From: Rhynochetos jubatus
Lineage: Eukaryota > Chordata > Aves > Eurypygiformes > Rhynochetidae
NCBI GenBank assembly: GCA_027574665.1
Contig: CM050673.1
Location: 10,091,420 to 10,155,419, forward strand
DNA: 64,000 nt
Direction of reading: 5' to 3'
The stretch's first letter is position 1. Each line of letters begins with the position of its first letter. The translations under genes and the position numbers were made by a program. Below are positions 1-64,000 of this stretch, in pieces. The notes under the pieces are model-generated. The model did not search any database. It had not been told where the DNA came from and was given only the letters and a program-made list of their open reading frames with translations.

Positions 1-372
1 AATCCACGGTCGGCAACTTCTAGGGTTAGGGTTAGGGTTAGGGTCCGGAGAACCAGAAAGCCCACAGCTCCACGGATAATTGGGATTGAAAGGCCTGCCA
101 AAAGAAGCACGACAGTGCACCGACATGGCTCCTTCACCTGCTTTCCTAGCCAGAACCCAGCGGGGGCCATGCGCAGAAACCGCGGCCGGCAACTTCTAGG
201 GTTAGGGTTAGGGTTAGGGTCCGGAGAACCAGAAAGCCCACAGCTCCAGGGATAATTGGGATTGCAAAGGCCTGCCAAGAGGAGCACGACACTGCACAGA
301 CATGGCTCCTTCCCCAGCTTTCCTAGCCAGAACCTAGGGGGGGCCGTGGCCGGAAACTGCGGTCGGCAACTT

Positions 373-384
373 CAAGGGTTAGGG
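373..384 (+). repeat. Single-TTAGGG tract of a 165-bp marker monomer (copy 1)
   Basis: The tract is reduced to CAAGGG plus one TTAGGG. The monomer is therefore 12 bp shorter, and the first hexamer is altered from CTAGGG. The same combined variant recurs at 3911-3922, 5314-5325 and 8309-8320, each time followed by the same TTGGTATTGAAAGG monomer, so the four are copies of one ancestral event. With only two GGG tracts this monomer cannot form a four-tract quadruplex from its own telomeric tract. Confidence 0.9.
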
Positions 385-3300
385 TCCGGAGAACCAGAAA
401 GCCCACAGCTCCACGGATAATTGGTATTGAAAGGCCTGCCAAAAGGAGCAGGACACTGCACAGACATGGCTCCTTCCCCAGCTTTCCTAGCCAGAACCCA
501 GGGGGGGCCGTGGTCGAAAACCGCGGTCGGCAACTTCTAGGGTTAGGGTTAGGGTTAGGGTCCGGAGAACCAGAAAGCCCACAGCTCCAGGGATAATTGG
601 GATTGCAAAGGCCTGCCCAAAGGAGCACGACACTGCACAGACATGGCTCCTTCCCCAGCTTTCCTAGCCAGAACCCCGGGCGGGCCGTGGCCGGAAACCG
701 CGGTCGGCAACTTCTAGGGTTAGGGTTAGGGTTAGGGTCCGGAGAACCAGAAAGCCCACAGCTCCAGGGATAATTGGGATTGCAAAGGCCTGCCAAGAGG
801 AGCACGACACTGCACAGACATGGCTCCTTCCCCAGCTTTCCTAGCCAGAACCCAGGGGGGGCCGTGGCCGGAAACCGCGGTCGGCAACTTCTAGGGTTAG
901 GGTTAGGTTTAGGGTTAGGGTCCGGAGAACCAGAAAGCCCACAGCTCCAGGGATAATTGGGGTTGCAAAGGCCTGCCAAGAGGAGCACGACACTGCACCG
1001 ACATGGCTCCTTCCCCTGCTTTCCTAGCCAGAACCCAGGGGGGGCCGTGGCCGGAAACCGCGGTCGGCAACTTCTAGGGTTAGGGTTAGGGTTAGGGTCC
1101 GGAGAACCAGAAAGCCCACAGCTCCAGGGATAATTGGGATTGCAAAGGCCTGCCAAGAGGAGCACGACACTGCACCGACATGGCTCCTTCCCCAGCTTTC
1201 CTAGCCAGAACCCAGGGGGGGCCGTGGCCGGAAACCGCGGTCGGCAACTTCTAGGGTTAGGGTTAGGGTTAGGGTCCGGAGAACCAGAAAGCCCACAGCT
1301 CCAGGGATAATTGGGATTGCAAAGGCCTGCCAAGAGGAGCACGACACTGCACAGTCATGGCTCCTTCCCCTGCTTTCCTAGCCAGAACCCAGGGGGGGCC
1401 GTGGCCGGAATCTACGGTCGGCAACTTCTAGGGTTAGGGTTAGGGTTAGGGTCCGGAGAACCAGAAAGCCCACAGCTCCAGGGATAATTGGGATTGCAAA
1501 GGCCTGCCAAGAGGAGCACGACACTGCACAGATATGGCTCCTTCCCCAGCTTTCCTAGCCAGAACCCGGGGGGGGCCGTGGCCGGAAACCGCGGTCGGCA
1601 ACTTCTAGGGTTAGGGTTAGGGTTAGTGTCCGGAGAACCAGAAAGCCCACAGCTCCAGGGATAATTGGGATTGCAAAGGCCTGCCAAGAGGAGCACGACA
1701 CTGCACCAACATGGCTCCTTCCCCAGCTTTCCTAGCCAGAACCCAGGGGGGGCCGTGTCCGGAATCCACGGTCGGCAACTTCTAGGGTTAGGGTTAGGGT
1801 TAGGGTCCGGAGAACCAGAAAGCCCACAGCTCCACGGATAATTGGGATTGCAAAGGCCTGCCAAGAGGAGCACGACACTGCACCGACATGGCTCCTTCCC
1901 CTGCTTTCCTAGCCAGAACCCAGGGGGGGCCGTGGCCGGAAACCGCGGTCGGCAACTTCTAGGGTTAGGGTTAGGGTTAGGGTCCGGAGAACCAGAAAGC
2001 CCACAGCTCCAGGGATAATTGGGATTGCAAAGGCCTGCCAAGAGGAGCACGACACTGCACAGACATGGCTCCTTCCCCTGCTTTCCTAGCCAGAACCCAG
2101 CGGGGGCCATGCGCAGAAACCGCGGCCGGCAACTTCTAGGGTTAGGGTTAGGGTTAGGGTCCGGAGAACCAGAAAGCCCACAGCTCCAGGGATAATTGGG
2201 ACTGCAAAGGCCTGCCAAGAGGAGCACGACACTGCACAGACATGGCTCCTTCCCCAGCTTTCCTAGCCAGAACCCAGGGGGGGCCGTGGCCGGAAACCGC
2301 GGTCGGCAACTTCTAGGGTTAGGGTTAGGGTTAGGGTCCGGAGAACCAGAAAGCCCACAGCTCCACGGATAATTGGGATTGAAAGGCCTGCCAAAAGGAG
2401 CACGACACTGCACCGACATGGCTCCTTCCCCTGCTTTCCTAGCCAGAACCCAGGGGGGGCCGTGGCCGGAAACTGCGGTCGGCAACTTCTAGGGTTAGGG
2501 TTAGGGTTAGGGTCCGGAGAGCCAGAAAGCACACAGCTCCAGGGATAATTGGGATTGCAAAGGCCTGCCAAGAGGAGCACGACACTGCACAGACATGGCT
2601 CCTTCCCCAGCTTTCCTAGCCAGAACCCAGGGGGGGCCGTGGCCGGAAACCGCGGTCGGCAACTTCTAGGGTTAGGGTTAGGTTTAGGGTTAGGGTCCGG
2701 AGAACCAGAAAGCCCACAGCTCCAGGGATAATTGGGGTTGCAAAGGCCTGCCAAGAGGAGCACGACACTGCACCGACATGGCTCCTTCCCCTGCTTTCCT
2801 AGCCAGAACCCAGGGGGGGCCGTGGCCGGAAACCGCGGTCGGCAACTTCTAGGGTTAGGGTTAGGGTTAGGGTCCGGAGAACCAGAAAGCCCACAGCTCC
2901 AGGGATAATTGGGATTGCAAAGGCCTGCCAAGAGGAGCACGACACTGCACCGACATGGCTCCTTCCCCAGCTTTCCTAGCCAGAACCCAGGGGGGGCCGT
3001 GGCCGGAATCCACGGTTGGTAACTTCTAGGGTTAGGGTTAGGGTTAGGGTCCGGAGAACCAGAAAGCCCACAGCTCCACGGATAATTGGGATTGCAAAGG
3101 CCTGCCAAGAGGAGCACGACACTGCACAGATATGGCTCCTTCCCCAGCTTTCCTAGCCAGAACCCGGGGGGGGCCGTGGCCGGAAACCGCGGTCGGCAAC
3201 TTCTAGGGTTAGGGTTAGGGTTAGTGTCCGGAGAACCAGAAAGCCCACAGCTCCAGGGATAATTGGGATTGCAAAGGCCTGCCAAGAGGAGCACGACACT

Positions 3301-3910
3301 GCACCGACATGGCTCCTTCCCCAGCTTTCCTAGCCAGAACCCAGGGGGGGCCGTGTCCGGAATCCACGGTCGGCAACTTCTAGGGTTAGGGTTAGGGTTA
3401 GGGTCCGGAGAACCAGAAAGCCCACAGCTCCAGGGATAATTGGGATTGCAAAGGCCTGCCAAGAGGAGCACGACACTGCACCGACATGGCTCCTTCCCCT
3501 GCTTTCCTAGCCAGAACCCAGGGGGGGCCGTGGCCGGAAACCGCGGTCGGCAACTTCTAGGGTTAGGGTTAGGGTTAGGGTCCGGAGAACCAGAAAGCCC
3601 ACAGCTCCAGGGATAATTGGGATTGCAAAGGCCTGCCAAGAGGAGCACGACACTGCACCGACATGGCTCCTTCCCCAGCTTTCCTAGCCAGAACCCAGCG
3701 GGGGCCATGCGCAGAAACCGCGGCCGGCAACTTCTAGGGTTAGGGTTAGGGTTAGGGTCCGGAGAACCAGAAAGCCCACAGCTCCAGGGATAATTGGGAT
3801 TGCAAAGGCCTGCCAAGAGGAGCACGACACTGCACAGACATGGCTCCTTCCCCAGCTTTCCTAGCCAGAACCTAGGGGGGGCCGTGGCCGGAAACTGCGG
3901 TCGGCAACTT

Positions 3911-3922
3911 CAAGGGTTAGGG
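3911..3922 (+). repeat. Single-TTAGGG marker tract (copy 2)
   Basis: Same CAAGGG-TTAGGG form and same flanking variants as the copy at 373, 3,538 bp downstream. It is followed by a block that resembles 331-900 and then diverges. Confidence 0.9.
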
Positions 3923-5313
3923 TCCGGAGAACCAGAAAGCCCACAGCTCCACGGATAATTGGTATTGAAAGGCCTGCCAAAAGGAGCAGGACACTGCACA
4001 GACATGGCTCCTTCCCCAGCTTTCCTAGCCAGAACCCAGGGGGGGCCGTGGTCGAAAACCGCGGTCGGCAACTTCTAGGGTTAGGGTTAGGGTTAGGGTC
4101 CGGAGAACCAGAAAGCCCACAGCTCCAGGGATAATTGGGATTGCAAAGGCCTGCCCAAAGGAGCACGACACTGCACAGACATGGCTCCTTCCCCTGCTTT
4201 CCTAGCCAGAACCCCGGGGGGGCCGTGGCCGGAAACCGCGGTCGGCAACTTCTAGGCTTAGGGTTAGGGTTAGGGTCCGGAGAACCAGAAAGCCCACAGC
4301 TCCAGGGATAATTGGGACTGCAAAGGCCTGCCAAGAGGAGCACGACACTGCACAGACATGGCTCCTTCCCCAGCTTTCCTAGCCAGAACCCAGGGGGGGC
4401 CGTGGCCGGAAACCGCGGTCGGCAACTTCTAGGGTTAGGGTTAGGGTTAGGGTCCGGAGAACCAGAAAGCCCACAGCTCCAGGGATAATTGGGATTGCAA
4501 AGGCCTGCCAAGAGGAGCACGACACTGCACCGACATGGCTCCTTCCCCAGCTTTCCTAGCCAGAACCCAGGGGGGGCCGTGGCCGGAATCCACGGTTGGT
4601 AACTTCTAGGGTTAGGGTTAGGGTTAGGGTCCGGAGAACCAGAAAGCCCACAGCTCCACGGATAATTGGGATTGCAAAGGCCTGCCAAGAGGAGCACGAC
4701 ACTGCACAGATATGGCTCCTTCCCCAGCTTTCCTAGCCAGAACCCGGGGGGGGCCGTGGCCGGAAACCGCGGTCGGCAACTTCTAGGGTTAGGGTTAGGG
4801 TTAGTGTCCGGAGAACCAGAAAGCCCACAGCTCCAGGGATAATTGGGATTGCAAAGGCCTGCCAAGAGGAGCACGACACTGCACCGACATGGCTCCTTCC
4901 CCAGCTTTCCTAGCCAGAACCCAGGGGGGGCCGTGTCCGGAATCCACGGTCGGCAACTTCTAGGGTTAGGGTTAGGGTTAGGGTCCGGAGAACCAGAAAG
5001 CCCACAGCTCCAGGGATAATTGGGATTGCAAAGGCCTGCCAAGAGGAGCACGACACTGCACCGACATGGCTCCTTCCCCTGCTTTCCTAGCCAGAACCCA
5101 GCGGGGGCCATGCGCAGAAACCGCGGCCGGCAACTTCTAGGGTTAGGGTTAGGGTTAGGGTCCGGAGAACCAGAAAGCCCACAGCTCCAGGGATAATTGG
5201 GATTGCAAAGGCCTGCCAAGAGGAGCACGACACTGCACAGACATGGCTCCTTCCCCAGCTTTCCTAGCCAGAACCTAGGGGGGGCCGTGGCCGGAAACTG
5301 CGGTCGGCAACTT

Positions 5314-5325
5314 CAAGGGTTAGGG
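5314..5325 (+). repeat. Single-TTAGGG marker tract (copy 3)
   Basis: Same marker, 1,403 bp after copy 2. The block following it (about 5264-6004) is closely matched by the one following copy 4 (about 8259-8999), an offset of 2,995 bp. Confidence 0.9.
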
Positions 5326-8308
5326 TCCGGAGAACCAGAAAGCCCACAGCTCCACGGATAATTGGTATTGAAAGGCCTGCCAAAAGGAGCAGGACACTGC
5401 ACAGACATGGCTCCTTCCCCAGCTTTCCTAGCCAGAACCCAGGGGGGGCCGTGGTCGAAAACCGCGGTCGGCAACTTCTAGGGTTAGGGTTAGGGTTAGG
5501 GTCCGGAGAACCAGAAAGCCCACAGCTCCAGGGATAATTGGGATTGCAAAGGCCTGCCCAAAGGAGCACGACACTGCACAGACATGGCTCCTTCCCCAGC
5601 TTTCCTAGCCAGAACCCCGGGGGGGCCGTGGCCGGAAACCGTGGTCGGCAACTTCTAGGCTTAGGGTTAGGGTTAGGGTCCGGAGAACCAGAAAGCCCAC
5701 AGCTCCAGGGATAATTGGGACTGCAAAGGCCTGCCAAGAGGAGCACGACACTGCACAGACATGGCTCCTTCCCCAGCTTTCCTAGCCAGAACCCAGGGGC
5801 GGCCGTGGCCGGAAACCGCGGTCGGCAACTTCTAGGGTTAGGGTTAGGGTTAGGGTCCGGAGAACCAGAAAGCCCACAGCTCCACGGATAATTGGGATTG
5901 AAAGGCCTGCCAAAAGGAGCACGACACTGCACCGACATGGCTCCTTCCCCTGCTTTCCTAGCCAGAACCCAGGGGGGGCCGTGGCCGGAAACTGCGGTCG
6001 GCAACTTCTAGGGTTAGGGTTAGGGTTAGGGTCCGGAGAACCAGAAAGCACACAGCTCCAGGGATAATTGGGATTGCAAAGGCCTGCCAAGAGGAGCACG
6101 ACACTGCACAGACATGGCTCCTTCCCCAGCTTTCCTAGCCAGAACCCAGGGGGGGCCGTGGCCGGAAACCGCGGTCGGCAACTTCTAGGGTTAGGGTTAG
6201 GTTTAGGGTTAGGGTCCGGAGAACCAGAAAGCCCACAGCTCCAGGGATAATTGGGGTTGCAAAGGCCTGCCAAGAGGAGCACGACACTGCACCGACATGG
6301 CTCCTTCCCCTGCTTTCCTAGCCAGAACCCAGGGGGGGCCGTGGCCGGAAACCGCGGTCGGCAACTTCTAGGGTTAGGGTTAGGGTTAGGGTCCGGAGAA
6401 CCAGAAAGCCCACAGCTCCAGGGATAATTGGGATTGCAAAGGCCTGCCAAGAGGAGCACGACACTGCACAGTCATGGCTCCTTCCCCTGCTTTCCTAGCC
6501 AGAACCCAGGGGGGGCCTTGGCAGGAATCTACGGTCGGCAACTTCTAGGGTTAGGGTTAGGGTTAGGGTCCGGAGAACCAGAAAGCCCACAGCTCCAGGG
6601 ATAATTGGGATTGCAAAGGCCTGCCAAGAGGAGCACGACACTGCACAGATATGGCTCCTTCCCCAGCTTTCCTAGCCAGAACCCGGGGGGGGCCGTGGCC
6701 GGAAACCGCGGTCGGCAACTTCTAGGGTTAGGGTTAGGGTTAGTGTCCGGAGAACCAGAAAGCCCACAGCTCCAGGGATAATTGGGATTGCAAAGGCCTG
6801 CCAAGAGGAGCACGACACTGCACCGACATGGCTCCTTCCCCAGCTTTCCTAGCCAGAACCCAGGGGGGGCCGTGTCCGGAATCCACGGTCGGCAACTTCT
6901 AGGGTTAGGGTTAGGGTTAGGGTCCGGAGAACCAGAAAGCCCACAGCTCCAGGGATAATTGGGATTGCAAAGGCCTGCCAAGAGGAGCACGACACTGCAC
7001 CGACATGGCTCCTTCCCCTGCTTTCCTAGCCAGAACCCAGGGGGGGCCGTGGCCGGAAACCGCGGTCGGCAACTTCTAGGGTTAGGGTTAGGGTTAGGGT
7101 CCGGAGAACCAGAAAGCCCACAGCTCCAGGGATAATTGGGATTGCAAAGGCCTGCCAAGAGGAGCACGACACTACACAGACATGGCTCCTTCCCCTGCTT
7201 TCCTAGCCAGAAACCAGCGGGGGCCGTGGCCGGAAACCGCGGTCGGCAACTTCTAGGGTTAGGGTTAGGGTTAGGGTCCGGAGAACCAGAAAGCCCACAG
7301 CTCCAGGGATAATTGGGATTGCAAAGGCCTGCCAAGAGGAGCACGACACTGCACCGACATGGCTCCTTCCCCTGCTTTCCTAGCCAGAACCCAGGGGGGG
7401 CCGTGGCCGGAAACCGCGGTCGGCAACTTCTAGGGTTAGGGTTAGGGTCCTGAGAACCAGAAAGCCCACAGCTCCAGGGATAATTGGGATTGCAAAGGCC
7501 TGCCAAGAGGAGCACGACACTGCACCGACATGGCTCCTTCCCCTGCTTTCCTAGCCAGAACCCAGGGGGGGCCGTGGCCGGAAACCGTGGTCGGCAACTT
7601 CTAGGGTTAGGGTTAGGGTTAGGGTCCGGAGAACCAGAAAGCCCACAGCTCCAGGGATAATTGGGATTGCAAAGGCCTGCCAAGAGGAGCACGACACTGC
7701 ACCGACATGGCTCCTTCCCCAGCTTTCCTAGCCAGAACCCAGGGGGGGCCGTGGCCAGAAACCGCGGTCGGCAACTTCTAGGGTTAGGGTTAGGGTTAGG
7801 GTCCGGAGAACCAGAAAGCCCACAGCTCCAGGGATAATTGGGATTGCAAAGGCCTGCCAAGAGGAGCACGACACTGCACAGACATGGCTCCTTCCCCTGC
7901 TTTCCTAGCCAGAACCCAGGGGGGGCCATGCCCAGAAACCGCGGTCGGCAACTTCTAGGGTTAGGGTTAGGGTTAGGGTCCGGAGAACCAGAAAGCCCAC
8001 AGCTCCAGGGATAATTGGGATTGCAAAGGCCTGCCAAGAGGAGCACGACACTGCACAGACATGGCTCCTTCCCCAGCTTTCCTAGCCAGAACCCAGGGGG
8101 GGCCGTGGCCGGAATCCACGGTCGGCAACTTCTAGGCTTAGGGTTAGGGTTAGGGTCCGGAGAACCAGAAAGCCCACAGCTCCAGGGATAATTGGGATTG
8201 CAAAGGCCTGCCAAGAGGAGCACGACACTGCACAGACATGGCTCCTTCCCCAGCTTTCCTAGCCAGAACCTAGGGGGGGCCGTGGCCGGAAACTGCGGTC
8301 GGCAACTT

Positions 8309-8320
8309 CAAGGGTTAGGG
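8309..8320 (+). repeat. Single-TTAGGG marker tract (copy 4)
   Basis: The last occurrence of this marker in the window. The variant is absent from the remaining 55 kb, so the block type it marks is confined to the left end. Confidence 0.9.
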
Positions 8321-10699
8321 TCCGGAGAACCAGAAAGCCCACAGCTCCACGGATAATTGGTATTGAAAGGCCTGCCAAAAGGAGCAGGACACTGCACAGA
8401 CATGGCTCCTTCCCCAGCTTTCCTAGCCAGAACCCAGGGGGGGCCGTGGTCGAAAACCGCGGTCGGCAACTTCTAGGGTTAGGGTTAGGGTTAGGGTCCG
8501 GAGAACCAGAAAGCCCACAGCTCCAGGGATAATTGGGATTGCAAAGGCCTGCCCAAAGGAGCACGACACTGCACAGACATGGCTCCTTCCCCAGCTTTCC
8601 TAGCCAGAACCCCGGGGGGGCCGTGGCCGGAAACCGCGGTCGGCAACTTCTAGGGTTAGGGTTAGGGTTAGGGTCCGGAGAACCAGAAAGCCCACAGCTC
8701 CAGGGATAATTGGGACTGCAAAGGCCTGCCAAGAGGAGCACGACACTGCACAGACATGGCTCCTTCCCCAGCTTTCCTAGCCAGAACCCAGGGGGGGCCG
8801 TGGCCGGAAACCGCGGTCGGCAACTTCTAGGGTTAGGGTTAGGGTTAGGGTCCGGAGAACCAGAAAGCCCACAGCTCCACGGATAATTGGGATTGAAAGG
8901 CCTGCCAAAAGGAGCACGACACTGCACCGACATGGCTCCTTCCCCTGCTTTCCTAGCCAGAACCCAGGGGGGGCCGTGGCCGGAAACTGCGGTCGGCAAC
9001 TTCTAGGGTTAGGGTTAGGGTTAGGGTCCGGAGAGCCAGAAAGCACACAGCTCCAGGGATAATTGGGATTGCAAAGGCCTGCCAAGAGGAGCACGACACT
9101 GCACAGACATGGCTCCTTCCCCAGCTTTCCTAGCCAGAAACCAGGGGGGGCCGTGGCCGGAAACCGCGGTCGGCAACTTCTAGGGTTAGGGTTAGGTTTA
9201 GGGTTAGGGTCCGGAGAACCAGAAAGCCCACAGCTCCAGGGATAATTGGGATTGCAAAGGCCTGCCAAGAGGAGCACGACACTGCACAGTCATGGCTCCT
9301 TCCCCTGCTTTCCTAGCCAGAACCCAGGGGGGGCCGTGGCAGGAATCTACGGTCGGCAACTTCTAGGGTTAGGGTTAGGGTTAGGGTCCGGAGAACCAGA
9401 AAGCCCACAGCTCCAGGGATAATTGGGATTGCAAAGGCCTGCCAAGAGGAGCACGACACTGCACAGATATGGCTCCTTCCCCAGCTTTCCTAGCCAGAAC
9501 CCGGGGGGGGCCGTGGCCGGAAACCGCGGTCGGCAACTTCTAGGGTTAGGGTTAGGGTTAGTGTCCGGAGAACCAGAAAGCCCACAGCTCCAGGGATAAT
9601 TGGGATTGCAAAGGCCTGCCAAGAGGAGCACGACACTGCACCGACATGGCTCCTTCCCCAGCTTTCCTAGCCAGAACCCAGGGGGGGCCGTGTCCGGAAT
9701 CCACGGTCGGCAACTTCTAGGGTTAGGGTTAGGGTTAGGGTCCGGAGAACCAGAAAGCCCACAGCTCCAGGGATAATTGGGATTGCAAAGGCCTGCCAAG
9801 AGGAGCACGACACTGCACCGACATGGCTCCTTCCCCTGCTTTCCTAGCCAGAACCCAGGGGGGGCCGTGGCCGGAAACCGCGGTCGGCAACTTCTAGGGT
9901 TAGGGTTAGGGTTAGGGTCCGGAGAACCAGAAAGCCCACAGCTCCAGGGATAATTGGGATTGCAAAGGCCTGCCAAGAGGAGCACGACACTACACAGACA
10001 TGGCTCCTTCCCCTGCTTTCCTAGCCAGAAACCAGCGGGGGCCGTGGCCGGAAACCGCGGTCGGCAACTTCTAGGGTTAGGGTTAGGGTTAGGGTCCGGA
10101 GAACCAGAAAGCCCACAGCTCCAGGGATAATTGGGATTGCAAAGGCCTGCCAAGAGGAGCACGACACTGCACCGACATGGCTCCTTCCCCTGCTTTCCTA
10201 GCCAGAACCCAGGGGGGGCCGTGGCCGGAAACCGCGGTCGGCAACTTCTAGGGTTAGGGTTAGGGTTAGGGTCCTGAGAACCAGAAAGCCCACAGCTCCA
10301 GGGATAATTGGGATTGCAAAGGCCTGCCAAGAGGAGCACGACACTGCACCGACATGGCTCCTTCCCCTGCTTTCCTAGCCAGAACCCAGGGGGGGCCGTG
10401 GCCGGAAACCGTGGTCGGCAACTTCTAGGGTTAGGGTTAGGGTTAGGGTCCGGAGAACCAGAAAGCCCACAGCTCCAGGGATAATTGGGATTGCAAAGGC
10501 CTGCCAAGAGGAGCACGACACTGCACCGACATGGCTCCTTCCCCAGCTTTCCTAGCCAGAACCCAGGGGGGGCCGTGGCCAGAAACCGCGGTCGGCAACT
10601 TCTAGGGTTAGGGTTAGGGTTAGGGTCCGGAGAACCAGAAAGCCCACAGCTCCAGGGATAATTGGGATTGCAAAGGCCTGCCAAGAGGAGCACGACACT

Positions 10700-13600
10700 G
10701 CACAGACATGGCTCCTTCCCCTGCTTTCCTAGCCAGAACCCAGGGGGGGCCGTGGCCGGAATCCACGGTCGGCAACTTCTAGGGTTAGGGTTAGGGTTAG
10801 GGTCCGGAGAACCAGAAAGCCCACAGCTCCAGGGATAATTGGGATTGCAAAGGCCTGCCAAGAGGAGCACGACACTGCACAGATATGGCTCCTTCCCCAG
10901 CTTTCCTAGCCAGAACCCGGGGGGGGCCGTGGCCGGAAACCGCGGTCGGCAACTTCTAGTGTTAGGGTTAGGGTCCGGAGAACCAGAAAGCCCACAGCTC
11001 CAGGGATAATTGGGATTGCAAAGGCCTGCCAAGAGGAGCACGACACTGCACAGACATGGCTCCTTCCCCAGCTTTCCTAGCCAGAACCCAGGGGGGGCCG
11101 TGGCCGGAATCCACGGTCGGCAACTTCTAGGGTTAGGGTTAGGGTTAGGGTCCGGAGAACCAGAAAGCCCACAGCTCCAGGGATAATTGGGATTGCAAAG
11201 GCCTGCCAAGAGGAGCAAGACACTGCACAGACATGGCTCCTTCCCCTGCCTTCCTAGCCAGAACCCAGGGGGGGCCGTGGCCGGAAACCGTGGTCGGCAA
11301 CTTCTGGGGTTAGGGTTAGGGTTAGGGTCCGGAGAACCAGAAAGCCCACAGCTCCAGGGATAATTGGGATTGCAAAGGCCTGCCAAGAGGAGCACAACAC
11401 TGCACCGACATGGCTCCTTCCCCAGCTTTCCTAGCCAGAACCCAGGGGGGGCCATGCCCAGAAACCGCGGTCGGCAACTTCTAGGGTTAGGGTTAGGGTT
11501 AGGGTCCGGAGAACCAGAAAGCCCACAGCTCCAGGGATAATTGGGATTGCAAAGGCCTGCCAAGAGGAGCACGACACTGCACTGACATAGCTCCTTCCCC
11601 AGCTTTCCTAGCCAGAACCCAGGGGGGGCCGTGGCCGGAATCCACGGTCGGCGACTTCTAGGGTTAGGGTTAGGGTTAGGGTCCGGAGAACCAGAAAGCC
11701 CACAGCTCCAGGGATAATTGGGATTGCAAAGGCCTGCCAAGAGGAGCACGACACTGCACAGACATGGCTCCTTCCCCTGCTTTCCTAGCCAGAACCCAGG
11801 GGGGGCCGTGTCCAGAAACCGCGGTCGGCAACTTCTAGGGTTAGGGTTAGGGTTAGGGTCCGGAGAACCAGAAAGCCCACAGCTCCAGGGATAATTGGGA
11901 TTGCAAAGGCCTGCCAAGAGGAGCACGACACTGCACAGACATGGCTCCTTCCCCTGCTTTCCTAGCCAGAACCCAGGGGGGGCCGTGGCCGGAAACCGCG
12001 GTCGGCAACTTCTAGGGTTAGGGTTAGGGTTAGGGTCCGGAGAACCAGAAAGCCCACAGCTCCAGGGATAATTGGGATTGCAAAGGCCTGCCAAGAGGAG
12101 CACGACACTGCACCGACATGGCTCCTTCCCCTGCTTTCCTAGCCAGAACCCAGGGGGGGCCGTGGCCGGAAACCGCGGTCGGCAACTTCTAGGGTTAGGG
12201 TTAGGGTTAGGGTCCGGAGAACCAGAAAGCCCACAGCTCCAGGGATAATTGGGATTGCAAAGGCCTGCCAAGTGGAGCACGACACTGCACAGACATGGCT
12301 CCTTCCCCAGCTTTCCTAGCCAGAACCCGGGGGGGCCATGCCCAGAAACCGCGGTCGGCAACTTCTAGGGTTAGGGTTAGGGTTAGGGTCCGGAGAACCA
12401 GAAAGCCCACAGCTCCAGGGATAATTGGGATTGCAAAGGCCTGCCAAGAGGAGCACGACACTGCACAGACATGGCTCCTTCCCCTGCTTTCCTAGCCAGA
12501 ACCCAGGGGGGGCCGTGGCCGGAAACTGCGGTCGGCAACTTCTAGGGTTAGGGTTAGGGTTAGGGTCCGGAGAACCAGAAAGCCCACAGCTCCAGGGATA
12601 ATTGGGATTGCAAAGGCCTGCCAAGAGGAGCACGACACTGCACAGACATGGCTCCTTCTCCAGCTTTCCTAGCCAGAACCCTGGGGGGGCCGTGGCCGGA
12701 AACCGCGGTCGGCAACTTCTAGGGTTAGGGTTAGGGTTAGGGTCCGGAGAACCAGAAAGCCCACAGCTCCAGGGATAATTGGGATTGCAAACGCCTGCCA
12801 AGAGGAGCACGACACTGCACAGACATGGCTCCTTCCCCTGCTTTCCTAGCCAGAACCCAGGGGGGGCCGTGGCCGGAATCCACGGTCGGCAACTTCTAGG
12901 GTTAGGGTTAGGGTTAGGGTCCGGAGAACCAGAAAGCCCACAGCTCCAGGGATAATTGGGATTGCAAAGGCCTGCCAAGAGGAGCACGACACTGCACAGA
13001 TATGGCTCCTTCCCCAGCTTTCCTAGCCAGAACCCGGGGGGGGCCGTGGCCGGAAACCGCGGTCGGCAACTTCTAGGGTTAGGGTTAGGGTTAGGGTCCG
13101 GAGAACCAGAAAGCCCACAGCTCCAGGGATAATTGGGATTGCAAAGGCCTGCCAAGAGGAGCACGACACTGCACAGACATGGCTCCTTCCCCAGCTTTCC
13201 TAGCCAGAACCCAGGGGGGGCCGTGGCCGGAATCCACGGTCGGCAACTTCTAGGGTTAGGGTTAGGGTTAGGGTCCGGAGAACCAGAAAGCCCACAGCTC
13301 CAGGGATAATTGGGATTGCAAAGGCCTGCCAAGAGGAGCACGACACTGCACCGACATGGCTCCTTCCCCTGCTTTCCTAGCCAGAACCCAGGGGGGGGCC
13401 GTGGCCGGAAACCGTGGTCGGCAACTTCTAGGGTTAGGGTTAGGGTTAGGGTCCGGAGAACCAGAAAGCCCACAGCTCCAGGGATAATTGGGATTGCAAA
13501 GGCCTGCCAAGAGGAGCACAACACTGCACCGACATGGCTCCTTCCCCAGCTTTCCTAGCCAGAACCCAGGGGGGGCCATGCCCAGAAACCGCGGTCGGCA

Positions 13601-14790
13601 ACTTCTAGGGTTAGGGTTAGGGTTAGGGTCCGGAGAACCAGAAAGCCCACAGCTCCAGGGATAATTGGGATTGCAAAGGCCTGCCAAGAGGAGCACGACA
13701 CTGCACAGACATGGCTCCTTCCCCAGCTTTCCTAGCCAGAACCCAGGGGGGGCCGTGGCCGGAATCCACGGTCGGCAACTTCTAGGGTTAGGGTTAGGGT
13801 TAGGGTCCGGAGAACCAGAAAGCCCACAGCTCCAGGGATAATTGGGATTGCAAAGGCCTGCCAAGAGGAGCACGACACTGCACAGACATGGCTCCTTCCC
13901 CTGCTTTCCTAGCCAGAACCCAGGGGGGGCCGTGGCCAGAAACCGCGGTCGGCAACTTCTAGGGTTAGGGTTAGGGTTAGGGTCCGGAGAACCAGAAAGC
14001 CCACAGCTCCAGGGATAATTGGGATTGCAAAGGCCTGCCAAGAGGAGCACGACACTGCACAGACATGGCTCCTTCCCCTGCTTTCCTAGCCAGAACCCAG
14101 GGGGGGCCGTGGCCGGAAACCGCGGTCGGCAACTTCTAGGGTTAGGGTTAGGGTTAGGGTCCGGAGAACCAGAAAGCCCACAGCTCCAGGGATAATTGGG
14201 ATTGCAAAGGCCTGCCAAGTGGAGCACGACACTGCACAGACATGGCTCCTTCCCCAGCTTTCCTAGCCAGAACCCGGGGGGGCCATGCCCAGAAACCGCG
14301 GTCGGCAACTTCTAGGGTTAGGGTTAGGGTTAGGGTCCGGAGAACCAGAAAGCCCACAGCTCCAGGGATAATTGGGATTGCAAAGGCCTGCCAAGAGGAG
14401 CACGACACTGCACAGACATGGCTCCTTCCCCTGCTTTCCTAGCCAGAACCCAGGGGGGGCCGTGGCCGGAAACTGCGGTCGGCAACTTCTAGGGTTAGGG
14501 TTAGGGTTAGGGTCCGGAGAACCAGAAAGCCCACAGCTCCAGGGATAATTGGGATTGCAAAGGCCTGCCAAGAGGAGCACGACACTGCACAGACATGGCT
14601 CCTTCTCCAGCTTTCCTAGCCAGAACCCTGGGGGGGCCGTGGCCGGAAACCGCGGTCGGCAACTTCTAGGGTTAGGGTTAGGGTTAGTGTCCGGAGAACC
14701 AGAAAGCCCACAGCTCCAGGGATAATTGGGATTGCAAAGGCCTGCCAAGAGGAGCACGACACTGCACAGACATGGCTCCTTCCCCTGCTT
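10700..14790 (+). repeat. Tandem duplication of a ~2.12-kb higher-order unit
   Basis: Copy 1 is about 10,700-12,830 and copy 2 about 12,830-14,790. Matching markers: CAGATATGG at 10880 and 12997 (offset 2117); GCACAACAC at about 11393 and 13517 (2124); GCCAAGTGGAGC at about 12267 and 14214 (1947). The offset changes by 6 where one copy has one TTAGGG fewer, by 1 for one G in the G-run, and by 177 where one copy lacks a monomer. After the GTGGAGC monomer both copies share a G-run shortened by one and a GCCATGCCCAG variant. Two monomers further both have CCTTCTCCAGC followed by CCCTGGGGGGG. Confidence 0.8.
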
Positions 14791-17700
14791 TCCTAGCCAG
14801 AACCCAGGGGGGGCCGTGGCCGGAAACCGTGGTCGGCAACTTCTAGGGTTAGGGTTAGGGTTAGGGTCCGGAGAACCAGAAAGCCCACAGCTCCAGGGAT
14901 AATTGGGATTGCAAAGGCCTGCCAAGAGGAGCACGACACTGCACCAACATGGCTCCTTCCCCAGCTTTCCTAGCCAGAACCCAGGGGGGGCCGTGGCCGG
15001 AAACCGCGGTCGGCAACTTCTAGGGTTAGGGTTAGGGTTAGGGTCCGGAGAACCAGAAAGCCCACAGCTCCAGGGATAATTGGGATTGCAAAGGCCTGCC
15101 AAGAGGAGCACGACACTGCACCAACATGGCTCCTTCCCCAGCTTTCCTAGCCAGAACCCAGGGGGGGCCGTGGCCGGAAACCGCGGTCGGCAACTTCTAG
15201 GGTTAGGGTTAGGGTTAGGGTCCGGAGAACCAGAAAGCCCACAGCTCCAGGGATAATTGGGATTGCAAAGGCCTGCCAAGAGGAGCACGACACTGCACAG
15301 ACATGGCTCCTTCCCCAGCTTTAATAGCCAGAACCCAGGGGGGGCCGTGGCCGGAATCCACGGTCGGCAACTTCTAGGGTTAGGGTTAGGGTTAGGGTCC
15401 GGAGAACCAGAAAGCCCACAGCTCCAGGGATAATTGGGATTGCAAAGGCCTGCCAAGAGGAGCACGACACTGCACCGACATGGCTCCTTCCCCTGCTTTC
15501 CTAGCCAGAACCCAGGGGGGGCCGTGGCCGGAAACCGTGGTCGGCAAATTCTAGGGTTAGGGTTAGGGTTAGGGTCCGGAGAACCAGAAAGCCCACAGCT
15601 CCAGGGATAATTGGGATTGCAAAGGCCTGCCAAGTGGAGCACGACACTGCACAGACATGGCTCCTTCCCCAGCTTTCCTAGCCAGAACCCGGGGGGGCCA
15701 TGCCCAGAAACCGCGGTCGGCAACTTCTAGGGTTAGGCTTAGGGTTAGGGTCCGGAGAACCAGAAAGCCCACAGCTCCAGGGATAATTGGGATTGCAAAG
15801 GCCTGCCAAGAGGAGCACGACACTGCACAGACATGGCTCCTTCCCCAGCTTTCCTAGCCAGAACCCAGGGGGGGCCGTGGCCGGAAACCGCGGTCGGCAA
15901 CTTCTAGGGTTAGGGTTAGGGTTAGGGTCCGGAGAACCAGAAAGCCCACAGCTCCAGGGATAATTGGGATTGCAAAGGCCTGCCAAGAGGAGCACGACAC
16001 TGCACAGACATGGCTCCTTCCCCTGCTTTCCTAGCCAGAACCCAGGGGGGGCCGTGGCCGGAAACCGCGGTCGGCAACTTCTAGGGTTAGGGTTAGGGTT
16101 AGGGTCCGGAGAACCAGAAAGCCCACAGCTCCAGGGATAATTGGGATTGCAAAGGCCTGCCAAGAGGAGCACGACACTGCACCAACATGGCTCCTTCCCC
16201 AGCTTTCCTAGCCAGAACCCAGGGGGGGCCGTGGCTGGAAACCGCGGTCGGCAACTTCTAGGGTTAGGGTTAGGGTTAGGGTCCGGAGAACCAGAAAGCC
16301 CACAGCTCCAGGGATAATTGGGATTGCAAAGGCCTGCCAAGAGGAGCACGACACTGCACCGACATGGCTCCTTCCCCTGCTTTCCTAGCCAGAACCCTGG
16401 GGGGGCCGTGGCCGGAAACCGCGGTCGGCAACTTCTAGGGTTAGGGTTAGGGTTAGGGTCCGGAGAACCAGAAAGCCCACAGCTCCAGGGATAATTGGGA
16501 TTGCAAAGGCCTGCCAAGAGGAGCACGACACTGCACCGACATGGCTCCTTCCCCAGCTTTCCTAGCCAGAACGCAGGGGGGGCTGTGGCCGGAAACCGCG
16601 GTCGGCAACTTCTAGGGTTAGGGTTAGGGTTAGGGTCCGGAGAACCAGAAAGCCCACAGCTCCAGGGATAATTGGGATTGCAAAGGCCTGCCAAGAGGAG
16701 CACGACACTGCACAGACATGGCTCCTTCCCCTGCTTTCCTAGCCAGAACCCAGGGGGGGCCGTGGCCGGAAACCGCGGTCGGCAACTTCTAGGGTTAGGG
16801 TTAGGGTTAGGGTCCGGAGAACCAGAAAGCCCACAGCTCCAGGGATAATTGGGATTGCAAAGGCCTGCCAAGAGGAGCACGACACTGCACCGACATGGCT
16901 CCTTCCCCTGCTTTCCTAGCCAGAACCCAGGGGGGGCCATGCCCAGAAACCGCGGTCGGCAACTTCTAGGGTTAGGGTTAGGGTTAGGGTCCGGAGAACC
17001 AGAAAGCCCACAGCTCCAGGGATAATTGGGATTGCAAAGGCCTGCCAAGAGGAGCACGACACTGCACAGACATGGCTCCTTCCCCAGCTTTCCTAGCCAG
17101 AACCCAGGGGGGGCCGTGGCCGGAATCCACGGTCGGCAACTTCTAGGGTTAGGGTTAGGGTTAGGGTCCGGAGAACCAGAAAGCCCACAGCTCCAGGGAT
17201 AATTGGGATTGAAAGGCCTGCCAAAAGGAGCACGACACTGCACAGACATGGCTCCTTCCCCTGCTTTCCTAGCCAGAACCCAGGGGGGGCCGTGGCCAGA
17301 AACCGCGGTCGGCAACTTCTAGGGTTAGGGTTAGGTTTAGGGTCCGGAGAACCAGAAAGCCCACAGCTCCAGGGATAATTGGGATTGCAAAGGCCTGCCA
17401 AGAGGAGCACGACACTGCACCGACATGGCTCCTTCCCCAGCTTTCCTAGCCAGAACCCAGGGGGGGCCGTGGAAGGAAACCGCGGTCGGCAACTTCTAGG
17501 GTTAGGGTTAGGGTTAGGGTCTGGAGAACCAGAAAGCCCACAGCTCCAGGGATAATTGGGATTGCAAAGGCCTGCCAAGAGGAGCACGACACTGCACCGA
17601 CATGGCTCCTTCCCCAGCTTTCCTAGCCAGAACCCAGGGGGGGCCATGCCCAGAAACCGCGGTCGGCAACTTCTAGGGTTAGGGTTACGGTCCGGAGGAC

Positions 17701-20700
17701 CAGAAAGCCCACAGCTCCAGGGATAATTGGGATTGCAAAGGCCTGCCAAGAGGAGCACGACACTGCACAGACATGGCTCCTTCCCCAGCTTTCCTAGCCA
17801 GAACCCAGGGGGGGCCGTGGCCGGAAACCGTGGTCGGCAACTTCTAGGGTTAGGGTTAGGGTTAGGGTCCGGAGAACCAGAAAGCCCACAGCTCCAGGGA
17901 TAATTGGGATTGCAAAGGCCTGCCAAGAGGAGCACGACACTGCACCGACATGGCTCCTTCCCCAGCTTTCCTAGCCAGAACCCAGGGGGGGCCGTGGCCG
18001 GAAACCGCGGTCGGCAACTTCTAGGGTTAGGGTTAGGGTTAGGGTCCGGAGAACCAGAAAGCCCACAGCTCCAGGGATAATTGGGATTGCAAAGGCCTGC
18101 CAAGAGGAGCACGACACTGCACAGACATGGCTCCTTCCCCAGCTTTCCTAGCCAGAACCCAGGGGGGGCCGTGGCCGGAATCCACGGTCGGCAACTTCTA
18201 GGGTTAGGGTTAGGGTTAGGATCTGGAGAACCAGAAAGCCCACAGCTCCAGGGATAATTGGGATTGCAAAGGCCTGCCAAGAGGAGCACGACACTGCACA
18301 GACATGGCTCCTTCCCCAGCTTTCCTAGCCAGAACCCAGGGGGGGCCGTGGCCGGAAACCGCGGTCGGCAACTTCTAGGGTTAGGGTTAGGGTTAGGGTC
18401 CGGAGAACCAGAAAGCCCACAGCTCCAGGGATAATTGGGATTGCAAAGGCCTGCCAAGAGGAGCACGACACTGCAGAGACATGGCTCCTTCCCCAGCTTT
18501 CCTAGCCAGAACCCGGGGGGGGCCGTGGCCGGAAACCACGGTCGGCAACTTCTAGGGTTAGGGTTAGGGTCCGGAGAACCAGAAAGCCCACAGCTCCAGG
18601 GATAATTGGGATTGCAAAGGCCTGCCAAGTGGAGCACGACACTGCACAGACATGGCTCCTTCCCCAGCTTTCCTAGCCAGAACCCGGGGGGGCCATGCCC
18701 AGAAACCGCGGTCGGCAACTTCTAGGGTTAGGGTTAGGGTTAGGGTCCGGAGAACCAGAAAGCCCACAGCTCCAGGGATAATTGGGATTGCAAAGGCCTG
18801 CCAAGAGGAGCACGACACTGCACAGACATGGCTCCTTCCCCTGCTTTCCTAGCCAGAACCCAGGGGGGGCCGTGGCCGGAAACTGCGGTCGGCAACTTCT
18901 AGGGTTAGGGTTAGGGTTAGGGTCCGGAGAACCAGAAAGCCCACAGCTCCAGGGATAATTGGGATTGCAAAGGCCTGCCAAGAGGAGCACGACACTGCAC
19001 AGACATGGCTCCTTCTCCAGCTTTCCTAGCCAGAACCCAGGGGGGGCCGTGGCCGGAAACCGCGCTCGGCAACTTCTAGGGTTAGGGTTAGGGTTAGGGT
19101 CCGGAGAACCAGAAAGCCCACAGCTCCAGGGATAATTGGGATTGCAAAGGCCTGCCAAGAGGAGCACGACACTGCACCGACATGGCTCCTTCCCCTGCTT
19201 TCCTAGCCAGAACCCAGGGGGGGCCGTGGCCGGAAACCGTGGTCGGCAACTTCTAGGGTTAGGGTTAGGGTTAGGGTCCGGAGAACCAGAAAGCCCACAG
19301 CTCCAGGGATAATTGGGATTGCAAAGGCCTGCCAAGAGGAGCACGACACTGCACCAACATGGCTCCTTCCCCAGCTTTCCTAGCCAGAACCCAGGGGGGG
19401 CCGTGGCCGGAAACCGCGGTCGGCAACTTCTAGGGTTAGGGTTAGGGTTAGGGTCCGGAGAACCAGAAAGCCCACAGCTCCAGGGATAATTGGGATTGCA
19501 AAGGCCTGCCAAGAGGAGCACGACACTGCACAGACATGGCTCCTTCCCCAGCTTTCCTAGCCAGAACCCAGGGGGGGCCGTGGCCGGAATCCACGGTCGG
19601 CAACTTCTAGGGTTAGGGTTAGGGTTAGGGTCCGGAGAACCAGAAAGCCCACAGCTCCAGGGATAATTGGGATTGCAAAGGCCTGCCAAGAGGAGCACGA
19701 CACTGCACCGACATGGCTCCTTCCCCTGCTTTCCTAGCCAGAACCCAGGGAGGGCCGTGGCCGGAAACCGTGGTCGGCAACTTCTAGGGTTAGGGTTAGG
19801 GTTAGGGTCCGGAGAACCAGAAAGCCCACAGCTCCAGGGATAATTGGGATTGCAAAGGCCTGCCAAGAGGAGCACAACACTGCACCGACATGGCTCCTTC
19901 CCCAGCTTTCCTAGCCAGAACCCAGGGGGGGCCATGCCCAGAAACCGCGGTCGGCAACTTCTAGGGTTAGGGTTAGGGTTAGGGTCCGGAGAACCAGAAA
20001 GCCCACAGCTCCAGGGATAATTGGGATTGCAAAGGCCTGCCAAGAGGAGCACGACACTGCACCGACATGGCTCCTTCCCCAGCTTTCCTAGCCAGAACCC
20101 AGGGGGGGCCGTGGCCGGAATCCACGGTCGGCAACTTCTAGGGTTAGGGTTAGGGTTAGGGTCCGGAGAACCAGAAAGCCCACAGCTCCAGGGATAATTG
20201 GGATTGCAAAGGCCTGCCAAGAGGAGCACGACACTGCACAGACATGGCTCCTTCCCCTGCTTTCCTAGCCAGAACCCAGGGATGGCCGTGGCCAGAAACC
20301 GCGGTCGGCAACTTCTAGGGTTAGGGTTAGGGTTAGGGTCCGGAGAACCAGAAAGCCCACAGCTCCAGGGATAATTGGGATTGCAAAGGCCTGCCAAGAG
20401 GAGCACGACACTGCACAGACATGGCTCCTTCCCCTGCTTTCCTAGCCATAACCCAGGGGGGGCCGTGGCCGGAAACCGCGGTCGGCAACTTCTAGGGTTA
20501 GGGTTAGGGTTAGGGTCCGGAGAACCAGAAAGCCCACAGCTCCAGGGATAATTGGGATTGCAAAGGCCTGCCAAGAGGAGCACGACACTGCACAGACATG
20601 GCTCCTTCCCCAGCTTTCCTAGCCAGAACCCGGGGGGGGCCGTGGCCGGAAACCGCGGTCGGCAACTTCTAGGGTTAGGGTTAGGGTTAGGGTCCGGAGA

Positions 20701-22260
20701 ACCAGAAAGCCCACAGCTCCAGGGATAATTGGGATTGCAAAGGCCTGCCAAGAGGAGCACGACACTGCACAGACATGGCTCCTTCCCCTGCTTTCCTAGC
20801 CAGAACCCAGGGGGGGCCGTGGCCGGAAACCGCGGTCGGCAACTTCTAGGGTTAGGGTTAGGGTTAGGGTCCGGAGAACCAGAAAGCCCACAGCTCCAGG
20901 GATAATTGGGATTGCAAAGGCCTGCCAAGAGGAGCACGACACTGCACCAACATGGCTCCTTCCCCAGCTTTTCTAGCCAGAACCCAGGGGGGGCCGTGGC
21001 CGGAAACCGCGGTCGGCAACTTCTAGGGTTAGGGTTAGGGTTAGGGTCCGGAGAACCAGAAAGCCCACAGCTCCAGGGATAATTGGGATTGCAAAGGCCT
21101 GCCAAGAGGAGCACGACACTGCACCGACATGGCTCCTTCCCCTGCTTTCCTAGCCAGAACCCAGGGTGGGCCGTGGCCGGAAACCGCGGTCGGCAACTTC
21201 TAGGGTTAGGGTTAGGGTTAGGGTCCGGAGAACCAGAAAGCCCACAGCTCCAGGGATAATTGGGATTGCAAAGGCCTGCCAAGAGGAGCACGACACTGCA
21301 CCGACATGCCTCCTTCCCCTGCTTTCCTAGCCAGAACCCTGGGGGGGCCGTGGCCGGAAACCGCGGTCGGCAACTTCTAGGGTTAGGGTTAGGGTTAGGG
21401 TCCGGAGAACCAGAAAGCCCACAGCTCCAGGGATAATTGGGATTGCAAAGGCCTGCCAAGAGGAGCACGACACTGCACCAACATGGCTCCTTCCCCTGCT
21501 TTCCTAGCCAGAACCCAGGGGGGGCCGTGGCCGGAAACCGCGGTCGGCAACTTCTAGGGTTAGGGTTAGGGTTAGGGTCCGGAGAACCAGAAAGCCCACA
21601 GCTCCAGGGATAATTGGGATTGCAAAGGCCTGCCAAGAGGAGCACGACACTGCACAGACATGGCTCCTTCCCCTGCTTTCCTAGCCAGAACCCAGGGGGG
21701 GCCGTGGCCGGAAACCGCGGTCGGCAACTTCTAGGGTTAGGGTTAGGGTTAGGGTCCGGAGAACCAGAAAGCCCACAGCTCCAGGGATAATTGGGATTGC
21801 AAAGGCCTGCCAAGAGGAGCACGACACTGCACAGACATGGCTCCTTCCCCAGCTTTCCTAGCCAGAACCCAGGGGGGGCCATGCCCAGAAACCGCGGTCG
21901 GCAACTTCTAGGGTTAGGGTTAGGGTTAGGGTCCGGAGAACCAGAAAGCCCACAGCTCCAGGGATAATTGGGATTGCAAAGGCCTGCCAAGAGGAGCACG
22001 ACACTGCACAGACATGGCTCCTTCCCCTGCTTTCCTAGCCAGAACCCAGGGGGGGCCGTGGCCGGAATCCACGGTCGGCAACTTCTAGGGTTAGGGTTAG
22101 GGTTAGGGTCCGGAGAACCAGAAAGCCCACAGCTCCACGGATAATTGGGATTGAAAGGCCTGCCAAAAGGAGCACGACACTGCACCGACATGGCTCCTTC
22201 CCCTGCTTTCCTAGCCAGAACCCAGGGGGGGCCGTGGCCGGAAACTGCGGTCGGCAACTT
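14790..22260 (+). repeat. Block mosaic B
   Basis: All monomers here belong to the 171- or 177-bp class, give or take single-base indels. The GTGGAGC marker of the preceding block recurs at about 15630 and 18624. The segment after 18,625 resembles the one after 14,215 for about 1.3 kb, with the CACCAACATGG monomer at 14946 and 19356. A looser pair of segments ends at 17,315 and 22,257 (offset 4,942). Each has a CCCTGGGGGGG G-run about 0.9 kb earlier and ends in the TTGAAAGG one-base-deleted monomer. Similarity within this pair is patchy, which suggests an older duplication or mixing by gene conversion. 171-bp monomers have tracts near 17,680 (hexamer TTACGG) and 18,557. Confidence 0.75.
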
Positions 22261-24040
22261 CTAGGGTTAGGGTTAGGGTTAGGGTCCGGAGAACCAGAAA
22301 GCCCACAGCTCCAGGGATAATTGGGATTGCAAAGGCCTGCCAAGAGGAGCACGACACTGCACAGACATGGCTCCTTCTCCAGCTTTCCTAGCCAGAATCC
22401 CGGGGGGGGCCGTGGCCGGAAACCGCGGTCGGCAACTTCTAGGGTTAGGGTTAGGGTTAGGGTCCGGAGAACCAGAAAGCCCACAGCTCCAGGGATAATT
22501 GGGATTGCAAAGGCCTGCCAAGAGGAGCACGACACTGCACCGACATGGCTCCTTCCCCTGCTTTCCTAGCCAGAACCCAGGGGGGGCCGTGGCCGGAAAC
22601 CGTGGTCGGCAACTTCTAGGGTTAGGGTTAGGGTTAGGGTCCGGAGAACCAGAAAGCCCACAGCTCCAGGGATAATTGGGATTGCAAAGGCCTGCCAAGA
22701 GGAGCACGACACTGCACCGACATGGCTCCTTCCCCTGCTTTCCTAGCCAGAACCCATGGGGGGCCATGCCCAGAAACCGCGGTCGGCAACTTCTAGGGTT
22801 AGGGCTAGGGTTAGGGTCCGGAGAACCAGAAAGCCCACAGCTCCAGGGATAATTGGGATTGCAAAGGCCTGCCAAGAGGAGCACGACACTGCACAGACAT
22901 GGCTCCTTCCCCAGCTTTCCTAGCCAGATCCCGGGGGGGGCCGTGGCCGGAATCCACGGTCGGCAACTTCTAGGGTTAGGGTTAGGGTTAGGGTCCGGAG
23001 AACCAGAAAGCCCACAGCTCCAGGGATAATTGGGATTGCAAAGGCCTGCCAAGAGGAGCACGACACTGCACCGACATGGCTCCTTCCCCAGCTTTCCTAG
23101 CCAGAACCCAGGGGGGGCCGTGGCCGGAAACCGCGGTCGGCAACTTCTAGGGTTAGGGTTAGGGTTAGGGTCCGGAGAACCAGAAAGCCCACAGCTCCAG
23201 GGATAATTGGGATTGCAAAGGCCTGCCAAGAGGAGCACGACACTGCACAGACATGGCTCCTTCCCCTGCTTTCCTAGCCAGAACCCAGGGGGGGCCGTGG
23301 CCGGAAACCGCGGTCGGCAACTTCTAGGGTTAGGGTTAGGGTTAGGGTCCAGAGAACCAGAAAGCCCACAGCTCCAGGGATAATTGGGATTGCAAAGGCC
23401 TGCCAAGAGGAGCACGACACTGCACAGACATGGCTCCTTCCCCTGCTTTCCTAGCCAGAACCCAGGGGGGGCCGTGGCCGGAAACCGCGGTCGGCAACTT
23501 CTAGGGTTAGGGTTAGGGTTAGGGTCCGGAGAACCAGAAAGCCCACAGCTCCAGGGATAATTGGGATTGCAAAGGCCTGCCAAGAGGAGCACGACACTGC
23601 ACAGACATGGCTCCTTCCCCAGCTTTCCTAGCCAGAACCCAGGGGGGGCCGTGGCCGGAAACCGCGGTCGGCAACTTCTAGGGTTAGGGTTAGGGTTAGG
23701 GTCCGGAGAACCAGAAAGCCCACAGCTCCAGGGATAATTGGGATTGCAAAGGCCTGCCAAGAGGAGCACGACACTGCACAGACATGGCTCCTTCCCCAGC
23801 TTTCCTAGCCAGAACCCAGGGGGGGCCGTGGCCGGAAACCGCGGTCGGCAACTTCTAGGGTTAGGGTTAGGGTTAGGGTCCGGAGAACCAGAAAGCCCAC
23901 AGCTCCAGGGATAATTGGGATTGCAAAGGCCTGCCAAGAGGAGCACGACACTGCACAGACATGGCTCCTTCCCCAGCTTTCCTAGCCAGAACCCAGGGGG
24001 GGCCGTGGCCGGAAACCGCGGTCGGCAACTTCTAGGGTTA
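22261..24040 (+). repeat. Ordinary 177-bp monomers between blocks
   Basis: About ten monomers with scattered variants (for example GGGCTAGGG at about 22803 and TCCAGAGAACC at about 23348). No clear higher-order copy was found by eye. Several consecutive monomers at about 23,550-24,000 are close to the reference unit. Nothing other than satellite is present. Confidence 0.8.
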
Positions 24041-27000
24041 GGGTTAGGGTTAGGGTCTGGAGAACCAGAAAGCCCACAGCTCCAGGGATAATTGGGATTG
24101 CAAAGGCCTGCCAAGAGGAGCACGACACTGCACAGACATGGCTCCTTCCCCAGCTTTCCTAGCCAGAACCCAGGGGGGGCCGTGGCCGGAAACTGCGGTC
24201 GGCAACTTCTAGGGTTAGGGTTAGGGTTAGGGTCCGGAGAACCAGAAAGCCCACAGCTCCAGGGATAATTGGGATTGCAAAGGCCTGCCAAGAGGAGCAC
24301 GACACTGCACCGACATGGCTCCTTCCCCAGCTTTCCTAGCCAGAACCCAGGGGGCGCCATGCCAAGAAACCGCGGTCGGCAACTTCTAGGGTTAGGGTTA
24401 GGGTTAGGGTCCGGAGAACCAGAAAGCCCACAGCTCCAGGGATAATTGGGATTGCAAAGGCCTGCCAAGAGGAGCACGACACTGCAGAGACATGGCTCCT
24501 TCCCCAGCTTTCCTAGCCAGAACCCGGGGGGGGCCGTGGCCGGAAACCGTGGTCGGCAACTTCTAGGGTTAGGGTTAGGGTTAGGGTCCGGAGAACCAGA
24601 AAGCCCACAGCTCCAGGGATAATTGGGATTGCAAAGGCCTGCCAAGAGGAGCACGACACTGCACAGACATGGCTCCTTCCCCTGCTTTCCTAGCCAGAAC
24701 CCAGGGGGGGTCGTGGCCGGAAACCGCGGTCGGCAACTTCTAGGGTTAGGGTTAGGGTTAGGGTCCGGAGAACCAGAAAGCCCACAGCTCCAGGGATAAT
24801 TGGGATTGCAAAGGCCTGCCAAGAGGAGCACGACACTGCACCGACATGGCTCCTTCCCCTGCTTTCGTAGCCAGAACCCAGGGGGGGCCGTGGCCGGAAA
24901 CCGCGGTCGGCAACTTCTAGGGTTAGGGTTAGGGTTAGGGTCCGGAGAACCAGAAAGCCCACAGCTCCAGGGATAATTGGGATTGCAAAGGCCTGCCAAA
25001 AGGAGCACGACACTGCACCGACATGGCTCCTTCCCCTGCTTTCCTAGCCAGAACCCAGGGGGGGCCGTGGCCGGAAACCGCGGTCGGCAACTTCTAGGGT
25101 TAGGGTTAGGGTTAGGGTCCGGAGAACCAGAAAGCCCACAGCTCCAGGGATAATTGGGATTGCAAAGGCCTGCCAAGAGGAGCACGACACTGCACAGACA
25201 TGGCTCCTTCCCCAGCTTTCCTAGCCAGAACCCAGGGGGGGCCGTGGCCGGAAACCGCGGTCGGCAACTTCTAGGGTTAGTGTTAGGGTTAGGGTTAGGG
25301 TCCGGAGAACCAGAAAGCCCACAGCTCCAGGGATAATTGGGATTGCAAAGGCCTGCCAAGAGGAGCACGACACTGCACAGACATGGCTCCTTCCCCTGCT
25401 TTCCTAGCCAGAACCCAGGGGGGGCCGTGGCCGGAAACCGCGGTCGGCAACTTCTAGGGTTAGGGTTAGGGTTAGGGTCCGGAGAACCAGAAAGCCCACA
25501 GCTCCAGGGATAATTGGGATTGCAAAGGCCTGCCAAGAGGAGCACGACACTGCACAGACATGGCTCCTTCCCCAGCTTTCCTAGCCAGAACGCAGGGGGG
25601 GCCGTGGCCGGAAACCGCGGTCGGCAACTTCTAGGGTTAGGGTTAGGGTTAGGGTCCGGAGAACCAGAAAGCCCACAGCTCCAGGGATAATTGGGATTGC
25701 AAAGGCCTGCCAAGAGGAGCACAACACTGCACCGACATGGCTCCTTCCCCAGCTTTCCTAGCCAGAACCCAGGGGGGGCCGTGGCCGGAAACCGCGGTCG
25801 GCAACTTCTAGGGTTAGGGTTAGGGTTAGGGTTAGGGTCCGGAGAACCAGAAAGCCCACAGCTCCAGGGATAATTGGGATTGCAAAGGCCTGCCAAGAGG
25901 AGCACGACACTGCACAGACATGGCTCCTTCCCCAGCTTTCCTAGCCAGAACCCAGGGGGGGCCGTGGCCGGAAACCGCGGTCGGCAACTTCTAGGGTTAG
26001 GGTTAGGGTTAGGGTCCGGAGAACCAGAAAGCCCACAGCTCCAGGGATAATTGGGATTGCAAAGGCCTGCCAAGAGGAGCACGACACTGCACAGACATGG
26101 TTCCATCCCCTGCTTTCCTAGCCAGAACCCGGGGGCGGCCGTGGCCGGAAACCACGGTCGGCAACTTCTAGGGTTAGGGTTAGGGTTAGGGTCTGGAGAA
26201 CCAGAAAGCCCACAGCTCCAGGGATAATTGGGATTGCAAAGGCCTGCCAAGAGGAGCACGACACTGCACAGACATGGCTCCTTCCCCAGCTTTCCTAGCC
26301 AGAACCCAGGGGGGGCCGTGGCCGGAAACTGCGGTCGGCAACTTCTAGGGTTAGGGTTAGGGTTAGGGTCCGGAGAACCAGAAAGCCCACAGCTCCAGGG
26401 ATAATTGGGATTGCAAAGGCCTGCCAAGAGGAGCACGACACTGCACCGACATGGCTCCTTCCCCAGCTTTCCTAGCCAGAACCCAGGGGGCGCCATGCCC
26501 AGAAACCGCGGTCGGCAACTTCTAGGGTTAGGGTTAGGGTTAGGGTCCGGAGAACCAGAAAGCCCACAGCTCCAGGGATAATTGGGATTGCAAAGGCCTG
26601 CCAAGAGGAGCACGACACTGCACCGACATGGCTCCTTCCCCAGCTTTCCTAGCCAGAACCCGGGGGGGGCCGTGGCCGGAAACCGCGGTCGGCAACTTCT
26701 AGGGTTAGGGTTAGGGTTAGGGTCCGGAGAACCAGAAAGCCCACAGCTCCAGGGATAATTGGGATTGCAAAGGCCTGCCAAGAGGAGCACGACACTGCAC
26801 AGACATGGCTCCTTCCCCTGCTTTCCTAGCCAGAACCCAGGGGGGGTCGTGGCCGGAAACCGCGGTCGGCAACTTCTAGGGTTAGGGTTAGGGTTAGGGT
26901 CCGGAGAACCAGAAAGCCCACAGCTCCAGGGATAATTGGGATTGCAAAGGCCTGCCAAGAGGAGCACGACACTGCACCGACATGGCTCCTTCCCCTGCTT

Positions 27001-30000
27001 TCGTAGCCAGAACCCAGGGGGGGCCGTGGCCGGAAACCGCGGTCGGCAACTTCTAGCGTTAGGGTTAGGGTTAGGGTCCGGAGAACCAGAAAGCCCACAG
27101 CTCCAGGGATAATTGGGATTGCAAAGGCCTGCCAAAAGGAGCACGACACTGCACCGACATGGCTCCTTCCCCTGCTTTCCTAGCCAGAAACCAGGGGGGG
27201 CCGTGGCCGGAAACCGCGGTCGGCAACTTCTAGGGTTAGGGTTAGGGTTAGGGTCCGGAGAACCAGAAAGCCCACAGCTCCAGGGATAATTGGGATTGCA
27301 AAGGCCTGCCAAGAGGAGCACGACACTGCACAGACATGGCTCCTTCCCCAGCTTTCCTAGCCAGAACCCAGGGGGGGCCGTGGCCGGAAACCGCGGTCGG
27401 CAACTTCTAGGGTTAGGGTCCGGAGAACCAGAAAGCCCACAGCTCCAGGGATAATTGGGATTGCAAAGGCCTGCCAAGAGGAGCACGACACTGCACAGAC
27501 ATGGCTCCTTCCCCTGCTTTCCTAGCCAGAACCCAGGGGGGGCCGTGGCCGGAAACCGCGGTCGGCAACTTCTAGGGTTAGGGTTAGGGTTAGGGTCCGG
27601 AGAACCAGAAAGCCCACAGCTCCAGGGATAATTGGGATTGCAAAGGCCTGCCAAGAGGAGCACGACACTGCACAGACATGGCTCCTTCCCCAGCTTTCCT
27701 AGCCAGAACGCAGGGGGGGCGTGGCCGGAAACCGCGGTCGGCAACTTCTAGGGTTAGGGTTAGGGTTAGGGTCCGGAGAACCAGAAAGCCCACAGCTCCA
27801 GGGATAATTGGGATTGCAAAGGCCTGCCAAGAGGAGCACAACACTGCACCGACATGGCTCCTTCCCCAGCTTTCCTAGCCAGAACCCAGGGGGGGCCGTG
27901 GCCGGAAACCGCGGTCGGCAACTTCTAGGGTTAGGGTTAGGGTTAGGGTTAGGGTCCGGAGAACCAGAAAGCCCACAGCTCCAGGGATAATTGGGATTGC
28001 AAAGGCCTGCCAAGAGGAGCACGACACTGCACAGACATGGCTCCTTCCCCAGCTTTCCTAGCCAGAACCCAGGGGGGGCCGTGGCCGGAAACCGCGGTCG
28101 GCAACTTCTAGGGTTAGGGTTAGGGTTAGGGTCCGGAGAACCAGAAAGCCCACAGCTCCAGGGATAATTGGGATTGCAAAGGCCTGCCAAGAGGAGCACG
28201 ACACTGCACAGACATGGTTCCATCCCCTGCTTTCCTAGCCAGAACCCGGGGGCGGCCGTGGCCGGAAACCACGGTCAGCAACTTCTAGGGTTAGGGTTAG
28301 GGTTAGGGTCCGGAGAACCAGAAAGCCCACAGCTCCAGGGATAATTGGGATTGCAAAGGCCTGCCAAGAGGAGCACGACACTGCACAGACATGGCTCCTT
28401 CCCCAGCTTTCCTAGCCAGAACCCAGGGGGGGCCGTGGCCGGAAACCGCGCTCGGCAACTTCTAGGGTTAGGGTTAGGGTTAGGGTCCGGAGAACCAGAA
28501 AGCCCACAGCTCCAGGGATAATTGGGATTGCAAAGGCCTGCCAAAAGGAGCACGACACTGCACAGACATGGCTCCTTCCCCTGCTTTCCTAGCCAGAACC
28601 CAGGGGGGGCCGTGGCCGGAAACCGCGGTCGGCAACTTCTAGGGTTAGGGTTAGGGTTAGGGTCCGGAGAACCAGAAAGCCCACAGCTCCAGGGATAATT
28701 GGGATTGCAAAGGCCTGCCAAGAGGAGCACGACACTGCACAGACATGGCTCCTTCCCCAGCTTTCCTAGCCAGAACCCAGGGGGGGCCATGGCCGGAAAC
28801 TGCGGTCGGCAACTTCTAGGGTTAGGGTTAGGGTTAGGGTCCGGAGAACCAGAAAGCCCACAGCTCCAGGGATAATTGGGATTGCAAAGGCCTGCCAAGA
28901 GGAGCACGACACTGCACCGACATGGCTCCTTCCCCAGCTTTCCTAGCCAGAACCCAGGGGGCGCCATGCCCAGAAACCGCGGTCGGCAACTTCTAGGGTT
29001 AGGGTTAGGGTTAGGGTCCGGAGAACCAGAAAGCCCACAGCTCCAGGGATAATTGGGATTGCAAAGGCCTGCCAAGAGGAGCACGACACTGCAGAGACAT
29101 GGCTCCTTCCCCAGCTTTCCTAGCCAGAACCCGGGGGGGGCCGTGGCCGGAAACCACGGTCGGCAACTTCTAGGGTTAGGGTTAGGGTTAGGGTCCGGAG
29201 AACCAGAAAGCCCACAGCTCCAGGGATAATTGGGATTGCAAAGGCCTGCCAAGAGGAGCACGACACTGCACAGACATGGCTCCTTCCCCTGCTTTCCTAG
29301 CCAGAACCCAGGGGGGGTCGTGGCCGGAAACCGCGGTCGGCAACTTCTAGGGTTAGGGTTAGGGTTAGGGTCCGGAGAACCAGAAAGCCCACAGCTCCAG
29401 GGATAATTGGGATTGCAAAGGCCTGCCAAGAGGAGCACGACACTGCACCGACATGGCTCCTTCCCCAGCTTTCCTAGCCAGAACCCAGGGGGGGCCGTGG
29501 CCGGAAACCGCGGTCGGCAACTTCTAGGGTTAGGGTTAGGGTCCGGAGAACCAGAAAGCCCACAGCTCCAGGGATAATTGGGATTGCAAAGGCCTGCCAA
29601 AAGGAGCACGACACTGCACCGACATGGCTCCTTCCCCTGCTTTCCTAGCCAGAACCCAGGGGGGGCCGTGGCCGGAAACCGCGGTCGGCAACTTCTAGGG
29701 TTAGGGTTAGGGTTAGGGTCCGGAGAACCAGAAAGCCCACAGCTCCAGGGATAATTGGGATTGCAAAGGCCTGCCAAGAGGAGCACGACACTGCACAGAC
29801 ATGGCTCCTTCCCCAGCTTTCCTAGCCAGAACCCAGGGGGGGCCGTGGCCGGAAACCGCGGTCGGCAACTTCTAGGGTTAGGGTTAGGGTTAGGGTCCGG
29901 AGAACCAGAAAGCCCACAGCTCCAGGGATAATTGGGATTGCAAAGGCCTGCCAAGAGGAGCACGACACTGCACAGACATGGCTCCTTCCCCTGCTTTCCT

Positions 30001-30590
30001 AGCCAGAACCCCGGGGGGGCCGTGGCCGGAAACCGTGGTCGGCAACTTCTAGGGTTAGGGTTAGGGTTAGGGTCCGGAGAACCAGAAAGCCCACAGCTCC
30101 AGGGATAATTGGGATTGCAAAGGCCTGCCAAGAGGAGCACAACACTGCACCGACATGGCTCCTTCCCCAGCTTTCCTAGCCAGAACCCAGGGGGGGCCGT
30201 GGCCGGAAACCGCGGTCGGCAAATTCTAGGGTTAGGGTTAGGGTTAGGGTTAGGGTCCGGAGAACCAGAAAGCCCACAGCTCCAGGGATAATTGGGATTG
30301 CAAAGGCCTGCCAAGAGGAGCACGACACTGCACAGACATGGCTCCTTCCCCAGCTTTCCTAGCCAGAACCCCGGGGGGGCCGTGGCCGGAAACCGCGGTC
30401 AGCAACTTCTAGGGTTAGGGTTAGGGTTAGGGTCCGGAGAACCAGAAAGCCCACAGCTCCAGGGATAATTGGGATTGCAAAGGCCTGCCAAGAGGAGCAC
30501 GACACTGCACAGACATGGTTCCTTCCCCTGCTTTCCTAGCCAGAACCCGGGGGCGGCCGTGGCCGGAAACCGCGGTCGGCAACTTCTAGG
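24040..30590 (+). repeat. Three tandem copies of a 2.1-2.3-kb higher-order unit
   Basis: Copies span about 24,040-26,170, 26,170-28,290 and 28,290-30,590. Each ends with a monomer carrying CATGGTTCC (about 26,095, 28,212 and 30,515) and a CCCGGGGGCGGCC run; spacings are 2,117 and about 2,303. The marker GGGGCGCCATGCC lies at 24351, 26487 and 28958. GCTTTCGTAGCC lies at 24861 and 26997, offset 2,136. The third copy gained two monomers (354 bp) between the TGGTTCC and GCGCCATGCC markers. Copy 2 has a single-TTAGGG tract at 27407-27418 where copy 1 has a four-TTAGGG-length tract, an 18-bp difference explained entirely by hexamers. Confidence 0.88.
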
Positions 30591-30704
30591 GTTAGGGTTA
30601 GGGTTAGGGTCCGGAGAACCAGAAAGCCCACAGCTCCAGGGATAATTGGGATTGCAAAGGCCTGCCAAGAGGAGCACGACACTGCACAGACATGGCTCCT
30701 TCCC

Positions 30705-33371
30705 CTACTTTCCTAGCCAGAACCCCGGGGGGGCCGTGGCCGGAAACCGCGGTCGGCAACTTCTAGGGTTAGGGTTAGGGTTAGGGTCCGGAGAACCAGA
30801 AAGCCCACAGCTCCAGGGATAATTGGGATTGCAAAGGCCTGCCAAGAGGAGCACGACACTGCACAGACATGGCTCCTTCCCCTGCTTTCCTAGCCAGAAC
30901 CCAGGGGGGGCCATGGCCGGAAACCGCGGTCGGCAACTTCTAGGGTTAGGGTTAGGTTTAGGGTCCGGAGAACCAGAAAGCCCACAGCTCCAGGGATAAT
31001 TGGGATTGCAAAGGCCTGCCAAGAGGAGCACGACACTGCACAGACATGGCTCCTTCCCCAGCTTTCCTAGCCAAAACCCAGGTGGGGCCGTGGCCGGAAA
31101 CCGCGGTCGGCAACTTCTAGGGTTAGGGTTAGGGTTAGGGTTAGGGTCCGGAGAACCAGATAGCCCACAGCTCCAGGGATGATTGGGATTGCAAAGGCCT
31201 GCCAAGAGGAGCACGACACTGCACAGACATGGCTCCTTCCCCTGCTTTCCTAGCCAGAACCCAGGGGGGGCCGTGGCCGAAAACCGCGGTCGGCAACTTC
31301 TAGGGTTAGGGTTAGGGTTAGGGTCCGGAGAACCAGAAAGCCCACAGCTCCAGGGATAATTGGGATTGCAAAGGCCTGCCAAGAGGAGCATGACACTGCA
31401 CAGACATGGCTCCTTCCCCAGCTTTCCTAGCCAGAACCCGGGGGGGGCCGTGGCCGGAAACCGCGGTCGGCAACTTCTAGGGTTAGGGTTAGGGTTAGGG
31501 TCCGGAGAACCAGAAAGCCCACAGCTCCAGGGATAATTGGGATTGCAAAGGCCTGCCAAGAGGAGCATGACACTGCACAGACATGGCTCCTTCCCCAGCG
31601 TTCCTAGCCAGAACCCAGGGGGGGCCGTGGCCGGAAACCGCGGTCGGCAACTTCTAGGGTTAGGGTTAGGGTTAGGGTCCGGAGAACCAGAAAGCCCACA
31701 GCTCCAGGGATAATTGGGATTGCAAAGGCCTGCCAAGAGGAGCACGACACTGCACAGACATGGCTCCTTCCCCTGCTTTCCTAGCCAGAACCCCGGGGGG
31801 GCCGTGGCCGGAAACCGCGGTCGGCAACTTCTAGGGTTAGGGTTAGGGTTAGGGTCCGGAGAACCAGAAAGCCCACAGCTCCAGGGATAATTGGGATTGC
31901 AAAGGCCTGCCAAGAGGAGCACGACACTGCACAGACATGGCTCCTTCCCCAGCTTTCCTAGCCAAAACCCAGGTGGGGCCGTGGCCGGAAACCGCGGTCG
32001 GCAACTTCTAGGGTTAGGGTTAGGGTTAGGGTTAGGGTCCGGAGAACCAGATAGCCCACAGCTCCAGGGATGATTGGGATTGCAAAGGCCTGCCAAGAGG
32101 AGCACGACACTGCACAGACATGGCTCCTTCCCCTGCTTTCCTAGCCAGAACCCGGGGGCGGCCGTGGCCGGAAACCACGGTCGGCAACTTCTAGGGTTAG
32201 GGTTAGGGTTAGGGTCCGGAGAACCAGAAAGCCCACAGCTCCAGGGATAATTGGGATTGCAAAGGCCTGCCAAGAGGAGCACGACACTGCACAGACATGG
32301 CTCCTTCCCCTACTTTCCTAGCCAGAACCCCGGGGGGGCCGTGGCCGGAAACCGCGGTCGGCAACTTCTAGGGTTAGGGTTAGGGTTAGGGTCCGGAGAA
32401 CCAGAAAGCCCACAGCTCCAGGGATAATTGGGATTGCAAAGGCCTGCCAAGAGGAGCACGACACTGCACAGACATGGCTCCTTCCCCTGCTTTCCTAGCC
32501 AGAACCCAGGGGGGGCCATGGCCGGAAACCGCGGTCGGCAACTTCTAGGGTTAGGGTTAGGTTTAGGGTCCGGAGAACCAGAAAGCCCACAGCTCCAGGG
32601 ATAATTGGGATTGCAAAGGCCTGCCAAGAGGAGCACGACACTGCACAGACATGGCTCCTTCCCCTACTTTCCTAGCCAGAACCCCGGGGGGGCCGCGGCC
32701 GGAAACCGCGGTCGGCAACTTCTAGGGTTAGGGTTAGGGTTAGGGTCCGGAGAACCAGAAAGCCCACAGCTCCAGGGATAATTGGGATTGCAAAGGCCTG
32801 CCAAGAGGAGCACGACACTGCACAGACATGGCTCCTTCCCCTGCTTTCCTAGCCAGAACCCAGGGGGGGCCATGGCCGGAAACCGCGGTCGGCAACTTCT
32901 AGGGTTAGGGTTAGGTTTAGGGTCCGGAGAACCAGAAAGCCCACAGCTCCAGGGATAATTGGGATTGCAAAGGCCTGCCAAGAGGAGCACGACACTGCAC
33001 AGACATGGCTCCTTCCCCTACTTTCCTAGCCAGAACCCCGGGGGGGCCGTGGCCGGAAACCGCGGTCGGCAACTTCTAGGGTTAGGGTTAGGGTTAGGGT
33101 CCGGAGAACCAGAAAGCCCACAGCTCCAGGGATAATTGGGATTGCAAAGGCCTGCCAAGAGGAGCACGACACTGCACAGACATGGCTCCTTCCCCTGCTT
33201 TCCTAGCCAGAACCCAGGGGGGGCCATGGCCGGAAACCGCGGTCGGCAACTTCTAGGGTTAGGGTTAGGTTTAGGGTCCGGAGAACCAGAAAGCCCACAG
33301 CTCCAGGGATAATTGGGATTGCAAAGGCCTGCCAAGAGGAGCACGACACTGCACAGACATGGCTCCTTCCC
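30705..33371 (+). repeat. 2,667-bp higher-order unit, copy 1
   Basis: Fifteen monomers (13 of 177 bp and two of 183 bp add up exactly to 2,667). Order of variants: a CCCTACTTTCC monomer with CCCC before the G-run; a GCCATGGCC monomer whose tract has GGTTTAGGG; a 183-bp monomer with CCAAAACCCAGGTGGGG and a following CAGATAGCC; AAAACCGCGG; two GAGCATGAC monomers; a second 183-bp monomer; then a CGGGGGCGGCC monomer; then the 354-bp dimers. Compared base by base by eye with copy 2 it differs at about five positions, near 31,600, 31,961-31,975 and 32,696. That is about 99.8% identity. Confidence 0.92.
32310..33371 (+). repeat. 354-bp dimer array inside the 2,667-bp unit (copy 1)
   Basis: Three tandem 354-bp dimers begin at 32,310, 32,664 and 33,018, and the next dimer at 33,372 opens copy 2 of the larger unit. 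Each dimer is one CCCTACTTTCC / CCCC-G-run monomer plus one GCCATGGCC monomer with a GGTTTAGGG tract. The dimers appear identical apart from GCCGCGGCC in place of GCCGTGGCC at about 32,696. Confidence 0.93.
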
Positions 33372-36038
33372 CTACTTTCCTAGCCAGAACCCCGGGGGGG
33401 CCGTGGCCGGAAACCGCGGTCGGCAACTTCTAGGGTTAGGGTTAGGGTTAGGGTCCGGAGAACCAGAAAGCCCACAGCTCCAGGGATAATTGGGATTGCA
33501 AAGGCCTGCCAAGAGGAGCACGACACTGCACAGACATGGCTCCTTCCCCTGCTTTCCTAGCCAGAACCCAGGGGGGGCCATGGCCGGAAACCGCGGTCGG
33601 CAACTTCTAGGGTTAGGGTTAGGTTTAGGGTCCGGAGAACCAGAAAGCCCACAGCTCCAGGGATAATTGGGATTGCAAAGGCCTGCCAAGAGGAGCACGA
33701 CACTGCACAGACATGGCTCCTTCCCCAGCTTTCCTAGCCAAAACCCAGGTGGGGCCGTGGCCGGAAACCGCGGTCGGCAACTTCTAGGGTTAGGGTTAGG
33801 GTTAGGGTTAGGGTCCGGAGAACCAGATAGCCCACAGCTCCAGGGATGATTGGGATTGCAAAGGCCTGCCAAGAGGAGCACGACACTGCACAGACATGGC
33901 TCCTTCCCCTGCTTTCCTAGCCAGAACCCAGGGGGGGCCGTGGCCGAAAACCGCGGTCGGCAACTTCTAGGGTTAGGGTTAGGGTTAGGGTCCGGAGAAC
34001 CAGAAAGCCCACAGCTCCAGGGATAATTGGGATTGCAAAGGCCTGCCAAGAGGAGCATGACACTGCACAGACATGGCTCCTTCCCCAGCTTTCCTAGCCA
34101 GAACCCGGGGGGGGCCGTGGCCGGAAACCGCGGTCGGCAACTTCTAGGGTTAGGGTTAGGGTTAGGGTCCGGAGAACCAGAAAGCCCACAGCTCCAGGGA
34201 TAATTGGGATTGCAAAGGCCTGCCAAGAGGAGCATGACACTGCACAGACATGGCTCCTTCCCCAGCTTTCCTAGCCAGAACCCAGGGGGGGCCGTGGCCG
34301 GAAACCGCGGTCGGCAACTTCTAGGGTTAGGGTTAGGGTTAGGGTCCGGAGAACCAGAAAGCCCACAGCTCCAGGGATAATTGGGATTGCAAAGGCCTGC
34401 CAAGAGGAGCACGACACTGCACAGACATGGCTCCTTCCCCTGCTTTCCTAGCCAGAACCCCGGGGGGGCCGTGGCCGGAAACCGCGGTCGGCAACTTCTA
34501 GGGTTAGGGTTAGGGTTAGGGTCCGGAGAACCAGAAAGCCCACAGCTCCAGGGATAATTGGGATTGCAAAGGCCTGCCAAGAGGAGCACGACACTGCACA
34601 GACATGGCTCCTTCCCCAGCTTTCCTATCCAGAACCCAGGGGGGGCCGTGGCCGGAAACCGCGGTCGGCAACTTCTAGGGTTAGGGTTAGGGTTAGGGTT
34701 AGGGTCCGGAGAACCAGATAGCCCACAGCTCCAGGGATGATTGGGATTGCAAAGGCCTGCCAAGAGGAGCACGACACTGCACAGACATGGCTCCTTCCCC
34801 TGCTTTCCTAGCCAGAACCCGGGGGCGGCCGTGGCCGGAAACCACGGTCGGCAACTTCTAGGGTTAGGGTTAGGGTTAGGGTCCGGAGAACCAGAAAGCC
34901 CACAGCTCCAGGGATAATTGGGATTGCAAAGGCCTGCCAAGAGGAGCACGACACTGCACAGACATGGCTCCTTCCCCTACTTTCCTAGCCAGAACCCCGG
35001 GGGGGCCGTGGCCGGAAACCGCGGTCGGCAACTTCTAGGGTTAGGGTTAGGGTTAGGGTCCGGAGAACCAGAAAGCCCACAGCTCCAGGGATAATTGGGA
35101 TTGCAAAGGCCTGCCAAGAGGAGCACGACACTGCACAGACATGGCTCCTTCCCCTGCTTTCCTAGCCAGAACCCAGGGGGGGCCATGGCCGGAAACCGCG
35201 GTCGGCAACTTCTAGGGTTAGGGTTAGGTTTAGGGTCCGGAGAACCAGAAAGCCCACAGCTCCAGGGATAATTGGGATTGCAAAGGCCTGCCAAGAGGAG
35301 CACGACACTGCACAGACATGGCTCCTTCCCCTACTTTCCTAGCCAGAACCCCGGGGGGGCCGTGGCCGGAAACCGCGGTCGGCAACTTCTAGGGTTAGGG
35401 TTAGGGTTAGGGTCCGGAGAACCAGAAAGCCCACAGCTCCAGGGATAATTGGGATTGCAAAGGCCTGCCAAGAGGAGCACGACACTGCACAGACATGGCT
35501 CCTTCCCCTGCTTTCCTAGCCAGAACCCAGGGGGGGCCATGGCCGGAAACCGCGGTCGGCAACTTCTAGGGTTAGGGTTAGGTTTAGGGTCCGGAGAACC
35601 AGAAAGCCCACAGCTCCAGGGATAATTGGGATTGCAAAGGCCTGCCAAGAGGAGCACGACACTGCACAGACATGGCTCCTTCCCCTACTTTCCTAGCCAG
35701 AACCCCGGGGGGGCCGTGGCCGGAAACCGCGGTCGGCAACTTCTAGGGTTAGGGTTAGGGTTAGGGTCCGGAGAACCAGAAAGCCCACAGCTCCAGGGAT
35801 AATTGGGATTGCAAAGGCCTGCCAAGAGGAGCACGACACTGCACAGACATGGCTCCTTCCCCTGCTTTCCTAGCCAGAACCCAGGGGGGGCCATGGCCGG
35901 AAACCGCGGTCGGCAACTTCTAGGGTTAGGGTTAGGTTTAGGGTCCGGAGAACCAGAAAGCCCACAGCTCCAGGGATAATTGGGATTGCAAAGGCCTGCC
36001 AAGAGGAGCACGACACTGCACAGACATGGCTCCTTCCC
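33372..36038 (+). repeat. 2,667-bp higher-order unit, copy 2
   Basis: Directly abuts copy 1 and has the same length and the same monomer order. Its private differences include CCTATCCAGAACC at about 34,625 in place of CCTAGCCAAAACC. A partial third copy continues from 36,039 to about 36,780 before diverging, including the CAGGTGGGG and CAGATAGCC markers at about 36,414 and 36,491. Confidence 0.92.
34977..36038 (+). repeat. 354-bp dimer array inside the 2,667-bp unit (copy 2)
   Basis: Three dimers begin at 34,977, 35,331 and 35,685, with a fourth starting at 36,039. By eye they are identical to each other. Their arrangement matches 32,310-33,371, so the dimer amplification came before duplication of the larger unit. 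Confidence 0.93.
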
Positions 36039-38050
36039 CTACTTTCCTAGCCAGAACCCCGGGGGGGCCGTGGCCGGAAACCGCGGTCGGCAACTTCTAG
36101 GGTTAGGGTTAGGGTTAGGGTCCGGAGAACCAGAAAGCCCACAGCTCCAGGGATAATTGGGATTGCAAAGGCCTGCCAAGAGGAGCACGACACTGCACAG
36201 ACATGGCTCCTTCCCCTGCTTTCCTAGCCAGAACCCAGGGGGGGCCATGGCCGGAAACCGCGGTCGGCAACTTCTAGGGTTAGGGTTAGGTTTAGGGTCC
36301 GGAGAACCAGAAAGCCCACAGCTCCAGGGATAATTGGGATTGCAAAGGCCTGCCAAGAGGAGCACGACACTGCACAGACATGGCTCCTTCCCCAGCTTTC
36401 CTAGCCAAAACCCAGGTGGGGCCGTGGCCGGAAACCGCGGTCGGCAACTTCTAGGGTTAGGGTTAGGGTTAGGGTTAGGGTCCGGAGAACCAGATAGCCC
36501 ACAGCTCCAGGGATGATTGGGATTGCAAAGGCCTGCCAAGAGGAGCACGACACTGCACAGACATGGCTCCTTCCCCTGCTTTCCTAGCCAGAACCCAGGG
36601 GGGGCCGTGGCCGAAAACCGCGGTCGGCAACTTCTAGGGTTAGGGTTAGGGTTAGGGTCCGGAGAACCAGAAAGCCCACAGCTCCAGGGATAATTGGGAT
36701 TGCAAAGGCCTGCCAAGAGGAGCATGACACTGCACAGACATGGCTCCTTCCCCAGCTTTCCTAGCCAGAACCCAGGGGGGGCCGTGGCCGGAAACCGCGG
36801 TCGGCAACTTCTAGGGTTAGGGTTAGGGTTAGGGTCCGGAGAACCAGAAAGCCCACAGCTCCAGGGATAATTGGGATTGCAAAGGCCTGCCAAGAGGAGC
36901 ACGACACTGCACAGACATGGCTCCTTCCCCTGCTTTCCTAGCCAGAACCCAGGGGGGGCCATGCTCAGAAACCGCGGTCGGCAACATCTAGGGTTAGGGT
37001 TAGGGTTAGGGTCCGGAGAACCAGAAAGCCCACAGCTCCAGGGATAATTGGGATTGCAAAGGCCTGCCAAGAGGAGCACGACACTGCACAGACATGGCTC
37101 CTTCCCCTGCTTTCCTAGCCAGAACCCAGGGGGGGCCGTGGCCGGAAACCGCGGTCGGCACCTTCTAGGGTTAGGGTTAGGGTTAGTGTCCGGAGAACCA
37201 GAAAGCCCACAGCTCCAGGGATAATTGGGATTGCAAAGGCCTGCCAAGAGGAGCACGACACTGCACCGACATGGCTCCTTCCCCTGCTTTCCTAGCCAGA
37301 ACCCGGGGGGGGCCGTGGCCGGAAACCGCGGTCGGCCACTTCTAGGGTTAGGGTTAGGGTTAGGGTCCGGAGAACCAGAAAGCCCACAGCTCCAGGGATA
37401 ATTGGGATTGCAAAGGCCTGCCAAAAGGAGCACGACACTGCACAGACATGGCTCCTTCCCCTGCTTTCCTAGCCAGAACCCAGGGGGGGCCGTGGCCGGA
37501 AACCGCGGTCGGCAACTTCTAGGGTTAGGGTTAGGGTTAGGGTCCGGAGAACCAGAAAGCCCACAGCTCCAGGGATAATTGGGATTGCAAAGGCCTGCCA
37601 AGAGGAGCACGACACTGCACAGACATGGCTCCTTCCCCAGCTTTCCTAGCCAGAACCCAGGGGGGGCCGTTGCCGGAAACCGCGGTCGGCAACTTCTAGG
37701 GTTAGGGTTAGGGTTAGGGTTAGGGTCCGGAGAACCAGATAGCCCACAGCTCCAGGGATGATTGGGATTGCAAAGGCCTGCCAAGAGGAGCACGACACTG
37801 CACAGACATGGCTCCTTCCCCTGCTTTCCTAGCCAGAACCCAGGGTGGGCCGTGGCCGAAAACCGCGGTCGGCAACTTCTAGGGTTAGGGTTAGGGTTAG
37901 GGTCCGGAGAACCAGAAAGCCCACAGCTCCAGGGATAATTGGGATTGCAAAGGCCTGCCAAGAGGAGCACGACACTGCACAGACATGGCTCCTTCCCCAG
38001 CTTTCCTAGCCAGAAACCAGGGGGGGCCGTGGCCGAAAACCGCGGTCGGC
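36039..38050 (+). repeat. Partial third 2,667-bp copy and transition monomers
   Basis: 36,039-36,780 continues the preceding higher-order unit. After that the monomers carry scattered variants: GCCATGCTCAG at about 36,958; CAACATCTAGGG at about 36,983; GGCACC at 37157 with a TTAGTG hexamer in its tract; GGCCAC at 37334; and a 183-bp monomer with CCGTTGCCGG at about 37,668. No gene or foreign insert is present. Confidence 0.8.
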
Positions 38051-41000
38051 AACTTCTAGGGTTAGGGTTAGGGTTAGGGTCCGGAGAACCAGAAAGCCCA
38101 CAGCTCCAGGGATAATTGGGATTGCAAAGGCCTGCCAAGAGGAGCACGACACTGCACCGACATGGCTCCTTCCCCTGCTTTCCTAGCCAGAACCCCGGGG
38201 GGGCCGTGGCCGGAAACCGCGGTCGGCAACTTCTAGGGTTAGTGTTAGGGTTAGGGTCCGGAGAACCAGAAAGCCCACAGCTCCAGGGATAATTGGGATT
38301 GCAAAGGCCTGCCAAGAGGAGCACGACACTGCACAGACATGGCTCCTTCCCCAGCTTTCCTAGCCAGAACCCAGGGGGGGCCGTGGCCGGAAACCGCGGT
38401 CGGCAACTTCTAGGGTTAGGGTTAGGGTTAGGGTCCGGAGAACCAGAAAGCCCACAGCTCCAGGGATAATTGGGATTGCAAAGGCCTGCCAAGAGGAGCA
38501 CGACACTGCACAGACATGGCTCCTTCCCCTGCTTTCCTAGCCAGAACCCCGGGGGGGCCGTGGCCGGAAACCGCGGTTGGCAACTTCTAGGGTTAGGGTT
38601 AGGGTTAGGGTCCGGAGAACCAGAAAGCCCACAGCTCCAGGGATAATTGGGATTGCAAAGGCCTGCCAAAAGGAGCACGACACTGCACAGACATGGCTCC
38701 TTCCCCTGCTTTCCTAGCCAGAACCCAGGGGGGGCCGTGGACGGAAACCGCGGTCGGCAACTTCTAGGGTTAGGGTTAGGGTTAGGGTCCGGAGAACCAG
38801 AAAGCCCACAGCTCCAGGGATAATTGGGATTGCAAAGGCCTGCCAAGAGGAGCACGACACTGCAGAGACATGGCTCCTTCCCCAGCTTTCCTAGCCAGAA
38901 CCCAGGGGGGGCCGTGGCCGGAAACCGCGGTCGGCAACTTCTAGGGTTAGGGTTAGGGTTAGGGTCCGGAGAACCAGAAAGCCCACAGCTCCAGGGATAA
39001 TTGGGATTGCAAAGGCCTGCCAAGAGGAGCACGACACTGCACAGACATGGCTCCTTCCCCTGCTTTCCTAGCCAGAACCCAGGGGGGGCCGTGGCCGGAA
39101 ACCGCGGTCGGCAACTTCTAGGGTTAGGGTTAGGGTTAGGGTTGGGGTCCGGAGAACCAGATAGCCCACAGCTCCAGGGATGATTGGGATTGCAAAGGCC
39201 TGCCAAGAGGAGCACGACACTGCACAGACATGGCTCCTTCCCCTGCTTTCCTAGCCAGAACCCAGGGGGGGCCGTGGCCGAAAACCGCGGTCGGCAACTT
39301 CTAGGGTTAGGGTTAGGGTTAGGGTCCGGAGAACCAGAAAGCCCACAGCTCCAGGGATAATTGGGATTGCAAAGGTCTGCCAAGAGGAGCATGACACTGC
39401 ACAGACATGGCTCCTTCCCCAGCTTTCCTAGCCAGAACCCAGGGGGGGGCCGTGGCCGGAATCCACGGTCGGCAACTTCTAGGGTTAGGGTTAGGGTTAG
39501 GGTTAGGGTCCGGAGAACCAGAAAGCCCACAGCTCCAGGGATAATTGGGATTGCAAAGGCCTGCCAAGAGGAGCACGACACTGCACCGACATGGCTCCTT
39601 CCCCAGCTTTCCTAGCCAGAACCCAGGGGGGGCCGTGGACGGAAACCGCGGTCGGCAACTTCTAGGGTTAGGGTTAGGGTTAGGGTCCGGAGAACCAGAA
39701 AGCCCACAGCTCCAGGGATAATTGGGATTGCAAAGGCCTGCCAAGAGGAGCACGACACTGCACCGACATGGCTCCTTCCCCTGCTTTCCTAGCCAGAACC
39801 CCGGGGGGGCCGTGGCCGGAAACCGCGGTCGGCAACTTCTAGGGTTAGTGTTAGGGTTAGGGTCCGGAGAACCAGAAAGCCCACAGCTCCAGGGATAATT
39901 GGGATTGCAAAGGCCTGCCAAGAGGAGCACGACACTGCACAGACATGGCTCCTTCCCCAGCTTTCCTAGCCAGAACCCAGGGGGGGCCGTGGCCGGAAAC
40001 CGCGGTCGGCAACTTCTAGGGTTAGGGTTAGGGTTAGGGTCCGGAGAACCAGAAAGCCCACAGCTCCAGGGATAATTGGGATTGCAAAGGCCTGCCAAGA
40101 GGAGCACGACACTGCACAGACATGGCTCCTTCCCCTGCTTTCCTAGCCAGAACCCCGGGGGGGCCGTGGCCGGAAACCGCGGTTGGCAACTTCTAGGGTT
40201 AGGGTTAGGGTTAGGGTCCGGAGAACCAGAAAGCCCACAGCTCCAGGGATAATTGGGATTGCAAAGGCCTGCCAAGAGGAGCACGACACTGCACAGACAT
40301 GGCTCCTTCCCCAGCTTTCCTAGCCAGAACCCAGGGGGGGCGGTGGCCGAAAACCGCGGTCGGCAACTTCTAGGGTTAGGGTTAGGGTTAGGGTCCGGAG
40401 AACCAGAAAGCCCACAGCTCCAGGGATAATTGGGATTGCAAAGGCCTGCCAAAAGGAGCACGACACTGCACAGACATGGCTCCTTCCCCTGCTTTCCTAG
40501 CCAGAACCCAGGGGGGGCCGTGGACGGAAACCGCGGTCGGCAACTTCTAGGGTTAGGGTTAGGGTTAGGGTCCGGAGAACCAGAAAGCCCACAGCTCCAG
40601 GGATAATTGGGATTGCAAAGGCCTGCCAAGAGGAGCACGACACTGCAGAGACATGGCTCCTTCCCCAGCTTTCCTAGCCAGAACCCAGGGGGGGCCGTGG
40701 CCGGAAACCGCGGTCGGCAACTTCTAGGGTTAGGGTTAGGGTTAGGGTCCGGAGAACCAGAAAGCCCACAGCTCCAGGGATAATTGGGATTGCAAAGGCC
40801 TGCCAAGAGGAGCACGACACTGCACAGACATGGCTCCTTCCCCTGCTTTCCTAGCCAGAACCCAGGGGGGGCCGTGGCCGGAAACCGCGGTCGGCAACTT
40901 CTAGGGTTAGGGTTAGGGTTAGGGTTGGGGTCCGGAGAACCAGATAGCCCACAGCTCCAGGGATGATTGGGATTGCAAAGGCCTGCCAAGAGGAGCACGA

Positions 41001-41430
41001 CACTGCACAGACATGGCTCCTTCCCCAGCTTTCCTAGCCAGAACCCAGGGGGGGCCGTGGCCGAAAACCGCGGTCGGCAACTTCTAGGGTTAGGGTTAGG
41101 GTTAGGGTCCGGAGAACCAGAAAGCCCACAGCTCCAGGGATAATTGGGATTGCAAAGGTCTGCCAAGAGGAGCATGACACTGCACAGACATGGCTCCTTC
41201 CCCAGCTTTCCTAGCCAGAACCCAGGGGGGGGCCGTGGCCGGAATCCACGGTCGGCAACTTCTAGGGTTAGGGTTAGGGTTAGGGTTAGGGTCCGGAGAA
41301 CCAGAAAGCCCACAGCTCCAGGGATAATTGGGATTGCAAAGGCCTGCCAAGAGGAGCACGACACTGCACCGACATGGCTCCTTCCCCAGCTTTCCTAGCC
41401 AGAACCCAGGGGGGGCCGTGGCCGGAAACC
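38050..41430 (+). repeat. 1,783-bp tandem duplication (site 1)
   Basis: Copy 1 is about 38,050-39,650 and copy 2 about 39,650-41,430. Shared markers: TTAGTG in the tract at about 38,241 and 39,847; GGTTGGCAAC at 38575 and 40181 (offset 1,606); GTGGACGG at about 38,738 and 40,521; TTAGGGTTGGGG at about 39,139 and 40,922; AAAGGTCTGCC at about 39,373 and 41,156; and an eight-G run before GGAATCCACGG at about 39,443 and 41,226 (offset 1,783). Copy 2 has one extra 177-bp monomer, with GGGCGGTGGCC, at about 40,261-40,437, which explains the change of offset. Confidence 0.87.
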
Positions 41431-42000
41431 GCGGTCGGCAACTTCTAGGGTTAGGGTTAGGGTTAGGGTCCGGAGAACCAGAAAGCCCACAGCTCCAGGG
41501 ATAATTGGGATTGCAAAGGCCTGCCAAGAGGAGCACGACACTGCACAGACATGGCTCCTTCCCCTGCTTTCCTAGCCAGAACCCAGGGGGGGCCGTGGCC
41601 GGAAACCGCGGTCGGCAACTTCTAGGGTTAGGGTTAGGGTTAGGGTCCGGAGAACCAGATAGCCCACAGCTCCAGAGATAATTGGGATTGCAAAGGCCTG
41701 CCAAGAGGAGCACGACACTGCACAGACATGGCTCCTTCCCCTGCTTTCCTAGCCAGAACCCAGGGGGGGCCGTGGCCGGAAACCGCGGTCGGCAACTTCT
41801 AGGGTTAGGGTTAGGGTTAGGGTCCGGAGAACCAGAAAGCCCACAGCTCCAGGGATAATTGGGATTGCAAAGGCCTGCCAAGAGGAGCACGACACTGCAC
41901 AGACATGGCTCCTTCCCCAGCTTTCCTAGCCAGAACCCAGGGGGGGCCGTGGCCGGAAACCGCGGTCGGCAACTTCTAGGGTTAGGGTTAGGGTTAGGGT

Positions 42001-42177
42001 CCGGAGAACCAGAAAGCCCACAGCTCCAGGGATAATTGGGATTGCAAAGGCCTGCCAAGAGGAGCACGACACTGCACAGACATGGCTCCTTCCCCAGCTT
42101 TCCTAGCCAGAACCCAGGGGGGGCCGTGGCCGGAAACCGCGGTCGGCAACTTCTAGGGTTAGGGTTAGGGTTAGGGT
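42001..42177 (+). repeat. Reference monomer (177 bp)
   Basis: This copy matches the commonest base at nearly every variable site. Order within the unit: CCGGAGAACC at 1-10; GGGATAATTGGGATTG at 29-44; the StuI-type palindrome AGGCCT at 48-53; GAGGAGCACGACACTGC at 59-75; CATGGCTCCTTCCCC at 81-95; a run of seven G at 117-123 after CCCA; the 8-bp palindrome ACCGCGGT at 136-143; then the telomeric tract at 153-176. By hand count 106 of 177 bases are G or C and there are seven CpG dinucleotides. The + strand is G-rich in the right part of the unit. The length is close to that of nucleosome-scale satellites such as the 171-bp alpha satellite, but I see no sequence likeness to alpha satellite. Confidence 0.95.
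42153..42176 (+). other. Interstitial telomeric tract, representative of every monomer
   Basis: CTAGGG is followed by three exact TTAGGG hexamers and then by the unique-looking TCCGG that opens the next monomer. This arrangement recurs in almost every monomer of the window. It supplies four GGG tracts with TTA loops, the minimum for an intramolecular telomeric G-quadruplex. It also contains three overlapping matches to the duplex TRF1-type site YTAGGGTTR. Whether shelterin proteins bind here is inference. Tracts with one, two or four TTAGGG account for the 165-, 171- and 183-bp monomers. Confidence 0.95.
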
Positions 42178-44099
42178 CCGGAGAACCAGAAAGCCCACAG
42201 CTCCAGGGATAATTGGGATTGCAAAGGCCTGCCAAGAGGAGCACGACACTGCACAGACATGGCTCCTTCCCCTGCTTTCCTAGCCAGAACCCGGGGGGGG
42301 CCGTGGCCGGAAACCACGGTCAGCAACTTCTAGGGTTAGGGTTAGGGTTAGGGTCCGGAGAGCCAGAAAGCCCACAGCTCCAGGGATAATTGGGATTGCA
42401 AAGGCCTGCCAAGAGGAGCACGACACTGCACAGACATGGCTCCTTCCCCAGCTTTCCTAGCCAGAACCCGGGGGGGGGCGTGGCCGGAAACCGCGGTCGG
42501 CAACTTCTAGGGTTAGGGTTAGGGTTAGGGTTAGGGTCCGGAGAACCAGAAAGCCCACAGCTCCAGGGATAATTGGGATTGCAAAGGCCTGCCAAGAGGA
42601 GCACGACACTGCACCGACATGGCTCCTTCCTCTGCTTTCCTAGCCAGAACCCCGGGGGGGCCGTGGCCGGAAACCGCGGTCGGCAACTTCTAGGGTTAGT
42701 GTTAGGGTTAGGGTCCGGAGAACCAGAAAGCCCACAGCTCCAGGGATAATTGGGATTGCAAAGGCCTGCCAAGAGGAGCACGACACTGCACAGACATGGC
42801 TCCTTCCCCAGCTTTCCTAGCCAGAACCCAGGGGGGGCCGTGGCCGGAAACCGCGGTCGGCAACTTCTAGGGTTAGGGTTAGGGTTAGGGTCCGGAGAAC
42901 CAGAAAGCCCACAGCTCCAGGGATAATTGGGATTGCAAAGGCCTGCCAAGAGGAGCACGACACTGCACAGACATGGCTCCTTCCCCAGCTTTCCTAGCCA
43001 GAACCCAGGGGGGGCCGTGGCCGGAAACCGCGGTCGGCAACTTCTAGGGTTAGGGTTAGGGTTAGGGTCCGGAGAACCAGAAAGCCCACAGCTCCAGGGA
43101 TAATTGGGATTGCAAAGGCCTGCCAAGAGGAGCACGACACTGCACAGACATGGCTCCTTCCCCTGCTTTCCTAGCCAGAACCCGGGGGGGGCCGTGGCCG
43201 GAAACCACGGTCAGCAACTTCTAGGGTTAGGGTTAGGGTTAGGGTCCGGAGAGCCAGAAAGCCCACAGCTCCAGGGATAATTGGGATTGCAAAGGCCTGC
43301 CAAGAGGAGCACGACACTGCACAGACATGGCTCCTTCCCCAGCTTTCCTAGCCAGAACCCGGGGGGGGGCGTGGCCGGAAACCGCGGTCGGCAACTTCTA
43401 GGGTTAGGGTTAGGGTTAGGGTTAGGGTCCGGAGAACCAGAAAGCCCACAGCTCCAGGGATAATTGGGATTGCAAAGGCCTGCCAAGAGGAGCACGACAC
43501 TGCACAGACATGGCTCCTTCCCCTGCTTTCCTAGCCAGAACCCCGGGGGGGCCGTGGCCGGAAACCGCGGTCGGCAACTTCTAGGGTTAGTGTTAGGGTT
43601 AGGGTCCGGAGAACCAGAAAGCCCACAGCTCCAGGGATAATTGGGATTGCAAAGGCCTGCCAAGAGGAGCACGACACTGCACAGACATGGCTCCTTCCCC
43701 AGCTTTCCTAGCCAGAACCCAGGGGGGGCCGTGGCCGGAAACCGCGGTCGGCAACTTCTAGGGTTAGGGTTAGGGTTAGGGTCCGGAGAACCAGAAAGCC
43801 CACAGCTCCAGGGATAATTGGGATTGCAAAGGCCTGCCAAGAGGAGCACGACACTGCACAGACATGGCTCCTTCCCCTGCTTTCCTAGCCAGAACCCAGG
43901 GTGGGCCGTGGCCGGAAACCGCGGTCGGCAACTTCTAGGGTTAGGGTTAGGGTTAGGGTCCGGAGAACCAGAAAGCCCACAGCTCCAGGGATAATTGGGA
44001 TTGCAAAGGCCTGCCAAGAGGAGCACGACACTGCACAGACATGGCTCCTTCCCCAGCTTTCCTAGCCAGAACCCAGGGGGGGCCGTGGCCGAAAACCGC

Positions 44100-45300
44100 G
44101 GTCGGCAACTTCTAGGGTTAGGGTTAGGGTTAGGGTCCGGAGAACCAGATAGCCCACAGCTCCAGGGATAATTGGGATTGCAAAGGCCTGCCAAAAGGAG
44201 CACGACACTGCACAGACATGGCTCCTTCCCCTGCTTTCCTAGCCAGAACCCAGGGGGGGCCGTGGCCGGAAACCGCGGTCGGCAACTTCTAGGGTTAGGG
44301 TTAGGGTTAGGGTCCGGAGAACCAGAAAGCCCACAGCTCCAGGGATAATTGGGATTGCAAAGGCCTGCCAAGAGGAGCACGACACTGCAGAGACATGGCT
44401 CCTTCCCCAGCTTTCCTAGCCAGAACCCAGGGGGGGCCGTGGCCGGAAACCGCGGTCGGCAACTTCTAGGGTTAGGGTTAGGGTTAGGGTTAGGGTCCGG
44501 AGAACCAGAAAGCCCACAGCTCCAGGGATAATTGGGATTGCAAAGGCCTGCCAAGAGGAGCACGACACTGCACAGACATGGCTCCTTCCCCAGCTTTCCT
44601 AGCCAGAACCCAGGGGGGGCCGTGGCCAGAAACCGCGGTCGGCAACTTCTAGGGTTAGGGTTAGGGTTAGGGTCCGGAGAACCAGAAAGCCCACAGCTCC
44701 AGGGATAATTGGGATTGCAAAGGCCTGCCAAGAGGAGCACGACACTGCACAGACATGGCTCCTTCCCCTGCTTTCCTAGCCAGAACCCAGGGGGGGCCGT
44801 GGCCGGAAACCACGGTCGGCAACTTCTAGGGTTAGGGTTAGGGTTAGGGTTGGGGTCCGGAGAACCAGATAGCCCACAGCTCCAGGGATGATTGGGATTG
44901 CAAAGGCCTGCCAAGAGGAGCACGACACTGCACAGACATGGCTCCTTCCCCTGCTTTCCTAGCCAGAACCCAGGGGGGGCCGTGGCCGAAAACCGCGGTC
45001 GGCAACTTCTAGGGTTAGGGTTAGGGTTAGGGTCCGGAGAACCAGAAAGCCTACAGCTCCAGGGATAATTGGGATTGCAAAGGCCTGCCAAGAGGAGCAT
45101 GACACTGCACAGACATGGGTCCTTCCCCAGCTTTCCTAGCCAGAACCCGGGGGGGGCCGTGGCCGGAATCCACGGTCGGCAACTTCTAGGGTTAGGGTTA
45201 GGGTTAGGGTCCGGAGAACCAGAAAGCCAACAGCTCCAGGGATAATTGGGATTGCAAAGGCCTGCCAAGAGGAGCACGACACTGCACAGACATGGCTCCT
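44100..45300 (+). repeat. Block shared with 50.2-51.3 kb (offset 6,068)
   Basis: Two 183-bp monomers spaced 360 bp apart (tracts near 44,490 and 44,850), the GGCCAGAAACC variant at about 44,624, the GGTTGGGGTCC tract at about 44,849 and the CATGGGTCC monomer at about 45,115 all recur 6,068 bp downstream. The TTGGGG tract is also shared with 39.1 and 40.9 kb. The CATGGGTCC monomer is also found at about 49,034, preceded by the same GCCTACAGC change as here. Confidence 0.8.
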
Positions 45301-45399
45301 TCCCCAGCTTTCCTAGCCAGAACCCAGGGGGGGCCGTGGCCGGAAACCGCGGTCGGCAACTTCTAGGGTTAGGGTTAGGGTTAGGGTCCGGAGAACCAG

Positions 45400-48300
45400 A
45401 AAGCCCACAGCTCCAGGGATAATTGGGATTGCAAAGGCCTGCCAAGAGGAGCACGACACTGCACAGACATGGCTCCTTCCCCTGCTTTCCTAGCCAGAAC
45501 CCAGGGGGGGCCGTGGCCGGAAACCGCGGTCGGCAACTTCTAGGGTTAGGGTTAGGGTTAGGGTCCGGAGAACCAGAAAGCCCACAGCTCCAGGGATAAT
45601 TGGGATTGCAAAGGCCTGCCAAGAGGAGCACGACACTGCACAGACATGGCTCCTTCCCCAGCTTTCCTAGCCAGAACCCAGGGGGGGCCGTGGCCGGAAA
45701 CCGCGGTCGGCAACTTCTAGGGTTAGGGTTAGGGTTAGGGTCCGGAGAACCAGAAAGCCCACAGCTCCAGGGATAATTGGGATTGCAAAGGCCTGCCAAG
45801 AGGAGCACGACACTGCACAGACATGGCTCCTTCCCCTGCTTTCCTAGCCAGAACCCGGGGGGGGCCGTGGCCGGAAACCACGGTCAGCAACTTCTAGGGT
45901 TAGGGTTAGGGTTAGGGTCCGGAGAACCAGAAAGCCCACAGCTCCAGGGATAATTGGGATTGCAAAGGCCTGCCAAGAGGAGCACGACACTGCACAGACA
46001 TGGCTCCTTCCCCAGCTTTCCTAGCCAGAACCCAGGGGGGGCCGTGGCCGGAAACCGCGGTCGGCAACTTCTAGGGTTAGGGTTAGGGTTAGGGTCCGGA
46101 GAACCAGAAAGCCCACAGCTCCAGGGATAATTGGGATTGCAAAGGCCTGCCAAGAGGAGCACGACACTGCACAGACATGGCTCCTTCCCCAGCTTTCCTA
46201 GCCAGAACCCGGGGGGGGCCGTGGCCGGAAACCGCGGTCGGCAACTTCTAGGGTTAGGGTTAGGGTTAGGGTTAGGGTCCGGAGAACCAGAAAGCCCACA
46301 GCTCCAGGGATAATTGGGATTGCAAAGGCCTGCCAAGAGGAGCACGACACTGCACAGACATGGCTCCTTCCCCAGCTTTCCTAGCCAGAACCCAGGGGGG
46401 GCCGTGGCCGAAAACCGCGGTCGGCAACTTCTAGGGTTAGGGTTAGGGTTAGGGTCCGGAGAACCAGAAAGCCCACAGCTCCAGGGATAATTGGGATTGC
46501 AAAGGCCTGCCAAGAGGAGCACGACACTGCACCGACATGGCTCCTTCCCCTGCTTTCCTAGCCAGAACCCCGGGGGGGCCGTGGCCGGAAACCGCGGTCG
46601 GCAACTTCTAGGGTTAGTGTTAGGGTTAGGGTTAGGGTCCGGAGAACCAGAAAGCCCACAGCTCCAGGGATAATTGGGATTGCAAAGGCCTGCCAAGAGG
46701 AGCACGACACTGCACAGACATGGCTCCTTCCCCAGCTTTCCTAGCCAGAACCCAGGGGGGGCCGTGGCCGGAAACCGCGGTCGGCAACTTCTAGGGTTAG
46801 GGTTAGGGTTAGGGTCCGGAGAACCAGAAAGCCCACAGCTCCAGGGATAATTGGGATTGCAAAGGCCTGCCAAGAGGAGCACGACACTGCACCGACATGG
46901 CTCCTTCCCCTGCTTTCCTAGCCAGAACCCAGGGGGCGGCCGTGGCCGGAAACCACGGTCGGCAAATTCTAGGGTTAGGGTTAGGGTTAGGGTCCGGAGA
47001 ACCAGAAAGCCCACAGCTCCAGGGATAATTGGGATTGCAAAGGCCTGCCAAGAGGAGCACGACACTGCACAGACATGGCTCCTTCCCCTGCTTTCCTAGC
47101 CAGAACCCCGGGGGGGCCGTGGCCGGAAACCGCGGTCGGCAACTTCTAGGGTTAGGGTTAGGGTTAGGGTCCGGAGAACCAGAAAGCCCACAGCTCCAGG
47201 GATAATTGGGATTGCAAAGGCCTGCCAAGAGGAGCACGACACTGCACAGACATGGCTCCTTCCCCAGCTTTCCTAGCCAGAACCCAGGGGGGGCCGTGGC
47301 CGGAAACCGCGGTCGGCAACTTCTAGGGTTAGGGTTAGGGTTAGGGTCCGGAGAACCAGAAAGCCCACAGCTCCAGGGATAATTGGGATTGCAAAGGCCT
47401 GCCAAGAGGAGCACGACACTGCACAGACATGGCTCCTTCCCCAGCTTTCCTAGCCAGAACCCAGGGGGGGCCGTGGCCGGAAACCGCGGTCGGCAACTTC
47501 TAGGGTTAGGGTTAGGGTTAGGGTCCGGAGAACCAGAAAGCCCACAGCTCCAGGGATAATTGGGATTGCAAAGGCCTGCCAAGAGGAGCACGACACTGCA
47601 CAGACATGGCTCCTTCCCCTGCTTTCCTAGCCAGAACCCGGGGGGGGCCGTGGCCGGAAACCACGGTCAGCAACTTCTAGGGTTAGGGTTAGGGTTAGGG
47701 TCCGGAGAACCAGAAAGCCCACAGCTCCAGGGATAATTGGGATTGCAAAGGCCTGCCAAGAGGAGCACGACACTGCACAGACATGGCTCCTTCCCCAGCT
47801 TTCCTAGCCAGAACCCAGGGGGGGCCGTGGCCGGAAACCGCGGTCGGCAACTTCTAGGGTTAGGGTTAGGGTTAGGGTCCGGAGAACCAGAAAGCCCACA
47901 GCTCCAGGGATAATTGGGATTGCAAAGGCCTGCCAAGAGGAGCACGACACTGCACAGACATGGCTCCTTCCCCAGCTTTCCTAGCCAGAACCCGGGGGGG
48001 GCCGTGGCCGGAAACCGCGGTCGGCAACTTCTAGGGTTAGGGTTAGGGTTAGGGTTAGGGTCCGGAGAACCAGAAAGCCCACAGCTCCAGGGATAATTGG
48101 GATTGCAAAGGCCTGCCAAGAGGAGCACGACACTGCACAGACATGGCTCCTTCCCCAGCTTTCCTAGCCAGAACCCAGGGGGGGCCGTGGCCGAAAACCG
48201 CGGTCGGCAACTTCTAGGGTTAGGGTTAGGGTTAGGGTCCGGAGAACCAGAAAGCCCACAGCTCCAGGGATAATTGGGATTGCAAAGGCCTGCCAAGAGG

Positions 48301-48960
48301 AGCACGACACTGCACCGACATGGCTCCTTCCCCTGCTTTCCTAGCCAGAACCCCGGGGGGGCCGTGGCCGGAAACCGCGGTCGGCAACTTCTAGGGTTAG
48401 TGTTAGGGTTAGGGTTAGGGTCCGGAGAACCAGAAAGCCCACAGCTCCAGGGATAATTGGGATTGCAAAGGCCTGCCAAGAGGAGCACGACACTGCACAG
48501 ACATGGCTCCTTCCCCAGCTTTCCTAGCCAGAACCCAGGGGGGGCCGTGGCCGGAAACCGCGGTCGGCAACTTCTAGGGTTAGGGTTAGGGTTAGGGTCC
48601 GGAGAACCAGAAAGCCCACAGCTCCAGGGATAATTGGGATTGCAAAGGCCTGCCAAGAGGAGCACGACACTGCACCGACATGGCTCCTTCCCCTGCTTTC
48701 CTAGCCAGAACCCAGGGGGCGGCCGTGGCCGGAAACCACGGTCGGCAAATTCTAGGGTTAGGGTTAGGGTTAGGGTCCGGAGAACCAGAAAGCCCACAGC
48801 TCCAGGGATAATTGGGATTGCAAAGGCCTGCCAAGAGGAGCACGACACTGCACAGACATGGCTCCTTCCCCTGCTTTCCTAGCCAGAACCCCGGGGGGGC
48901 CGTGGCCGGAAACCGCGGTCGGCAACTTCTAGGGTTAGGGTTAGGGTTAGGGTCCGGAGA
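45400..48960 (+). repeat. 1,783-bp tandem duplication (site 2)
   Basis: Copy 1 is about 45,400-47,180 and copy 2 about 47,180-48,960. The core 45,884-47,065 and its partner 47,667-48,848 appear identical. Markers: GGTCAGCAAC (about 45,881 and 47,664); 183-bp monomers at 46,131 / 46,491 and 47,914 / 48,274, the second of each pair with TTAGTG; and the one-base-longer AGGGGGCGGCC run at 46931 and 48714 followed by GGCAAATTC. The unit is ten monomers plus two hexamers plus one base. Confidence 0.9.
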
Positions 48961-49339
48961 ACCAGAAAGCCTACAGCTCCAGGGATAATTGGGATTGCAA
49001 AGGCCTGCCAAGAGGAGCATGACACTGCACAGACATGGGTCCTTCCCCAGCTTTCCTAGCCAGAACCCGGGGGGGGCCGTGGCCGGAATCCACGGTCGGC
49101 AACTTCTAGGGTTAGGGTTAGGGTTAGGGTCCGGAGAACCAGAAAGCCCACAGCTCCAGGGATAATTGGGATTGCAAAGGCCTGCCAAGAGGAGCACGAC
49201 ACTGCACAGACATGGCTCCTTCCCCAGCTTTCCTAGCCAGAACCCAGGGGGGGCCGTGGCCGGAAACCGCGGTCGGCAACTTCTAGGGTTAGGGTTAGGG
49301 TTAGGGTCCGGAGAACCAGAAAGCCCACAGCTCCAGGGA

Positions 49340-50520
49340 TAATTGGGATTGCAAAGGCCTGCCAAGAGGAGCACGACACTGCACAGACATGGCTCCTTCC
49401 CCAGCTTTCCTAGCCAGAACCCAGGGGGGGCCGTGGCCGGAAACCGTGGTCGGCAACTTCTAGGGTTAGGGTTAGGGTTAGGGTTAGGGTCCGGAGAACC
49501 AGATAGCCCACAGCTCCAGGGATGATTGGGATTGCAAAGGCCTGCCAAGAGGAGCACGACACTGCACAGACATGGCTCCTTACCCTACTTTCCTAGCCAG
49601 AACCCAGGGGGGGCCGTGGCCGAAAACCGCGGTCGGCAACTTCTAGGGTTAGGGTTAGGGTTAGGGTCCGGAGAACCAGAAAGCCCACAGCTCCAGGGAT
49701 AATTGGGATTGCAAAGGCCTGCCAAGAGGAGCATGACACTGCACAGACATGGCTCCTTCCCCAGCTTTCCTAGCCAGAACCCAGGGGGGGCCGTGGCCGG
49801 AAACCGCGGTCGGCAACTTCTAGGGTTAGGGTTAGGGTTAGGGTCCGGAGAACCAGAAAGCCCACAGCTCCAGGGATAATTGGGATTGCAAAGGCCTGCC
49901 AAAAGGAGCACGACACTGCACAGACATGGCTCCTTCCCCTGCTTTCCTAGCCAGAACCCAGGGGGGGCCGTGGCCGGAAACCGCGGTCGGCAACTTCTAG
50001 GGTTAGGGTTAGGGTTAGGGTCCGGAGAACCAGAAAGCCCACAGCTCCAGGGATAATTGGGATTGCAAAGGCCTGCCAAGAGGAGCACGACACTGCAGAG
50101 ACATGGCTCCTTCCCCAGCTTTCCTAGCCAGAACCCAGGGGGGGCCGTGGCCGGAAACCGCGGTCGGCAACTTCTAGGGTTAGGGTTAGGGTTAGGGTTA
50201 GGGTCCGGAGAACCAGATAGCCCACAGCTCCAGGGATGATTGGGATTGCAAAGGCCTGCCAAGAGGAGCACGACACTGCACAGACATGGCTCCTTACCCT
50301 ACTTTCCTAGCCAGAACCCAGGGGGGGCCGTGGCCGAAAACCGCGGTCGGCAACTTCTAGGGTTAGGGTTAGGGTTAGGGTCCGGAGAACCAGAAAGCCC
50401 ACAGCTCCAGGGATAATTGGGATTGCAAAGGCCTGCCAAGAGGAGCATGACACTGCACAGACATGGCTCCTTCCCCAGCTTTCCTAGCCAGAACCCAGGG
50501 GGGGCCGTGGCCGGAAACCG
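49340..50520 (+). repeat. 714-bp tandem duplication
   Basis: Four monomers plus one hexamer are repeated with an offset of 714. Shared are the 183-bp monomer with CAGATAGCC and GGGATGATTGGG (about 49,500 and 50,214), the CCTTACCCTACTTTCC monomer (about 49,577 and 50,291) and the GAGCATGAC monomer (about 49,731 and 50,445). The CCTTACCCTAC variant appears once more, at about 62,283. Confidence 0.83.
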
Positions 50521-51299
50521 CGGTCGGCAACTTCTAGGGTTAGGGTTAGGGTTAGGGTTAGGGTCCGGAGAACCAGAAAGCCCACAGCTCCAGGGATAAT
50601 TGGGATTGCAAAGGCCTGCCAAGAGGAGCACGACACTGCACAGACATGGCTCCTTCCCCAGCTTTCCTAGCCAGAACCCAGGGGGGGCCGTGGCCAGAAA
50701 CCGCGGTCGGCAACTTCTAGGGTTAGGGTTAGGGTTAGGGTCCGGAGAACCAGAAAGCCCACAGCTCCAGGGATAATTGGGATTGCAAAGGCCTGCCAAG
50801 AGGAGCACGACACTGCACAGACATGGCTCCTTCCCCTGCTTTCCTAGCCAGAACCCAGGGGGGGCCGTGGCCGGAAACCGCGGTCGGCAACTTCTAGGGT
50901 TAGGGTTAGGGTTAGGGTTGGGGTCCGGAGAACCAGATAGCCCACAGCTCCAGGGATGATTGGGATTGCAAAGGCCTGCCAAGAGGAGCACGACACTGCA
51001 CAGACATGGCTCCTTCCCCTGCTTTCCTAGCCAGAACCCAGGGGGGGCCGTGGCCGAAAACCGCGGTCGGCAACTTCTAGGGTTAGGGTTAGGGTTAGGG
51101 TCCGGAGAACCAGAAAGCCCACAGCTCCAGGGATAATTGGGATTGCAAAGGCCTGCCAAGAGGAGCATGACACTGCACAGACATGGGTCCTTCCCCAGCT
51201 TTCCTAGCCAGAACCCGGGGGGGGCCGTGGCCGGAATCCACGGTCGGCAACTTCTAGGGTTAGGGTTAGGGTTAGGGTCCGGAGAACCAGAAAGCCCAC

Positions 51300-52800
51300 A
51301 GCTCCAGGGATAATTGGGATTGCAAAGGCCTGCCAAGAGGAGCACGACACTGCACCGACATGGCTCCTTCCCCTGCCTTCCTAGCCAGAACCCAGGGGGG
51401 GCCGTGGCCGGAAACCGCGGTCGGCAACTTCTAGGGTTAGGGTTAGGGTTAGGGTCCGGAGAACCAGAAAGCCCACAGCTCCAGGGATAATTGGGATTGC
51501 AAAGGCCTGCCAAGAGGAGCACGACACTGCACAGACATGGCTCCTTCCCCAGCTTTCCTAGCCAGAACCCAGGGGGGGCCGTGGCCGGAAACCGCGGTCG
51601 GCAACTTCTAGGGTTAGGGTTAGGGTTAGGGTCCGGAGAACCAGAAAGCCCACAGCTCCAGGGATAATTGGGATTGCAAAGGCCTGCCAAGAGGAGCACG
51701 ACACTGCACAGACATGGCTCCTTCCCCAGCTTTCCTAGCCAGAACCCAGGGGGGGCCGTGGCCGGAAACCGCGGTCGGCAACTTCTAGGGTTAGGGTTAG
51801 GGTTAGGGTCCGGAGAACCCGAAAGCCCACAGCTCCAGGGATAATTGGGATTGCAAAGGCCTGCCAAGAGGAGCACGACACTGCACAGACATGGCTCCTT
51901 CCCCAGCTTTCCTAGCCAGAACCCGGGGGGGGCCGTGGCCGGAAACCGCGGTCGGCAACTTCTAGGGTTAGGGTTAGGGTTAGGGTTAGGGTCCGGAGAA
52001 CCAGAAAGCCCACAGCTCCAGGGATAATTGGGATTGCAAAGGCCTGCCAAGAGGAGCACGACACTGCACAGACATGGCTCCTTCCCCAGCTTTCCTAGCC
52101 AGAACCCAGGGGGGGCCGTGGCCGAAAACCGCGGTCGGCAACTTCTAGGGTTAGGGTTAGGGTTAGGGTCCGGAGAACCAGAAAGCCCACAGCTCCAGGG
52201 ATAATTGGGATTGCAAAGGCCTGCCAAGAGGAGCACGACACTGCACCGACATGGCTCCTTCCCCTGCTTTCCTAGCCAGAACCCCGGGGGGGCCGTGGCC
52301 GGAAACCGCGGTCGGCAACTTCTAGGGTTAGTGTTAGGGTTAGGGTTAGGGTCCGGAGAACCAGAAAGCCCACAGCTCCAGGGATAATTGGGATTGCAAA
52401 GGCCTGCCAAGAGGAGCACGACACTGCACAGACATGGCTCCTTCCCCAGCTTTCCTAGCCAGAACCCAGGGGGGGCCGTGGCCGGAAACCGCGGTCGGCA
52501 ACTTCTAGGGTTAGGGTTAGGGTTAGGGTCCGGAGAACCAGAAAGCCCACAGCTCCAGGGATAATTGGGATTGCAAAGGCCTGCCAAGAGGAGCACGACA
52601 CTGCACCGACATGGCTCCTTCCCCAGCTTTCCTAGCCAGAACCCAGGGGGCGGCCGTGGCCGGAAACCACGGTCGGCAACTTCTAGGGTTAGGGTTAGGG
52701 TCCGGAGAACCAGAAAGCCCACAGCTCCAGGGATAATTGGGATTGCAAAGGCCTGCCAAGAGGAGCACGACACTGCACAGACATGGCTCCTTCCCCTGCT
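51300..52800 (+). repeat. Copy of the 46-47-kb block (offset 5,714)
   Basis: The monomers at 51,845, 52,205 and 52,565 match those at 46,131, 46,491 and 46,851 in length class and variants, including the TTAGTG-bearing 183-bp unit. The one-base-longer AGGGGGCGGCC run at 52645 corresponds to those at 46931 and 48714. The following tract (about 52,683) has only two TTAGGG, so that monomer is 171 bp. Together with the 6,068-bp match just upstream, this makes 44.1-47.1 kb and 50.2-52.8 kb large-scale duplicates that differ by two monomers. Confidence 0.8.
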
Positions 52801-52806
52801 TTCCTA

Positions 52807-55800
52807 GCCAGAACCCCGGGGGGGCCGTGGCCGGAAACCGCGGTCGGCAACTTCTAGGGTTAGGGTTAGGGTTAGGGTCCGGAGAACCAGAAAGCCCACA
52901 GCTCCAGGGATAATTGGGATTGCAAAGGCCTGCCAAAAGGAGCACGACACTGCACAGACATGGCTCCTTCCCCTGCTTTCCTAGCCAGAACCCAGGGGGG
53001 GCCGTGGCCGGAAACCGCGGTCGGCAACTTCTAGGGTTAGGGTTAGGGTTAGGGTCCGGAGAACCAGAAAGCCCACAGCTCCAGGGATAATTGGGATTGC
53101 AAAGGCCTGCCAAGAGGAGCACGACACTGCACAGACATGGCTCCTTCCCCAGCTTTCCTAGCCAGAACCCGGGGGGGGCCGTGGCCGGAAACCGCGGTCG
53201 GCAACTTCTAGGGTTAGGGTTAGGGTTAGGGTCCGGAGAACCAGAAAGCCCACAGCTCCAGGGATAATTGGGATTGCAATGGCCTGCCAAGAGGAGCACG
53301 ACACTGCACAGACATGGCTCCTTCCCCTGCTTTCCTAGCCAGAACCCAGGGGGGGCCGTGGCCGGAAACCGCGGTCGGCAACTTCTAGGGTTAGGGTTAG
53401 GGTTAGGGTTAGGGTCCGGAGAACCAGAAAGCCCACAGCTCCAGGGATAATTGGGATTACAAAGGCCTGCCAAGAGGAGCACGACACTGCACAGACATGG
53501 CTCCTTCCCCAGCTTTCCTAGCCAGAACCCAGGGGGGGCCGTGGCCGAAAACCGCGGTCGGCAACTTCTAGGGTTAGGGTTAGGGTTAGGGTCCGGAGAA
53601 CCAGAAAGCCCACAGCTCCAGGGATAATTGGGATTACAAAGGCCTGCCAAGAGGAGCACGACACTGCACAGACATGGCTCCTTCCCCAGCTTTCCTAGCC
53701 AGAACCCAGGGGGGGCCGTGGCCGGAAACCGCGGTCGGCAACTTCTAGGGTTAGGGTTAGGGTTAGGGTCCGGAGAACCAGAAAGCCCACAGCTCCAGGG
53801 ATAATTGGGATTGCAAAGGCCTGCCAAGAGGAGCACGACACTGCACCGACATGGCTCCTTCCCCTGCTTTCCTAGCCAGAACCCCGGGGGGGCCGTGGCC
53901 GGAAACCGCGGTCGGCAACTTCTAGGGTTAGTGTTAGGGTTAGGGTTAGGGTCCGGAGAACCAGAAAGCCCACAGCTCCAGGGATAATTGGGATTGCAAA
54001 GGCCTGCCAAGAGGAGCACGACACTGCACAGACATGGCTCCTTCCCCAGCTTTCCTAGCCAGAACCCAGGGGGGGCCGTGGCCGGAAACCGCGGTCGGCA
54101 ACTTCTAGGGTTAGGGTTAGGGTTAGGGTTAGGGTCCGGAGAACCAGAAAGCCCACAGCTCCAGGGATAATTGGGATTGCAATGGCCTGCCAAGAGGAGC
54201 ACGACACTGCACAGACATGGCTCCTTCCCCTGCTTTCCTAGCCAGAACCCAGGGGGGGCCGTGGCCGGAAACCGTGGTCGGCAACTTCTAGGGTTAGTGT
54301 TAGGGTTAGGGTTAGGGTCCGGAGAACCAGAAAGCCCACAGCTCCAGGGATAATTGGGATTGCAAAGGCCTGCCAAGAGGAGCACGACACTGCACCGACA
54401 TGGCTCCTTCCCCTGCTTTCCTAGCCAGAACCCAGGGGGGGCCGTGGCCGGAAACCGCGGTCGGCAACTTCTAGGGTTAGTGTTAGGGTTAGGGTTAGGG
54501 TCCGGAGAACCAGAAAGCCCACAGCTCCAGGGATAATTGGGATTGCAAAGGCCTGCCAAGAGGAGCACGACACTGCACAGACATGGCTCCTTCCCCTGCT
54601 TTCCTAGCCAGAACCCCGGGGGGGCCGTGGCCGGAAACCGCGGTCGGCAACTTCTAGGGTTAGGGTTAGGGTTAGGGTCCGGAGAACCAGAAAGCCCACA
54701 GCTCCAGGGATAATTGGGATTGCAAAGGCCTGCCAAAAGGAGCACGACACTGCACAGACATGGCTCCTTCCCCTGCTTTCCTAGCCAGAACCCAGGGGGG
54801 GCCGTGGCCGGAAACCGCGGTCGGCAACTTCTAGGGTTAGGGTTAGGGTTAGGGTCCGGAGAACCAGAAAGCCCACAGCTCCAGGGATAATTGGGATTGC
54901 AAAGGCCTGCCAAGAGGAGCACGACACTGCACAGACATGGCTCCTTCCCCAGCTTTCCTAGCCAGAACCCGGGGGGGGCCGTGGCCGGAAACCGCGGTCG
55001 GCAACTTCTAGGGTTAGGGTTAGGGTTAGGGTCCGGAGAACCAGAAAGCCCACAGCTCCAGGGATAATTGGGATTGCAATGGCCTGCCAAGAGGAGCACG
55101 ACACTGCACAGACATGGCTCCTTCCCCTGCTTTCCTAGCCAGAACCCAGGGGGGGCCGTGGCCGGAAACCGCGGTCGGCAACTTCTAGGGTTAGGGTTAG
55201 GGTTAGGGTTAGGGTCCGGAGAACCAGAAAGCCCACAGCTCCAGGGATAATTGGGATTACAAAGGCCTGCCAAGAGGAGCACGACACTGCACAGACATGG
55301 CTCCTTCCCCAGCTTTCCTAGCCAGAACCCGGGGGGGGCCGTGGCCGGAAACCGCGGTCGGCAACTTCTAGGGTTAGGGTTAGGGTTAGGGTCCGGAGAA
55401 CCAGAAAGCCCACAGCTCCAGGGATAATTGGGATTGCAATGGCCTGCCAAGAGGAGCACGACACTGCACAGACATGGCTCCTTCCCCTGCTTTCCTAGCC
55501 AGAACCCAGGGGGGGCCGTGGCCGGAAACCGCGGTCGGCAACTTCTAGGGTTAGGGTTAGGGTTAGGGTTAGGGTCCGGAGAACCAGAAAGCCCACAGCT
55601 CCAGGGATAATTGGGATTACAAAGGCCTGCCAAGAGGAGCACGACACTGCACAGACATGGCTCCTTCCCCAGCTTTCCTAGCCAGAACCCAGGGGGGGCC
55701 GTGGCCGAAAACCGCGGTCGGCAACTTCTAGGGTTAGGGTTAGGGTTAGGGTCCGGAGAACCAGAAAGCCCACAGCTCCAGGGATAATTGGGATTACAAA

Positions 55801-56410
55801 GGCCTGCCAAGAGGAGCACGACACTGCACAGACATGGCTCCTTCCCCAGCTTTCCTAGCCAGAACCCAGGGGGGGCCGTGGCCGGAAACCGCGGTCGGCA
55901 ACTTCTAGGGTTAGGGTTAGGGTTAGGGTCCGGAGAACCAGAAAGCCCACAGCTCCAGGGATAATTGGGATTGCAAAGGCCTGCCAAGAGGAGCACGACA
56001 CTGCACCGACATGGCTCCTTCCCCTGCTTTCCTAGCCAGAACTCCGGGGGGGCCGTGGCCGGAAACCGCGGTCGGCAACTTCTAGGGTTAGTGTTAGGGT
56101 TAGGGTTAGGGTCCGGAGAACCAGAAAGCCCACAGCTCCAGGGATAATTGGGATTGCAAAGGCCTGCCAAGAGGAGCACGACACTGCACAGACATGGCTC
56201 CTTCCCCAGCTTTCCTAGCCAGAACCCAGGGGGGGCCGTGGCCGGAAACCGCGGTCGGCAACTTCTAGGGTTAGGGTTAGGGTTAGGGTTAGGGTCCGGA
56301 GAACCAGAAAGCCCACAGCTCCAGGGATAATTGGGATTGCAAAGGCCTGCCAAGAGGAGCACGACACTGCACCGACATGGCTCCTTCCCCTGCTTTCCTA
56401 GCCAGAACCC
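52807..56410 (+). repeat. 1,800-bp unit followed by a 2,160-bp derivative
   Basis: Copy 1 is about 52,807-54,606 and copy 2 from about 54,607. CCAAAAGGAGC lies at about 52,935 and 54,735, and the CCCGGGGGGGG run at about 53,168 and 54,968, all at offset 1,800. Beyond that the offset becomes 2,160, because the dimer that starts with GGATTGCAATGGCC is present twice in copy 2 (55,068 and 55,428, 360 bp apart). The GGATTACAAAGG variant marks monomers at about 53,454, 53,631, 55,254, 55,614 and 55,791. The unit is ten monomers with five extra hexamers. Confidence 0.86.
53805..54536 (+). repeat. Run of four consecutive 183-bp monomers
   Basis: Units 53,805-53,987, 53,988-54,170, 54,171-54,353 and 54,354-54,536 are all exactly 183 bp, with four telomeric hexamers after CTAGGG. 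In three of them the first of these reads TTAGTG. This is the densest cluster of expanded tracts in the window; elsewhere 183-bp monomers are usually single or alternate with 177-bp ones. Confidence 0.93.
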
Positions 56411-58620
56411 AGGGGGCGGCCGTGGCCGGAAACCACGGTCGGCAACTTCTAGGGTTAGGGTTAGGGTTAGGGTCCGGAGAACCAGAAAGCCCACAGCTCC
56501 AGGGATAATTGGGATTGCAAAGGCCTGCCAAGAGGAGCACGACACTGCACAGACATGGTTCCTTCCCCTGCTTTCCTAGCCAGAACCCCGGGGGGGCCGT
56601 GGCCGGAAACCGCGGTCGGCAACTTCTAGGGTTAGGGTTAGGGTTAGGGTCCGGAGAACCAGAAATCCCACAGCTCCAGGGATAATTGGGATTGCAAAGG
56701 CCTGCCAAGAGGAGCCCGACACTGTACCGACATGGCTCCTTCCCCAGCTTTCCTAGCCAGAACCCAGGGGGGGCCGTGGCCGAAAACCGCGGTCGGCAAC
56801 TTCTAGGGTTAGGGTTAGGGTTAGGGTCCGGAGAACCAGAAAGCCCACAGCTCCAGGGATAATTGGGATTGCAAAGGCCTGCCAAGAGGAGCACGACACT
56901 GCACAGACATGGCTCCTTCCCCAGCTTTCCTAGCCAGAACCCAGGGGGGGCCGTGGCCGGAAACCGCGGTCGGCAACTTCTAGGGTTAGGGTTAGGGTTA
57001 GGGTCCGGAGAACCAGAAAGCCCACAGCTCCAGGGATAATTGGGATTGCAAAGGCCTGCCAAGAGGAGCACGACACTGCACAGACATGGCTCCTTCCCCA
57101 GCTTTCCTAGCCAGAACCCAGGGGGGGCCGTGGCCGGAAACCGCGGTCGGCAACTTCTAGGGTTAGGGTTAGGGTTAGGGTCCGGAGAACCAGAAAGCCC
57201 ACAGCTCCAGGGATAATTGGGATTGCAAAGGCCTGCCAAGAGGAGCACGACACTGCACAGACATGGCTCCTTCCCCTGCTTTCCTAGCCAGAACCCGGGG
57301 GGGGCCGTGGCCGGAAACCACGGTCAGCAACTTCTAGGGTTAGGGTTAGAGTTAGGGTCCGGAGAGCCAGAAAGCCCACAGCTCCAGGGATAATTGGGAT
57401 TGCAAAGGCCTGCCAAGAGGAGCACGACACTGCACAGACATGGCTCCTTCCCCAGCTTTCCTAGCCAGAACCCGGGGGGGGCCGTGGCCGGAAACCGCGG
57501 TCGGCAACTTCTAGGGTTAGGGTTAGGGTTAGGGTTAGGGTCCGGAGAACCAGAAAGCCCACAGCTCCAGGGATAATTGGGATTGCAAAGGCCTGCCAAG
57601 AGGAGCACGACACTGCACAGACATGGCTCCTTCCCCAGCTTTCCTAGCCAGAACCCGGGGGGGGCCGTGGCCGGAAACCGCGGTCGGCAACTTCTAGGGT
57701 TAGTGTTAGGGTTAGGGTTAGGGTCCGGAGAACCAGAAAGCCCACAGCTCCAGGGATAATTGGGATTGCAAAGGCCTGCCAAGAGGAGCACGACACTGCA
57801 CAGACATGGCTCCTTCCCCAGCTTTCCTAGCCAGAACCCAGGGGGGGCCGTGGCCGGAAACCGCGGTCGGCAACTTCTAGGGTTAGGGTTAGGGTTAGGG
57901 TTAGGGTCCGGAGAACCAGAAAGCCCACAGCTCCAGGGATAATTGGGATTGCAAAGGCCTGCCAAGAGGAGCACGACACTGCACAGACATGGCTCCTTCC
58001 CCAGCTTTCCTAGCCAGAACCCAGGGGGGGCCGTGGCCGGAAACCGCGCTCGGCAACTTCTAGGGTTAGGGTTAGGGTTAGGGTCCGGAGAACCAGAAAG
58101 CCCACAGCTCCAGGGATAATTGGGATTGCAAAGGCCTGCCAAGAGGAGCACGACACTGCACCGACATGGCTCCTTCCCCTGATTTCCTAGCCAGAACCCA
58201 GGGGGCGGCCGTGGCCGGAAACCACGGTCGGCAACTTCTAGGGTTAGGGTTAGGGTTAGGGTCCGGAGAACCAGAAAGCCCACAGCTCCAGGGATAATTG
58301 GGATTGCAAAGGCCTGCCAAGAGGAGCACGACACTGCACAGACATGGCTCCTTCCCCTGCTTTCCTAGCCAGAACCCCGGGGGGGCCGTGGCCGGAAACC
58401 GCGGTCGGCAACTTCTAGGGTTAGGGTTAGGGTTAGGGTCCGGAGAACCAGAAAGCCCACAGCTCCAGGGATAATTGGGATTGCAAAGGCCTGCCAAGAG
58501 GAGCCCGACACTGCACCGACATGGCTCCTTCCCCAGCTTTCCTAGCCAGAACCCAGGGGGGGCCGTGGCCGAAAACCGCGGTCGGCAACTTCTAGGGTTA
58601 GGGTTAGGGTTAGGGTTAGG

Positions 58621-58700
58621 GTCCGGAGAACCAGAAAGCCCACAGCTCCAGGTATGATTTGATTGCAAAGCCTGCCAAGAGGAGCACGACACTGCACAGA
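58621..58700 (+). repeat. Degenerate monomer segment with small deletions
   Basis: Where other units read CCAGGGATAATTGGGATTG this one reads CCAGGTATGATTTGATTG, and the next motif is AAAGCCTGCC instead of AAAGGCCTGCC. Several substitutions and small deletions therefore lie within about 30 bp, unusual in an array where most monomers differ by isolated single bases. A related but less altered copy, with GGGATGATTGGG and AAAGCCTGCC, lies at about 60,796-60,825. Confidence 0.85.
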
Positions 58701-61700
58701 CATGGCTCCTTCCCCAGCTTTCCTAGCCAGAACCCAGGGGGGGCCGTGGCCGGAAACCGCGGTCGGCAACTTCTAGGGTTAGGGTTAGGGTTAGGGTCCG
58801 GAGAACCAGAAAGCCCACAGCTCCAGGGATAATTGGGATTGCAAAGGCCTGCCAAGAGGAGCACGACACTGCACAGACATGGCTCCTTCCCCTGCTTTCC
58901 TAGCCAGAACCCGGGGGGGGCCGTGGCCGGAAACCACGGTCAGCAACTTCTAGGGTTAGGGTTAGGGTTAGGGTCCGGAGAACCAGAAAGCCCACAGCTC
59001 CAGGGATAATTGGGATTGCAAAGGCCTGCCAAGAGGAGCACGACACTGCACAGACATGGCTCCTTCCCCAGCTTTCCTAGCCAGAACCCGGGGGGGGCCG
59101 TGGCCGGAAACCGCGGTCGGCAACTTCTAGGGTTAGGGTTAGGGTTAGGGTTAGGGTCCGGAGAACCAGAAAGCCCACAGCTCCAGGGATAATTGGGATT
59201 GCAAAGGCCTGCCAAGAGGAGCACGACACTGCACAGACATGGCTCCTTCCCCAGCTTTCCTAGCCAGAACCCAGGGGGGGCCGTGGCCGAAAACCGCGGT
59301 CGGCAACTTCTAGGGTTAGGGTTAGGGTTAGGGTCCGGAGAACCAGAAAGCCCACAGCTCCAGGGATAATTGGGATTGCAAAGGCCTGCCAAGAGGAGCA
59401 CGACACTGCACCGACATGGCTCCTTCCCCTGCTTTCCTAGCCAGAACCCCGGGGGGGCCGTGGCCGGAAACCGCGGTCGGCAACTTCTAGGGTTAGTGTT
59501 AGGGTTAGGGTTAGGGTCCGGAGAACCAGAAAGCCCACAGCTCCAGGGATAATTGGGATTGCAAAGGCCTGCCAAGAGGAGCACGACACTGCACAGACAT
59601 GGCTCCTTCTCCAGCTTTCCTAGCCAGAACCCAGGGGGGGCCGTGGCCGGAAACCGCGGTCGGCAACTTCTAGGGTTAGGGTTAGGGTTAGGGTTAGGGT
59701 CCGGAGAACCAGAAAGCCCACAGCTCCAGGGATAATTGGGATTGCAAAGGCCTGCCAAGAGGAGCACGACACTGCACAGACATGGCTCCTTCCCCAGCTT
59801 TCCTAGCCAGAACCCAGGGGGGGCCGTGGCCGGAAACCGCGGTCGGCAACTTCTAGGGTTAGGGTTAGGGTTAGGGTCCGGAGAACCAGAAAGCCCACAG
59901 CTCCAGGGATAATTGGGATTGCAAAGGCCTGCCAAGAGGAGCACGACACTGCACCGACATGGCTCCTTCCCCTGATTTCCTAGCCAGAACCCAGGGGGCG
60001 GCCGTGGCCGGAAACCACGGTCGGCAACTTCTAGGGTTAGGGTTAGGGTTAGGGTCCGGAGAACCAGAAAGCCCACAGCTCCAGGGATAATTGGGATTGC
60101 AAAGGCCTGCCAAGAGGAGCACGACACTGCACAGACATGGCTCCTTCCCCTGCTTTCCTAGCCAGAACCCCGGGGGGGCCGTGGCCGGAAACCGCGGTCG
60201 GCAACTTCTAGGGTTAGGGTTAGGGTTAGGGTCCGGAGAACCAGAAAGCCCACAGCTCCAGGGATAATTGGGATTGCAAAGGCCTGCCAAGAGGAGCCCG
60301 ACACTGCACCGACATGGCTCCTTCCCCAGCTTTCCTAGCCAGAACCCAGGGGGGGCCGTGGCCGAAAACCGCGGTCGGCAACTTCTAGGGTTAGGGTTAG
60401 GGTTAGGGTCCGGAGAACCAGAAAGCCCACAGCTCCAGGGATAATTGGGATTGCAAAGGCCTGCCAAAAGGAGCACGACACTGCACAGACATGGCTCCTT
60501 CCCCTGCTTTCCTAGCCAGAACCCCGGGGGGGCCGTGGCCGGAAACCGCGGTCGGCAACTTCTAGGGTTAGGGTTAGGTTTAGGGTCCGGAGAACCAGAA
60601 AGCCCACAGCTCCAGGGATAATTGGGATTGCAAAGGCCTGCCAAGAGGAGCACGACACTGCACAGACATGGCTCCTTCTCCAGCTTTCCTAGCCAGAACC
60701 CAGGGGGGGCCGTGGCCGGAAACCGCGGTCGGCAACTTCTAGGGTTAGGGTTAGGGTTAGGGTTAGGGTCCGGAGAACCAGAAAGCCCACAGCTCCAGGG
60801 ATGATTGGGATTGCAAAGCCTGCCAAGAGGAGCACGACACTGCACAGACATGGCTCCTTCCCCAGCTTTCCTAGCCAGAACCCAGGGGGGGCCGTGGCCG
60901 GAAACCGCGGTCGGCAACTTCTAGGGTTAGGGTTAGGGTTAGGGTCCGGAGAACCAGAAAGCCCACAGCTCCAGGGATAATTGGGATTGCAAAGGCCTGC
61001 CAAGAGGAGCACGACACTGCACAGACATGGCTCCTTCCCCTGCTTTCCTAGCCAGAACCCGGGGGGGGCCGTGGCCGGAAACCGCGGTCGGCAACTTCTA
61101 GGGTTAGTGTTAGGGTTAGGGTTAGGGTCCGGAGAACCAGAAAGCCCACAGCTCCAGGGATAATTGGGATTGCAAAGGCCTGCCAAGAGGAGCACGACAC
61201 TGCACAGACATGGCTCCTTCCCCAGCTTTCCTAGCCAGAACCCAGGGGGGGCCGTGGCCGGAAACCGCGGTCGGCAACTTCTAGGGTTAGGGTTAGGGTT
61301 AGGGTCCGGAGAACCAGAAAGCCCACAGCTCCAGGGATAATTGGGATTGCAAAGGCCTGCCAAGAGGAGCACGACACTGCACCGACATGGCTCCTTCCCC
61401 TGCTTTCCTAGCCAGAACCCAGGGGGCGGCCGTGGCCGGAAACCACGGTCGGCAACTTCTAGGGTTAGGGTTAGGGTTAGGGTCCGGAGAACCAGAAAGC
61501 CCACAGCTCCAGGGATAATTGGGATTGCAAAGGCCTGCCAAGAGGAGCACGACACTGCACAGACATGGCTCCTTCCCCTGCTTTCCTAGCCAGAACCCCG
61601 GGGGGGCCGTGGCCGGAAACCGCGGTCGGCAACTTCTAGGGTTAGGGTTAGGGTTAGGGTCCGGAGAACCAGAAAGCCCACAGCTCCAGGGATAATTGGG

Positions 61701-62059
61701 ATTGCAAAGGCCTGCCAAGAGGAGCCCGACACTGCACCGACATGACTCCTTCCCCAGCTTTCCTAGCCAGAACCCAGGGGGGGCCGTGGCCGAAAACTGC
61801 GGTCGGCAACTTCTAGGGTTAGGGTTAGGGTTAGGGTCCGGAGAACCAGAAAGCCCACAGCTCCAGGGATAATTGGGATTGCAAAGGCCTGCCAAAAGGA
61901 GCACGACACTGCACAGACATGGCTCCTTCCCCTGCTTTCCTAGCCAGAACCCAGGGGGGGCCATGGCCGGAAACCGCGGTCGGCAACTTCTAGGGTTAGG
62001 GTTAGGTTTAGGGTCCGGAGAACCAGAAAGCCCACAGCTCCAGGGATAATTGGGATTGC

Positions 62060-62085
62060 AAAGGCCTGCCAAGGAGCACGACACT
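62060..62085 (+). repeat. Monomer with 3-bp deletion
   Basis: The usual GCCAAGAGGAGCACG reads GCCAAGGAGCACG, three bases shorter than the usual GCCAAGAGGAGCACG (one base shorter when written as GCCAAGAGGAGC without one AGA unit repeat). This is a private change; I saw no second copy. Confidence 0.7.
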
Positions 62086-64000
62086 GCACAGACATGGCTC
62101 CTTCCCCAGCTTTCCTAGCCAGAACCCAGGGGGGGCCGTGGCCTGAAACCGCGGTCGGCAACTTCTAGGGTTAGGGTTAGGGTTAGGGTTAGGGTCCGGA
62201 GAACCAGAAAGCCCACAGCTCCAGGGATGATTGGGATTGCAAAGGCCTGCCAAGAGGAGCACGACACTGCACAGACATGGCTCCTTACCCTACTTTCCTA
62301 GCCAGAACCCAGGGGGGGCCGTGGCCGAAAACCGCGGTCGGCAACTTCTAGGGTTAGGGTTAGGGTTAGGGTCCGGAGAACCAGAAAGCCCACAGCTCCA
62401 GGGATAATTGGGATTGCAAAGGCCTGCCAAGAGGAGCATGACACTGCACAGACATGGCTCCTTCCCCAGCTTTCCTAGCCAGAACCCAGGGGGGGCCGTG
62501 GCCGGAAACCGCGGTCGGCAACTTCTAGGGTTAGGGTTAGGGTTAGGGTCCGGAGAACCAGAAAGCCCACAGCTCCAGGGATAATTGGGATTGCAAAGGC
62601 CTGCCAAGAGGAGCACGACACTGCACAGACATGGCTCCTTCCCCAGCTTTCCTAGCCAGAACCCCAGGGGGGCCGTGGCCGGAAACCGCGGTCGGCAACT
62701 TCTAGGGTTAGGGTTAGGGTTAGGGTCCGGAGAACCAGAAAGCCCACAGCTCCAGGGATAATTGGGATTGCAAAGGCCTGCCAAGAGGAGCACGACACTG
62801 CACAGACATGCCTCCTTCCCCTGCTTTCCTATCCAGAACCCAGGGGGGGCCGTGGCCGGAAACCGCGGTCGGCCACTTCTAGGGTTAGGGTTAGGGTTAG
62901 GGTCCGGAGAACCAGAAAGCCCACAGCTCCAGGGATAATTGGGATTGCAAAGGCCTGCCAAGAGGAGCACGACACTGCACAGACATGGCTCCTTCCCCTG
63001 CTTTCCTAGCCAGAACCCAGGGGGGGCCGTGGCCGGAAACCGCGGTCGGCAACTTCTAGGGTTAGGGTTAGGGTTAGGGTCCGGAGAACCAGAAAGCCCA
63101 CAGCTCCAGGGATAATTGGGATTGCAAAGGCCTGCCAAGAGGAGCACGACACTGCACAGACATGGCTCCTTCCCCAGCTTTCCTAGCCAGAACCCAGGGG
63201 GGGCCGTGGCCGGAAACCGCGGTTGGCACCTTCTAGGGTTAGGGTTAGGGTTAGGGTCCGGAGAACCAGAAAGCCCACAGCTCCAGGGATAATTGGGATT
63301 GCAAAGGCCTGCCAAGAGGAGCACGACACTGCACAGACATGGCTCCTTCCCCTGCTTTCCTAGCCAGAACATAGGGGGGGCCGTGGCCGGAAACCGCGGT
63401 CGGCCACTTCTAGGGTTAGGGTTAGGGTTAGGGTCCGGAGAACCAGAAAGCCCACAGCTCCAGGGATAATTGGGATTGCAAAGGCCTGCCAAGAGGAGCA
63501 CGACACTGCACAGACATGGCTCCTTCCCCTGCTTTCCTAACCAGAACCCAGGGGGGGGCCGTGGCCGGAAACCGCGGTCGGCCACTTCTAGGGTTAGGGT
63601 TAGGGTTAGGGTCCGGAGAACCAGAAAGCCCACAGCTCCAGGGATAATTGGGATTGCAAAGGCCTGCCAAGAGGAGCACGACACTGCACAGACATGGCTC
63701 CTTCCCCTGCTTTCCTAGCCAGAACCCAGGGGGGGCCGTGGCCGGAAACTGCGGTCGGCAACTTCTAGGGTTAGGGTTAGGGTTAGGGTCCGGAGAACCA
63801 GAAAGCCCACAGCTCCAGGGATAATTGGGATTGCAAAGGCCTGCCAAGAGGAGCACGACACTGCACAGACATGGCTCCTTCCCCAGCTTTCCTAGCCAGA
63901 ACCCGGGGGGGGCCGTGGCCGGAAACCGCGGTCGGCAACTTCTAGGGTTAGGGTTAGGGTTAGGGTTAGGGTCCGGAGAACCAGAAAGCCCACAGCTCCA

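Follow-up and report, generated by a model that had tools for sequence, protein, structure and literature searches.

What kind of chromosomal site is built from short units that each carry a piece of telomere, and what, if anything, does that piece do there? The question is raised by a stretch of 64,000 nucleotides in a 10.3 Mb contig (C28) of Rhynochetos jubatus, the whole of which is called the window below. It is answered here from the units of the array, their distribution and strand in the assembly, and the explanations that compete for this pattern.

Units and telomeric words of the array

Tandem Repeats Finder describes the window as a single array at 7–64000 with a period of 177, 360.4 copies and 96% matches. 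Phasing gave 361 unit starts and 360 whole head-to-tail units, all on one strand, of which 271 are 177 bp long, 49 are 183, 16 are 176, 9 are 178 and 15 have other lengths. The whole units span 165–184 bp, with none above 200 bp or below 150 bp, and the array is therefore without insertion. The 177-bp unit consists of a 24-bp telomeric tract and a 153-bp sequence. A sequence-only reading of this DNA had described about 360 units of 177 bp with CTAGGG and normally three TTAGGG, no foreign insertion over 64 kb, and a satellite that arose when a telomeric tract was joined to other sequence and then amplified, and in all of this it agrees with the unit counts, lengths and composition found here. 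The features referred to in the text are the following.

1..64000, + strand: satellite array of family 177A with 360 whole units (repeat finding and phasing)
373..384, + strand: contracted tract CAAGGG TTAGGG in a 165-bp unit (example; n = 4 in the window)
42000..42176, + strand: reference unit (phasing), placed one base further on, at 42001–42177, in the sequence-only reading
42041..42061, + strand: 21-bp block ATTGCAAAGGCCTGCCAAGAG, identical in the consensuses of families 177A, 176B and 176C
42153..42176, + strand: tract of the reference unit, CTAGGG TTAGGG TTAGGG TTAGGG, with three overlapping predicted YTAGGGTTR half-sites
42508..42537, + strand: expanded tract, CTAGGG and four TTAGGG, in a 183-bp unit (example)

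TTAGGG is found 1072 times on the + strand of the window and 0 times on the - strand. The tract holds four YTAGGG words in 285 of the 360 units, three in 35, five in 33, two in 3 and one in 4, and for TTAGGG itself the numbers are three in 289, four in 33, two in 32 and one in 6. All 360 units thus have at least one TTAGGG, and in 356 the tract holds two or more YTAGGG, while the number of intact words varies and is below four in 42 units. (TTAGGG)3 occurs 352 times, against 0 across 100 dinucleotide shuffles, and no run is longer than four consecutive TTAGGG words. The tandem array and its TTAGGG clusters place the window among satellites whose longer monomer includes telomeric words. CTAGGG outside the tract was seen in four units.

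The window shows no clear higher-order repeat, the mean identity being 0.9613–0.9677 over lags 1–40, with lag 10 slightly raised in the right half. Elsewhere on the contig, in samples L025, L026 and L043, periods of 714–886 bp score slightly above 177, and weak local higher-order structure does exist on C28. Local exact repeats reach 1,705 bp, which shows recent duplication. One minus-strand consensus frame is stop-free, and stop-free stretches on that strand reach 1,822 codons; a coding reading was dropped because most unit lengths are multiples of three, so that a frame open in the consensus remains so automatically.

Extent, families and strand in the assembly

The array that contains the window measures 0.54–0.58 Mb and lies near one end of C28. 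According to the points sampled, a 92-bp satellite is present up to 9.71 Mb, the array starts between 9.71 and 9.75 Mb, family 176B occupies 9.75–9.835 Mb, a 177A core interrupted by one 3-kb 176B island extends over 9.86–10.241 Mb, and 176B follows again up to the end of the array near 10.292 Mb. The remaining 13 kb up to the contig end are different sequence, in which the satellite is represented by small diverged pieces only. The 176B edges are more diverged than the 177A middle; the consensus behind this score derives from a single sample on the left (L040) and is biased towards the left side. Contig C20 is layered like C28, with exact 176B words at 6–20 kb and 669–674 kb and words of the 177A/176C class at 176–400 kb between these flanks. 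We infer that the 177-bp layer is the younger one.

Genome-wide, the count of two diagnostic words corresponds to about 138,600 units, or roughly 24.5 Mb of the 1.33 Gb genome, and there are at least three unit families, 177A, 176B and 176C. Sampled rare variants revealed, among the matches listed, at least one multi-match cluster on each of 12 contigs above 10 Mb, the outermost sampled matches being 4 kb to 2.25 Mb apart. Among the same matches the clusters of C20, C21, C22, C23 and C28 are terminal, no more than about 0.8 Mb from a contig end, and those of C8, C12, C13, C14, C17, C18 and C24 are internal, at 0.25–0.67 along the contig. Isolated distant matches lie at 18.5 Mb on C8 and at 6.1 Mb on C22, and 176B matches are present on C116, C117, C119, C133 and C144. 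On C1–C7 the exact copies are isolated, and a diverged island on C2 mostly retains the 21-bp block. The assembly contains 70,758 (TTAGGG)3 and 7,599 (TTAGGG)8 (overlapping counts), and most of its short telomeric words are outside long telomeric runs. A terminal telomeric run was found at one of the 20 contig starts read; many true telomeres seem to be absent from the assembly, and the word counts are therefore no measure of living telomeres.

Direct reading gave the TTAGGG strand on C8, C12, C13, C14, C17, C18, C22, C23, C24, C28, C122 and C125, and on C16, C20, C21, C27, C34 and C55 it follows from the strand of the diagnostic words. On each large contig the listed matches are all on one strand, and in 12 of 12 the TTAGGG strand of these matches points to the nearer contig end (two-sided p 0.0005). 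Two of the three smaller measured contigs (<3 Mb) go against this rule, namely C125 and C55, the latter over its full span of 0.31–0.71 of 0.91 Mb, although its matches at 0.31–0.40 Mb taken alone would obey it. The third, C122, obeys it; as its sample of 191 bp has the same sequence as that of C23, it may be a second copy of the C23 locus. Isolated copies behave as by chance, with two of five obeying the rule (C2 island counted once, C4 twice, C6, and C8 at 18.5 Mb), or three of six if the C22 match at 6.1 Mb is included. The polarity is a simple handle on the relation of acrocentric and bi-armed chromosomes that share a satellite.

Centromeres, chromosome ends and fusion sites

The array is probably a satellite at or beside the centromeres of the small and middle-sized chromosomes of this bird, and judged from its sequence and placement it most likely underlies or flanks the kinetochore; the sampled clusters would then be centromeres, as we infer. 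This fits better than a subtelomeric origin because seven of the 12 clusters are internal, a centromere-like pattern. The sequence-only reading preferred a telomeric or subtelomeric satellite, a placement left without support by these seven clusters at 0.25–0.67 of contigs above 10 Mb (sampled, among the matches listed). A subtelomeric satellite copied between chromosome ends would account for the five terminal clusters, all at most about 0.8 Mb from a contig end, and for their TTAGGG strand, which runs towards this end in the manner of a telomere, but it is unlikely, given that the seven other contigs above 10 Mb have a deep internal cluster and none at their ends among the matches listed, and that other sequence follows the C28 array for 13 kb.

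Telomeric words at internal contig sites might also be the remnant of a chromosome fusion, that is a heterochromatic interstitial telomeric block (het-ITS). This is very improbable, since the window has runs of at most four TTAGGG inside a 177-bp unit and no long (TTAGGG)n block, related units also form terminal arrays, and a head-to-head fusion predicts both strands where the listed matches of each large contig show one. Misassembly of long satellites is frequent, and an assembly artefact has that in its favour; it is nevertheless hardly credible for an array with 190 distinct sequences among its 360 units and a layered structure repeated on separate contigs. As to an interstitial repeat derived from telomerase RNA, no Rfam family reached the gathering score in window positions 1–10000.

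The centromeric or pericentromeric reading has its own counterevidence. Telomere FISH in birds usually gives terminal signals only, according to an excerpt of PMC9693754, and in the portion of PMC8687609 at hand two nightingales had no interstitial telomeric signal. The exact words are only isolated on C1–C7, and the satellite is therefore dispensable for centromeres in general. The core of the CENP-B box has 0 matches on both strands of the window; this box is not known from birds and is not required for an active centromere.

The arrays probably arose when, long ago, one unit of about nucleosome-repeat length acquired a short piece of telomeric DNA. Whole units, tract included, would then have been multiplied and homogenised, probably via unequal exchange, and a layered expansion would have left purer 177-bp units in the middle and 176-bp units at the edges. 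If the arrays are centromeres, nature has provided in them a replicated test of whether the telomeric DNA of bird centromeres has any effect, and one genome offers several unit families with two or three predicted telomere-protein half-sites on chromosomes of differing shapes.

The tract as a possible protein site, and comparable satellites

YTAGGGTTR, which we take to be the TRF-type half-site motif, occurs at least twice in 354 of the 360 window units, and the array may, as the sequence-only reading suggested, hold a reserve of binding sites for telomere proteins. The tract might be functional, two such half-sites 12 bp apart in each unit recruiting telomere proteins to the centromere region, with the arm-linked polarity connected to this. 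YTAGGGTTA is found at tract offsets 0 and 12 in the 177A, 176B and 176C consensuses, which change elsewhere or from T to C at the Y; four of 11 units in the old C2 island retain both half-sites; and the 18 half-site positions vary by 0.36% in 176B and 0.19% in 176C, the second lowest and the lowest of 176 offsets. The proposal is nonetheless unlikely, as the pattern was found post hoc, and the 177A variation ranks only 40 of 177. With CpG columns left out, the variation ranks 56 of 177 in 177A, 6 of 176 in 176B and 4 of 176 in 176C, the remaining non-CpG positions of the tract vary almost as little (0.39% vs 0.36% in 176B, 0.42% vs 0.19% in 176C), and the between-family difference ranks 31 of 177. 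Among the 11 C2-island units, two lack the half-site altogether, three carry a single one and two carry a pair just 6 bp apart, and six of the 360 window units have fewer than two. Recruitment of TRF-type proteins by the retained half-sites is only suggested. Strong selection on the whole tract is unsupported because the 177A and 176C consensuses differ at about four of its 24 positions, much like the rest of the unit.

A telomere-protein landing pad built into a bird centromere, with two spaced TRF half-sites per nucleosome-length unit and arrays polarised to the short arm of large contigs, is improbable. If it were true, centromere and telomere identity would share one DNA element and each array would be directional.

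The general kind of satellite is known already, as a bird satellite with TTAGGG clusters in its monomers was reported earlier. To go by their titles, Liangouzov et al. (2002) reportedly described short TTAGGG clusters in the monomers of a chaffinch (Fringilla coelebs) satellite, and Saifitdinova et al. (2001) are said to have described FCP, a tandem repeat at chaffinch centromeres. Both reports reportedly concern a single repeat, with a monomer near 500 bp. By titles alone, the chaffinch satellite is like the window array in its TTAGGG clusters within monomers, but its monomer is reportedly near 500 bp and that of the window is 177 bp. The papers listed for telomeric satellites of 177 bp, and for satellites with 177 or 176 in their name, included no bird satellite of this length. 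The unit has no match in phages, plasmids, IMG/VR or bacterial and archaeal genome contigs, as expected for a vertebrate satellite and uninformative on relatives.

In the complete chicken genome, as excerpted from PMC9974502, acrocentric centromeres measure 0.2–0.8 Mb and their CENP-A core often encompasses (TTAGGG)n, which on seven chromosomes makes up the core and is embedded in CNM 41-bp arrays. Like the C28 array they are terminal, of similar size and mostly on small chromosomes, and their short arm of conserved sequence is counted as a further likeness. Telomeric DNA is present in both, in the chicken within CENP-A cores; there (TTAGGG)n forms a block of its own amid the 41-bp repeats, whereas here it is inside each 177-bp unit (PMC9974502, same excerpt). 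Higher-order repeats, common in active centromere arrays though not required, are frequent in CNM arrays, and their lack of a clear counterpart in the window counts against the centromeric reading. The CNM repeat itself was rejected as an identity for the satellite, since it requires a 41-bp unit and the period here is 177.

VchSat01-179 of the southern lapwing, with 179 bp and 52.6% GC, is at the centromeres of all chromosomes (PMC10887557, in part). Compared by description only, it resembles the window unit in its near-equal length and in the centromere location proposed here. It is on all chromosomes and the available part of its description mentions no telomeric tract, and the window family differs in both respects (PMC10887557). 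Telomeric repeats are part of the unit in the bat satellite CpeSat05-72 of pericentromeric heterochromatin, by the excerpt of PMC12467311; it shares this arrangement with the window and differs in its 72-bp unit and in being from a mammal.

The array, its unit families and the telomeric tract

One satellite array fills the 64 kb window, with a period of 177 bp from position 7 to 64000, 360.4 copies and a 96% match by Tandem Repeats Finder. Wrap-around alignment places 361 starts of units and delimits 360 complete ones of 165-184 bp, with 190 distinct sequences among them; it shows no insertion across these 360 units. Mean pairwise divergence is 3.8%, GC content is 59-60% along the entire window, and (TTAGGG)3 occurs 352 times versus 0 in 100 shuffles. 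In 285/360 units the tract region carries four YTAGGG words; 33 units have five, 35 have three, 3 have two and 4 have one. Exact repeats of at least 500 bp cover 42% of the window, with the highest density at 32-56 kb, and a 1,705-bp exact duplication is located at positions 45484 and 47267, a spacing of 1,783 bp or about ten units. On the antisense (-) strand the array can be read without a stop for up to 1,822 codons, an effect that most likely follows from the open frame of the consensus and from lengths that are multiples of three.

The satellite has at least three unit families, named by unit length in bp; the three listed below differ in the four hexamer slots of the tract.

Hexamer slots of the telomeric tract
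177A: CTAGGG TTAGGG TTAGGG TTAGGG
176B: TTAGGG TTAGGG CTAGGG TTAGCG
176C: TTAGGG TTACGC TTAGGG TTAGCG

One 176C-type unit sampled on C8 has four TTAGGG and one TTAGCG, and telomeric words have therefore been gained as well. By reading sequence, 177A was found on contigs C13, C14, C23, C24, C28 and C122, 176B on C22 and C28, and 176C on C8 (by eye), C12, C17 and C18. The exact 176B word is additionally present on C20 and C21, and a rare 176B variant on C34, C55, C116, C117, C119, C133 and C144. On C20 two 176B stretches enclose words of the 177A/176C class, and on C21 176B lies on the inner side only at the places sampled. Samples of 191 bp from C122 (L104) and C23 (L105) are identical, and the C122 sequence may duplicate the C23 locus. 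An island at C2:43.99 Mb contains about ten diverged units with around 79% identity to 177A, and since most of them already have the tract, tract and partner sequence were joined long ago. A 21-bp block, ATTGCAAAGGCCTGCCAAGAG (window 42041-42061), is identical across the three consensuses and is possibly a candidate protein-binding site of its own.

The motif YTAGGGTTR is a TRF half-site. It is kept at tract offsets 0 and 12 in all three family consensuses, and at both offsets in 4/11 units of the C2 island. From about 716 (177A), 455 (176B, all from C28) and 119 (176C) units, the minor-variant frequency is 0.53, 0.36 and 0.19% respectively at the half-site positions, and 0.66, 3.12 and 1.54% at the six remaining tract positions; for the partner sequence the values are 1.72, 3.37 and 3.29%. 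When an 18-position mask is slid round the unit, the tract ranks 40/177, 2/176 and 1/176 for low variation, and 56, 6 and 4 with the CpG columns removed; the remaining tract positions are then almost as quiet as the half-site positions. The quietness of the half-site positions may be due to low mutability together with homogenisation, and their conservation as a sign of TRF-type function is offered as a lead only.

Abundance, clusters and polarity

The assembly has 1,331,379,947 bases in 148 contigs. A 27-mer characteristic of 177A and 176C is found 104,602 times genome-wide (at most 2 mismatches) and a 28-mer of 176B 34,043 times, together 138,645 units, or about 24.5 Mb and 1.8% of the assembly if 177 bp per unit is assumed. 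On C1-C7 exact 27-mers are found at five isolated sites (two on C2, two on C4, one on C6), and the first contig with exact 176B words is C20. Cluster positions were sampled through rare single-base variants.

Multi-hit clusters, all on contigs >10 Mb; spans are the outermost among the matches listed
C8:25.87-28.12 Mb
C12:12.31-14.08 Mb
C13:8.44-9.81 Mb
C14:16.11-17.50 Mb
C17:14.39-15.90 Mb
C18:9.010-9.015 Mb
C20:0.006-0.67 Mb
C21:17.27-17.93 Mb
C22:0-0.35 Mb
C23:14.16-14.25 Mb
C24:3.607-3.614 Mb
C28:9.75-10.29 Mb

Among the matches listed, C34 (5.8 Mb) has seven at 3.12-3.43 Mb, and C16 and C27 have one apiece. All 12 clustered contigs >10 Mb show one strand only among the listed matches, and in 12/12 the TTAGGG strand is directed to whichever contig end is nearer (two-sided p 0.0005), a rule that was found by looking and is based on sampled matches. 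C16 and C27, with one match each, and C34, which is marginal (position 0.54-0.60), agree and were added after the rule was formed. Three contigs <3 Mb were measured: C122, the possible duplicate of the C23 locus, agrees, and C125 and C55, the latter taken at full extent, are against the rule. The isolated copies agree in 2/5 cases, or 3/6 counting C22.

Layering on C28 and the centromeric reading

The window covers 10,091,420-10,155,419 of contig C28 (10,305,424 bases), along which the order is known from sampled points.

Sampled order along C28
9.0 and 9.5 Mb: sequence related to the 92-bp satellite
9.60-9.61 and 9.70-9.71 Mb: 92-bp satellite (samples L015, L016, L037 and L038 span 9.0-9.71 Mb)
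9.75-9.835 Mb: 176B, left side
9.86-10.241 Mb: 177A with one 3-kb 176B island
after 177A, up to 10.292 Mb: 176B, right side
10.292 Mb to contig end: other sequence

Against a 176B consensus built from a single left-side sample, the outer left sample matches at 0.950 versus 0.980-0.985 further in, and the right side at 0.963, dropping to 0.868 outward. The 92-bp satellite adjoins the array at sampled points, and a relative with about 74-76% identity begins contig C2 (L046). Beyond the array on the short-arm side is a 22-bp GC-rich minisatellite (L035:235-1809) that shares 89% identity with the beginning of C20 (L057), which suggests a short-arm sequence common to C28 and C20. Near the contig end, at about 10.304 Mb (L035:8829-9211), diverged satellite pieces lie in reversed orientation outside the main array.

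In their arrangement the arrays look like centromeric satellites: each large contig carrying the satellite has a terminal or internal cluster, the cluster on C28 is half a megabase long and that on C8 exceeds two megabases, and on C28 the layers grow more diverged outward from the core and give way to a different satellite. Saifitdinova et al. (2001) reportedly described a centromeric repeat in the chaffinch. Satellites with TTAGGG inside a longer unit are a kind already known in birds, since excerpts of one source state that the motif is sometimes part of a larger satellite and cite Liangouzov et al. 2002 on the chaffinch among other works (PMC7348932). In the complete chicken genome, as excerpted, acrocentric centromeres measure 0.2-0.8 Mb, the CNM repeat is common to acrocentric, mostly small chromosomes, and (TTAGGG)n is often encompassed by CENP-A cores (PMC9974502); the telomeric DNA is however beside the satellite there (same excerpts), and inside the satellite unit here. 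Against the centromeric reading counts that bird telomere FISH signals are usually terminal only, according to part of one account (PMC9693754), and that two nightingales lack an interstitial telomere signal, according to part of another (PMC8687609).

The small contigs of the assembly are GC-rich, which together with clusters of beta-keratin matches, a mark of birds, points to a bird genome. The beta-keratin family has 150 scored matches in the assembly, many clustered on small contigs, and large match clusters are located at C1:0.96-1.17, C28:1.85-1.96, C32:2.79-3.16 and C35:1.38-1.63 Mb, with strands partly alternating on C28 and C35.
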